Of a stretch of 64,000 bases of DNA, positions 1 to 64,000 are shown one piece after another. The position numbers and the translations under genes are program-made. The notes beneath the pieces were generated by a model, which saw only the letters and a program-made list of their open reading frames with translations, did no database searches and had not been told where the DNA came from. Numbering within the stretch: position 1 is the first letter of the stretch; each line of letters begins with the position of its first letter. Source of the DNA: Linanthus parryae (taxonomy: Eukaryota; Streptophyta; Magnoliopsida; Ericales; Polemoniaceae); contig JALGPY010000006.1 of assembly GCA_023055425.1 (NCBI GenBank), positions 74,184,127-74,248,126 of the forward strand, written 5' to 3'.

Positions 1-633
1 CCATTAGTATGGACTTGCCCTTCCCCTTGTTTATGCTTTGTTCAGGTGTCCTCAACATATTAAGCAAATTTGGCAGAGGTTTGTTGATCTCATTCATGTT
101 ATAGTTCATGGTGAACTGGCTATAACTACCCTTCAACGGTTGCAGGATGATATCAGTAGACAACTCTTGAATAAATGGGAACTCTAGACGTGCGAGATTC
201 TACAAGTACACGATCATGCAGAGTACATGAGGTCCCACTGGGTTTCCCTCTGACAGATGAAACTTGAACAATGCCTTAGATACCTCATATCTCTCATGCC
301 TTGCTTGCTCTTGGAACAGTTGCCTCAAATGTATGATCATGTCATACGCTTCCATTTTCTCATGTTACTTACGACGCTCAGAGTTCATGGTCCAAAGCAT
401 AGGGCAAGTCACACATTAGAGTCGGCAACGATCTTCTGATGTGCCTTCCTGGCGGCAGCAGTATCATGTTCTGGCGCCTGGGGAACATGTTCCTCTAGAA
501 TGTACAATTTATTTTCTTGCTTGAGAACAATTCTCAAGTTCCTGTACCAGTCCAAAAAATTGATTCCAGATAGCTTGTCCTTCTCAAGGACTGATCATAG
601 TGACAGTGTATGTTTCGATGGATTGTTTGCCAT
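1..633 (-). pseudogene. Copia gag fragment (element A)
   Basis: This is the N-terminal part of a copia gag, the capsid-like protein that packages element RNA. The start codon is the CAT at 631-633, giving MANN..., and it is aligned on the same start in B, D and G. Recognisable pieces are the tryptophan-containing block FLDWYRNLRIVLKQ near residue 30 and a region near bases 20-160 matching the NYNMNEI...LPDLLNML block of the better preserved copies. Several frameshifts and stops break it. The C-terminal zinc knuckle would lie off the left edge. Confidence 0.8.
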
Positions 634-2222
634 TGGAGTTATACAAAATGAGAAATATACACGTTTTAGTACTTTGTGAACAAATGACTATATTTAATAA
701 TGGCTATATTATTAAATATAGTTCCCACTATTTTTCTCGGGTTAATAGCCCTCACCATTAATGCAGAACATATCATATACTTTCTTGTGGGCCAAGATCC
801 ATATTCACTTCTTCTTGAGCCTGCTTTGGCAAGTCACCCAAGAATTAGCTATTTAGGTAGGAATACCTTCCAATTTCATCATATGCAACACTTGTTGCAA
901 TTGAGAAAATAACTCATTATTTATCTATCCCATAGATAATCCCAATTTCCTTGCCTCTAATCTTTCAATCCTATTGAAATAGCTTAGTTGCGTTCATCCT
1001 CTCACTTCAAAATTGCACATTACTAGCTTGTGCCATCGCCATCCTATGATGAATCAAATCGCCATGCTTTGGCATGCGCGAGTTTAATACATTATAGTTT
1101 TGACGAGTGTTAAGTAATGAGAAGGCAAAACACAATATTTTTTCGTTGAGGATTTCCTTATCATCTTTAATTGTTTGTTGATTCAATCAACTGATCAACT
1201 TATTTGGATTGGTCAATCCAAATAAAAGATCCAAGTGTTTATTTATTATCTTGTTACATTTTACATGAATCAACCATACACCAAAATAAATAAGAAGCCA
1301 ATAAATAAATAAAAAATAAATAAACGCGATATGGATGTGGCCTCCTAAAACTTAGATATTCCAAAGCCAGTGAGAATATCTATAAGCCCGAAAAATAGCA
1401 AGCTCATATCCATGTGCTTCCATCTTTAGTCCATGCGCCTTTTCTAAATAACGTCATTTTGTGGTTTCTTCAGTCTTTAAGCTTCTTGTCAATGACTTGA
1501 CTAAATTCTATCTATTTAATTCTAGCTATCATATAAACTAAATAAAGAAACCTCTAAAGCGAGGGAGAAGACGACCTGTAGGCCATAAAACTTAATTAAT
1601 TAATTACATTAATTACAAAAAAATCAAATCACAAAAATAAACATTCACATCATCCTCATCTAAGGCCACATCCAATCACCATGCCAAATTACATAATACA
1701 GTTAAAATCAAATTTTAACACGCTTGGTCAATTTTAGTTCAATTTGGGATTTTCTAGGGTCAAAACGGTCCAAGGGGTCGAACCAATAAAATTGGCTGAA
1801 CCCAATTGCGCCCGAACCGTGCTAAGCCGGTCGAACCAACTTGCGGGGTCAAACCGGCGGTTGGCTGACCTAGGTAGGCCCGTGGCCTTGGTCTGCGCGC
1901 AACATGGAGGGGACAATCACCATGTGGCCGAACCGTAAGAGTTGTTTCCCAAAAATTCTCCTTCCCTTGTGGGCATATTCCCAAAGTAGAGAAAAACACA
2001 TTTTCCCCCAAATTGTGCCCAAACCCTAGATTTTCAAATCACCAAAAGACACATCATATGTGAAAAAAATTCGTTAATTTCAGAACGATATGTAAAATTG
2101 GCTCATTCTCTACTGAATCATATTCAGTTTGCATCATTATGTCAATATCAATTTTACGCGAAAAATAGTAGAACGGTGTAAAACAGTAACACATAAAACC
2201 ACGTTATGCGCTACGACCCGTG
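634..2222 (-). other. Long untranslated leader of element A
   Basis: About 1.6 kb separate the PBS from gag with no credible open frame. The same leader occurs in the same place in B, C, D and G. Shared landmarks, read on the plus strand, are a segment near 1590-1700 that recurs beside gag in the others and a GC-rich block near 1800-1890. It is therefore a conserved family part rather than an intergenic gap. Its role, for example in packaging or translation, is unknown. Confidence 0.75.
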
Positions 2223-2234
2223 GCTATGATACCA
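2223..2234 (-). promoter_or_regulatory. Primer-binding site, element A
   Basis: The plus strand reads GCTATGATACCA, the complement of a tRNA-Met primer site with one change (GCTCTGATACCA in copies B and G). It lies one base from the LTR end, as usual in copia elements, and primes minus-strand DNA synthesis. Confidence 0.85.
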
Positions 2235-2235
2235 C

Positions 2236-3634
2236 TGTAGGGATTTGATACGGATAATGCAGCGGGAAAGATTAAACTATTCCGTTCAAGACCATACAAG
2301 AATCGCAGGACAATCCATCGTGACGTGGTAAGGGAAAATAGTTGTGTACCTTGTTTGTCTGACAAATCATGTTATGTAGAATTTTTTCCACGTATCTATG
2401 AGTATCCACAGCTAGGATTGTACTGGATTCCTTCTCACATTTGTGTGCTAACTCACAGCAAGAAGGAGGAAGAAGAAGATCACGCAAAACGGGGCTCCAA
2501 GAGCCGCGCGCCACACGAGGCCGACAGCGCAAGGGGACGTACGGGTGAGGGTTTCAGCCCTTCACTTGTCTCTCTCATTTCTTTGTTATTTTAACTCAAA
2601 TGAAACTCTTGTGAAAATTATAATCTAGGAGTGCCTATATATATAGTTAACAACTCCGTGCTAACTACATATTTTTCCTATACTAATCATGTCCAAACAC
2701 GGATTAGTCAACTTTGCAATACTAAGTTTGCTTTTGGTTGCGTAGTGATCATTTTCTTTAATTAGTCCTAATAATTAATCCCCAAATCCAGTTTAATCCA
2801 TAGGGTGTGTGAACCCATAGGTTTCTACTTAGTTGGTAGTAACAGTTACTAATATAGAGCGTTGTCTAGCAACACATCTATACCGCCCAACTCATAGAAA
2901 TTGTCGGTGATCCGACAAACCTTGTGACCAATGTTACCATATTGTTTTATCCCTTTGTCACTATATCCGGATTGAACACGAGACATAAATGTCACACTCT
3001 TATACCCAATCCATAGTTTCTCGATCTTGGTAATAGGCTTATCTATACAGATAACACCAATATCCCATATTGATTTATCCGAGTCTGGCCAGATATTCAA
3101 TAAGCACTACTCCTCGAGTGGCCGTGGATATTTTCTCCCGTTTTGTGGGAGGGACAAATCCTCTCTACATCACTACCATCTCTATGCTTGCTTTCTATTA
3201 TGTACGATAACCGCCTTTATTACTACCCAGTCACGGTGTAGTGTTTTCACGATATCAAAATACATTATTTCGTAACTATGATATCTAGTGAAATCAAGTC
3301 TAAGGCCTACAATACCATTGTCACTACGATAACCACTTGTGACTTTAACATAACTCATATGTAGCGTCCTCGTGGTGGGTCATCCAAGTATGTTATTACG
3401 CCTGATACATAACCATGTGTTAGACATGATATCTCCATATCAATCTACCCACATGCTAGTCTATAATTGATCGTCCTAATAAACAATATACATGACTAGG
3501 GATATTTAAGATAAACAACAACTATAATCTAAGGGCTTCATTATATACATACCTCCATAAATGATACAAAGAATAATCTAGCAAATATAATGTTCATACT
3601 AAAATAAGGTTGCCACTGGGCATCTATTCCAACA
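2236..3634 (-). repeat. 5' LTR of element A (CopA family)
   Basis: On the plus strand the LTR starts TGTAGGGATTTGATACGG and ends CTATTCCAACA, 1399 bp. It aligns along its length with the LTRs of B, C, D and G, sharing the segment with TCGAGTGGCCG near 3114, the block with CCCATAGGTTTCTA near 2815, and the GC-rich stretch near 2500-2530 that follows the TATA region. Its partner 3' LTR is outside the window. Confidence 0.9.
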
Positions 3635-3751
3635 TCATTCCCCCCTTAAGACAACACTTCATCCCCGAAGCTTAAAATCATGTTCCAAAATATAGTCCAC
3701 CAAAAATTGTGATCCAATTCCCACGGAACTATGCACAAGTAAAATGCAAGA
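3635..3751 (-). mobile_element. GY0 scrap: gypsy 3' untranslated end with PPT-like tract
   Basis: On the minus strand this ends in CTTCGGGGATGAAG followed by a purine tract TTAAGGGGGGAATGA. The same arrangement precedes the GY 3' LTR at 36440-36494, and it is typical of the region just before a gypsy 3' LTR. Its orientation agrees with the GY0 gag segment (about 30700-32294) once the inversion is undone. GY inserted at its right edge and element A abuts its left edge. It has no coding content. Confidence 0.55.
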
Positions 3752-3756
3752 CGTAA
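3752..3756. repeat. Target-site duplication of GY, left copy (CGTAA)
   Basis: CGTAA lies directly before the GY LTR start TGTAATACTCCG. The matching copy, TTACG on the plus strand at 32295-32299, lies directly outside the other end of GY. The two are now 28 kb apart in inverted orientation because of the inversion. Confidence 0.75.
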
Positions 3757-3865
3757 TGTAATACTCCGTATTTAAGTTAGGGGGTTATTTAGTCATTTCG
3801 TAAAAATATTCAAAAATTTGTTTTTTTTTTTATATTTCAAACTTATTCTCGACTTTAGACTTATT

Positions 3866-4767
3866 ACCATGGGAAGAAGATTTACCTTTGTAGTCTTTGC
3901 TACTGGAGGATTTGTGTTTATCCTTGCAGAAGTTTGTGTTTCCAAATTTCTTTTTTTATCTTTAGCATTCAGGTCAAGGCTTTGGAAATTAGAGCAAAGG
4001 GATCTTCATCATCATCTTCATCATTTTCAAATCTTCGAGATGGTAAATTCTCCTTAGCCTTGAGATCTATATTCTTAACACTATCTGTCAGTTATCCATC
4101 AACTTCATTCATGGAAATTTCATGTGTGAGCATCTTTCCCTGCAAGTCATCAAGTTGAAGTGATGCTTGATCTTGAGCTTCTTCAATAGCAGTAGTCTTT
4201 GGTTCCCGTTTGGCTTTGGGAAGACTTCTCAAGATCTTCCTGAATTTCTCTTAATTGGGATTTTTTTTCCAAAGAGTCCAAATTGTGGACAATGTCAGTG
4301 AACCTCTTGAACATATCCTTGATGGATTCATCTCCATTCATCATAAGCATGTCGTACTGTCTGAGAAATATGTTGATTTTTTTCTGCTTGACTTGATTGG
4401 TTCCTTCAAAGGTCACCACCAATTTATCCCATATTTCTTTAGCAGTCTTGCAGCCAGAAATCCTATTGAATTCATCTGCACTCAAAGCACAATATAAGAG
4501 ATTCATAGCTCTGTAATTTTTAGGGTATTTTTCTAATTCAGAAGCGGAAGGTGAATCCTCTGTCTTGGGAGTTCTGACCACATCTTTCTCTGTGTAGAAT
4601 CTATGAGAACCATTCTGAATGATATCCACAAATCCATATCTTTGATCAATGATGAACATTTTCACCAGGGCTTTCCAGTGCACAAAGTTGTCACAACAGA
4701 ATAGAAGAGGTTTGTTAGCAACTCTTCCCTGAGAGAAAGCACCATCACCTACAATACTCATAATCAT
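3866..4767 (-). pseudogene. Sirevirus gag fragment (S0)
   Basis: The frame from 4767 down to about 4183 holds the Sirevirus gag core: FVHWKALVKMFIIDQ near residue 30, then EFNRISGCKTAKEIWDKLVV, QVKQKKINIFLRQYDML and MFKRFTDIVHNLDSL. A frameshift near 4255 then breaks it. Below that, the out-of-frame continuation LQGKMLTHEISMNEVDG, with an acidic stretch near 4000, still matches S1 gag. The zinc knuckle is absent because the fragment ends at 3866. The function in an intact element is RNA packaging in the virus-like particle. Confidence 0.85.
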
Positions 4768-4796
4768 CAGATGGTTAAATCTATGCAGTGATACAA

Positions 4797-4808
4797 GCTC
4801 TGATTCAA
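4797..4808 (-). promoter_or_regulatory. Primer-binding site, S0 (decayed)
   Basis: The plus strand GCTCTGATTCAA differs at two positions from GCTCTGATACCA. It lies 15 bases inside the LTR end rather than one base as in S1, so either the LTR end here has drifted or this copy belongs to a subfamily. Confidence 0.65.
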
Positions 4809-4823
4809 ATTGAGAGACAATAT

Positions 4824-6008
4824 TGTAGGTAGTAAAAAAGGATCAATACTCTAGAAGGAGAGGTTGAATAGAGTATGACTACTTTTTGCAATTTATGCTA
4901 GAAGAGTGGTTTCAAAGAACTTTGCGCAAAGCTGTAAGTATTTCAAAGCCTTTAAGTGAGTTTCAAGTCCTTGGAAAGAAAATGGATGAAAATATAAAGC
5001 TGAGAGCTTTCAAGGCCTTGAAATGCCTTTCAAACCCTTGAACTAAACCTATTTTGTGCAGTTGAATATTGCTAAGTATAGAACAGAAAAATGAATACAA
5101 AAGACACAAAGATTTATAGAGTACACTCCACTTGGACCTCCGTCTCTATCTCAGGAATTTGATCCCTGCAGGATTTTCAACTCAATTCTTATTAATCAAA
5201 AGCTAAGCCCTAGATCTCAAGCATAGAGAGTTCCCTTACTCTGTTACAACTTGTGGTTCTCGCTAACCTATCTAGTACCTTCTCTAGCTAACTGATTCAA
5301 CAATAATTCTTTATTTTTAACTTCAACAATTTAGGAGAACGAAATGTAACATGTATTATCTGAATGATATACAAATATAGATCAGAAAGAAGAACGCTGA
5401 GAGCTGATGAACCAGTTGAATGTGCAGTAATCTTATAAAGAATGGATTGAGTGAAATGAATATTCTTCTGTGTTGATTGTCAATCCTGAGAATGCTCTGA
5501 GTTTATGTGTTCGTGTCTCTTGTTGGAAATCTTCACTCATTCCCTCTTCTGCAGCATGTTTGAATATTAGATCTTCAAAATCTTCTCATAACAAACTTTC
5601 CTAAAAAATAGCTGCAAAACTTTGACTTTTCTAGAAGGTCTTACTAACGACTAGTTGCTCAATATATTCAAGGATATTGACTTGATCTTGTAGCTGAATA
5701 TGTTAGGAAGGTCAAGACATGTTTGCATAAGCACAAAATCAATGAAACAATCCAGTTTCCTTTTCTGTAAGAACATAGTTTAGGCAAGTGACCCTGCAAA
5801 ATAGGCAATTGATTTTCCCTTCAAAAACTTGTTCAAACGTATGGATTAATAATAGTTTAACGCGAACAAATGGTTTATCTTTCATCATCAAGGTGCATAT
5901 AATCAAGAATAGAGAAGTGGGAATCAGATTATAAAGATAAGCCCCCCCTAAGTTTATGCTGTATACTGCTAAGTATGTTTCAAACCTTTGAAACTAGCTG
6001 AACTTACA
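4824..6008 (-). repeat. 5' LTR of S0 (Sirevirus-like)
   Basis: The LTR begins TGTAGG on the plus strand and ends CTGAACTTACA. It contains the family segments: the ATACTCTAGAAGG tract near 4847, the CCACTTGGACCTCCGTCTCT block near 5130, and palindromic TTCAAGGCCTTGAA-type motifs near 5019 with diverged ones near 4940 and 5980. It aligns with S1, S2 and S3 throughout but is clearly older. Confidence 0.8.
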
Positions 6009-6014
6009 GTTTCA

Positions 6015-7123
6015 GTAGGTATCAGAGCATCGGTTCTCGGGTTAAAGTGACTTTCCGATTTTCTTTGTAGAGAAAAAGAAAGGTAACACATTTTCGAAAT
6101 TGAAACTGAACTAGGATAACTCAATTCGAAAATAAAGAAGTAAACAAGCCGCTTGGGGTTTTGGTACTTATGTATTGTTAAACTTGATTTGTACCAAAAT
6201 TGTGGATTAAATGTTAGAGGCTAATTGAGATGTAATACATGAAAAATTTAATTGCCTATTTACATGCGCAGTACTTATGTAAGATGCTTATTTATGTCAA
6301 AATGCTTTCTATAGTGTGTGATGCGTGTCTATGACTATTTATGTTTTTATGTTATTTTGCCGATAAGAGAGTAACGACACTCTGAATTAGAAGACCCTGA
6401 GACCATTCCTTTCATACCTACGAGCGCGAACTTTAAGATAATACTTTGTTTTGTTTCATTTTCAGTTAATTCGACATGTTCATTTCCAAAATTAGAAATT
6501 TTTGACAATAAAGTATTTAAAAAAAAAAGGTTTCTGGAAATTATAGACGTGTCGTGTGAGCTATCAAATGGCAAGTGATATGGACCACTTTCTTTACGAG
6601 TCCGATGGCGCGACTCTTAGAATGGCGGTACTATAAGTTTTACCGACTGCGTAGACTAAATTGGAACCATCGAAACACATGTGAGTTCTCATGGAGAGAA
6701 ATGTTGTGTGACGACACATAGTGTTCTTTTCCCCTCATATGCGTGGAACACTTGAGGTGATTGGTTTTTCTAATCCTATATAGGTAAGACACCATTTTTA
6801 ATGCGGATGAGTCAACAAAAATGACATATTAGTTTTATTTAAGTATTTTAAGTCTAAAATATTTCAAGACTTATTTGAGTGCTAGAAAATTTCGAATCAC
6901 TTTGTAAACGTGATAACTTGTATGTTGGAAGAGACCTTTTAAACATTTGGTGGCGAGCCCTACTTGAACTAATTTTATATGAATCCCTAATGTGATACGA
7001 GTGAGAAGAGACGTAACGAACCGAGAGCGTGTTTTCTGTTGATATAAGTGTCGCATGTGCATTAGCATCGCATACAAGTCTCATGTGCATTAGTTACATT
7101 CTAGTGAAGTATGTTCGTAGTTT
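6015..7123 (+). mobile_element. GY primer-binding site and non-coding interior
   Basis: GGTATCAGAGC at 6018-6028 follows the GY LTR end GTTTCA and is the primer-binding site. The remaining 1.1 kb hold no open frame with any gag or pol signature on either strand. The GY interior continues after S1, where 36440-36494 carry its purine tract. The total interior is only about 1.2 kb against LTRs of about 2.9 kb. GY therefore looks like a non-autonomous gypsy derivative moved by proteins from other elements. The lineage is inferred from the LTR start and PPT style. Confidence 0.6.
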
Positions 7124-7128
7124 CACTC
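7124..7128. repeat. Target-site duplication of S1, left copy (CACTC)
   Basis: CACTC precedes the S1 5' LTR. The other copy is AAGTG on the plus strand at 36490-36494, that is CACTT in element orientation, one mismatch. They pair only if the inversion is undone. Confidence 0.6.
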
Positions 7129-8361
7129 TGTAAGGTCATATGTCGCACAAGGCTTGAAATAGAAAAACTATTTCAAGGCCTCTAATCAGCATTCAAATCC
7201 TTGAATATGTTCTCACTTCAAGGCCTTGAAACTGGATTCAAAGCCTTGAAACTGAATAACCTGTATGCTTATTCTCAGGGGGAGTTTTCTGTGAACTCTT
7301 CTAATATGATTTATTATCTCTCACCCTTATGCTTGATTTATTATTATTTGATTATGAAAGACAAATTAACTCGACATGTTTGAACAGAAGAAGTCATCTG
7401 TTTTACTATACTTTGAAGGAAAATCTATTTTCTACTTTGCAGGGATAGTTTCCTAATCTGACCTGTGCAGGAAAAGAAACAGTTGGAGAAGATGATTCTG
7501 TGATCAATCAAACCTCCATGACAGCTCCTCAATTTATTTAAATGCAAGATCATAGCACTATCTCTGAAGATTGTGATCATCTAACCGTTGGAGAAGATGT
7601 CAAAGATTCAAAGTGAAAATATGGGAAGATTTGCAGAGCTTTTTGAAGTATAAATAGAGCTCATATTTGAAGCAACAAGAACAACACTCAACGTGCAAAA
7701 AGAGAGATAAAGTTCTGGATTGACAAGCATCAAAGAATTTCATCACTCACACAATCCAACACACAGAAGTTAACTGCATTCTTCACTGCAGTTTTCTATT
7801 CCAGTGTTCTTTTGTATTGTACTTTATTGGTAGATCATTTCTGTAATACTTCTACATCATTCTCAAGGATCGTTCAAAGTGAACAAAAGAGAATTCTTAG
7901 TTAACTAGTCAGCTAGAGCAGGTACTAGATAGGTTAGGGAGAACCACAAGCTGTAACAGAGTAGGACAATTCTCTGTGCTTGAGATCCAGGACTTAGCTT
8001 TTGATTATTGATAACTGAGTTGAAAATCCTGCAGGCAGAAAATCCCTGAGGTAGAGACGTAGGTCCAAGTGGACTGAACTCTATAAATCCTTTGTCTCTT
8101 ACATTTACAATTCATTCATATTCATAGTTCTTACAGCACTCAAACTTGTCTGTTTTCAAGGCCTTGAAAAAGACTTGTCTGTTTTTCTACAAGCTGTATT
8201 TCACTCCAAAGGCTTGAATTTTTGTTCAAGGCCTTGAACTCCTTTGCACTAAAACTAAAACTCTTTTTCTCCTCTAGTTTAGCAAAAACTTGGCAAACTA
8301 TATTCAACCCCCACTATATAGGATTTGTGCTGCATATTCATATGCATAATCCCCCATTTCA
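7129..8361 (+). repeat. 5' LTR of S1
   Basis: This is 1233 bp, starting TGTAAGGTCATATG and ending CCCCCATTTCA. TTCAAGGCCTTGAA motifs or close variants occur near 7169, 7218, 8156 and 8226, clustered at the two LTR ends. The internal block with GGTCCAAGTGGACTG near 8071 is shared with S0, S2, S3 and the S1 3' LTR. The region around 7661 (GTATAAATAGAGC) holds a TATA-like box, the probable promoter of the element. The mate at 36495-37785 is 1291 bp. Confidence 0.9.
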
Positions 8362-8363
8362 AT

Positions 8364-8375
8364 TGGTATCAGAGC
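8364..8375 (+). promoter_or_regulatory. Primer-binding site, S1
   Basis: TGGTATCAGAGC is an exact match to the initiator tRNA-Met type PBS of copia elements. It lies two bases after the LTR end. Confidence 0.92.
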
Positions 8376-8405
8376 GTGTATCACTGTATTAGATTTAACC
8401 ATCTG

Positions 8406-10258
8406 ATGATCATGAGTACTGCAGGTGATGGTGGTTTCTCACAGGGAATAGCTTCCAACAGACCTCCTCTATTTTGTGGAGACAATTTTGCTCACTGGAA
8501 AGCCCTAATGAAGATGTTCATCATTGATCAGGACATAGAACTTTGGACCATTATTCAGAATGGACCTCACACCTTCTTTACAGAGAAAGATGGGATCAGA
8601 AATCCCAAATCTGAAGACTCACTCTCCTATGCAGAGTTAGAACAATATTCTAAGAATTATAAAGCTATTAACATCTTATATTGTTCTTTGAATACAGATG
8701 AATTCAACAGGATTTCAGGCTGCAAGACTGCTAAAGAAATATGGGACAAGCTTGTGGTGACATTTGAAGGAACCAGTCAAGTCAAGCAAACCAAGATCAA
8801 CATCTATCTCAGGCAATATGAGTTGTTCAAGATGAATACAGATGAGTCAATCAGAGAGATGTTCAAGAGGTTCACAGACATTGTCAACAACCTTGATTCT
8901 TTAGGAAAACATATTTCCAATGAACAAAAGGTGAGGAAGATACTGAGAAGTCTTCCGAAGGCCAAATGGGAACCAAAGACAACAGCCATTGAAGAAACTC
9001 AAGATCTCTCATCACTACAACTTGATGACCTACAAGGGAAGCTCATGACACATGAAATATCCATGAATGAAGCTGATGGGGAGCTACCTGAAGGTATCAA
9101 GAACCTATCACTCAAGGCCAAAGAGAATGAGAAAATCCAAAGCCTTGAAGCTGAAGATGATGATGGTGAAGATCCTTTTGCACTGATCTCCAAATCCTTA
9201 ACCAGAATTCTCAAAATGAAGAAGAAACAAAGACTTCAGCAGAGAAAGAAACAGATCATCCAATAGCAAGGACTACAAAGATAATTCTTCTTCACCAAAT
9301 AAATCCAAAGTCATGAACTGCTTTGAGTGTGGTGATGCATGACATTTGATAAGAGATTGCCCACACAAGAAGAGCAAGAACTTTCAAAAGAAAGACCATG
9401 AAAGGAGAAAGAAAGCTATGATAGCTTAATGGAATGATTCAGATAGCTCAAATGAATCTGAATCTGAAGAAGAACATGCCAACCCATGCTTCATGGCCAA
9501 GCATGATGAAAGTTCTGAGAAGAACATTGAGGTAATGGTAAACTGTCTAATTTCAAAACCAAAAGATACTCTTTCAAACTATCTCAGAACAATGCTTTTT
9601 AATGAAGAAGATTATTTGAAAGAGATCATTCGAAAGAAAAATTTCATGAGCAAGCAAAAGAGAATTTACAACTTGTTTGTCTAAATCAGAATCTTGAAAT
9701 CTCTCAGAAGAAAACTGACAGAGATTTCAAGGCCTTGAAACCCAGTTTCAAAGCCTTGAAAACACAAGTCAAGGAGGTATTCACTGAGAACTCTTTGATG
9801 AGTAACAACATTGTTGATCTGAAACATCAAGTTGACGAATTGGATAGACAAAAGACTACTCTTGCTGAGAAACTTCAAGAATCTGAATTAGTCAAAGTGA
9901 AGCTTGCAGGCTCAGAACATAAGTTAAACTTGATTCTTGGAGGAAGTTTAAACTCTGTTCATAAAACTGGTATTGGATAAAATTCAAATTTTCCAAGAAA
10001 CAACAATACCAGATTTGTGAAAGGTGGAAGCAAAACTTATCCTAAGTGTCATTTTTGCAACAAGATTGGTCATATGAATATGACTTGTCCTTTCAGAAGA
10101 AGAGATCCTCATATAATGAGGAACACTTTTCCATTTCAACTCAAATGACAAGTTAGACAAATTTGGGTTCCTAAAGGGTTCAGAACACCTAACTTGGTTG
10201 ATCCTGAGTATGAGTCCAAATTCCACACTTGGTCTAATAGTTGGGTAAGACAGTGATT
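8406..10258 (+). pseudogene. Sirevirus gag (S1), broken
   Basis: The start is the ATG at 8406 (or 8412), 31 bases after the PBS, giving MIMSTAGDGGFSQG. The first open stretch of about 286 codons carries the gag core: FAHWKALMKMFIIDQ, EFNRISGCKTAKEIWDKLVV, MFKRFTDIVNNLDSLGKH and LQGKLMTHEISMNE. After a frameshift near 9270 comes a first zinc knuckle at 9319-9360 (CX2CX4HX4C) with an in-frame TGA at 9340. A second, intact knuckle lies at 10047-10088 (CHFCNKIGHMNMTC). Between them lies a coiled-coil-like segment near 9735-9980 that opens with FKALK repeats encoded by the TTCAAGGCCTTGAA motif. In an intact copy gag forms the particle and binds RNA. Confidence 0.9.
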
Positions 10259-10263
10259 GGTTT

Positions 10264-11247
10264 TTGCAGGTTTTCACCAACATCAAAGAACATAAGTGGT
10301 TTATGGATAGTGGTTGCTCAAGACACATGAGTGGAAAAAGATCTCTATCCTCAGAATTGAAAGAGCAATCTGAAGGTTCAATTACACTTGGTGACAAAGG
10401 CAAATGCAACATTCTTGGTATTGGTAAAGTTGGTACAATTTCTGAAAATTCTATTTTTGATGTGTATCTAGTTGATGGTTTGAAATTTAACTTGCTTAGT
10501 GTATCTCAGATTTGTGACAATGGCAACAAGGGTATCTTTGATAGAGAGAAATGTGTGGTGAAAAACGAGAAATCAGGAGATTGCATCCTCACAGCCTCTA
10601 GATCAAACAATGTTTATACTTTTCAGACTAACAAAGTTGCAGGTAAAAGCTTAAAGTGCCTCAAGGCCTTGAAAGAGGATTCAAGGGTTTGGAACATAAA
10701 GCTTGGTCACATTAGCTTGCATACCTTGAAAAAATTAATCTCCAAGGATCTGGTGATAGGATTGCCATCTATCAAGTTCAAAGAAGATGATGTATGCAAA
10801 GCTTGTGCTGAGGGTAAGAAGACCAGAAGCTCATTCAAACCAAAGAAGTTTGTAAGTACCTCTAGACCTATTGAACTAATTCACATGGATTTGTGTGGTC
10901 CTATGAGGACACCAACTCCAAAATGTAAGAAGTATATGCTAGTCATTGTACATGATTACTCTAGATATACTTGGCTTATGTTTTTGAAAGAAAAATCTGA
11001 AGCCCTCTCTGAATTTTCAAAGCTTTGCTGAGAACTTAAAAACTTGATAAACCTACCCATTGCTTCAATTAGAAGTGATCATGGTAGAGAATTTGATCAA
11101 TTAGAATTTGATCTATTTTGTGCTAAGCATGGTTTCTCTCACAATTTTTCTGCTAATGGAGTGGTTGAAAGAAAGAACATGATTCTTGAAGACATGTCAA
11201 GGACATTATTGGGCAGAAGCTGCGAATACTGCAGATTATATTCTGAA
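10264..11247 (+). pseudogene. S1 protease and integrase N-terminal part
   Basis: The frame is open from 10264 to 11028, followed by one in-frame TGA and reading on in the same frame. The protease motif is intact (WFMDSGCSRHMSG near 10299). Next come the GAG-preINT region (NIKLGHISLHTLKKLI), the CXXC pair of the integrase zinc domain (CKACAEGKKT), the first catalytic Asp in HMDLCGP and the second in RSDHGREF. The catalytic Glu is in NGVVERKN. About six residues expected just before NGVVERKN (a PRTPQQ-type stretch) are missing, an in-frame deletion. Coding stops at 11247, the inversion breakpoint, and resumes on the minus strand at 42456. Confidence 0.9.
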
Positions 11248-12472
11248 GTCCATACTTTGTTGGTATACATGGATTCCATCTCGGATCTCATGGCTTCAAG
11301 CCATTTCTGAGAGTTCGTCCCTTTTATGGCCTCTCCATAGGTAGTAGGCTCATCATCTATCAGCAGCAAGTCACAAGACTTAGTCACGAGAAGTCCATAC
11401 CTCTCTGGCTCCTGGCGCACTCTACTCGACCTACAAAGTTCTTGTGTTACTTGAACAGGCTGCTCCACAACTAGTTCCTGTTCATGTTCCATAGTAGGGT
11501 CAATGCTTTGTGGTTCTTGAACTTCTTCAAGCTCTACAGTCCTCCCATTGGTTATTTAGAGACAAATTCTCTATCTAGAAACACGCCGGACCAAGCAACA
11601 AACACTTTGTTCTCAGTTGGATTGTAGAAATAATATCCCTTAGTTTCCTTAGGGTATCCCACAAACTTGCATTTATCCGACTTAGGCCCTAGCTTATCTG
11701 ACTGTAAACGTTTTACATATACATTGCAGCCCCAAATCTTCATGAATAACACTGTGGGACAATTCTCACTCCACATATCATGTGGTGTCTTCATGACTGA
11801 CTTAGATGGAACACGGTTAAGGGTGAAAGATGCACCCAATAGAGCGTATACCCAAAATGATAATGGAAGATCAGTTTGACACATCATAGATCGAACCATA
11901 TCCAATAGAGTTCGATTCCTCCTCTCGGACACGCCATTCCACTTTGGCGTTCTGGGTGGAGTGAGTTGGGATATTATCCCAAACTCTCTAAGATAGTCAT
12001 CAAACTCTTGGATCAAGTATTCACCTCCACGATCCGATCGTAGCGCCTTAATACTATTTTAAAGCTACTTCTCTACTTTACTCTTGAATTTCTTTAACTT
12101 TTCAAAGGATTCGGATTTGGCCTTCATAAGGTATACAAATCCATATCTACTGAAATCACCAGTAAACGTGATGAAGTAGACGTAACCATCCATGGTAGGC
12201 ATGGCAAATGGCCCACATACATCGGTATGTACTAGCGCCAATTGCTCACTATTCCTCTAACCTTTCTTATTGAAAGGGTACTTTGTAATTTTTTCCCAAT
12301 AAACAAGCCTCACATGTTTCATACGATTCAAAATCAAATGAGTCTAGAAATCCATCCTTATGGAGTCTAGATACACGTTTCTCCTTCACACGACCTAAAC
12401 GACAGTGCCATAGATAAGCAGGATTTGAATCATTCATTTCAATCATCTCGGTATTAATGTTATAGATATGAT
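11248..12472 (-). pseudogene. Copia integrase and start of reverse transcriptase (element B)
   Basis: This is the minus-strand CopA pol. The integrase part at 11552-12016 includes LTPPRTPKWNGVSERRNRTL with the catalytic Glu, the SFWVYALLGASFTLNRVPSK helix region and FVGYPKETKGYYFYNP. Downstream (lower coordinates) lies the acidic linker and the first RT residues (SQKWLEAMRSEMESMYTNKVWT), ending at 11248. Above 12016 the segment matching integrase catalytic Asp regions is frameshifted. The gene is split twice, by C at 12472/20807 and by the inversion, its RT continuing at 42457 on the plus strand. Confidence 0.88.
12468..12472. repeat. Target-site duplication of C, left copy (ATGAT)
   Basis: ATGAT precedes C and is repeated directly after it at 20802-20806. 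Removing C and one copy gives a continuous B pol sequence that aligns with the uninterrupted G at about 48640-48670, confirming the insertion. Confidence 0.95.
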
Positions 12473-13818
12473 CGTTGGAATAGGTGTCCTAGAGACAATC
12501 TATATTTAGTATGAACGATTTGTTGGCTAGAACATTCATTTATTAATTATTGTGATATTTAATATAATGAAGTCTTTAGATACAATGTGTTGTTTATCTT
12601 AAATATCCCTTTTCCATTATATTGGTTAATAGGACAATCAGATATAGACTACTATGTGTGTAGATTGATATGGAGATATCAAGTCTAACACATGGGTATG
12701 CATTAGGAGTAATGACATACTGGATTGACCCACGACGAGAAGGATACATTAGATTATGTTAAAGTCACAATCGCTTCTCGTAGTGCTAATAATATTGTAA
12801 TCCTTAGACTTGAAGTCACTAGATACTCTAGTTGTTGAATATCATGCTTTGATGTTATCCAACGTTGCGCCTTAACCGGAAAACTATAAAGATAGCTACC
12901 TGGCCTGATAGGAAGCAAGCTTAGAGATTGTCGTGACGTAGAGAGGATTTGTCCCTCCCACATAATGGGAGCAAATATCCATGGCCACTCGAGGGATGGT
13001 GCTTGTTGAATGTCTTGCCAGACCTAGATAAATCAATCTGGAGATATTGATTTTATCTGCTTGCATAAGCATATTCCCAGGATCGAGAAACTATGGATTG
13101 GATATACGAGTGTGAATATTATGTCTCGTGTCTAATCCGGATATAGATACAAAGGAATAATACAATATGTGATATTGGATGTGTTCCTAGACACCGCTCC
13201 ATGTTAGTAATAAGTTACTACCAACTAAGTAGAAACCTATGGGGTCACACATCGGATGGACTAAATTGGATATAGGTATTAACTAGTTTGACTAATTAAT
13301 AAAAAGATCATAACGCAACAACAAGCAAACTTGGCAGGATTAATTTGCAAGTGGGCTAATCAATGTGAGGGTATGAATAGTATTGGGGACTTTATGTAGT
13401 TAATAAAGAGGTATGACTATATAAAGGAACTCTAGCTTGTTATTTCTCAAGACAAGTGATTATTTGAGAGAACATAACAAAGCAAGAGAGAAAGAGACAA
13501 GGAAGGAGCCGAAGCTCCCACCCGTCCCCCTACCCGACGTCGTCGGCCTCCCCATAGGCGCGGCCTCCTCCTCGCTTTGCGTGATCTTCTTCCTCCTTCT
13601 ATCGTTACTAGAAATTCACGGAGAGAATGAATCCAATCAAGATCCAATGTGTGGATATTCGTAGAGACGAAGACACTATTCTTCGTGTGATCTACCAAAC
13701 CAAGGTACACATCTTCTATGCTCTTATCATTTTATGATAGATCTTCCTGTGATCATTGGTGGGCTTTTAGTAGGAAAATTTTGTTATTCCGCTGCGTTAC
13801 CTACGTCAAAACCCAATA
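12473..13818 (+). repeat. 5' LTR of C
   Basis: This is 1346 bp. It starts CGTTGGAATAGG (TG mutated to CG) and ends AAACCCAATA (CA to TA). A TATA box, TATATAAAG, lies at 13418-13426, with a purine-rich tract and the conserved GC-rich segment (13510-13570) downstream, so transcription probably starts near 13450. Relative to the 3' LTR it lacks about 57 bases near 13172, which accounts for nearly all of the length difference. Confidence 0.95.
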
Positions 13819-13819
13819 G

Positions 13820-13837
13820 TGGTATCAGAGCCACAGG
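13820..13837 (+). promoter_or_regulatory. Primer-binding site, C
   Basis: TGGTATCAGAGCCACAGG lies one base after the 5' LTR. The first twelve bases match the tRNA-Met primer site exactly. Confidence 0.93.
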
Positions 13838-15452
13838 TCGTAGTGCATAACATTATTTTACGTTTTACGATTTCATTTTATACACTGTTTCATTCATATT
13901 ACGCGAAATTGAAATTAATTGGCATAGTAGATGCAAATTGAATTTGATTAATGACAAACAAGATCTAATTTAAACACTCGATGAGTAAATTGGTGAGTTT
14001 GATCACATAGGATGTGAATAATTGGGTTCTTGAAAAATTAGGGTTCTTGGGCACATAATTGGGAAAAAGAGTTTTTCCACTTATGGAAACAACTTTATGG
14101 AAACAACCAAACTTGGGCAACAAGGAAGGAAGGGGAAGGAAGCTAGGGACGAAACCCTAGCTGCCTCCTCCTCTTCCTGCGCGCCAAGCTAGGTTGCGGG
14201 TTACCTAGGAGCTGCCAGCCTAGGGCTAGCCCGGGGTGGAATGCGCCGGTCCATAGGGGTTCGGCCTAGGTCTAGGTTGGACCCCTTGGACCGTTGTGAC
14301 CATAATTATCAAATTTCAACTGAAATTAAACAAGCGTGTTAAAAATTGGTTTTAAGTGTATTATGTGATTTGTTGCATGGTGGATGGATATGGCCTAAGT
14401 TTTGGATGTTTGTGTTTGTTTGTGGTTTTGTTTACGACCTGCGAGCTGATCAAATTAATGTAATAGTTAGTTAATTTTACGGCCTGGGAGCTGTTCATCT
14501 TCTCAACATGTGAGGTTTTATTTATTTATTTATTTATTTTAGATGTTAGGCTAGAATAAGAAATATTTAGTTGATTGCCAAGAGCATGGAGAAGAAGATC
14601 GGAGAACCAAAGAAGCCACAAAGACGATGAAGGTCCCATCATAGATGCGCGCAGCTATGGTGGAGCACTTGGAGATGAGCTTGACACTTTAGGGCATATA
14701 GATATTACCATTGGCTTGGTAATATCTTAGTCTAGGGGCCATATCCATGCCACGTTAATTTTCTTTTGTGGATGTTTATTAGTTATGTCTTGTTATTTAT
14801 TTTTGTGTGTATGGCGATACGAGCAAAACTTTTACAAGATAATTATAAACAAGTTTGATCTTTTATTCTAGATTGCCAAATCCAAATAAGTGGATCATGT
14901 TGATGGGATCAACCAAACAAGTAATGGCTATTAATTCCCTCAATGGAAATATTGCGTTTTGCCTTCCCTTGCCTAAACACCCTTCATGATCAAGGTCTAT
15001 TAAATTCGGGCTTGCCAAAGCAAGGCGTTTTAATTTACCTTGATGTGTTGAGAACGACACAAGCAAGTGTGTGATTGTTGAAGCAAGAGGTTGGACGCAA
15101 CGGGGTAAAATCAATTGGATTGATGAGCCTAGATGCATGATAAGTGTTATCTAAAGGATAAAGAATAATGAATTATTCGCCAAATTGGACCAAGAGTTGC
15201 ATGGGATGCAATTGGAATGGTTCCTACCTAAATAACCAATTCTTGGGTGACTTGCCAAAGCAAGCTCCAGAAGAAGTGAAATATGGATCTTGGACTCACT
15301 AGAAAATATGTATGATATTTTCCGCATTAATGGAAAGGGATATTAATCTGAGAAAAATAGTAGGAGCTAATTTAATAATCTAGCCTTTGTTGAATATAAT
15401 TAAATCGTTCAAAATACTAACATTGCATATTTCTCGTTTTGTAGAATTTCAA
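13838..15452 (+). other. Untranslated leader of C
   Basis: This 1.6-kb stretch has no credible reading frame. It holds GC-rich inverted sequence around 14190-14290 with repeated CCTAGG and GGCCTAGG-like words, a (TTTA)n run near 14519-14537, and a block at 15000-15260 that recurs next to gag in A, B, D and G. The same architecture in all copies suggests the leader is functional in the family. Nothing in it resembles a host gene. Confidence 0.75.
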
Positions 15453-16252
15453 AAGGCAAACATTCACGCATCGACTTCATCCCTGCGATGTGTCCTTGAG
15501 AAGGAAAAGCTGTCCGGAACAAATTTTCTTGACTGGTACAGAAACTTAAGGATCGTCCTTAAGCAAGAAAAGAAACTGTACGTCTTAGACAATCCTATTC
15601 CAGAACCACCCCATGATGAGTCTGTTCTAGCTGAGGTAAGAGAACGTCAGAAACATATAGATGATTCCAATGATGTGACTTGCCTCATGCTTTTAACCAT
15701 GACCTCTGAGCTTCAGAAACAACATGAGAAAATTGAAGCCTATGATATGATCATACACTTGAAAGAGTTGTTTCAGGAACAGGCAAGGCATGAGCGGTAA
15801 GAAGTGTCCAAAGCACTGTTCAAGAGCAGTCTCGTAGAAGGGAACCCATTTGGGCCTCATGTGCTCCGAATAATCAGGTACATTGAGAACCTCACGAGGC
15901 TGGAGTTCCAACTCGGCCAAGAGTTGGCTACTGATCTTGTCTTGCAATCGTTTCCCGACAGTTATAACCAGTTCATCATGAACTATAACATGAACGAGAT
16001 CAGTAACACTCTGCCAGACTTGCTGAACATGCTAAAGACAGCCGAACAGAGCATCAAAAAAGGCAAGGGCAAGGCCATAATGATGGTGAATAAGTGTAAG
16101 GGCAAGGGAGTTGCCTCTAATTCTAAAGGAAAGCGCAAGAATTTTGCAAAGTCCAAGGAAGCCCTAAAGCCTAGTGGGGGCGTGGCTAAAGGTGATTGTC
16201 ACTACCGTAGCCATCCAGGTCACTGGAGGAGAAATTTCCCAAGTATCTGAAG
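15453..16252 (+). pseudogene. Copia gag (element C), start codon lost
   Basis: Alignment with copies G and D puts the start at 15453, where AAG replaces ATG. The frame encodes the N-terminal block NFLDWYRNLRIVLKQEKKLY, the helical capsid-like core with EEL...HLKELFQEQARHER, and NYNMNEI...TLPDLLNMLKTAEQSI. It ends with a Lys/Gly-rich tail and a zinc knuckle at about 16197-16240 in which the second Cys is Arg and the last is Phe. A TAA at about 15799 interrupts it, and a one-base loss near 16230 throws the frame before protease. Confidence 0.9.
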
Positions 16253-17765
16253 GATAAGAAGCTTGGAATAGTGATTCCACCACCACCCGGTATTTTTGTT
16301 ATAGACGTCAATCTATCAATTTCTTCATCTTGGGTATTGGATATTGGATTTTGTTCTCACATTTGTCGAAATGTGCAGGATTTGAAAAGAAGTAGAAGGT
16401 TGGCTAAAGGGGAGATAGATCTGCGCGTCAGGAATGGAGCAAAAGTTGCTGCATTATCTATAGGCGTTTATGAACTATCTTTTCCTTATGGACTTATTTT
16501 AGAGTTAGAAAATTGCTATTATGTGCATGCTATGAGCAGAAATATTATTTCTGTTTCTTGTTTGGACGGGAAGGGTTTTTCTATTTCAATAAAGGACAAG
16601 TGTTGCTCCATTTATTTTGATAGTATGCACTATTGTAGTGCGCATTTGTCTAACAGATTGTATATCCTTGATCTAAATAATTCCATCTATAACATAAATA
16701 CTAAAAGAATTAGAACTAATTATTTAAATCCTACATATCTATGGCACTGTCGTTTAGGCAATATAAACAAGAAACGCATATCTAGAGTCCATAAGGATGG
16801 ATTTCTAGACTCATTTGATTTGGAATCATATGAGACATGCGAGTAATGTTTATTAGGAAAAATGACAAAGTCCCCTTTCAATAAAAGAGGTTAGAGGACT
16901 ATTGAGTTACTAGCACTCATACATACCGATGTATGTGGGCCATTTCCCACGCCTGCCAGCGGTGGTTACACCTACTTCGTTACGTTTACTGATGATTTCA
17001 GTAGATATGGATTTGTGTACCTTATGAAGGATAAATATGAATCCTTTGAATTGTTCAAGGAATTCAAGAATGAAGTAGAGAAGCAACTTGATAATAGTAC
17101 TAAGGCTTTGCGATCGGATCATGAAGGAGAATACTTGAGCCGAGAGTTTGACGAATATCTTAGAGAGTGTGGGATAGTATCCCAACTCACTCCACCAGAA
17201 CGCCACAATGGAATGGTGTGTCCGAGAGGAGGAATCGCACACTATTAGATATGGTGCGATCTATGATGTGTCAAACGGATATTCCAATATCATTTTGGGG
17301 ACATGCTCTATTGACTGCACCTTTTACCATTAACCGTGTTCCATCCAAATCAGTCATGAAGACACCATATGAGATATGGACTGGGAAGCGTCCCATAGTG
17401 TCGTTTATGAATAGTTGGGGCTGAAATGTCTATGTAAAGTGTTTACAAACACACAAGCTCGGGCCTGAAGCGGATAAGTATAAGTTTGTGGGATATCCTA
17501 AGGAAACGGAAGGATATTATTTTTACAACCCAGCCGAGAACAAAGTGTTTGTAGCTCAAAACGACGTGTTTCTAGAAAGAGAGCTAGTCTCTAAAGAAGT
17601 AAGTGGGAGGAATGTAGAACTTGAAGAAATTCAAGAACCACAAACCTCTGAACCGATGATGGAACATGAACTGGAACCGCAAGGTGTTGTTGAAGAACCT
17701 GTTCAGGTAACACAGGAACTCCGTAGGTCAGGAAGGGTACGTCATGAGCCAGAGAGTACGGACTT
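16253..17765 (+). pseudogene. Copia protease and integrase (element C)
   Basis: The protease active site reads WVLDIGFCSHIC; the family form is DTG, so the catalytic motif is mutated. The GAG-preINT segment has LWHCRLGNINKKRISRVHKDG, then a TAA at 16844. The integrase core follows: Asp in HTDVCGPF, Asp in RSDHEGEY and Glu in NGVSERRN. Two overlapping frames around 17170-17245 mark a frameshift, and a TGA lies near 17422. The C-terminal GYPKETEGYYFYNP domain and an acidic linker follow. Integrase inserts the cDNA into the chromosome and protease cuts the polyprotein. Confidence 0.9.
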
Positions 17766-19352
17766 CTCGGGACTGAGCCCGATGACATACCACTCATGGA
17801 TGATGAGCCTTCAACCTATGGGGAGGACATGAAAGGCCCAGACGCCAAGAAGTGGCTAGAACCCATGAGATTCGAAATGGATTCCATGTATACCAACCAA
17901 GTATGGAATTTGGTGGAACCACCTGAAGGGGCTCGGCCCATAGGGTGTAAGTGGGTCTTCAAGAAGAAGACTGACATGGATGGAAAGTTAGTTGCCTACA
18001 AGGGGCGATTGGTGGCTAAAGGTTATAGACAGATTCATGGTATTGACTATGATGAGAGATGTTCACTAGTCGCGATGACTAAATCCATTCAAATCCTACT
18101 TGCTATTGCAGCGTACTATGACTACGAGATTTGGCAAATGGATGTCAAAACAACATTCCTTTATGGGAACCTCCTCGAGGACGTGTACATGACACAACCG
18201 GAGGGTTTTTAGGGCCATGGAATGCCAATAAATTTTGTAAGCTGCAACGACCCATTTATGGATTAAAGCAAGCTTCTAGGACTTGGAATCGACGTTTTTA
18301 TGATGCGGTCAAAGAGTTTGGATTCATCAAGAACGAAGTTGAGCCCTGTGTTTAAAAGAAGGTTAGTGGGAGATCTGTAGTGTTTCTGGTCTTGTACGTG
18401 GATGACATACTACTCATTGGAAATGCCATTCCTACTTTGCAACCTGTTAAAGATTGGCTAGGAAAGTGTTTCGCAATGAAGGAATTAGGAGACGCAACTT
18501 ATATACTTGGTATCAAGATATATTGGGATAGATCTAGGAAGCTTCTCGGCCTAAGCCAAACTACATATATAGACAAGGTGTTGAAGAGGTTCAACATGCA
18601 AGATTCCAAGAAGGTATTCTTGCCCATGTCGCATGGAGTCACTCTCTCTAGGACTGACTTTCCTTCCAATGAGGTTGAGAAGGACCGCATGAGTAGGATA
18701 CCCGATGCTTCGGCCATATAATCCATCATGTACGCCATGTTGTGTACTAGACCAAATGTATCATACGCGTTGATTATGGTAAGCAGATATCAGTCCAATC
18801 CAGGAGAGAGTCACTGGATTGCTGTCGAGAACATCCTAAAGTACTTGAGAAGAACTAAGGATGCGTTCTTGAGATTTGGAGGTAAGGAAGAGCTAAGTGT
18901 AATTGGTTACACTGATGCAAGCTTCCAAAACGAAAAAGATGAATACATATCGCAGTCGGGATACGTGTTTTGCCTGAACGGAGGAGTTGTGAGCTGGAAG
19001 AGTTCCAAGAAAGGGACAGTTGCCGATTCTACAACTGAAGTTGAGTACATTGCTGCTGCTGAAGCAGCAAAAGAGACAATTTGGATAAATAAGTTTATAA
19101 CTGAGCTCGGTGTGGTCCCTAGCATCGTGGATCCCATGGAGTTGTATTGTGACAACTCTGGAGCGATCGCACAAGCGAAGGAACCAAGAGCACACCAGAA
19201 ATCAAAGCATGTACTTACGATATTCCATCTTATTCGTGATATGATCGATAGAGGAGATGTGAAGATGTGCAAGATTCCAACGGACGACAATCTTTCAAAT
19301 CCGTCACAAAACCACTTGCGAAGCGAAAGCATGAAGGGAACACTAGATCTAT
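17766..19352 (+). pseudogene. Copia reverse transcriptase and RNase H (element C)
   Basis: RT starts around the MDDEPSTYGE linker, then GCKWVFKKKTDMDGK, the catalytic Asp block WQMDVKTTFLYGNL, and the YVDD box intact at 18395-18406. The RNase H domain runs through YTDASFQ, SWKSSKKGTVADSTTEVEYIAA and ELYCDNSGAIAQA to ADxLSNP near the end. Stops at about 18211, 18355 and 18721 and a frameshift near 17800 break it. It ends at 19352, 45 bases before the 3' LTR. Confidence 0.92.
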
Positions 19353-19383
19353 AGGCATACGAGATGTACAAGATTGGCTCTAC

Positions 19384-19397
19384 TACAAGTGGGAGAC
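19384..19397 (+). promoter_or_regulatory. Polypurine tract, C
   Basis: TACAAGTGGGAGAC lies immediately before the 3' LTR. The same tract, AAGTGGGAGA(C/G), precedes the 3' LTRs of B (43824-43834) and D (55900-55910). It primes plus-strand DNA synthesis. Confidence 0.85.
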
Positions 19398-20801
19398 TGT
19401 TGCAATAGGTGACCTAGAGGCAATCTATATTTAGTATGAACGATGTTTTGGCTAGAACATTCATTTATTAATTATTGTGATATTTAGTATAATGAAGTCC
19501 TTAGATACAATGTGTTGTTTATCTTAAATATCCCTAGTCCTTTATATTTGTTAATAGGACGACCAAATATAGCCTAGTATGTGTGTATATTGATATGGAT
19601 ATATCAAGTCTAACACATGGGTATGCATTAGGATTAATGGCATACTGGATTGACCCACAACGAGAAGGATACATTAGATTATGTCAAAGTCACAATCGCT
19701 TCTCGTAGTGCTAATAATATTGTAATCCTTAGACTTGAAGTCACTAGATACTCTAGTTTTGGAATATCATGCTTTGACGTTATCCAACATTGTGCCTTAA
19801 TCGGGAAACTATAAAGATAGCTATCGGGCATGATAGGAAGCAAGTTTAGAGATCCTAGTGACGTAGAGAGGATTTGTCCCTCCCACATAATGGGAGCAAA
19901 TATCCATGGCTAGTCGAGGGATGGTGCTTATTGAATGTCGGGCCAGACTTAGATAAATCAATACGGAGATATTGATGTTATCTGCTTGCATAAGCATACT
20001 CCCAGGATCGAGAAACTATGGATTGGATATACGACTGTGATTATTATGTCTTGTGTCCAATCCGGATATGGAGACAAAGGGATAATACAATATGTGATTT
20101 TGGGCACAAGGTTTGTCGCGATCACTAACTTATTTCTATTAGTTGGGTGGCATGGATGTGTTGCTAGACACCGCTCCATGTTAGTAATAAGTTACTACCA
20201 ACTAAGTAGAAACCTATGGGGTCACACACCAAATGGATTAAATTGGATATAGGTATTAATTAGTTGGACTAATTAATAAAAGGATCATAACGCAACCACA
20301 AGCAAACTTAGTAGGACTAATTTGCAAGTGGGCTAATCCATGTAAGGACATGATTAGTGTTGGGGAATTTATGTACTTAATAAAGAGTTATGACTATATA
20401 AAGGAACTCTAGCTTGTTATTTCTCAAGACAAGTCATTATTTGAGAGAACATAACAAAGAAAGAGATAGGGAGAGAGAGACAAGGAAGGAGTCGAAGCTC
20501 CCACCCGTCCCCCTACCCGACGCCGTCAGCCTCCCCATAGGCGCGACCTCCTCCTCGGTTTGTGTGATCTTCTTCCTCCTTCTTCCGTTGCAAGCACTAC
20601 ACGGCGAGAAGGAATCCAATCAAGATCCAAGGTGTGAATATTCATAGAGACGAAGACACTATTCTTCGTGTGATCTCCCAAACCAAGGTACACATCTTCT
20701 ATGCTCTTATCATGTTATGATAGCTCTTCCTGTGATCCTTGGTGAGCTTTGAGTAGGAAAATTTTGTTATTCCGCTACGTTACCTACGTCAAAACCCAAC
20801 A
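19398..20801 (+). repeat. 3' LTR of C
   Basis: This is 1404 bp, starting TGTTGCAATAGG and ending AAAACCCAACA, with intact TG...CA ends. The TATA box is at 20395-20403. The segment around 20104-20160 (including TTAGTTGGGTGGCATGG) is absent from the 5' LTR of C but present in the LTRs of B, D and G, so the 5' copy suffered a deletion. Confidence 0.95.
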
Positions 20802-22050
20802 ATGATTTGTTAGATCAAGTATATGTAATCCATTAAATAATTGCCCACTACAATAGTGAATACTATCAAAATAAATGGAACAACAATTGTTATTTATTGA
20901 AATAGTAAAGCCATCCTTTTCCAAACAAAGAATAGAAATAATGTTTCTGCTCATAGAAGACACAAAATAACAATTATTTAATTCTAAAACTAATCCTGAG
21001 GGCAGAGACAACTCGTACACGCCCACGGCCAATGCAGCAACCTTTGCTTTATTCCCAACGCACATGTATATCTCCCCTTTAGCCAATCTTCTAATTCTCT
21101 TTAGATCCTGCACATTTCGAAAAATGTGAGATCCACATCCATTATCCAATACCCATGATGAAGATATAGTTAAGTTGACATCCATAACAAAAATACCTGG
21201 TGGTGGTGGAATCACTATTCCAAGCCTCTTATCCTCCAGATCTTTTGGACAGTTCCTCCTCCAGTGTCCAGGCTAACTGTAGTACTGACACTCACCTTTA
21301 GTCACACATTTGGCAATGCCACCAACAGGCTTAAGGGCAGATTCCTTTGGTTTGGCAACTGCTTTGCATTTTTCCCTTGGAGGTAGAGGAAAACCTTATG
21401 CCCTTTCCTTTTTGCACCATCATTATGGATTTTCCCTTACCCTTGTGGATGCTTTGTTCAGCTGTCCTCAACATAATGAGTAAATCTGACAGAGGTTTCA
21501 CGATCTCATTCATGTTATAGTTCATGATGAATTGTCCATAATTCTCAAGCAACGATTGCAATATGATATCGGTGGCCAATTCTTGACCCAACGGAAACCC
21601 TAGGCGGCCGAGGCTCTCAAGATAGCCGATCATACGTAACACGAGCGGCCCCACCGGGTCTCCTTCTGACAGATGACATTTGAACAATGCCTTGGAAACT
21701 TCATACCTCTTAACCCTAGCCTGATCTTGGAATAGCTGCTTCAAGTGTGCGATCATATCGACTACGTTCATGTTCTCATGTTGCTTCTGAAGCTCAGAGG
21801 ACATGGTGCAAATCATTAGGCATGCCGCATCATTAGCGTTGTCAACACGCTTTTGATACGCCTTTAGGGCTGCAGGAGTGTAGTTCTCCGGACCTTCAGG
21901 AACTTGCTCCTATAGAGCGTACTGTTTCTTTTCCTGCTTGAGAGCGATTCTCATGTTTCTGTACCAGTCTAGAAAATTGGTTCCAGAGAGCTTGTCCTTC
22001 TAAAGGGCAGAGCGTAGGGAGTGTGATGAGATTAGTGAGTTGTTTGCCAT
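20802..22050 (-). pseudogene. Copia gag and protease (element B)
   Basis: The gag start is CAT at 22048-22050 (MANN...), followed by frameshifts. The open stretch 21816-21331 holds the capsid-like core (HLKQLFQDQARVKRYEVSKALF, YNMNEIVKPLSDLL). A zinc knuckle near 21260-21300 has lost its second Cys and gained a stop. The protease motif near 21150 reads WVLDNGCGSHIF, with Asn for the Thr of DTG. The GAG-preINT segment (LEKDGFTISINNNCC) is cut at 20802 by C. All three CopA protease motifs in the window differ from each other. Confidence 0.88.
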
Positions 22051-23672
22051 TGAAATTCTACAAAAAGGAAATACGCAAGTTTTAGTATTTGTGAACGATT
22101 TAACTATATTTAATAATGGCTAGATTATTAAATACATCTTACACTATTTTTCTACGGATTAATCACCCTGAAGATATTAATGCGAAATATATCATTATAA
22201 TTTCTAGTGGGCCAAGACCCATATTTCACTTCTTTTTTAGCTTGCTTTGGCCAGTCACCCAATAGTCAGTTATAGGTAGGAACAATTCCAATTGCATCCC
22301 AAGCAACTCTTGGTTCAATTGGGAAAATAACTCCTTATTTATCTATCCCATAGATAATCCCAATTAGTGCCTCTAGGTTTTTATCCTTATTAAAATTACA
22401 TAGTTACGTCCAACTCTTACTCCAACAATTGCACATTACATGTGCCATCGCACCACATAATGATGAATATATTCGCCTTGCTTTGGCACGCACGAACTTG
22501 ATTGATCGATTTTTTGATGAGTATTTAAGTAACGAAAAGGCAAAACGTAATATTTACTTTTGAGGGAATTTCTTTCAATTTAATTATTTTGTTGATCTAT
22601 ATAAACTGATCTACTTATTTGAGTTTGGCCAAAACTACAAATAAAAGATCCAGGTTGTTTAATTATCTTATTATCAAATTGCATGCATCGACCATACACC
22701 AACAACAATAATAAGACAATAAAGTAAACATCCACGAAACAAAAATTAACGTGATATGGATATGGCCTCCTAGACTAAGATATTTTTCAAGCCAATGAGA
22801 ATATCTATGAACCCTAAAATAGCAAGCGCATCTCCATGTGCCTCCATCTTTTGGTTCATCCTCCATAGCCTTGTGGAATGCTCCATGCTCCATGTTGTGG
22901 CTCCTTTAATTATTTTGGCTTCTTTTCTTCAATCTTGGCTATCTATTCTATTTAGTACTAGCTAGCAACTAAACTAAATATATAAATCTCACAAGTTGAG
23001 AAAAAAATATACCGGCTCGCAGGCCGTAAGCCCTAATTAATTATTACGTCAGATTGATCAACTCGAAAGCCGTAAACAAACCACAAAAATTAAACATTCA
23101 CAAAAAACCACATCTAAGGCCATATCCAATCACCATACGAATTGCACATAACAGTTTAAACCAATTTTTAACGCGCTTATTCAATTTTTAATTGATGTTA
23201 AGATTACTAGGGTCAAAACGGTTCAAGAGGCCCAACCAACTAGGTGGCCGAACCCCTTGGAGCCGCCTGGGCCGAGCCTTGGCCAGTCAGCCCAACCCGT
23301 GGGGTCGGCCGGACCGCCAAGGCCTTCGGCCTAGGTGGCTTGGGCGGCAAGGAAGGAGGGGCGGTCTCCCTAGGGGGCCAAACCTCTTTGAAGTTGTTTC
23401 CAAAACAACTTCTTCCTTGTTCCCCAAGTCCAAATCCTATCAAAATTGAAACTCCTTTTCAAGTTTGTTCCCAAACCCTAGATCTATGATAATAAGATTT
23501 CTCAAACTCACTAATTCATACATCTCATGTAAAATTAGATCTTTTTTGGTTGAATCACATTCAACATGCATCCAATATGCTTAATTTGTAGTTTTAACGC
23601 AATAATCAACAATTATAGGTGAAAAACAAGAAAAGCGTAACACATAAAATACGTTATGCCCTACGAACTGTA
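22051..23672 (-). other. Untranslated leader of B
   Basis: This 1.6-kb leader is homologous to those of A, C, D and G. The plus strand carries the GC-rich block near 23230-23390 (many GGCC and CGGCC words) close to the PBS and the AT-rich part near gag. The open frames across the GC-rich block lack homology to any domain I recognise and are not conserved between copies. Confidence 0.75.
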
Positions 23673-23684
23673 GCTCTGATACCA
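23673..23684 (-). promoter_or_regulatory. Primer-binding site, B
   Basis: GCTCTGATACCA on the plus strand is an exact complement of the tRNA-Met primer site. It lies one base from the LTR. Confidence 0.92.
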
Positions 23685-23685
23685 C

Positions 23686-25100
23686 TGTTGGGTTTTGATC
23701 ATGGATACGCAGCGGAGTAAACAATTATTTATCCGATCAAGACCTTCTAAGGATCACAGGAAGAGAATTCATAATGATTGTAAAGGATTCATAATAAGGA
23801 CCTTGTGGGTCTATTGTGATGACTTCAAAACACAAATATTATTGTGTATCTACGGTTGATCCACGCCTAGGATTGAGATCTAGATCCTCCAAGTCCTTTG
23901 TTCTAGCTTGGAACGGTGGAAGAGGAATAAAAAAATCACTCAACAGAGACCAAGAGGAGGGTTCGGCCTCCTCTCTTGGCCGACGGGTAGAGGGGGCGGA
24001 CAAGGGGGTCGGGCGGCTCCTTTGTCTTGCTCTCTCTCCTTGCTTCTCTCCTACTCAAGCAATGTTATGAACATTATTATGTAGGAAGGAAGCTAGGAGC
24101 ATCATTTATATAGTCCAACAACTCCTTGGTACTACATAAAGGCCCTCTCCTAATCCTACTCAAGTTCGGATTAGTCCAACTTGCATATTAGTCCTACTAA
24201 GTTAGAAAGTTGTTGCGTTTTGATCCTTCTAATTAATTAATCTTATAAATTAATTCCCAAGTCTAGTTCAATTCTTATGGTGTGTGACCCCATAGGTTTC
24301 TACATAGTTGCTAGTAACTATTTACTAACATGGAGCGGTGTCTTGCAACACATCCATTGCGCCCAACTAATAGCAATAGTCATCCGACAAACCTTGTGAA
24401 AGTATTGTCTCATTCCTTTGTCTCTATATCCGTATTGGAAACGAGACATACAAGTCACACTCGTATATCCAATCCATAGTTCCTCGACCCTGGGAATAGT
24501 CTTATTCGTGCAAATAACATCAATATCCTATATTGATTTATTTGAGTCTGACCAGACATTCTATAAGCACTATCCCTCGAGTGGCTGCGGATATTTTCTC
24601 CCGTTATGTGGGAGGGACAAATTCTATCCACATCACTACAATTTTTAAGCTTGCTTTATATTGTGTTCGATACGCGCCTTTATGACTATTCAGTCACCGT
24701 GTAGCGTTTGACGCTACCAAAAACACAACATTCCACAACTAGATGAACTAGTGACTTCAATTCTAAGGATGACAATACCGTTATCACCGCGAGAAGCACT
24801 TGTGACTTTAACATAACATGTATGTAGCCTTCTCGGAAACGGGTCAATCTAGTATGCCATTACACTAATGCATACCCGTGTGTTGAATCGTGATATCACC
24901 ATATCAATCCAACCCCGTACTAGTCTATAGATGATTGTCCTCTTAATCAGTATAGTGGACTAGGGATATTTAAGCTAAACAACACAATTGTGAATCTAAG
25001 GACTTCATTATATTAAATATCTCCATAATAATACAATGAATATTCTAGCCAATTATTGTTCATACTAAACTAGATTGCTTCTAGGGAATCTATTCCAACA
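23686..25100 (-). repeat. 5' LTR of B
   Basis: This is 1415 bp. The plus strand begins TGTTGGGTTTTGATC and ends CTATTCCAACA. It includes the TCTTGGCCGACGGGTAGAGG segment near 23970 that reappears, reverse-complemented, in the truncated LTR at 44935-44960. That pairing identifies the latter as the B 3' LTR. The first flanking bases at 25101 are D gag. Confidence 0.92.
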
Positions 25101-25462
25101 TTAGATACTTCATACTTCTCATGCCTTGCATTCTCTTGGAATTGATGTCTCAGGCGTACAATCATATCGTACGCCTACATGTTCTCATGTTGCTTCAGAA
25201 GCTCAGAATTCATGGAACAAATCATGAGGCAAGTGACATCATTAGAATCATCCAAATGTTTCCTGATGCGCCATGATCGCGGCAAGCACAACATCTTCTC
25301 CTAATGGGGCTAGAATAGGATTGTCTATGACGTACGGTTTCTTTTCTTACTTGAGAAAGTTTCTCAATTTTCTGTACCAGCCAAGAAAATTTATTCAGAT
25401 AGCTTTTCCTTCTCGAGGACAGACCTTAGGGATGAAGTCGATGCTTGTCTATTGTTTGCCAT
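25101..25462 (-). pseudogene. Copia gag N-terminal fragment (element D)
   Basis: It starts at the CAT at 25460-25462 and runs, frameshifted, to 25101, where B inserted. Readable pieces match the LRSVLEKEKLS...WYRKLRNFLK and the EA YDMIV HLR region of gag. The rest of gag, protease and integrase are missing from the window: the other side of B resumes in the integrase-RT linker at 44969, so a deletion followed. Confidence 0.75.
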
Positions 25463-27264
25463 TAGGATTTTACAAGATGAGAAATATGAAATTTTTAGTA
25501 TTTTGAACAATTAACTATATTCTATAATGGCTAAATTATTAAATATAGCTTCCACTATTTTTCTCGGATTAATAGCCCTCACCATTAATGCGGAAAATAT
25601 CATATATTCTCTAGTGGGTCCAAGATCATATTTCACTTCTTCTTGAGCTTTCTTTGTCAAGTCACCCAAGAATTAGTTATGTAGGTAGGAACCCCTTCCA
25701 ATTGCATCCCATGAAATGCTTGGTTCAATTAGGTGAATAATCCCTTATTCTTTATCTATTCCAAACTCCTAATTGCATTGCCTCTAAGTTTATCAATCCA
25801 ATTGAACTCACCTAGTTTCGTCCAACCTCTTAATTTAACAATCACACATTACTTGCTTGTGAAGGGTGTTTAAGTAAGAGAAGGCAAAACACAATATATC
25901 GTCTGCAGGATTTAATTTTCATTACTTAACTGTTTGGTTGATCCAATAAATATGATCTACTTATTTGGATTGGACAATCCACAATAAAAGATCATACTTG
26001 TTTATTATTATATTGTTACGTATTGCATGCATTACCCATACACCAAAATAAATAACAAGACATAAAAAATAAACATCCACAAAAGAAAATAAACGTGGTA
26101 TGGATATGGACCCTAAGACCAAGATGTTACCAAGCCAATGATAATATCAATAAGCCCTAAAGTGACAAGCTCATCTCCATGTGCTTCCACCATGGCCGCG
26201 AGTCCTAGGTGTGCGATTCCTCCATTGTCTTTGTGGTTTCTTGATTCTTTGGTCTTATTCTCCACGTCTTGGATATAATCTAACTATCTAATACTACCTC
26301 GGTTTCTTATCTTTCAATGGGGGTGGACTTTTTTACCCGTAACTGGGTCACTTTGACTCGGTGATTTGGATAGCTAAACCATGTAATTTTTTGCTAATTT
26401 TTCATAGTATTGTAGAGTAAAATTTACTCTACAAGATCATGTTAAGATTGCCAAATTATTGTATCATTTTACTAATCGAATCACCGGGTCAAAGTGACCC
26501 AGTGAATAGTGTCAAGAAGTAAAGAAAGTTGAAAGTGAAGAAACAGAGGTAGTACTATCTAGCATCTTACTAAGTTGAGATACCTCACAAGAGAGGAAGA
26601 AGACGACACACATGCCGTAAAACCAATTAATTACATTAATTACAATAAACCAAACCAAACCACAAACCACAAAATAAACATCCACAACCTAGGCCATATC
26701 CATCCACCATGCAACAAAGAACATAATACAGTTAAAAATCCAATTTTAACGCGCTTGGTAAATTTTAAGTTGAACTTGGATTTTTTGGGATCAAAACAGT
26801 CCAAAGAGCCCACCAAGAAGTTGGCCGAACCACACAAGGACCGCCCAAGCTTCCTAGGCGGTCGGCCCAAGCCCGCCCGATCAAACAGGCGGCTAGGCCG
26901 AGCCACCTAGGGCCGACAATAGTGCCTTGGCGCGCAAGGAAGGGGGCGGTCAAACCCTTGGCCGCCCCTTATGGATTTGTTTTCAAAAACTTCTCCTTCC
27001 TTGTGTGCTTGTTTCCAGTTGATGAAAAAAACCCCCTTTTCCCATATTGTGCTCAAAACCTTGCTTTTCAAAATGCAAAATCTCACCTCATATGTGAACG
27101 AAATTTGCTAGCTTTATAAGATATGTAAAATTGGCTCAATCTCTATTGAATCATATTCAAATTGCACCATATGCTTAATATCAGTTTTTTGCGAAAAGTA
27201 ACGATTCTTGTGTAAAACTGAAAAACAGTAACACACAATATTATGTTATGCGCTACGACATGTG
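25463..27264 (-). other. Untranslated leader of D (contains a MITE)
   Basis: This leader is homologous to the others but about 0.2 kb longer, mainly because of a MITE at 26294-26552. The GC-rich block lies near 26800-26960. No coding sequence is supported. Confidence 0.75.
26294..26552. mobile_element. Stowaway-like MITE in the D leader
   Basis: This 259-bp element has terminal inverted repeats: CTACCTCGGTTTCTTATC at the left, and CTACCTCTGTTTCTTCAC as the complement of the right end. It is flanked by TA on both sides (26292-26293 and 26553-26554). The interior is nearly palindromic: GGGTCACTTTGACTCGGTGA near 26343 pairs with TCACCGGGTCAAAGTGACCC near 26490. The other CopA leaders show the empty site, for example ATACTAGCTAGCAT near 50783. 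It has no coding capacity; it would be moved by a mariner-type transposase. Confidence 0.9.
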
Positions 27265-27276
27265 GCTCTGATATCA
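27265..27276 (-). promoter_or_regulatory. Primer-binding site, D
   Basis: The plus strand GCTCTGATATCA is one change from GCTCTGATACCA. It lies one base from the LTR end. Confidence 0.87.
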
Positions 27277-27277
27277 C

Positions 27278-28673
27278 TGTAGGGTTTTGATGCAAGTTAC
27301 ACAGCGGAATAAAAAAAATTTATCCTGCTCAAATCCGTACAAGGATCACAAGCAAGAAATCATAACGTGATGAAGGTAGAGAATCATGTACCTTAATTTG
27401 TGTGATCACTATGAATAATTGTGTCTTTGTCTCTTCGAGTATCCACACCTTGGATAAATGACTGAAACACTTATCCTCGTGTAGTGCCAGCAACGAAAGA
27501 AGGAGGCAATAAATCATGCAAAACGGAGCAAGTCGCGCCCAGGGAGGCCTACGGCAAGAGGGGCGGACGGGACTGCGAAGCTCGACCTCTTGGTCTTGTC
27601 TCTCTCCTTGCTTTGTTATGTTCTCTCAATAATGACTCTTGTTGAGAAAATAACAAGCTCAGTTCCTTTATATAGTTAATAACTCCTTATTAACTACATA
27701 ATTGCTCCACTACTAATCATGTCCATACACGAATTAGTCCACCTTGTAAATTAGTCCTACTAACTTTGTTTGTGGTTACGTTTAGATCCTCTTGATTAAT
27801 TATTCCCACTAATTAATGCCCATATATAGTTTAATCCATACAGTGTGTGATCCCATAGGTTTCTGCATAGTTGGTAGTAACTATTACTAACATCGAGCGG
27901 TGTCTAGAAACACATCTATGTCACGCAAGTAATATAAATTGTCAGTGATCCGAAAAACCTGTGCCCAATGTTACCGCATTTTTTTATCCCTTTGTCTCCA
28001 TATCTGGATTGGACACGAGATATAGTAGTCGCACTCGTATATCTAATCTATAGTTTCTCGATCCTGGGAACATGCTTATCCGAGCAGATAACATCAATAT
28101 CTCCATATTGATTAATCTGAGTCTGATCAGACATTCTATAAGAACCATCCCTCGAGTGCCCATGGATATTTGCTCCCTTTATGTGGGAGGGATAAAATAC
28201 TCTCTACATCACTACCATCTCTAAGCTTTCTTTCTATCATGCCCGATAGGCATCTTTATACTTACCAAGTCACGGTGTAACGTTTGATAATAACAAAGCA
28301 TGATATTTCACAATTAGAGTATCTAATGACTCCAAGTCTATGGATTACAATACCATTAGCACTACGAGAAGCACTTGTGACTTTGACATAATCTAATGTA
28401 GCCTTCTCATCGTGGGTTAATCCAGTAAGCCATTACTCCTAATGCATACCCACGCGTTAGACTTGATATCTCCATATCAATCTACCCACATACAAGTCTA
28501 TAGTGATTGGCCCGTTAATTAATATAATGGAATAGGTATATTTAAGATAAGCAACACACATTGCAATCTAAGGATTTCTTTATAATAAATATCACCATAA
28601 ATAATAAATTATTATTCTAGCCAGACAATTTTCATAATAAATATAGATTGCCTCTAGGGCACCTATTCCAATA
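27278..28673 (-). repeat. 5' LTR of D
   Basis: This is 1396 bp. The plus strand begins TGTAGGGTTTTGATGC and ends CTATTCCAATA (CA mutated to TA). AACAA at 28674-28678, directly outside, is the target duplication within E. Its mate is the LTR at 55911-57216. Confidence 0.9.
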
Positions 28674-29856
28674 AACAATGCTTTCCTCCATGGCGTTCTA
28701 AGAGAAACCATTTACATGAGCCTACCCCAAGGCTGCAAAAACCGAAAATTCCCTCATCATGTATGTAAATTAAACAAGTCCACATATGGGTTAAAACAAG
28801 CCCTTAAGGCTTGGTTTGAATGTTTTACTTCATATTTATTTACTCTTGGTTTTATTTCCTCATACGCCGACTCATATTTATTTCTTCGTCACTCCAATGG
28901 TAAAATTACCATTTTACTTCTCTACGTCGATGGAATTATTTTGATATGGAGTGACAAAAATTTCATTTCTCATCTCGTTAATAAGTTAAATACGGAATTC
29001 TCCGTGACTAACCCGGGACTGCTAACTTACTTCTTAGGACTTGAAATTAAAAGGACTGATAGGGGTATCTACATTCATCAAGGAAAATAAATTTATGGTC
29101 TTTTCTCACGTTTTAACATGTATAATTGCAAGTCTTCCTCTACTCCTTTGTCTGCAGGTACCCAGTTTCACGCACAAGACAGTCCTCCACTACAGGATGC
29201 TACTCCTTACCGTCAACTGCTTAACGCCCTTCAGTATCTTACATTCAGTCGACCATATATTTCTATCTCTGTTAATCGCTTGTGTCAATTCATGCACACA
29301 CCCACTGAAATTATCTTATTAGAGCCAAACATATTATTCATTATTTACAAGGTTCCAAAACGCACAGTGTGTTTTACCAAAAAGGCATTATGCATATTAG
29401 TGCTTTTAGTGATGCCGATTGGGTTGGTAACCCCACCGACCGTCGTAGTACCTCAGGATTTGTTGTGTTTCTTGGACCCAATCCTATACATTGGGGAGCC
29501 AAGAAACAACCAGTTGTCGCTCGGTCCTCCACAAACGCTGAGTATTGAGCACTCGCCTCTACTGCTGCAGAACTAGCATGGCTCAAAATTTTACTCCGCG
29601 ACCTAAATATTTATATTTCACAAAACCCCACACTTTGGTGCGGGAATCTCTCCGCTATTTCCATTACTGCAAATCCTATCCTTCACGCACACACGAAACA
29701 CATTGAAATAAACTATCACTACATTCGTGAAAAGGTGCTCACTCGTGATCTAACTATTTCTTTTGTCAACAACTAGGACCAGATTGCCGACATTTTCATT
29801 ATCAACACCTCAATTCCAAGGTCTCAAACACAAAATCATGGTGCAAGCCACGCCAT
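28674..29856 (+). pseudogene. Copia reverse transcriptase C-terminal part and RNase H (element E)
   Basis: It starts AACAATGCTTTCCTCCATGG (NNAFLHG). RT motifs follow: HHVCKLNKSTYGLKQALKAWF, the catalytic box as YVDG at 28923-28934 (second Asp lost, so inactive), and FLGLEIKRTDRGIYIHQGK. After a frameshift near 29090 come fragments such as STPLSAGTQF and an RNase H region with STAAELAWLKILLRDL, TKHIEINYHYIREKV and QIADIF. Frameshifts near 29090, 29310 and 29540 make it a pseudogene. Confidence 0.85.
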
Positions 29857-29860
29857 CAGT

Positions 29861-30245
29861 TTGAGGGGAGTATTAGACAATCAAGATCCAGCCCAACTAT
29901 GAAGTCTAAGTAGTGGTCCAACTCAATACTAGCCTAAGACCAAGGTCCATCTCAGCTCTGGCCCAAGGACCAATCTGTAAGAAGACCAAAACTAATTGTT
30001 ACATACTGAAGCTCTGCTGACTAGGAGGACCGCTATGCAATAAAATGTCAACCGTTGGATCGTCGTTGACTAATCTAACAGCTCCTTCCTTAAGTGATTT
30101 TTTGTATTTATCACCATTGTAATTACCGTCTCCATTATCGAAGATTAACAGTTCATATTCTTCCTCGTATTCCTATGTTCTTTAATCTTCTCCTTCGTTC
30201 TATGTGATTGATGATTTATTTCGAAACCTTACATGGTTTCTTTCA
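29861..30245 (+). repeat. Polypurine tract and 3' LTR of E
   Basis: TTTGAGGGGAGTA at 29861-29873 is the purine tract. The LTR follows, starting TATTAGACAATC at 29872 (TG mutated to TA). It is short, about 360-375 bp, with its end at CTTACA (30233) or TTTCA (30245); I cannot decide between them without the 5' LTR, which lies outside the window. Confidence 0.65.
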
Positions 30246-30700
30246 GTTGGTATGGACTTATTTGGTAAATTTAGGTGTTGCTTTGGAAGCATGAGGTTGT
30301 TGGATCTAATTTAGTTGTCGCCTATGTGTTTGAATCTTATTTGCTTTGTACTTTGTAATTATATGAAACTATATGCCATGTAAGAGAATGGAGTATATCG
30401 AGTCCTACGGCTTTCTTGTTTTGTGATTTATAAGGTGTTTGGATTAGTTAGGACCGCACGAGGTGAGAACTTAGGAGAGGCTAAATGGTTTGTATTTAGT
30501 GGAGACCCACACATCCACTCCTAGATATGGATTCCTTTGATTGCTATTTTCTTTCATCACATGGAAGATAACTTGTTTGGCCCTTATATTTGATGAACTG
30601 AATTGTGATTACATTTTTCTGTAATAGGGGAATTACTTAATTGGTTTTAATGCGTCTATATTTCATTCAAGCTGTGTTTCTCTTATTTTGTCATTCTATT
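30246..30700. other. Non-coding stretch between E and GY0 gag
   Basis: This 450-bp stretch has no open frame with a recognisable domain. It lies just before a gypsy gag in the same orientation and may be the GY0 leader. No PBS or LTR was recognised. Confidence 0.4.
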
Positions 30701-32137
30701 ACATGGTAGAACAAATGAATGACGAATAGAAAATAGTGTAGGTTTGTCCAATAGACCATATTGTTGCTACACTAGTAGATACTGTCAAGAAAAAATGATC
30801 GCCGATGCAGCTGCCGCTAGAGCCGCTCAACTTGAGCAATTGGTCATAAACATGAGTGAAATGATCCAAAGTGGGGCGAACAACCACAATCGTGAACCCG
30901 ATTGAGCTAAGAAAATCTCGCATATAAAACCCGACTTCTACTATAGAAAGGAAGACCGTACTCTTTTAGAAGATTGGATTCGTGACTTTGAGAAAATCCT
31001 GGACACTGTAGGTTCTCCACCAAACCTAAGGGTAACATGGGCGGTGTACTACTTCAAAGGAGAGGTCGATAATTGGTGGTCAGCTAGTAAGGAAGCCTTC
31101 TTATCTCAAGAGAGCTTTATTTGGAATTCCCTTAAGCAAGCCTTAAGAGCCCGATTTTACCCTGAACATGTCAAGTCCCAGAAGTATGACGAGTTCATAG
31201 CCCTGAAGCAAAATAATGGGTCAGTGGCTGAGTACTACAGTAAGTTTATGGAGTTAGCCCGCTCTGCCGAGGACCTAGTCCCAATGAAGTTAGGAAGATT
31301 ACCCGATTCATTGATGGATTTAAATATAGCATTCAGAAAACCCTAGTTGCCATGACCTATACCACAAACCACGAGGCATATGGCAAGGCAGCAAATATGT
31401 GGAGGGTTCAGGAATTGCAAGATACCCAGTACGAAAAAAGGAAGACTGAAACCCAAGATATGTTCGAGACAACTATGTGGTAATCCAGAGTCAGGGAAAT
31501 AATAATAAGTTTAGGCAAACATTACCATGGGAAACTAGAGTTAGGACAAGGGAATCTTGAGAAATATAACCATAAGAATAGAGAACCCGAGCACCATTAC
31601 TAATGTAGGAAGTGCTACCAAGACCATCCAGGATTTCATTGTAATTTGGCAATCTTTTTTTGTTTTTGAGAAACAATGTGGCAATCTTAATCTGCAATGG
31701 TGTCGGATACGAGACCACCGAGCTTTTGAATGTAGAAGTGGAGGAGGAAATTACCAGAAACCTAACCATAACCAATACAGTCCCAGCAAGCCAGTATGGA
31801 AACAACTTCAGGACCAAGAACGAGAATGGCAACCAATACCATGGCAACGATCAGTAGGAGAACAACTATCGTATAAACTCCAACAACAATGTGCCCAATG
31901 GGAATGAAAACAAGAACGGAGGTCGGAATAGGAAAGAAACATGAAATGGGGTACCAATGCTCAAGGAGTTAATAATCAAAGGAACGGAGGACAAATCTTT
32001 GTTATGAATCAAGCACAAGCGAATGCCTCGACAAATGTGGTGAATGGTATATACCTCGTCCATAGTAATTATGACTTCATTTTATTTGATTTCGCACCTT
32101 CATTCCTTAAATTTGTCATATTTGACTATAAAAAATA
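30701..32137 (+). pseudogene. Ty3/gypsy gag and start of protease (GY0)
   Basis: The gag capsid domain is readable at 30950-31346: LLEDWIRDFEKIL, then YYFKGEVDNWW and RARFYPEHVKSQKYDEF, and EYYSKFMELAR. A zinc knuckle of the CX2CX3HX4C type (CRKCYQDHPGFHC) lies near 31598, followed by a broken second knuckle ending HRAFEC near 31720. A protease start at about 32037-32080 reads VNGIYLVHSNYDFILFDFAP; the DSGA active site has become DFAP. Stops and frameshifts are many. The knuckle pair suggests a chromovirus-like gag. RT and integrase are absent. Confidence 0.85.
31647..31688. repeat. 22-bp insertion flanked by a 10-bp duplication
   Basis: TGGCAATCTT occurs at 31647-31656 and again at 31679-31688. 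The 22 bases between are T-rich at the left, and on the minus strand read ...GAGAAAC-type complement followed by an A-rich tail (GTTTCTCAAAAACAAAA). This resembles a very short poly-A-ended retroposon with a target duplication, or a small duplication with filler. It splits the two gag zinc knuckles of GY0. Confidence 0.5.
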
Positions 32138-32294
32138 GTACTTTAACCAATAAACCCAGATGCTCCATCAAATACTCCATTGAGTTCCAGGGACGTAACT
32201 CTTCTAAGGAGGGAAGAATGCGAAAACCAGTCGTTTTATTTCTCTTTGAAGCATTTAGGCATTGTGCTTGGCATACATACATTTGTTTGTCATA
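32138..32294 (+). mobile_element. GY0 3' end with polypurine tract
   Basis: TTGAGTTCCAGGGACG followed by TAAGGAGGGAAGAA (PPT at about 32205-32217) is the usual 3' untranslated end of a gypsy element. A few dozen bases of presumed LTR follow before GY interrupts at 32294. Protease jumps directly to this end, so nearly all of pol is deleted. Confidence 0.6.
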
Positions 32295-32299
32295 TTACG
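32295..32299. repeat. Target-site duplication of GY, right copy (TTACG)
   Basis: On the plus strand TTACG directly precedes the GY LTR end TGAAACAACATGGG. It is the reverse complement of CGTAA at 3752-3756, as expected if the segment between was inverted after GY inserted. Confidence 0.75.
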
Positions 32300-35200
32300 T
32301 GAAACAACATGGGATCTCGGCTCAGGGTCAAAGAGACAATCGATAACCAAAAGTACAAATATAGTTACGAATATTACATTTTAGCCAATAAATACAACAA
32401 TATTTGAGAAGAACAGTTTACAAGATCAATATGTTTAAAATAAGCTATGTGATCTAATCTAAGCTAACGTCCTCGTCTCGATTCGCGTTTCCATCCAGAA
32501 AAGCACTAGCATGTGGTGGTTTTGAAATAACAAATGCAGACATCACAGTTTGAAAACAATCATTAAAAATTGAGTAAATACACACAACGAAATGTAAAGC
32601 ATTGAGTGACACATAAGCACAAGTTGAAATAAATTAAGATATTTGAAACATAAATAAGTAGAAGAGTTAAGAATTTATGAACAACTATACGTAATCGCAT
32701 AGCAAGAACTTTTCAACTATAAAGCATGAATAAAACATGAGTATTAAAGGATTTATCAAACTTTCAATTCATTTCATTTGGGTAGGGCATATCCAGAGCC
32801 ACAAAAAACGTCGATAGAGTAGTGAACATTCTTTCAACTTCAATTAACTGTTAAGTTCAACTGAGGCAAGTCTAGAGCCACCAGCAGGATCGATGTAGAC
32901 AGAGGGATCAGAAAGTAATCATAAAGGGTTCCTTTTAGGGTATATTAAACCCAATTTCACCCGAGCGTTAATGGAGCCCATACGTCAATCCCCTCTCGCA
33001 ATTCATAGCTAAAAGGCCTTAAGTGTCGACAACCCTATACCGTAGTGACCCTAACAAGTATAAGTAGCACTCTATAGCTCTACGGACCCCTTGGCCACAA
33101 TACCTTAGTAAATTTTGGCTTTTCGGAGGCGGATTTTTGAACATTAAAGTTCTATCCTATAATACGAAGTATTGCTTCAATGGCCATAGCCATAAGTAAA
33201 AGGAGGATCGCTTGGCGCCTCAGACCGGAGCCGTAAATAAACACAACTATGTACATCATCCTAAATCTATTAGAAGTGTCCTATATATTCTCTTTATCGT
33301 ACTCAAACTCCACAAGTAATTTCCAATAGTTCTCAAAGGATATCATTAAAATATTCCAAACAACTTTCGAGTAGAAAACATGCATCTCATACTTTTCCAA
33401 ATAACAAAACATTCATTTGAAACTTCACACATACGCACATTTTATTAAGTAAAGGAGGAACATATGTACTTACCACCGAGATGCAACAAAAATCAAGAAA
33501 CTAATCCTAGCACTCCAACAACAACCGCTGTTTCATACGAGTCCGATGTCTACAATCACATGTATAACGAACTCGTTACAACCAATTACACATGTAATAA
33601 AAATGCAACTCTACATACCACATAGTTATATATGTCTCAAATGCACATATAATGATGTTCACTTATCAAAATAAATCCAAAAAACACTTAAAATTTCAAA
33701 AATTCAAGTTTTCTAAATACTGTGAATTTACAATCTTGGCAGAATTGTAGCTCTGACTTTACAGACATATTTACCATATCAAAACATAAATAAAAATCAT
33801 AAAAATAATTTATGGTCAACCTACATGTGTCTACTTCCTGAAGAAACAGTTAACTAATGCATAGCTATTATAAAAATCATGTTAAGAAATAAAAAAACAA
33901 TGCTGTGCAGAGACAAGTTTGGCAGCAAGTTTCAACTTTGAAGGAAAATTACTACTACTTGGACAATAGGAAAAATGTCTATCTTCTCCAGAATGAATCT
34001 CTATGTGTCTAGTTTTGACACAAGAAAGATGAGGTGCCAAAACTTTCTAATAATGGGGTTTTTGAATAAAAATTCCAAGAATGGTCCAGAAACGGAGTTT
34101 CATAAAACATGCAAGTACCATATCTTCTTAACTAAAAATGCTATTGAAAGACAGTAATGTAGGAATAACTATAGGATCAATACTCTAGAAAGGGGGGGGG
34201 GTTGAATAGAGTATGACGACTTTTGTAGCTTTTGCTGAAAGAGTGGTTTCAAAGATGCTAATGAAGTGCCGCAAGTATTCAAGGCCTTGAAATGAGTTTC
34301 AAGTCCTAAGAATTAAAACAGAGAATAAAAAGAGAGTTGATAGTTTTCAAGGCCTTAAATTGGGGTTCAAGCCCTTGAACAGAAACATGTTTTGTGCAGT
34401 AAACAAGCTAAGTAATGAATAGCAAATTCAATGCAAGAGACACAATGATTTATAGAGTTCAGTCCACTTGGACCTACGTCTCTACCTCAGGGACTTAATC
34501 CCTGCAGAAATTTTAACACAATTCTTATTATCAAAAGTTAATCCCTAGATCCCAAGCACAGAGAGATGCCTTACTCTGTTACAGCTTGTGGTTCTCACTA
34601 ACCTATATAGTACCTGCTCTAGCTAACTGATTAATCAAGAATTCTTTATTGTTCACCTTGAACAATAAATGAGAATAAAACCTAGAAGTATTATCTAGAT
34701 GATATACAAATAATGATCAGAAGAGAAGAACAGTGAGAGCTAAGTCTTCAGTCAAAATGCAGTGTTCTTCAGATGATTGGATTGTGTAGATCTTTTTCTT
34801 GGTTGTTTGTCAATCCTCTGTAGTGTATGAATGTCTCTGTGTGTTGCTCTCTCAAAATTCTTCAATAATTCTCTCTTTTAAGCATCCAATTTGAATTGAA
34901 GATCTTCAGGATCTTCTTAACGAACTTTCCTAAAAGATAGCTTCAAATCTTAACTCTCTTAACAGCCTCCTCCAAGGGCTAGTTGCTTAGTATCTTTAAG
35001 GATATTGTCTTTGACTTTGTTTGATACTGTGTTAGGAAGGTCCCGGTCAGATTTGAGCTAGCACATAATCAGATCAATCAACTTAGTTTCCTTTTCTACA
35101 ACATTCAAATGAGGAACTAATTCGTGACAAATAGGTAACTGTATATCCCTGCAAAAGCTTAGTCAAACAGATTGATTAATCACAGTTTAGAGTAACAGAA

Positions 35201-36439
35201 TAAATTTTCTTTCATCATTAAATAACATATAATCAATCTATGGATTCAGGAGTTAGAATAAAATCAGAAGCTCCCCCTAAATTCATGCTGAAAACTGCAT
35301 CAAGTGTTTCAAACCTTTGAAACCATTTTCAAGGCCTTGAAGCCTAAATAACATCACTTTAAGCATGAAAAAATATTTTTACATTCTCTTAAAACAAATT
35401 ACCAAAATGTTCATGAGATTCAAGTGCAACTAAGAATAAATACACAGGTGCATGTGGGGTCTAGTGTGACTTTCATGAAATAGTCTAAATTTTGAAGTCA
35501 AACACATGATCTAACCATGGAAATGAAGAATCAATCATAGAAATGAAGAAAATCTAAGATGAAGTTTTTTAATCAATGCTAAGCATAAACATGCAAGGAT
35601 GAATTCATGGCTAGAAAATATATTTACCACCTGATTCAAGAACGGAGTAAATGAAAGAGTGAAATTGCCTCCAATCCTTGAGTAGAATGGTGACATAACT
35701 CCCCTCCATAGTAGTACAAAGATTGGAATCAAGTTTTTAATGATTGCGAGACTAGAAAACGAAGTTTTGATAGTGTTTTTGTGAGGTCAACACCCAGAAA
35801 TGGGATGAAGTTTAGAGAGAGAGAAGAGAGCATGTATGGGTGTTCTTGAAGAGAAAAAGATGAAGAAAAATGAGAGTGAGAAAGCTAGAGAGTGATGAGT
35901 GATTGAAGTGATGTGAGGATGGATTGGATAATCCTACAATGGGATATACATACAAAGTGATAGGCAGTAGTTTTTTTAATTTGGGAGTTGACTTGCATGG
36001 GAGAGGAAGAGGAGCATGAACGGAATTAAAGTCTCCCAACAAGTTAGTTGGGGTAGAAATAGAAAAGGCCAAAATTGGGGGGTGAAAATAAAATTTCCAA
36101 TTAATATATAAACACATATAAGTTAATTCTCATAAGTTAATATATTACCAAATAATTTAACATAAACCACTTTGTATAGAAATATCAAAATCCATTTTAG
36201 AAAATTACAACTAACTCCCAAATATAAAAAATTAGTTTTATTTAGTATTATCCAAGATCTAAAAACTATATAATAACCTCAAAACTAAATTCTATATAAC
36301 CATTCATGTCCAATGACACCCTTATACTTAAACTAAGAAGAAGTCAAGAATATGTTTGAAATATATTGTTTTTCAAAATTTTCGACTTATTTTTCCAAAA
36401 TGACCAAATAACTCCATAACTTAAATACGGGGTATTACA
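32300..36439 (-). repeat. GY 3' LTR, interrupted by S2
   Basis: Read on the minus strand, it starts TGTAATACCCCGTATTTAAG at 36439 and ends TTGTTTCA at 32300. Without S2 it is about 2.9 kb. The region near 35810-35850 is a CT-rich tract (minus strand), typical of the transcribed start of gypsy LTRs. The part at 32460-33470 is AT-rich and non-coding. Small open frames on either strand have no recognisable domain. Confidence 0.75.
34158..35353 (-). repeat. S2: isolated Sirevirus-like LTR inside the GY LTR
   Basis: The plus strand begins TGTAGGAATAACTATAGG and ends about CCTAAATAACA. It contains the ACTCTAGAAAGG tract with a poly-G run near 34192, the CCACTTGGACCTACGTCTCT block near 34465, and TTCAAGGCCTTGAA-type motifs near 34280 and 35330. 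No interior is attached, so it is a solo LTR or a remnant. I could not find matching 5-bp duplications (AGTAA left, TCACT right), so at least one end may be altered. Confidence 0.75.
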
Positions 36440-36494
36440 TTATATCCCCCTTAAACGAAGCTTCATCCCCGAAGAATAAGAAAACTTTTAAGTG
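36440..36494 (-). mobile_element. GY polypurine tract and 3' interior, plus S1 right duplication
   Basis: On the minus strand CTTCGGGGATGAAGC is followed by TTTAAGGGGGATATAA, directly before the GY LTR start. AAGTG at 36490-36494 is the right target duplication of S1 (CACTT in element sense). This short piece and 6015-7128 make the whole GY interior. Confidence 0.7.
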
Positions 36495-37785
36495 TGAAAG
36501 GGGGGAGTATGCAGATGAATATGTAGCACAAATACTCTAGAAGGGGGGGGGGGTTGAATAGAGTATTTCAACTTTTTGCAAAACTAGAGGAGAAAAAGAG
36601 TTTTACTTTTAGTGCAAAGGAGTTCAAGGCCTTGAACACAAATTCAAGCCTTTGGAATGAAATTCAACTTGCAAAAAAACAGACAAGTCTTTTTCAAGGC
36701 CTTGAAAAGAGTTTCAAGGACTTGAAAAGAGTTTCAAGCCCTTGAAAAACAGATAAGTTTGAATGTTGTAAGAACTATGAATATGAAAGAACTGTAAATG
36801 TAAGAGACAAATGATTTATAGAGTTCAGTCCACTTGGACCTACGTCTCTACCTCAGGGATCTTCTCCTTTCAGGATTTTCAACTCAATTCTTATTAATCA
36901 AAAGCTAAGCCCTAGATCTCAAGCACAGAGAATTGCTTTACTCTCTTACAGCTTGTGGTTCTCCCTAACATATCTAGTACCTGCCCTAGCTGACTGATTA
37001 ACTAAGAATTCTCTATTGTTCACTTTGAACAATCCTTGAGAATGATGTAGAAGTATTACAAAAATGATCTACCAATAAAGTACACTACAGAAGAACACTG
37101 GAATAGAAAACTGCAGTGAACTTCTGTGTGTTGGATTGTGCGGGTGATGAAATTCTTTGATGCTTGCCAATCCAGGACTTTATCTCTCTCTTTGACCGTT
37201 GAGTGTTGTTCTTGTTGCTTCAAAAATGAGCTCTATTTATACTTAAAAAAGCTCTGGAAATCTTCCTATATTTTCAGCAACAAATCTCCTATTTTGTAGG
37301 CAACAAACTTTGACTCTTTGACATCTTGTCCAACGGTTAGACGATCACAATCTTCAGAGATATTGTTGTGATCTTGCATTTAAACAAATTGAGAAGCTTT
37401 CATGGAGTTTTGATTGATAACATAATTATCTTCTCAAACTGTTTCCATTCCTGCACAAGTCAGATTTGGAAACTATCCCTGCAAACTAGGAAATAGATTT
37501 TCCTGCAAAAGTATAGTAAAACAGATGACTTCTTATGTTCAAACATGTCGAGTTAATTTGTATTTCATAATCAAATGATAATAAATCAAGCATAAGGGTG
37601 AGAGAGAATAAATCAGATTAGAAGAGTTCACAGAAAACTCCCTCTGAGAATAAGCATACAGGTTATTCAGTTTCAAGGCTATACTATTTTCAAGCCTTTG
37701 AGAACAGATTCAAGGCTTTGAAAGTTGATTCAATGCCTTGAAATAGTTTTTCTATTTCAAGCCTTGTGCAACCTATGACCTTACA
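36495..37785 (-). repeat. 3' LTR of S1
   Basis: This is 1291 bp. The plus strand begins TGAAAGGGGGGAG and ends ATGACCTTACA. TTCAAGGCCTTGAA motifs occur near 36625 and 36691, with variants near 36720-36745 and 37685-37765. An ACTCTAGAAGG tract followed by poly-G lies at 36534-36553. The 5' LTR is 58 bp shorter. Confidence 0.9.
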
Positions 37786-37799
37786 ATGACCCCCTTGAT
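37786..37799 (-). promoter_or_regulatory. Polypurine tract, S1
   Basis: The plus strand ATGACCCCCTTGAT reads ATCAAGGGGGTCAT on the minus strand, directly before the 3' LTR start TGTAAGG. Confidence 0.8.
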
Positions 37800-38055
37800 G
37801 AAATACAAAACCAAGACTTGTTTGATTATTAGTCTCTGCAAAAAAATACTGATTAGTATAAAGTTCAAATAGCATGATAGTTCCAAAAGATCCAACTTAT
37901 TCAATTCACCAACATAAAATAAAAGCTCGGCAGATAATTCCTTAGAATAAAACCTAAAAACCCTAGAATTTCTCCACCTTTTTGACTTTCATCAAAAAGT
38001 TAAAGAAAATGTTGGATCAAGTGTCTGGAAAATTTTGAAAATAAAACTTAAAATC

Positions 38056-39820
38056 TTAAAAGAGAGAATGGGGAAGAAAGAGTAGGCAGGATAAAAGGGT
38101 TGGTTCTTCATCTCCATCTTCATCTCCCTTTTCTTCCCCACTGTCATCATCAGTCTTATCATGTTCTTCCAGTTCTTCTTCATTCTCATCAGCAGTAGTT
38201 AATTCTTCATCCTCGTCCTTGGTAGCAACCTTTGGAGATTTCTTCTTTTTCTTCAAAGTAAGTAGCAGATCATCTGAGTCAGGACTGTTTACTTCATCTC
38301 CTTCCTGAGCAGCTTGTTTAACCACTTGTTTTCCCTTATCTTTGACTGGAGCAGCCTCTTCCTGGTTGGAATGTTCACTTGGCAAATTCTTCTCAGAACC
38401 ATCTTTCTTTGTACCTTCTTCATCCTCAGGAACATAAAACACAGTCATGCTCCTGAAGATGTCATCATATACTTAACTTGTCCCATATCAGTCTCAAGAC
38501 CATAAACAGTTTCTTTGATCTCTTCCAAATCCAACTCAAAACCATCAAGTCTCTGATTGTCTGTAGGCTGAGAAGTCTGACTTGAAGGGGGAGTCAAGGT
38601 CTTGGGCTTAAGAAATTTCTTTGCACCCAGTTCTTCTTCAGTCAAATCTGAGTACAACTTCCAAGTCTTTTATTTAGTTTTTACCAATCCAATTTTCTCA
38701 AAGGCTTTCTCATTAAGCATTCCAATGCCAGAAGTGACTGATTCCTCTCCACCAGTTGGAATCTCAAAGTGTTCAAAGAACAAAGTGAGCATATTTGCAT
38801 AGGGCAGAGTATGCATCCTTTTATTGGTATGGCTAAAGAGCATATCTTCAATAACTAACTTTGGAAGATCAATCTCATAACCTTGCATGATCAGATACAT
38901 GATTTGCAGCATTCTCTCAGTTACCAACTCTTTAGAGTGCTCTCTGGGAAAGATACACCTTCCAAAATAGTGTGAAGTACTTTGGCTTCAACATTTAACA
39001 CAAAGTGTGTTAATTATTTGACTGAGGTGGGAGTGTTTGGTAGGTAGAACTCTTCTCTGGCTAATTTCAGTACTTCTGTCTTAGGTGGGTAATTGCTTGT
39101 GTCATACCTCTTGGGACAGCCTAGTAAATTGACAAACTCAGAGTGATCCAATTCTATATCAATTCCAGCAACTCTAGATTGAATTACCAAGTGTGCTGAT
39201 CTCCTAACTAGTTTCAAGTTCAGATAGAAGATTTTGGTGAGTCTTGGGTAGGCTAACTCTTTAGGGTTCAGCATAAACCACAGAGAACTCTTCTTTAACA
39301 TAGAGATGCACTTAAGATTCATGTGTTCCACCATATGCATGTTGATCATAATACATAAAGAAATGGATCTGGAAGCAAAACCATTGAACCACTGATCTTT
39401 AGAAGTGTTTGAGATGAACCATGTTTCATCAGGGGTTGGGTTCTTTGAGTAGATCTGCAAGGCCTTCTCCATATGATCTTCTGGCTGTTCTTCTGTTACC
39501 TTTCCTTTCCCTTTTTCAGCTTGATTTCCCTTCTTCTTTTTCTTCACTTTCTTGGGGCTAGAGATATCTGTTTCAAGTTGCTTCTCTGCAGAAGCTCTCT
39601 CTTTCTTCTTCTTATTCTTTTCTAAAGAGGGAGTTGCAACCTTCTTGACTTTCTTTTTGGGTGGAGGAAGATCTGCAACTGCCTCTGCACTAGGGGTTCT
39701 AGAGCTAGAGTCTCCACTAATCTCTTTAACTTCATCAACTGATGCATTTCTTTTCTTCTCTGAACTAGGTTTTGACCCTCCACCCATCTTGATTCTGTCT
39801 GAGGCTCTCCTTGTGCTCAT
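38056..39820 (-). pseudogene. Extra reading frame of S1 after pol (env-like position)
   Basis: It starts at the ATG at 39820 (MSTRRASDRIKMGGG) and runs about 590 codons with frameshifts near 39010, 38660 and 38450. The first 130 residues are strongly basic with several KKKxK clusters (KKKVKK, KKVKKKKKG) that look like nuclear localisation signals. The middle, about residues 140-360, has RLTKIFYLNLKLVRRSAHL, GCPKRYD and REHSKELVTERMLQIMYLIM. It resembles the plant-transposon-type domain found in Athila and Sirevirus accessory frames. The C-terminus is acidic and lysine-rich. I see no signal peptide or membrane segment. Some Sireviruses carry an env-like frame in this position; its function is unknown. 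Confidence 0.75.
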
Positions 39821-40278
39821 TAGGGTTTGGGAGAAGAATAGAGAGAGAGAGGTAGCAATGATACTGAAAGATAGAGAAGATAAGAGGATAAATACTAAAA
39901 GTGTTTGAGTTTCAAAAGGAAACTAGAATATCTCTCTGATCTGAAAATATCTGTTATGATAAGGGAAAATTCAAATCTTTTAGGCCGTTGGAAATCAAAT
40001 ATTAAAATACTATATTTGGCTAAAAATTAATTTTGAAAAGGTGGGGGAAATATTGAGCAACTACAGAGATAGCACTCAATACTGAAAGATCCAAGATTGT
40101 TGACTAACTAGTTCAGCAGACTTATTTTCAAGGTTTTGAAAAGATTCTCAAGGTCTTGAAAAACTGCAACACTGAAACAAATAAGATCAAATTTTTGAAA
40201 GGATTTTCAAGGCTTTGAAAATCAGTTCATACCTTTGCAACCCACATAATAACTTACCTTCTCACCTGATGCTCCCAC
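39821..40278 (-). other. Spacer between RNase H and the extra frame (S1)
   Basis: This 460-bp stretch has no coding signature. It carries decayed copies of the family palindrome near 40128-40160 and 40205-40220. It may contain a splice acceptor or subgenomic promoter for the extra frame, but none can be pinned down. Confidence 0.5.
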
Positions 40279-41780
40279 CTAAACCAATGCATCTTTATTT
40301 AGCTTGCCTAATTCCAGTCTTAGAGCTGAAAATCTTTCATCTGGAAATGTTTTAGTGAAGATATCTGCAAGTTGCATGTTAGTAGAAACAAACTCAAGAA
40401 AAATATCACCTTTCTCAGCATGATCTCTGATGAAATGACGTCTAACATCAATATGCTTGGTTCTTGAATGTTGTACATGGTTCTTTGTGATAGATATTGC
40501 ACTAGTGTTGTTACATTTGATGGGAATACTTATGAAATAAAATCCAAGATCTCTCAACTGTTTAGCAATCCACAACACTTGTGAACAACATGCACCAGCA
40601 GATATATACTCAGCTTCAGCTGTTGATAGAGCAACTGAGTTCTGTTTCTTGGAGTGCCAACTGATCAGAAATGATCCAATAAATTAGCAAGTTCCAGAAT
40701 TGCTCTTTCTATCAACTTTCTAACCTGCAAAGTCTACATCTAAAAATCTATGCAAAGAGAAGTTAGAATGTCTTGGATACCAAAGCCCTAAGTCTTTCGT
40801 ACCATTGAGATATCTGAATATTCTCTTCATAGAAGTTAAGTGTGATTCCTTTGTATCAGCTTGAAATCTTGCACACATACATACACTGAACATGATATCT
40901 GGTCTGCTAGCAAAAAGGTATAGTAATGATCCAATCATACCTCTATATTCTTTCACATTGACACTCTTACCAGATTCATCTTTATCTAAAGACAGTGTAG
41001 ATATCATTGGAGTCTTGATCTCTTTGGATTGATACATGTTGTACTTGTTCAGCAAAAATCTAGTATACTTTCTTTGATGCAGAAAGATGCCCTTCTTCAA
41101 TTGATGTATTTAAAGTCCAAGGAAGAATTTCAACTCTCCCATCATGCTCATCTCAAATTCCTTGCTCATAAGACTTAAGAATTGTTTGCATAGAAGATCA
41201 TTAGTAGATCCAAACAGAATACCATCAATATAAATCTGATATACAAGTAGATCTTTCTCATGAGTCTTTATGAAAAGGGTCTTGTCTACCAATCCTCTTT
41301 TGAAATCATTTTCAAGCAGAAATTTTGACAATCTTTCATACCAAGCTCTTGGAGCTTGTTTCAAACCATAAAGAGCTTTGTTAACTTTATAAACGTAATC
41401 TGGAAACTTATCACTTTCAAAACCAGGAGGTTGTGCAACATAAACTTCTTCTTGCAAGTATCCATTCAGAAAAGCACATTTCAGATCCACTTAAAAAAGT
41501 TTCATGTTTTTGAAAGATGCAAATGCAAGCAGAATTCTAATTGCTTCTAGCCTGGAAACTGGAGAAAAAGTTTCCTCATAATCAATACCTTCTTCTTCAT
41601 TGTAACCTTAAGCAACTAACCTTGCTTTGTTTCTGATCACCTTGCCATTTTCATCCAACTTATTTCTGAACACCCATCTGGTACCAATGACAGACTGATT
41701 TGTAGGTTGAGGAACTAGGTTCCAAACCTTATTCCTTTCAAACTCATTGAGTTCACTTTGCATAGAAATGATCTAGTCTA
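40279..41780 (-). pseudogene. S1 reverse transcriptase and RNase H
   Basis: RT begins near 41780 with a frameshifted IGTRWVFRNK region. It has the catalytic MDLKCAFLNGYLQEEVYV block, YGLKQAPRAWYERLS and the active site as YIDG at 41221-41232, where the second Asp is lost. Then come SRPDIMFSVCMCARFQ and RYLNGTKDLGLWYP. RNase H follows with ACCSQVLWIAKQLRDLGF, KHIDVRRHFIRDHAEKG and QLADIFTKTF, ending LNKDALV at 40279. Stops near 41490, 41105 and 40690 interrupt it. Confidence 0.9.
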
Positions 41781-42456
41781 CTTCTTTTAGTGCTTCCTTC
41801 ACAGTTTTAGGTTATACAAGAGAGATAAAAGCATTAAAAGCACATAAGTTCTTCAACTGTGATCTAGTTTGTGTACTAGTGGTTGGATGTGAAATGATAT
41901 TATCAACTGGATGAGATAAGAGATATTTGAATCTATTTATTGGAGACTAAGGTTTAGGTTCTCAATATATCTTTTCTGGTTTTGAAGTAGTGGCTTTTTC
42001 ACTTTTATCCTTCTGATCATCTTTTTCAAGGCTTTGAGGCTTGTTTTCAAGGCCTTGAACACCATTTTCAAGGTCTTGAAAATGTCTTCTGTTTTCTTCT
42101 GAGCCTTTCTTGAACCCAAGAGAGTTCTCATTCTCTTCTTTTTATTCATGCTTGTTCATATTCAGATCTGCAAAACTTTTACTCAAAGGACCATCATAGC
42201 TTTCATCAAAGATAACATGAATATTTTCTTCAACCATCTTGGTTCTTTTATTATAAACCCTATAAGCTTTGCTAGAAAGGGAATAACCAAGAAATTTACC
42301 TTCATCACTTCTTGCATCAAACTTACCCAAGTTGTCCTTACCATTGTTGTGGACATAGCATGTGCAACCAAAGGGGCTGAAGTATGAGATGTTTGGCTTC
42401 CTCCCTTTGAAGAGTTCATAGGGGTTTTCTTCAAGATAGGCCTGATCAAGCACCTG
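41781..42456 (-). pseudogene. S1 integrase C-terminal part and linker
   Basis: From the breakpoint at 42456 downward it encodes the integrase C-terminal region (NPYELFKGRKPNISYFSPFG, then GKFLGYSLSSKAYRVYNKR and VEENIHVIFDESYDG), with a one-base shift near 42449-42440 relative to the longest frame. The linker at 41937-42149 holds FKTLK, FKALK and LKALK repeats, encoded by three TTCAAGGCCTTGAA variants near 42029-42080. It continues the 5' part that stops at 11247. Confidence 0.9.
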
Positions 42457-43834
42457 TTCGTGGAACCACCCGAAGGGGCTAGGGTGAAAGTGGGTATTAA
42501 AAAAGAAGATTGACATGGATGGTAATGTGATTACCTATAAGGGCCAATTTGTGGCTAAAGGATTCAGACAGATTCATGGTATTGACTATGATGAAACCTT
42601 TTCACTAGTCGCAATGACCCAATCATCTGAATCTTACTTGCTATTGCAGCTTAGTACGACTATCAGATTTGGCAGATGGATGTTAAAACGACATTCCTTT
42701 ATGGGAATCTCCTCGAGGATGTATATATGACACAACCTGAGGGTTTTGAAGGTCCAAAGCAATCCAAAAAAGTCTGTAAACTGCAACGATCAATTTATTG
42801 ATTGAAGCAGGCTTCTAGGAGTTGGAATCGACGTTTTGATGAAGTGGTCAAAGAGTTTGGCTTCATCAGAAATGAAGATGAATCTTGTGTTTACAAGAAG
42901 GTTAGTGGGAGCTCTGTTTCTTTTGTGGTCTTGTTTGTGGATGACATACTACTCATTGGGAACGACATTCCTATGTTGCAATCTGTTAAAGATTGGCTAG
43001 GAAAGTGTTTCTCAATGAAAGAATTAAGTTAAGAAGCTTATATACTTGGTATCAAGATCTATAGAGATAGATCTAAAAGGCTGCTCAGCGTAAGTCAAAG
43101 TAAACATATAGACAAGGTGTTGAAGCGGTTCAACATGCAAGATTCCAAGAAGGGATTCTTGCACATGTCGCATGGAATCACTCTTTCAAAAAGTGGTTGT
43201 CCTTCCAATTATATTGAGAAGGAACGCATGAGTGGGGTTCCCTATGCCTCGCCCATAGGATCCATCATGTACGCCATGTTATGTACTAGACCAGATGTTT
43301 CATATGCATTGAGTATGACAAGCAGATCTCAGTCCAATCCAGGTGAGAGTTATTGGATTGCAGTCAAGAACATCCTAAAGTACTTGAGAAGAACTAAGGA
43401 TGTGTTCCTGATATTTGGAGGTGAGGAGGAGTTGCGTGTAAGGGGTTACACTGATGAAAGCTTCCAAACTGACAGAGATTATTTCAGATAACAGTCGGGA
43501 TTTGTGTTTTGCCTGAAAGTAGCAGCATTGAGCTGGAAGCTTTCCAAGCAAGAGACGGTGGCTGATTCTACAATAGAGGCTGAGTACATTGCTGCCAATG
43601 GAGAAAAGAAGGTTGTTTGGATTAGGAAGTTCATCACTGAGCTTGGTGTGGTTCCTAGCATTGTGGATCTAGTAGAGTTGTATTGTGAGAACAATGGGGA
43701 AATCGTGCAATCAAAGGAACCCAAGTCACACCTAAAATCCAAGAACGTACTCAGGAAGTTCCATCTTATTCGAGATATTATCGATAGAGGAGATGTTCGG
43801 ATATGCAATATTGGCTCTAGTGCAAGTGGGAGAG
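42457..43834 (+). pseudogene. Copia reverse transcriptase and RNase H (3' part of element B)
   Basis: It starts at the inversion breakpoint with VEPPEGA. It then carries TYKGQFVAKGFRQIHGIDYDE, the catalytic MDVK block frameshifted near 42680, YxLKQASRSWNRRFDEVVKEF and the active site as FVDD at 42934-42945. The RNase H part has TRPDVSYALSM, GYTDESFQTDRD and DSTIEAEYIAA. Stops and shifts lie near 42650, 43031 and 43490. It lacks the N-terminal residues present at 11248-11340. A purine tract, AAGTGGGAGAG, at 43824-43834 precedes the LTR. Confidence 0.9.
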
Positions 43835-44968
43835 TGTTGGAATAGATGCCCTAGAGGCAATCTAGTTTAGTATGAACAGTAATTGGCTAGAATATTCATT
43901 GTATTGTTTATGGAGGTATTTAATATAATGAAGTCCTTAGATTCACAATTGTGTTGTATATCTTAAATATCCCTAGTCCATTATACTGATTAACAGAACA
44001 ATCTTCTATAGACTAGTATGGGGTTGGATTGATATGGAGATATCACGGTTCAAAAAATGGGTATGCATTAGTGTAACGGCATACTGGATTGACCCGTTTC
44101 CGAGAAGGCTACATACATGTTATGTTAAAGTCACAAGTGCTTATCGCGGTGACAACGGTATTGTCATCCTTAGACTTGAAGTCACTAGATCATCTAGTTG
44201 TGGAATGTTGTGTTTTTGGTAGCGTCAAACGCTACACCGTGACTGGGTAGTCATAAAGGGGCGTACCGGACACAATATAAAGAAAGCTTCGAAATCTTAG
44301 TGATGTAGAAGAATTTTTCCCTCCCCCATAACGGGAGCAAATATCAGAGGCCACTCGAGGGATAGTGCTTATAGAATGTCTTGCCAGAATAAAAAAACAA
44401 TATAGGATATTTATGTTATTTGCACGAATAAAATTATTCCCAGGATCGAGGAACTATAGATTGGATATACGAGTGTGACTTCTATGTCTCGTGTGCAATC
44501 CGGATATAGAGACAAAGGGATGAGACAATACTTGCACAAGGTTTGTCGGATGACGATTTCTATTAGTTGGGTGGAATGGATGTGTTGCTAGACACCGCTC
44601 CATTTTAGTAAATAGTTACTACCAACTAGGTAGAAACCTATAGATTCACACGCCATATGGGTTGAACTAGACTTGGGAATTAATTAATATGATTAATTAA
44701 TTAGAAGGATTAAAACGCAACAACTTGCTAACTTAGTAGGACTAACATGCAAGTTGGACTAATCCGAACTTGAGTAGGATTAGGAGAGGGCCTTTATGTA
44801 GTAACAAGGAGTTGTTGGACTATATGAAGGATGCTCCTAGATTCCTTCCTACATACTAATGCTCAGAACATACTTGAGTAGGAGAGAAGCAAGGAGAGAG
44901 AGAGAGAAAAAGGAGCGTCCGACCCCCTTGCCCGCCCCCTCTACCCGTCGGCCAAGAGCGGAGGCTGA
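43835..44968 (+). repeat. 3' LTR of B, truncated
   Basis: It begins TGTTGGAATAGATGCC and aligns with the B 5' LTR until GGCCAAGAGCGGAGGCTGA at 44968, where it stops. The last roughly 280 bases are missing and D pol follows directly. This is a deletion junction: the missing part also includes the rest of D gag, protease and integrase, roughly 3 kb judged from copy C. Confidence 0.88.
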
Positions 44969-45079
44969 CAAATTCAAGAACCACAAAACACTGATTCTGC
45001 GATGAAGCATGAGCAGGAACCACAAAGCGTTGCGGAGTAGCCTGTTCAAGTAACACAAAAACTCCGTAAGTTGAGTAGG
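44969..45079 (+). pseudogene. D pol fragment, integrase-RT linker
   Basis: This 111-bp fragment aligns with the linker of C (17620-17735): an IQEPQ start, the MKHEQEPQ segment and VTQKLRKLSR. A stop (TAG) lies at about 45038. It ends with GTAGG (45075-45079), the left target duplication of G. D pol resumes at 52949. Confidence 0.88.
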
Positions 45080-46296
45080 TGTAGTGTTTTGTAACGGATT
45101 ACGCAACGGAATAAAAATAAATAAAGATCCGCACAAGACCCTCCAAGGATCACAGGATTAGACATCATAACGATAGTAAAGGTTTTAGTATCAAATACCT
45201 TGTTTGTCTCCTTGGATAACTTCAAACATGAAATATTGTTCACGTCTCTATGGATAGTATGCATAGGATCAAGTCTAGATTCCCTCCAATCCGATGTGCT
45301 AGCAATTAATTGAATTAGGAAGAATAAGAGGAATCACGCAAACGAACCAAGAGAAGATGTCGCGCCTCTTTTGGTGGTCGACGGGGTAGGGGCGGCACTA
45401 GGGGGTTTCAGCCATCTACTGTTGTTCTATCTCCTTGCTTTTTCTCTCCTTGTGTTAGAAAAATTATGACACACTCATGAGAAAATAATCTAGGAGTGTT
45501 CCTTATGTAGTATAACACCGCCTTGTTAAATACACATTAGCTTATCTCCTAATCATGTCCTTACATGCATTAGTTCATCTTGAAAATTAGTCCTACTAAG
45601 TTTGCAAGTGGTTGCGTATTGATCATTCTATTTAATTAATCATATTAATTAATTCCCAATTCTAGTTTAATCCATATGGCGTGTGACCCCATAGGTTCCT
45701 ACTTAGTTGGTAGTAACGATTACTAACATGGAGCGGTGTCTAGCAACACATCCATGCCAGCCACCTAATAGAAATAGACAGTAATCCGACAAATCTTGTG
45801 ACTATATTGTCTAATCCCTTTTTTCTCCATATCCAGATTGACTCGAGACATACAAGTCACTTACGTATATCCAATCCATAGTTTCTCAATCCTAGGAATA
45901 GTCTTATCAATTCAAATAACATCAATATCCCATATTGATTTATCTGAGTCTGGCCAGATATTCTGTAAGCACTACCCCTCGAGTTGCCACAGATATTTGC
46001 TCCCATTATGTGGGAGGGAAAAATTATATCTACATCACTACAATCTCTAAGCTTGATTCCTATTGTGTCCGATATGCGCCTTTATTTCTACCTAGTTACG
46101 GTGTAGCGTTTGACGCTATCATAACACAATATTCCACAACTAGAGGATCTAGTGACTTCAAGTCTAAGGATGACAATACCATAGTCACTACGAGATGCAC
46201 TTGTGACTTTACATAACTTGTATGTAGCCTTCTTGTTGTGGGTGAATCCAGTATGCCATTACTCCTAATGCATACCCATGTGCTAGACTTGATATT
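45080..46296 (-). repeat. 3' LTR of G, 5'-truncated
   Basis: The plus strand begins TGTAGTGTTTTGTAACGG and aligns with the G 5' LTR to TTGATATTTCCATAT at 46296, where it joins RNase H sequence ACTCAGCCTCAG. About 200 bases of U3 are missing. It shares with the 5' LTR the GGTTTTAGTATCAAA and CGCGCCTCTTTTGG-like segments, so they are a pair. Confidence 0.88.
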
Positions 46297-47578
46297 TCCA
46301 TATACTCAGCCTCAGTTGTGGAATCAGTAACCGTCTCTTGCTTGGAACTCTTCCAGCTCACAGCTCCTCCATTCCGGCAATACACAAATCCCGACTTCGA
46401 TCTGAAATCATCTATGTCGGTTTGGAAGCTTGAATCCGTGTAACCCTTTACACGTAACTCTTCCTCACCTCCAAATATCAAGAACGCATCCTTAGTTCTT
46501 CTCAAATACTTAAGGATGTTCTTCACAGCAATCCATTGACTCTCACCCGGATTAGACTGGTATTTGCTTGTCAAACTCAACGCGTATGACACATCTGGTC
46601 TAGTACACAACATGACGTACATGATGGACCCTATGGTCGAAACATAGGGGACTCAACTAATGCAGTCCTTCTCAATGGACGTACAATCATCCTTCGAAAG
46701 GGTGATTCCATGCGAATCTCTTCTTGAATCTTGCATATTGAACCGATTCAACACCTTGTCTATATATGTACTTTGACTTAGGCCTAGCAGCTTCCTAGAT
46801 CTATCTCTATAGATCTTGATACCAAGTATATAAGCTGCATCCGCTAAGTCCTTCATTGAGAAATTCTTTCCTAGCCAATCCTTTACAGATTGCAACATAG
46901 GAATGTCGTCTCCAATGAGTAGTATGTCATCCACATACAATACATGAAACACAACAGAGCTCCCACTAACCTTCTTTTAAATACAAGGCTCATCTTCGTT
47001 ACTGATGAAGCCAAACTCTTTGACCGCTTCATCAAAACGCCGATTCCAACTCCTAGAAGCTTGCTTCAATCCATAAATGGATCGTTGAAACTTAGAGACT
47101 TTATTTTCATGCTCTGGATCTACAAAAACCTCGGGTTGTGTCATGTACACATACTTGAGGAAGTTTCTATATAGAAACGTTGTTTTGACATCCATCTACC
47201 AAATCTCATAGTCGTGATAAGCTGCAATTGCAAGTTGGATTCGAATGGATTTGGTAATCGCGACTGGTGAAAAGGTTTCGTCATAGTCTATACCATGAAT
47301 ATGTCTGAATCCTCTTTACACCAATCGGACCTTATAGTAATCACATTACCATCCATGTCGGTCTTCTTCTTGAAGACCCACTTGCACCCTATGGGCCGCG
47401 CCCTTTGGGGTGGTTCCACCAAAGTCCATACTTTGTTGGTATACATGGATTCCATATCGGAACTCATGGCCTTAAGCCACTTATGAGATTCCCGCCGTTT
47501 CATGGCTTCTCCATAGGTAGTAGTCTCATCATCCATGAGCCACGCGTCACCAGGCTCAGTCACGAGAAGTCCATACCT
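46297..47578 (-). pseudogene. Copia reverse transcriptase and RNase H (element G)
   Basis: RT begins with MTEPGDAWLMDDETTTYGEA and GCKWVFKKKTDMDG near 47350, then MDVKTTFLYRNFLKYVYMTQ. The active site YVDD is intact at 46926-46937. RNase H carries TRPDVSYALSL, YTDSSFQTDIDD and ETVTDSTTEAEYM, then is cut at 46297 by the deletion into the 3' LTR, losing the rest of the domain. Frameshifts lie near 47280, 46970 and 46640. Confidence 0.9.
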
Positions 47579-48479
47579 CTATGACTCGTGGCACACTCTA
47601 CTCGACTTATGAAGTTCTTGTGTTACTTGAGCAGGCTGCTCCACAATGTTTTGTGTTTCCTGTTCATGTTCCATAGTAAGATCAGTGGTTTGTGGATCTT
47701 GAACTTCTTCAAGTTCTACATCCCTCCCACTTGCTTCTATAGAGACAAACTCTCTTTCTAGAAACACGGAGGAAAAGGCAACAAACGCTTTGTTCTCGGC
47801 TGGATTGTAGAAGTAATAACCCTTAGTTTCCTTAGGGTATCCTACAAACTTTACACCTATTCGACTTGGGACCTATCTTGTCTGTTTGTAAACGCTTCAC
47901 ATAGCCATCGCAGCCCCAAATCCTCATGAAGGACATTGTGGGACGCATCCCACTCCACATATCATATGGAGTCTTCATGACCGATTTAGATGGAATATGG
48001 TTAGTGGTGAAAGCTTCACACAATAGAGTGTGGCCCTAAAATGACAATGGAAGGTCAGTTTGACACATCATAGATCGAACCATGTCCAACAGTGTTCGAT
48101 TCCTCCTCTCAGACACGTCGTTCCTTTGTGGCGTTCTGGGTTGAGTGAGCTCGGACAAGATCCCACACTCTCTAAGATATTCGTCAAACTCTTGGCTTAA
48201 GTATTCTCCTCCACGATCTGATCGTCGAGCCTTGATACTTTTGCCAAGTTGCTTCTATACTCATTCTTGAAATTTTTGAACTTTTCAAAGGATTCTGATT
48301 TGGCCTTCTTAATGCATACAAATCAATATCTGTTGAAATCATCAGCAAATGTATTGAAATATATGTAACCACCTCTGGAAGTCATGGAAAATGGCCCACA
48401 TACATCATTATGCACGAGTGCCAATTGCTCACTAGTCCTCTCACTTTTCTTATTGAAAGGAGACTTTGTCATCTTTCCC
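47579..48479 (-). pseudogene. Copia integrase (element G)
   Basis: The integrase core is frameshifted but readable on the minus strand. The first Asp is in HNDVCGPF (about 48410), the second in a RSDRGGEY block near 48210, and the Glu in a SERRNRTL block near 48100. The C-terminal part has SVMKTPYDMWSGMRP and WGCDGYVKRLQTDKIGP near 47880-47980, then an acidic linker with SSRVCHES near 47590. Confidence 0.87.
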
Positions 48480-49888
48480 AATAAAGACGCCTCACATGTC
48501 TCATATGATTCAAAATCAAATGATTCTGGAAATCCATCTTTATGGAGTCTAGATACACATTTCTTGTTTATATGACCTAGACAACAGTGCCATAGATAAG
48601 CAAGATTTAAATCATTAATTTTAATTATCTTTGTATTTATGTCATATATAGGATTACTTAGATCAAGGATATAAAATCCACTAAATAAGTGCGCACTATA
48701 ATAGTGAATACTATCAAAATAAATGGAGCAACTTTTGTCCTTTATTGAAATAGTAAAACCATCCTTGTCCAAACAAGAAATAGAAATAATGTTTCTGCTC
48801 ATAGCAGGCACAAAATATAAATTATTTAAATCTAAAACTAATCCTAAAGGCAAAGACAACTCGTACACGCCCACGGCGAATGCAGCAATCTTTGCTCCAT
48901 TCCCAACACGCAAATCTATCTCCCCTTTAGCCAATCTTCTACTTCTCTTTAGTTCCTGCACATTTTGACAAATGTGACATCCACATCCAGTATCCAATAC
49001 CCATGATGAATATATAGTTAAATTTATATCTATAACAAAAATGTCTAGTGGTGGTGGAATCACTATTCCAGGCCTTTTGTCCTCCAAATACTTTGGGCAG
49101 TTTTCCTTCCAGTGTCCAGGCTGACCGGAGCAGTGACAATCACCCTTAGTCACGCCCTTGGCAACACCACCAGCAGGTTTAAGGGCAACTTCCTTAGGTT
49201 TAGAAAATGACTTGCCTTTCCCTTTGGAGGTAGAAGCAAACTTTTTGCTCTTTCCTTTGTTCACCATCATTATGGCCTTGCCCATTCCCTTGTTGATGCT
49301 TTGTTCAGCTGTCCTCAACATATTGAGTAAATCTGGCAGAGGCTTGACGATCTCATTCATGTTATAGTTCCTGATGAACTGTCCATAACTATCAGGCAAT
49401 GATTGCAAGATGAATTCAGTGGCCAAATCTTGGCCCATCGAAAACCCTAGGAATGTGGGACTCTCTATGTACTCGGTCATACGGAGTACGTGAGGCTCCA
49501 CAGGGTTTCCCTCTGACAGATGACATTTGAACAAACTTCATACCTCTCAACCCTATCCTACTATTGGAAGAGCTGCTTCAAGTGTATGATCATATCAAAT
49601 GCATCCATGTTCTCATGTTTATTCTGAAGCTCAGAGCTCATGGTTCAAAGCATAATGCAGGCCGCATCATTAGCATCGTCAACGATCTTTTGAAATGTAT
49701 TTATGGCTGCTGCAGTATTACTTTTCTGGAGCTTCAGGATCTTCCTCCTCTAGAGTGTACAGTTTCTTTTCTTTCTTGAGAACGATTCTCAAGTTTCTGT
49801 ACCAGTCTACAAAGTTCGTTCTAGAAAAATTGTCCTTCTCAAGGACAGCTCGTAGGGAGTGTGATGAATTCGATGAATTGTTTGCCAT
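48480..49888 (-). pseudogene. Copia gag, protease and GAG-preINT (element G)
   Basis: The start is CAT at 49886-49888 (MANNSSNSSHSLRAVLEKDN). A frameshift near 49720 and one near 49540 precede a frame of about 400 codons (49534-48323), the longest coding stretch in the window. In that frame: gag core with YNMNEIVKPLPDLLNMLRTA, a Lys/Ser-rich tail, an altered zinc knuckle (CHCSGQPGHWKENC, near 49130), protease with the catalytic DTG present (WVLDTGCGCHIC), and GAG-preINT with LWHCCLGHINKKCVSRLH. It continues into integrase below 48480. Confidence 0.92.
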
Positions 49889-51513
49889 TGGAACTCTACA
49901 AAATGAGAAATGTATATAAGTTAAGTATTTTGTGAACAAATAACCACATTTAATAATGGATAGATTATTAAAAATAGCTCCCACTATTTTTCTCTGATTA
50001 ATAACCCTCAATATTAATGGGGAAAATATCATTATATTTTCTAGTGGGCCAAGATTCATATTTCACTTCCTTTTGAGCTTGTTTTGACAAGTCACCCAAA
50101 AATTAGTTATTTAGGTAGGAACAATTCCAATTTCATCCCCATGCAACTCTTGGTTCATTGGGCAAATAACTCCTTATATCTATCCCATAGATAATCCCAA
50201 TTGGATGCCTCTAGGCTTTTAATCCTATTAAAATCACCTAGTTGCGTCCAACATCTTACTTCAACAATTACGCATTACTTGCTTGTGCCATCGCACCACA
50301 TCATGATGAAACAAGTCGTCTTTCTTTGGCACGCACATTCTTGGTAAATCATGATCATGATGAGTGTTTAAGTAACGAGAAGGCAAAACGCAAATTTTAA
50401 ATTTGAGGGATTTTCTTTTCAATTTTAATTTTCTTGTTGATCCAACTGATCTACTTATTTGAGTTGGTAAAACTCATAATAAAAGATCGGGTTTGTATTA
50501 TCTTGTTACTAATTTTGCTTGTATCATCCATACACCAACAATAAATAACAAGAAAATTAATTAAACAACAAAAAATAAAAATAAATGTGAGATGGATATG
50601 GCTTCTAAACTAAGATATTCCCAAGCCAATGAGAAATTCTATGAACCCCAAACTAGCAAGCTCATCTCCATGTGCCTCCATCTTTTAGTCCATGCTCCAT
50701 AGCTTTGTGGAATGCCGCCATCTTGTGGTTTCTCTATTCTTTAACTTCTTCTCCATGTCTTGGCTATTATCTACTCTATCTAATACTAGCTAGCATCTAT
50801 ACTAAATAGAGAGATCTCGCAAGTTGAGAAGAAGACCGGCTTGAAGGTCGTAAAACATAATTAACTATTACATTAATTATTACAGTAAACCAAACCACAA
50901 TAAAACAATCACAACATGCACACCTAAGGCCATATCCAACCACCATGTGAATAGCACATAAAGAGTTAAAATTCAATTTTAACTCTCTTGGTGAATTTTA
51001 ATATATTACTTGGGTAACTAGGGTCAAAAACGGTCCAAGGGGCCCACCAACACACTTAACCGAACCCCAAGGTAACCGTCCGAGCCGCCCTAGGCCGGTC
51101 GGCCCAACCCGTGTGGTCCAATTGCCGGTTAGCCAACCCGGCTTGGGGTCTCGGCCCTTTGGCTTGGGCGGCAAGGAAGGTGGGGCAGTCCTAGGGGGGA
51201 CCGAACCCCTTAGTGTTGTTTCCAAAACAACTCCTCTTCTTCCTTGTTGCCTGAGTTTAATTGATTCAAAATTGGAAAAACCCTTTTTCCCCTATTTGTG
51301 CCCAAACCCTAGTTTTCTAAACCCAAATTGACACGTCATATGTTCCCAAAATTCGCTAATCTTAATATGATGATTCAGATTAGCTCATTCTTTATCGAAT
51401 CGTATTCACATTGCATCATTATGCTAACTTTGGTTATTCACGATAAGAGCAGAAAACAGTGTAAAATTGACATAAACGTAAAACATAAACCACGTCATGC
51501 TCCACGACATGTG
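49889..51513 (-). other. Untranslated leader of G
   Basis: The leader is 1.6 kb, homologous to the other CopA leaders, with the GC-rich block near 51030-51200 beside the PBS. It shows the empty site of the MITE found in D (ATACTAGCTAGCAT near 50783). No coding content is supported. Confidence 0.75.
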
Positions 51514-51525
51514 GCTCTGATACCA
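51514..51525 (-). promoter_or_regulatory. Primer-binding site, G
   Basis: GCTCTGATACCA on the plus strand is an exact complement of the tRNA-Met primer site. Confidence 0.93.
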
Positions 51526-51526
51526 C

Positions 51527-52948
51527 TCTAGGGTTTTGTAATGGATTACGCAACGGAATAAAACAAAATAAAGATCCGTACAAGACTCTCCAAGAATAAC
51601 GGGACTAGAGATCATAAAGATAGTAAAGGTTTTAGTATCAAAAACCTTGTTTATCTCCTTGGATGACTTCACACGTGAAATATTGTTCACTTTCTTTACA
51701 TATAGTCCACACCTAGGATCAAGTCTAGAGTCCTTCCAATCCGATGTTCTAGTGATTGATTGAAGGAGGAAGAAGAAGAAGAATCATGCAAATTAACTAA
51801 GAGAAGAGGCTGCGCCTCTTTGGTGGCCAGCCGGGTAGGGCGGCACAAAGGGGTTTCGGCCCTCGAGTGTTGTTCTCCCTCCTTGCTTTTTCTCTCCTTG
51901 TATTATAACAATTATGACACACTTATGAGAAAAATATGTAGGAGTGTTCTTTATATAGTCTAACAACTCCTTGTTAACTACATATTAGCCCCTCTTCTAA
52001 TCATGTCCTTACATAGATTAGTTCATATTGCAAATTAGTCCCACTAAGTTTTCAAGTGATTGCGTATTGATCCTTCTATTTAATTAATAATATTAATTAA
52101 TTCCCAAGTCTAGTTTAATCCATATTGCGTGTGACCCCATGGGTTCCTACTTAGTTGGTAGTAACGATTACTAACATCGAGCGGTGTCCAGAAACACATC
52201 CATACCACCCAACTAATAGAAATAGTCAGTAATCTGACAAACCTTGTGACTATATTGTCTCATCCCTTTGTCTCCATATCCGGATTGGAAACGAGACATA
52301 CAAATCACACTCGTATATCCAATCCATAGTTTCTTGATCCTTGGAATAGTCTTATCCATGCAGATAACATCAATATCCCATATTGATTTATCTGAGTCTG
52401 GCTAGAGATTCTATAAGCACTACCCCTCGAGTAGCCGCAGATATTTGCTCCCGTTTTTTGGGAGGGATACATTTTATCTACATCACTACCATCTCTAAGC
52501 TTGTTTCCTATTGTATCTGATATACTCCTTTATTTCTACCCAGTTATGGTGTATCATTTGGCGCTATCAGAACACAATATTCCACAACTAGAGGATCTAT
52601 TGACTTCAATTCTAAGGATGACTATACCATTGTCACTGCGAGAAGCACTTGTGATTTTACATAACTTGTATGTAGCCTTCTCGTTATGGGTCAATCCAGT
52701 ATGCCATTACTCCTAATGGATACCCATGAGCTAGACTTGATATCTCTATATCAATCTACCCACATACTAGTCTATAGTTGATCGTCCAATTAATCAGTAT
52801 AATCGACAAGGAATATTTAAGATAAACAACAAATTTTTAATCTAAGGGCTTCATTATATTAAATATCTCCATAAATAATACAATGATTATTCTAGCTAAA
52901 AATAATGTTCATACTAAATGAGATTGCTCTTGGGCATCTATTCCAACA
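51527..52948 (-). repeat. 5' LTR of G
   Basis: This is 1422 bp. The plus strand begins TCTAGGGTTTTGTAATGG (TG mutated to TC) and ends CTATTCCAACA, followed by GTAGG. On the minus strand the TATA region (GACTATATAAAG) lies near 51950-51961. Confidence 0.93.
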
Positions 52949-52953
52949 GTAGG

Positions 52954-53471
52954 GTACGTGATGTGCCAGAGGATATGAACTTTTTGTGACTGAGATCGAT
53001 GACGCACCACTCATGGATGATGTGCCTACTACATATGGAGAGGTCGTTGAAGGGCCAGACTCAAAGAAGTGGCTTAAAGCCATGAGATCTGAAATGGAAT
53101 CCATGTACACAGAAAAAATATGGAATTTGGTAGAACCACCTGAAGAGGCTCGACCCATAGGATGCAAGTGGGTCTTCAAGAAGAAGACTGAGATGGATAG
53201 AAATGTAGTTTCTTACAAGGGGCGATTAGTGGCAAAATTATACATGCAGATTCATGGTATTGACTATGATGAAACATTTTCTTAAGTCGCAATGACCAAA
53301 TCCATTAGAATCATACTTGCTATTACAGCTTATCACGACTCTGAGATTTCACAGATGGATGTCAAAACTACATTCCAGTATGGAAACCTTCTTGAGGATG
53401 TGTACATGACACAACCGGAGGGTTTTGAGGATCCACAGCATGCCAACAAAGTCTGTAAGCTACAACGATCC
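52954..53471 (+). pseudogene. Reverse transcriptase N-terminal part (element D)
   Basis: It carries TTYGEVVEGPDSKKWLKAMR, GCKWVFKKKTEMDRN, IHGIDYDETFS and, after a TAA at 53283, SQMDVKTTFQYGNLLEDVYM with the catalytic Asp. It ends in KVCKLQRS at 53471, where S3 is inserted. Confidence 0.9.
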
Positions 53472-54765
53472 TGAAAGTGTGAGTGTGCAGATGGTAATGC
53501 AGCTAAGATACTCTAGAAGGGGGGGGTGTTGAATAGAGTATGCCAAACATTTTGCAAAACTTGCTAGGAAGATGAGATCTTGTGAAACTAGTGAAGTTCA
53601 AGGCCTTGAAAACAAGTTAAAGCCCTTGGAAGAGATGAAGTTTGTAATAAAGCAGATAAGCCTTTTTCAAGGCCTTGAAAAGAGTTTCAAACCTATGAAA
53701 AACAGTCAGTTTTGTGTGCTGCAAAAACTATGAAAAAGAATAAACTGTAAATGCAAGAGACAGATGATTTATAGATTTCAGTCCACTTGGACCTACGTCT
53801 CTACCTCTGGGATCTTCTCCCTGCAGGATTTTAAACTTAATTCTTATTAATCAAAAGCTAAGCCCCATATCTCAAGCAAAGAGAATTGCCTTACTCTGTT
53901 ACAGCTTGTGGTTCTCCCTAACCTATCTAGTACATGCTCTAGCTAACTGATTAACTAAGAATTCTCTATTGTTCACCTTGAACAACCCTTGAGAATGAAG
54001 GTAGAGATAAAACAAAAATTATCTACCAATGAAGTACAATACAGAAGAACACTTAGAATGTAGCAACTGCAATGAAGTATGCAATGATCTTCTGTGAATG
54101 GATTGGAAGATTGATGAACTTCTTTGACGCTTGTCAATCCAGAACTCTTTCTCTCCTTTTTGCCCGTTGAGTGTTGTGTCTCGTTTCCTCAGAATTGGGC
54201 TCTATTTAAACTTCAAACAGATCTGAATATCTTGCCAGATTTTCAGCAACAAATCTCTTATTTTGTAGGCAACAGACTTTGACTCTCTGACAATCTTCTC
54301 CAACGGTTAAGTGATCACAATCTTCATAGGTAATGTTGTGATATTGCATTTGAATAGGTTGAGAAGCTATAAAGTCATTCAGATCACACACATAATCATC
54401 TTCTTGATTATTTCCTTCCCTGCATAAGTCAGATTAGGAAACAATCTCTGCAAACTTAGGAAATAAGATCTCTTGCAAAAGCATAGTCAAACAGATGATA
54501 TACTATGTTCAAACGAGTTAGAATGCTTTTTCTTTCATCATCAAATAACAATAAATCAAGCATATGAAGGATAGAGAGGAAATCAACTCAGGAGAGTTTG
54601 CAGAAAAATCCCCTGAGATTGTTCACACAGGTTAAGTAGTTTCAAGGATTGGAATCCAGTTTCAAGGCCTTGAAAGCCTCTAAGTACTGATTCAAGGCTT
54701 TGAAATCTAGTTCAAGGCCTTGAAATAGTCAGACTATTCCAAGCCTTGAACAACCTGATCTTACA
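53472..54765 (-). repeat. S3: solo Sirevirus-like LTR in D reverse transcriptase
   Basis: This 1294-bp LTR begins TGAAAGTGTGAG and ends CTGATCTTACA on the plus strand, with a perfect duplication GATCC at 53467-53471 and 54766-54770. It aligns end to end with the S1 LTRs. TTCAAGGCCTTGAA motifs lie near 53595, 53667, 54660 and 54711. No interior is present, so the element was lost by LTR-LTR recombination. Excision of one duplication restores a continuous RT sequence as in copy C (18241). Confidence 0.95.
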
Positions 54766-54770
54766 GATCC

Positions 54771-55897
54771 ATTTATGGATTGAAGCAAGCTTCTAGGAGT
54801 AGGAATCGACATTTTGATGACGCGGTCAAAGAGTTCGGCTTCATCAAGAATGAAGATGAGCCTTGTGTCTACAAGAAGGTTAGTGGGAGTTCTGCTGTGT
54901 TTCTTGTCTTGTATGTGGATGACATACTACTCATTGGAAATGACATTCTTACCTTGCAATATGTTAAAGATTGACTAGGGAATTGTTTCGCAATGAATGA
55001 CTTAGGAGATGCTGCTTATATACTTGGTATCAAGATATATAGGGATAGATCTAGGAAAATGCTTGTACTAAGACAAAGTAAATATATAGACAAGGTTTCG
55101 AAACGGTTAACAAGAAAGAATCAAATAAAGGATTCTTGCCCATGTCTCATGGAGTCACCCTTTCGAAGGCTGACTGTCCCTCCAATGAGATTAAGAAGGA
55201 CCGCATGAGTAGAGTTCCTTATGCATCGCCCATAGGATCTATCATGTACGCCATGTTATGTACTTGACCAGTTGTGGCATACACGTTAAGTTTGGCAAGA
55301 AGATATCAGTCTAATCCGGGTGAGAGTCACTGGATTGCTGTCAAGAACATCCTTAGGTACTTGATAAGAACTAAGTATGCGTTCTTGATATTTTGAGTAA
55401 GGAAGAACTTAGTGTAATTAGTTACACGGATGCGAGCTTCCAAACCAACAAGGATGACTACAAATCGCAGTCGGGTTATGTGTTTTGCCTGAATGGAGGA
55501 GCTGTGAAATGGAAAAGTTCCAAGCAAGAGATAGTTGCTGATTCTACAACTGAAGGTGAGTACATTGCGGGTCCAGGCGCATAAAAGGAGGTCGTTTGGA
55601 TAAATAAGTTTATCACTAAGCTTGGTGTGGTTCCTAGCATTGTGGATCCCAATGTGTTGTACTGTCAGAACACTGGGGGGTCGCATAAGCCAAGGAACCA
55701 AGGTCACACCACAAGTCCAAGCATGTAGTAAGGAGATTTCGTATCATTAGAGAGATCATTGATCGAGGATGTGAAGATATGCAAGATTCCAATAGATGAA
55801 AATCTTTCAGATCCGCTCACGAAGCCGCTCGTTCAGCGAAAGCATGAAAGGATTACTACGTCTATTGTCATACGAGATGCACCAGATTGGCTCTAGT
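54771..55897 (+). pseudogene. Reverse transcriptase C-terminal part and RNase H (element D)
   Basis: It resumes with LKQASRSRNRHFDDAVKEFG, then an intact YVDD at 54912-54923 and GDAAYILGIKIYRDRSRK. RNase H carries YTDASFQTNKDDYKSQSGY, VADSTTEGEYIA and WINKFITKLGVVPSIV. Stops lie near 54973, 55266, 55396 and 55583, and a frameshift near 55110. The purine tract AAGTGGGAGAC precedes the LTR at 55900-55910. Confidence 0.9.
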
Positions 55898-55910
55898 GCA
55901 AGTGGGAGAC

Positions 55911-57216
55911 TGTTGGAATAGGTTCCCTAGAGGCAATCTAGATCTATTATGAACATTGTTTGGCTAGAATATTCATTTATTTTTTATGGAGATATTTAAT
56001 ATAATGAAGTCCTTAGATTGCAATGTGTGTTGTTTATCTTAAATATCCATAGCCCATTATATTAAGTAATAGGACGATCACTATAGACTAGTATGTGGGT
56101 AGATTGATATGGAGATATCAAGTCTAAAACATGGGTATGCATTAGGAGTAATGGCATACTGGATTGACCCGCAACGAGAAGGCTACATTAGATACTAGTT
56201 GTGAAATATAATGCTTTGATATTATTAAACGTTACACCATGAATGGGTAACTATAAAGATGGCTAAGGCATGATAAGAAGCAAGCTTAGAGATGGTAGTG
56301 ATGTAGAGACGATTTTTCCCTCCCACATAATGGGTGCAAATATCCATGGCCACTCGAGGATAGAATGTCTGGCTAGACTCAGATAAATCAATATGGAGAT
56401 ATTAATGTTATCTGCTTGGATAAGCATATTCCCAGGATCGAGAAACTATGGATTGGATATATGAGTGTGACTACTATATCTCGTGTCCAATATGGATATG
56501 GAGACAAAGGTATAATACAATGCGGTAACATTGGGAACAAGTTTGTCGGATCACTGACTATTTCTATTAGTTGGGTGACATAGATGTGATGCTAGACACC
56601 GCTCTATGTTAGTAATAGTTACTACCAACTAAGCAGAAATCTATGGGGTCCTACACGTATGGATTAAACGAGATATAAGTATTAATTAGTGGGACTAATT
56701 AATCAAGAGGATCTAAACGCAACCACAAGCAAAGTTAGTAGGACTAATTTGCAAGGTGGACTAATGTGTGGAGAAGATTAGTATTGGAGAAGTTATGTAG
56801 TTAATAAGGATTTATTGACTATATAAAGGAACCTAGCTTGTTATTTTCTTAACAAGAGTCATTAATTAGAGAAAATAACAAAGAAAAGAGAGAGACAAGA
56901 CCAAGAGGTCGAGCCTCCCAGTCTCGTCTGCCCATCTTGTTGTTTGCCTCCCTAGGCGCGATTTGCTCCGTTTTGCGTGATCTCTGGCCTCCTTATTCCG
57001 TTTCTAGCACTACACGAGGAGAAGGGTTCCGGTCCGTAATCCAAGGTGTGGATACCCGTAGAGACGAATACACAATTCTTCGTAGTGATCACAAAAACTA
57101 ATGTACACGGTTCTCTACCTTCATCATGTTATGATTGCTTGCCTGTGATCCTTGGAGGGATTTGAGCTGGATAAATTTTTTTTCATCCGCTACGTAAACT
57201 GCATCAAAACCCTACA
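55911..57216 (+). repeat. 3' LTR of D
   Basis: This is 1306 bp, starting TGTTGGAATAGGTTCCC and ending GCATCAAAACCCTACA. The TATA box is in GACTATATAAAGGAAC near 56817-56832. Shared private segments pair it with 27278-28673 (for example the CAAGAGGTCGAGC stretch). The adjoining TTTTT (57217-57221) is the target duplication inside E. Confidence 0.92.
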
Positions 57217-57221
57217 TTTTT

Positions 57222-57450
57222 AACGTCAAGTTTTTGTAAGGGCCATTCAAAGTTGGCTGCAAGAGCAAGAATTGTTCTAACGATAGAGTGCTTGACAACT
57301 GGACTAAAAGTTTCATCGTAATCTATGTATGGGGTTTCGTGAAACCCTTTGGCAACTAGGCGTGGCTTGTAACGAGAAACAGTACCATTCAGATTGTATT
57401 TGGTGCGAATAACCCACTTATTCCCTATAATTTGCATTAGGTGGTGTGGG
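57222..57450 (-). pseudogene. Reverse transcriptase N-terminal part (element E)
   Basis: From about 57437 down it encodes IGNKWVIRTKYNLNGTVSRY, KPRLVAKGFHETPYIDYDET and ILALAANFEWPLQKLDVKN, the first RT motifs. The DVKN codons meet the LTR of D. The sequence continues at 28674, now in the opposite orientation. Confidence 0.88.
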
Positions 57451-58190
57451 CACCGAAGTCCATGTGTTTTTCTCTTGGAGACTAGTGAACTCGTCAGTCA
57501 TAGCAGAGCGCCACTGCGAGTGTTTACAAGCCTCCGTATAAGATGTAGGATCAGAAATAGTAGTTATATTATAAAAAACCTGATTACTTTTTGCTTATAT
57601 CGGATTTGCTTCAAGTGCGCATCGGAAGAGCATTGGTAATTAAAGCACTAGGGGGTTGGATATCCATCTCAGGTGGTTCCGGATCCGGATTCAGCACAGC
57701 AAAATCTGGGGTTGTCGTGCCTACATCGGTGACGGAATCTTCGACTGATTTCATGACCGTGGCAATATTAGGTGGAGTACTATCATCAGAATCAGGTGCT
57801 CCAGGGGCACCGGTAGGCTGCAGACCCACAACCAGTGCTAGTTCATCCGGTCCTTGGTTCGGCAGACTCGTCATTGATGGGTAGAGACCGGTCGGTAAGA
57901 AGAGGGTGTTTGGTTGTGGCATGGTATTACTTGAAACAAGTGAAGTACCAAGATCAGATGGAGTAGAGTTGGCATAAAGGAAATAATTTTCATCAAAAAT
58001 AACATCATGACTAATATAAATGTGATTTGTGCTTCGATCCAAGCAAATATATCCGTTTTAGTCGTCTGTGTATCCAATTAAAATGTAGACTTCAGATGTA
58101 GCATATAACATTGACGAATTATAAGGATGAATATAAGGAAAGCATGCACACCCAAAAAAATTAAGTCACGAGTAATCAGGTAAGTTACCA
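57451..58190 (-). pseudogene. Integrase-RT linker (element E)
   Basis: It encodes the integrase C-terminal segment (STNHIYISHDVIFDENYF near 58030) and a Pro/Ser/Thr/Asp-rich linker (57611-57980), as usual in copia polyproteins. A TAA/TGA pair near 58060 and a shift near 57610 break it. Confidence 0.8.
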
Positions 58191-58193
58191 AAG

Positions 58194-58700
58194 CTAACTT
58201 AAAAGGTGACTTACTGTGTGTTTTTTTCCTAGGCATGTCATTAATAAGAAACACAGATGAAGCAATAACATGATACCAGGGTCAAAAAGCTCTTTTAAGC
58301 GCACAGTCTCCATAATGTGAAGGTGTTTGCGCTCGACAACACCATTTTGTTTTGGTGTGTGTGAGCATGATTTTTGATGGGTTATCCCATCTTTCCGAAG
58401 TATTTGTTGAAAGGTGAAGGCAGTGTAATCACCTCCACCGTCAGTTCGGAAAATAAGTATGGGAAAATTTAAATGTTTCTCAATTTGAGCTTTTAATTGG
58501 GAAAATACATTAGGGACATACGATTTATTGTGAAGAGGAAAAATCGAAGTGTATTTGGAAAAATCATCAATAAATAATACGTAATAACGATAGTCGTGGT
58601 CAGATTTGGAGCTTACAGGCCCCCATACATCACTGTGTAACATATTATGTGGTGTGTCATACTTAGAGGTGGATGGAGATTAAGGCAAACGATGCATTTT
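58194..58700 (-). pseudogene. Integrase core (element E)
   Basis: This open stretch of about 149 codons has the first catalytic Asp in MLHSDVWGPVSSKSDHDYRY, the second in FRTDGGGDYTAF and the Glu in HTPKQNGVVERKHLH. A frameshift near 58300 spoils the C-terminal part. The DDE triad itself is intact. Confidence 0.9.
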
Positions 58701-59300
58701 TCCTTCTATGAAAGAGTGAAAGACCACCATCTTTATTAATACGACTAGTAGACGGAATAACTTTATTTAAAACAATGTCTGAAGGGTGACCTAAACGATC
58801 ATGCTAAATACGAGAGGCTACTTTATTACTAAATAAAGCATGATTAAGAGACTTGATAGGAAAAGTTTCAATGGGATAAATCCGATTTTTACTCAATCCC
58901 TGATAGAGAAGAGTTCTCGTAGCTTTGTCCTGGACAGAAAGAGATGTAGAGTCAAATATAAAGCGACAACTATTTTCGTTGCACAATCTGTGAACGGAAA
59001 GTAAGTTGGTGCTAAGGTTAGGTACATTTAAGGCATTTTAAAGTGAAATCATGTGCACTAGTAGAGAGTAAAGCAGTACATGAGTGGTGAATAAGGAGTG
59101 TTTGGCCATTTTTATCACAACTTGATCATTCCCAAGATAAGGATCAGCTGTGCTCAAATTTCCAAAGTCGTGTGTCCTGTGATTGGTGGCACCATTTTCA
59201 GATAACCAGAGATTTGATTGATTAAGGTTCTGAGTTGAAGTAGTCATAGCAGTAAGGAATCTGGGGGCATACAACCCTGATGCGCATAGTTCATGCGATG
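58701..59300 (-). pseudogene. Protease and GAG-preINT (element E)
   Basis: The protease region near 59200 reads LWLSENGATNH; the family form has Asp at the Glu position, so the active site is lost. NLSTADPYLGNDQVVI follows. GAG-preINT is at 58986-58804 (CNENSCRFIFDSTSLSVQDK). Stops near 59037 and 58800 and shifts interrupt it. Confidence 0.82.
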
Positions 59301-60311
59301 AACACAATCTAGTGTAGTATGGTACTGTTGCCCACAAATTTGACAACTGTCAGGTTTCTATTTTGAACAAAGCCAGAGTTTCTAACTCCTCTACCAGAAT
59401 TACCATCTATATTAAAATAAGATCTACCACCACGATGATATCCATTATACCCACGCCCAGGGTTATAACCAGAAAAGTTATAATTGTGTCCCTTGTTATT
59501 GCGTCTGTAGCCTTTTCCATAGCCACCACGGTGGTAAGAACCACCATAACCGCCTCGATTATAACCATTGTACTGACCCATTCCTCTACCATCGTGACCA
59601 CCATGGTTTGGATTGGGGTCAGTGGTGAGCATATTAAAATCAAGATTGGGATTTGAAGCAGATACATTATTCGACACGAGCATTTGCTCCTCACTTTTTA
59701 AGAGTACATGTAGATCATAAAACATGACCTAAAGTGATTATATTCGATAGGCAGTCCATTTAGAGCATATAACATGTCCCCATCATCCATTTGAACTGAA
59801 TCAACCATCCATTTATCTTTATTCTCTTTCAGTTTATTCATATAAACATCAATGGATTCAGAATTTTTCTAGCAGTTTGCAAATCCGATTTTAATTGTAT
59901 AATGTTCAACCTTGTGAGAGAAGCGTACCTCTTTCCAGAATTAATCAAAAAGCGGGAGGAGAAGACTGACCGATTATGTTGGTAACAGCTTCTGGGCTTA
60001 GCGTAGCATTGAGGATCGTTGCAAGAGCTTGATCCTTTTACATCCACACTTGATAATTGGGGTTCACAGTGCTTGAATCAGACTCATCTTGTGACTTCAC
60101 GAACCCAGAGGGCATCGGATCAGAGCCATCAAGCAACCCGAAAGGTTCTGTTTCTGAAGGGGGATGAGATTTAGTACATCCAAATCACGTAGTTGGTCCC
60201 ATCTAGTTTGAATGGGACGAAATTATGAATATTAGATAGCAAGTACAGATGATTTGTCGGAGGTGTAGCAGCGGCAACGATGGCGGTGGCTGAAGATGAT
60301 GATGAAGAGGG
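59301..60311 (-). pseudogene. Gag (element E), glycine-rich
   Basis: The N-terminal part near 60180-60240 reads NIHNFVPFKLDGTNYVIWM, the typical copia gag opening, preceded by a Ser/Ala/Thr-rich start at 60300-60250. The centre (59838-60110) is frameshifted. The C-terminal part at 59420-59580 is rich in Gly, Tyr and Arg (GYGGSYHRGGYGKGYRRN). A zinc knuckle (CX2CX4HX4C) is intact at 59304-59345 in another frame. A likely RNA-binding tail. Confidence 0.85.
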
Positions 60312-60316
60312 GTTTG
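60312..60316. repeat. Presumed target duplication of T1 (GTTTG)
   Basis: GTTTG precedes the T1 LTR end. The second copy would be beyond the right edge, so this is only a prediction. Confidence 0.35.
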
Positions 60317-61901
60317 TGATGCGCAAACTAACGTGTTGTCGCAAGTGTACGAATCTTGTAATACTGGGTGCAATTAGACTCGGGTGATCGTTCCCACGAG
60401 GACTATTTCGGGTTTACTCACGTTGTCAGTTTCGGTTAACCGAGTGTAGTAACAAGGAGGAGTAGGTGGTGATTGCACTTTACTAAACTAAAAACAGAAA
60501 TTAAAAACGTAAACGTAAATATTTTTTTTGTGACGTTTTCTGAAATAAGTTGAATCGGTTGTAACGATAATAGATGAAAACTAGGCTCCAGGGTCCCCTA
60601 GGGTTTCTACAGATTTCAGTTTTACGTTCGATTATGAAAACACTCAGCAGTTTCGATATCTGTGCAACGTACCAGTTGTGTAGTGACTTTTCAGATTCCA
60701 CAAGTAATCCCGATCCTGCAGACTTTCGGATTCTTGTTAAGCTGCCTAAATCTGCAGTCTCGGTCTAATCCTGTTAGGGTTTCTAACCTGTCCGAATGGC
60801 CCGGGTCAAATTCTCTAACAGTTGGTCTCACGTTTTTCGATGCTAGCCCTATCTCTCTTTCTCTGGTCGGTCTATCAGGGTAAGGTACTAAATCCCGGTT
60901 TTTCTTCCTAATCCTAACTTGACGTTTTCACCTACAAGCTCGGGTCTATAGCAATCCTGGGTGATCAATCCTATCATGCATATATGATAATATTCAAAAC
61001 CAGAATAACAGATACGACTTGCTGAATTAAGATAACAATCATGAATCCATAAATGAAATAGTCATAAAATCTGGATACGAAACCCTAGGTTCACCGAGAA
61101 CCTAGGTAGGAAGTTTAGCTACGACTAGACATAATACAAAACGCATTTTCTGAATATAAAGAGAGAGAATGAAATCAAACTAAGTCTTCGAATCTCGAAT
61201 CGCGCTTTCGTGCTTCCGTGAATGCTCTGACTTGCCCTTTGGTTGTGCTGAGAATTGTGTTGTGTCTCTCTCTCTCAAAACGAGTCTGGACGAGTCTTTA
61301 AATAGTGCTGTTTTCCCCGAAACGCGTGCGCCCGAAATTACGGAATCTGCCATCGGTCCACCGTCTTTGACCAAAAAGTCAAACTGGCTGCGTATATACG
61401 CAGGGTTGCGTATATACGCAACCAGGGCCTGTATCCACCTCCCCACCTCTCCCTCCTGCCTGCGTATATACGCAAGGCTGCGTATATACGCAGGCGGGGG
61501 GTGGAGATGGGGCCCTCCTTGGTCCTTTGGTGGGCCTGGTTGGGTCCCCTGGGTCCCACTCTTCTGCCTGACGCTCCCGGTTTGACTCCCTTGGTGTTCT
61601 CCTGCTTTTCCTAGTTCCCGTCTTGACCCGGTCTTGTGCACGTTTTCCGAGACGGTCCCGGCTTGGTCCCGGCACGCTTCCCGATGCACCTCCCAAACCT
61701 GTTCCTGAAAAGGCAACACGAACGAAAACCCGCGATCATATCCAAATATAGCAATAAATAAGCAAAAATCCAGGAAGTACAAATAAACGTCTCGTTCTAG
61801 ATTCCCGAGGCATTCTAAGGCATTTTCCGGCAAAAACCGCTATTTCCGACACAAATACTCGTGAAATCAGGCTAAAAGATAACCCCTAATTGGCGTTATC
61901 A
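60317..61901 (-). repeat. T1 3' LTR (gypsy-type)
   Basis: This is 1585 bp. On the minus strand it starts TGATAACGCCAATTAGGGG at 61901 and ends TTTGCGCATCA at 60317, so it has TG...CA ends. A purine tract lies directly upstream (61902-61917). The word GATCGTTCCCACGAGG near 60389 recurs in LTRs of large plant gypsy elements as I know them. The open frame of about 217 codons at 61180-61833 is low-complexity and crosses the LTR start region; I do not accept it as a gene. The Tat/Athila-like assignment is tentative. Confidence 0.65.
61389..61492. repeat. Two pairs of the palindrome TGCGTATATACGCA
   Basis: Perfect 14-bp palindromes lie at 61389-61402, 61407-61420, 61461-61474 and 61479-61492. Within each pair the start-to-start distance is exactly 18 bp; the pairs are 72 bp apart. 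Flanks are GC-rich. A further pair lies in the T1 interior at 63577-63608. Confidence 0.95.
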
Positions 61902-61917
61902 AATACCCCCGCACTAA
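61902..61917 (-). promoter_or_regulatory. Polypurine tract, T1
   Basis: On the minus strand it reads TTAGTGCGGGGGTATT, directly before the LTR start. Similar tracts (TTAGTGTGGGGGT) occur again at about 62796-62806 and 63783-63797. Confidence 0.65.
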
Positions 61918-62597
61918 ACATTGCTCGTCCCGAGCAATCCTGCCAACTCTAGCCTGCATTTCTGTCCTCGTGACTGACTCTATACATAACCGTTGCATAC
62001 GCTCTCGACCCGAACCTTTCAACCGGACGACTCGATAGAAAAACTGACCCAGATAGAATATACACAGACTCAAACGACTCAAAACAGACTAATTACAAAA
62101 ATATTTTTTGGTGAGATTGGGCAACCTCAAAAACATAAACAGTGTGTCCTCGTGATCTCATCCTTTTCAGAATTTACTTCCCTGCAAGCGATTGGTAAGT
62201 CTGAACAGATTTATATGGTGGAATTAAGCACTGGACCGAAGTACTATTAATTTGGTTATCAAACTGAGCAAATCCCTAGCTAACTTACCATCCGAGCTGT
62301 TTCCGAAAGGATCTATGTCTAATCAGGTAGGATAAATATATGTATCAAGGTACGGCAGAATCCTACTTGTTATGACATTCTCACAATTTACCAAACTCAC
62401 ACCCCTCACCGAGATCCCGAAAAACTGCCCGAAACACCTAAGTTCCTGCTTTCCCAATTCTCCTGTCCCCCGGTGTGTCTTTGCCGTGTTCGCGGCCACA
62501 AATGTGAAGCGGTGAAAACGTCTCGAAAATTGTGCCACTCACTCAGCTTCTTATTTAAATAACAAAAACATAAAACAAACTAAAAACTAGATCATGA

Positions 62598-62683
62598 TTT
62601 TTCTTCTTTATCTTTTTTTTTTCTCTTTTTTTTTCTTCTTTTTTTTTATATTATATTATTTTTTTATTTATTTTTTTTATAAC
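62598..62683. repeat. T-rich low-complexity tract
   Basis: An 86-bp stretch is almost wholly T with interspersed C, then A. It reads as a purine-rich tract in the T1 sense strand. It is probably replication slippage sequence with no specific function visible. Confidence 0.85.
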
Positions 62684-63576
62684 ACAACTATATATACAAA
62701 CGTACACGAATATTGACAATACTAAACTGACTAAAGCTGAGTGAGTGAAAATAAATCTCTGTCGTGGGGTACGTAAGATGTCCTCATGTGAAGTACCCCC
62801 ACACTAATCCTGAAGCGCTGATCCTGTAGTCGAGATAATATTGTGCAGTCCCACCGAACCTCCTCATCACCAAAGATGTAGAAAAACGGCACAACCACCA
62901 ATTGACCCTACAACCCCCCGGAACCCCGTTTTGTGCGAAAAGATGCTCGCACGCGACTAACTCCTCCTGTGGTCACTATGTAGTGAAGTGATCCACCTCC
63001 GCAAATTAATGCACTGTCGCCACTAACTCACCCTGTCCTTCTCTCGAAAAACGTGTCAATATCAAAACTGTCCAAAACTGATAACTCATGAAGCTTTCCC
63101 ATCTAAAAACCACCCTACTCACTCCCTCCGTCATAACACGTAGAATAGCCAACTATCGACTGATGACGTCTCAAAGAAGGCTGCCTAGGCTAAATTGGCT
63201 ACGAAGAAAGAGGGTCAATGGCTTCAAACGGGTTGACTAATTGGACCTAGGCGTAAGAAACAGGGCGTGAGGTCCCTTGATAGCCAGTCACTCCACCGAA
63301 AAATGCGATGACCGTGACGGCGCCCGTGGGCGGGTTGTCGACTACCTATGTGACGGTGGTGTAGCAACTAGTCGGATTTTTAGCTCAGGTGATAATTACT
63401 TGCGGATTCCAAAGGTCGCTGGCTCTCACCTATCTACTATACCTCGGTGCAAGTTTTCTTCTCTTTCAAAGGATTCAAACTCAATTTCTTCACTGTTTTC
63501 GTTATCTCGATTGCCCTTTCTCAAAATTTTCTGATTTTACACTTTGTTTTCGAAAAATAATTTATATTTGCTGTTT

Positions 63577-63608
63577 GCGTATATACGCAGGTCTGCGTAC
63601 ATACCCAA
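63577..63608. repeat. Third pair of the TGCGTATATACGCA palindrome
   Basis: There is one perfect copy at 63577-63590 and one degenerate copy (TGCGTACATACCCA) at 63595-63608, again at an 18-bp pitch. Confidence 0.9.
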
Positions 63609-64000
63609 CCAGCAGCATAAAAAAAAACTAATTTTTCATTTTTTTTTATATATACAATGCACGGCCAGAATGTTTGTGGTGGGTTGACTCAAATAAAGAA
63701 AATATGCTGACTCAAAAATAAAAATAAAAACTGTAAATAAATACGAAAAAACGTGCAGACCGGGTTAATGCAGACACGACTACCACCCCCACACTAAGAG
63801 GTGGCATGCCCTCATGGCATTCACTCGTCCGGAAAAAATGTCGGGTCTGACCCGGTCTCGGACGTACCGGATATGCTACCCGGCGAGCTGCTACCTGAAT
63901 CAGACCTGAAGACGACCGGCTGACGCGCACGTGTACGGGGCCGGTAATCAGAGGACTGCGACTCGGACCCAGTCCAACTGCTAGGTGGCTGGGATCGCAA

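What the first reader, a model, noticed from the sequence alone, without database searches (positions are those of the whole stretch)
11248..42456. A single 31.2-kb inversion explains five split retrotransposons
S1, B, D, E and GY each have their two halves in opposite orientation, one inside and one outside 11248-42456. Turning the segment back makes all five collinear at once. Two of the cuts fall within codons of recognisable domains (S1 integrase, B reverse transcriptase), so the endpoints can be set to a few bases. Independent truncations would not do this together.
Basis: seen in the sequence. Interest (0 to 1): 0.88.

Follow-up and report, generated by a model that had tools for sequence, protein, structure and literature searches.

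The report
A small inversion in nested retrotransposons
About 31 thousand bases of a repeat-rich stretch of plant DNA appear to have been cut at both ends, turned round and rejoined, which split several jumping genes in two; the evidence is strong, but it is an ordinary kind of chromosome change.

Summary
A single inversion of 11249-42456 is well supported (plant-like genome, 1.51 Gb). The B halves, mapped apart, meet within 4 nt in 6 of 7 genomic relatives fetched, with 8 nt between them in the seventh. The S1 halves meet to the codon in 79 of 82 homologous proteins that could be judged. D's reverse transcriptase stops outside at Pfam position 84 and resumes inside at 85; D's target-site duplication is split likewise, 5/5. 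E has one LTR inside and one outside. LTR distances of the split pairs are 0.086-0.131, wrong pairings of the same family 0.23-0.37.

One of the five supports fails as stated: the gypsy sequence at 60.3-64 kb is a separate element wholly outside, with its own gag. Only S1 and B are cut; D and E are split because they enclose B.

The junctions share no long homology; about 2 nt are lost and one has 2-3 nt of microhomology. That fits two breaks repaired by end joining. Assembly error is unlikely but not excluded without reads. Known kind of event; low interest.

The parts
11249..42456 (.). inverted segment, 31,208 bases
   Evidence: junction analysis of S1 and B
7129..11248 (+). S1 (Ty1/copia; SIRE-like by recall) outside half: 5' LTR 7129-8361, gag, Pol_BBD, gag_pre-integrs, integrase core
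   Evidence: LTR pair with 37785-36495, K2P 0.090; Pfam
36495..42456 (-). S1 inside half: SH3-like domain, RT, a 302-aa ORF 39922-39014 followed by a weak Transposase_32 match at about 38966-38757, 3' LTR 37785-36495
   Evidence: Pfam SH3_retrovirus from residue 18, RVT_2 1-243, Transposase_32 28.4 bits, below its cut-off of 45; ORF
11249..12472 (-). B (Ty1/copia) inside middle piece: integrase and SH3-like domain, ending at the left breakpoint
20804..25100 (-). B inside 5' piece: 5' LTR 25100-23686 and the 5' internal region
42457..44968 (+). B outside piece: RT, rest of the internal region, 3' LTR from 43835, truncated at 44968
12473..20801 (+). C (same family), both LTRs present, nested in B, wholly inside; TSD ATGAT/ATGAT
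25101..28671 (-). E (same family) inside half: 5' LTR and 5' internal region, host of B
44969..57216 (+). E outside half, 3' part with 3' LTR 55912-57216; interrupted by A (45080-52948) and by a solo LTR (53472-54765); about 1.8 kb (C-relative 3338-5154) is in neither half
28672..30245 (+). D (another Ty1/copia) inside half: RT from RVT_2 position 85, 3' LTR 29871-30245 (LTR ends set by eye)
57217..60324 (-). D outside half: Pol_BBD, gag_pre-integrs, integrase core, SH3-like domain, RT up to RVT_2 position 84; the 5' LTR remnant lies beyond the window at about 72302-72361
11248..11249 (.). breakpoint junction 1, S1-left joined to B-inside; 2-3 nt microhomology
42456..42457 (.). breakpoint junction 2, S1-right joined to B-outside; no microhomology
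60325..64000 (-). GY2: 3' part of a separate Ty3/gypsy element wholly outside, nested in D; not part of the split set
30251..32040 (+). GY1: remnant of a Ty3/gypsy element (gag) flanking D inside; right end set by eye; mate not established
   Evidence: (Retrotrans_gag, 31041-31274)

Best explanation
The stretch is an old nest of LTR retrotransposons: E inserted in the RT of D, B inserted in E, C inserted in B, and S1 inserted nearby. After S1 and B had both landed, the chromosome broke once in S1 (between integrase core and SH3-like domain) and once in B (start of RT), 31.2 kb apart, and the segment was rejoined the other way round by end joining. This cut S1 and B and put the outer parts of E and D on either side of the cut. 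Shown: collinearity, orientation and near base-precise reciprocal junctions. Inferred: that two double-strand breaks and end joining (not replication switching) did it, and that it exists in the plant and not only in the assembly.
For: B halves meet at one base in C and A and within 4 nt in 6 of 7 genomic relatives fetched, 8 nt between them in the seventh. S1 halves meet in 79 of 82 judged homologues (110 aligned of 120). D's RT continues at Pfam position 84|85; D's TSD is split 5/5. LTR pairs across the breakpoints have K2P 0.086 (B), 0.090 (S1) and 0.131 (E) against 0.23-0.37 for seven wrong pairings in the same family. The B halves are similarly far from 6 of 7 relatives (inside 0.077-0.088, outside 0.088-0.113; L005 is 0.255 inside, 0.090 outside). 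Within 100 and 300 bases of the breaks the two regions share only chance matches (best E 0.28 and 0.39). Microhomology of 2-3 nt at one junction, none at the other, about 2 nt lost. No N in the window.
Against: No reads and no second accession were available, so a chimeric assembly cannot be excluded. TSDs of the split elements S1 and E are weaker than those of the unsplit ones: S1 4 of 5 at its LTR ends and E 4 of 5 in a T-rich context; the same scan, with shifts of up to 6, also gave 4 of 5 at B's truncated end, where no TSD is expected, so 4 of 5 is weak evidence. B's TSD cannot be read because its 3' LTR is cut short at 44968, and about 1.8 kb of E is missing there, so one further deletion must be assumed. 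The K2P of B and C (0.086 and 0.082, standard errors 0.009 and 0.008) and of E and A do not differ, so they agree with the nesting but do not prove it. GY does not support the claim. In one search, in the upstream reading frame, the S1 halves appeared 10 residues apart in 73 of 96 targets; a short deletion and frame change before the junction would explain it, and one search uses the frame that ends at the junction.
Confidence: 0.88

Rival explanations
1. Assembly artefact: a 31-kb piece was placed the wrong way round or two chimeric joins were made by the assembler.
For: The region is largely repeats, where assemblers err; no reads could be inspected.
Against: The joins are not in sequences homologous to each other, there are no N in the window, the two joins are reciprocal to about 2 nt, and the containing contig is 118 Mb.
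Confidence: 0.08
2. Inversion by homologous recombination between two inverted copies of one family.
For: Many inverted copies of the B/C/E/A family lie in the window.
Against: Such an event leaves hybrid copies at both junctions; here S1 is joined to B with 2-3 nt of shared sequence. The nearest inverted match with E below 1e-5 is 63 bases long and lies about 1.5 kb and 0.35 kb from the two breaks.
Confidence: 0.01
3. Independent truncations and insertions that only look collinear.
For: Truncated elements are common in this region (B 3' LTR, E gap, D 5' LTR, GY1).
Against: S1 and B would each have to be truncated twice at matching positions, at the same two points, with D and E agreeing in orientation; the B pair is the only one of 136 pairs that matches without an insertion between its ends.
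Confidence: 0.01
4. A more complex event at the same breaks, such as replication fork switching or a second hidden rearrangement.
For: Microhomology at one junction; further deletions in B/E and in D/GY2 nearby.
Against: Two reciprocal junctions with almost no loss need nothing more than two breaks; the deletions lie elsewhere and can be of another date.
Confidence: 0.02

Closest known systems
Plant inversions ascribed to double-strand break repair (maize centromere 10, PMC4806543; abstract and passages seen)
   Same: Rearrangements in retrotransposon-rich DNA, ascribed to break repair, in many cases with microhomology; times taken from retroelement insertions.
   Different: The inversions in the passages seen were inferred mainly from sorghum synteny and from a CentC cluster split by 2.6 Mb; here the order inside nested elements alone gives the original order, and the segment is 31 kb.
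Inversions in a crop pangenome (Brassica napus, PMC12599057; passages seen)
   Same: Copia and gypsy elements are the most abundant elements in inverted sequence and at breakpoints.
   Different: That paper suggests TE-mediated rearrangement for many inversions; here no homology joins the breakpoints.
SIRE/Maximus-like Ty1/copia retrotransposons (S1; name recalled)
   Same: Gag, integrase, RT order and a weak Transposase_32 match near the 3' end.
   Different: S1 is split by the inversion and changes frame before the junction; lineage membership was not tested.

Membership tests
Simple chromosomal inversion | Two reciprocal junctions; sequences cut at each break continue at the other junction in opposite orientation | tested here: met
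Simple chromosomal inversion | Features enclosing a break change orientation together | tested here: met
   D and E; GY as stated not met
Simple chromosomal inversion | Present in the plant (reads, PCR or other accessions) | not testable with these tools
   no reads or accessions held
End-joining repair | Junctions with no or a few nt of homology and small losses | tested here: met
Inversion by recombination of inverted repeats | Long inverted homology at both breakpoints | tested here: not met
Inversion by DNA-transposon ends (alternative transposition) | A transposon end at each junction | tested here: inconclusive
   each junction joins S1 pol to B pol directly, which leaves no room for a transposon; later loss not excluded
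Ty1/copia (S1, B, C, D, A) | Integrase upstream of RVT_2-type RT | tested here: met
   C and A within one piece; S1, B and D across the two halves; E was assigned only by DNA homology to C
Split Ty3/gypsy element GY | Both parts belong to one element | tested here: not met
   outside element has its own gag and LTR-end copy; whether the inside gag has a mate beyond 72.37 kb was not tested because the genome search did not complete

The most novel reading that the evidence does not exclude
The two breaks were not random: both fall in pol coding sequence of Ty1/copia elements in compact repeat DNA, and the event may be one of many in a stretch that breaks and rejoins often, so that nested elements could serve as a genome-wide record of small inversions without any second genome.
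Probability: 0.08. Interest if true: 0.4.

Novelty: new member of a known kind. Interest (0 to 1): 0.2.

Why it matters
It shows that nested insertions carry enough polarity to find, delimit and order in time a small inversion in repeat DNA from a single genome, where synteny with other species is of little help. It also warns that element-by-element annotation would list several falsely truncated elements here. The event itself is ordinary.

Tried and rejected
Recombination between inverted copies: rejected, no homology at the breaks. Independent truncation: rejected. GY as a fifth split element: rejected for the sequence in the window; a mate of the inside gag beyond 72.37 kb remains open: a comparison of 72362-75999 with window and flanks showed no copy of it inside the segment, only weak matches at E 0.17 or above. 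LTR-like 34143-35341 as a mate of 4809-5994: rejected on orientation and 74% identity. The two S1/solo-LTR controls were in the wrong orientation and are void; redone (20.6% and 19.1% difference against 8.5% for the S1 pair). Paper searches (two searches returned nothing) listed no title that I recognised as reconstructing an inversion from split nested elements alone; I saw listings, and passages of four papers, so this is not a claim that none exists.

Not carried out: genome-wide searches for closer mates of the S1 and B halves and for intact GY1 copies; the genome search answered only once.
Full report
Where it is. The window is C79:74184127-74248126 of a genome of 1,513,943,953 bases in 121 contigs. 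Named relatives of the S1 protein in the 120 listed (of 7938 found) are plant retrotransposon proteins, among them Centaurea and Tanacetum; the species is not known to me. The window holds only A, C, G and T.

The elements. Self-comparison and mapping on element C show one Ty1/copia family with at least five members here: A (45080-52948, minus), B, C (12473-20801, plus), E, and a piece A0 (1-3634, minus) that reaches the window's left end. Other elements are S1 (SIRE-like by recall), D (a second copia type) and gypsy pieces. Three unsplit insertions have 5/5 target-site duplications: C ATGAT/ATGAT, A CCTAC/CCTAC (one LTR end shifted by one base from my first guess), and a solo LTR at 53472-54765 GATCC/GATCC. 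They serve as positive controls.

B. The alignments of the inside piece (11249-12472, minus) and the outside piece (from 42457, plus) end at the same base of C and of A; the inside alignment runs 3 nt over the junction. One search scored 40 places and gave eight loci: the window itself and seven relatives. The two B pieces, mapped apart, meet within 4 nt in six; in L004 8 nt lie between. The 700 nt inside and outside the break differ from six relatives by 7.7-8.8% and 8.8-11.3%; from L005 by 25.5% and 9.0%. B's LTRs, one inside and one outside, have K2P 0.086. The 3' LTR is cut short at 44968, and about 1.8 kb of E (C-relative 3338-5154) is missing at the same place, so a deletion there must be assumed and B's TSD cannot be read.

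S1. LTRs 7129-8361 (outside) and 37785-36495 (inside) have K2P 0.090. The outside half carries gag, Pol_BBD, gag_pre-integrs and the integrase core; the inside half begins with the SH3-like domain followed by RT. With the 120 homologues listed, a first test in the upstream reading frame gave 10 residues between the halves in 73 of 96 targets that matched both; I take this as a short deletion and frame change before the junction. Using the last 13 codons before 11248, 110 of 120 homologues could be aligned, 28 had no fit of at least 5 of 13 residues, and 79 of the other 82 fitted best with the halves exactly adjacent; three fitted at offsets 4, 6 and -1. The TSD at the LTR ends is CACTC/CACTT, 4 of 5; a 5/5 pair exists only off the LTR ends.

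D and E. D's RT matches RVT_2 14-84 outside, ending at 57219, and 85-242 inside, from 28677, with E between. E's LTRs lie at 28671-27278 (inside) and 55912-57216 (outside), K2P 0.131. E's TSD reads TTGTT/TTTTT by my placing of the LTR ends. That is weak: the scan found other 4-of-5 pairs for E and also one at B's truncated end, where none is expected. The RT resuming at the next profile position is the stronger evidence. The flanks fetched show the start of D's 5' LTR outside the window (29870-29930 matches 72362-72302 at 88.5%), and D's TSD is GTTGG on both sides, inside at 30246-30250 and outside at 72362-72366 in the window frame; the LTR ends were placed by eye.

GY. The gypsy sequence at 60325-64000 is the 3' part of an element that runs to about 72296. 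It has its own gag, RT, RNase H and integrase and a Transposase_32 match of 44.9 bits against a cut-off of 45, and a second copy of its LTR end, 97.9% over 191 bases, at 72106-72296. It sits in D and lies wholly outside. It is therefore not the other half of the gypsy gag at 31041-31274. That gag flanks D's 3' end, so its own mate would lie beyond 72.37 kb; I could not test this because the genome search did not complete.

Chance. Among 17 ends of C-family fragments, chosen by me, there are 136 pairs; four agree within 10 nt in C coordinates. Three are the insertion sites of C, A and the solo LTR, all with 5/5 TSDs; the fourth is the B pair at the proposed breaks.

Junctions. Between the end of B-inside and the start of B-outside the relatives have two further nucleotides; in seven of nine compared (six loci and A) they are the two that also end S1-left, in C one of the two differs, and L004 is out of register. 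So junction 1 has 2-3 nt of microhomology, junction 2 has none, and about 2 nt were lost in all. Within 100 and 300 bases on either side the two break regions share only chance matches (best E 0.28 and 0.39); within 2 kb the best inverted match is 63 bases at 81% (E 2e-9), 1.5 kb and 0.35 kb from the breaks. This fits end joining, not recombination between inverted repeats.

Order of events. K2P of LTR pairs: E 0.131, A 0.130, S1 0.090, B 0.086, C 0.082, standard errors 0.008-0.011. This agrees with the nesting E > B > C and E > A, though B against C and E against A are within error. Seven wrong pairings in the same family gave 0.23-0.37, and S1 with the S2 LTR 0.48; two further controls were void and were redone. 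The inversion is younger than B and S1. With a rate of 1.3e-8 per site and year (recalled, from rice) B would be about 3.3 million years old, an upper bound for the inversion.

Assembly. The contig is 118 Mb long; there are no N in the window; the joins are reciprocal and not in shared repeats. That makes an artefact unlikely, not impossible.

Literature. In the abstract and passages of PMC4806543 the authors ascribe deletions, chimeric elements and inversions around a maize centromere to double-strand break repair, in many cases with microhomology. Passages of PMC12599057 report copia and gypsy elements as the most abundant in inversions and at their breakpoints in Brassica napus. Passages of PMC2773423 and PMC2686159 gave no closer case. 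The event is therefore of a known kind.

Noticed in passing
60325-64000, continuing to about 72296 in L009/L010: A Ty3/gypsy element with a borderline Transposase_32 match, nested in D; its LTR ends are 97.9% alike over 191 bases, which suggests that it is younger than the copia elements, and its 5' LTR is reduced to that stretch together with most of D's 5' LTR.
   Followed up: partly
44968-44969: Deletion scar: B's 3' LTR lacks about 280 bases and E about 1.8 kb at the same point.
   Followed up: partly
46300-46303: Element A lacks C-relative 6577-7120, the end of its internal region and the start of its 3' LTR.
   Followed up: no
36341-36442 and 3754-3855: A 100-base stretch repeated in inverted orientation (80%), one copy next to S1's 3' LTR and the other beside an S1-like gag at 3.8-4.8 kb.
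   Followed up: no
L010-L011, window frame 78942-82131 and 83528-86699: Direct repeat of 3.2 kb, 95% alike, starts 4.6 kb apart in the right flank; not identified.
   Followed up: no
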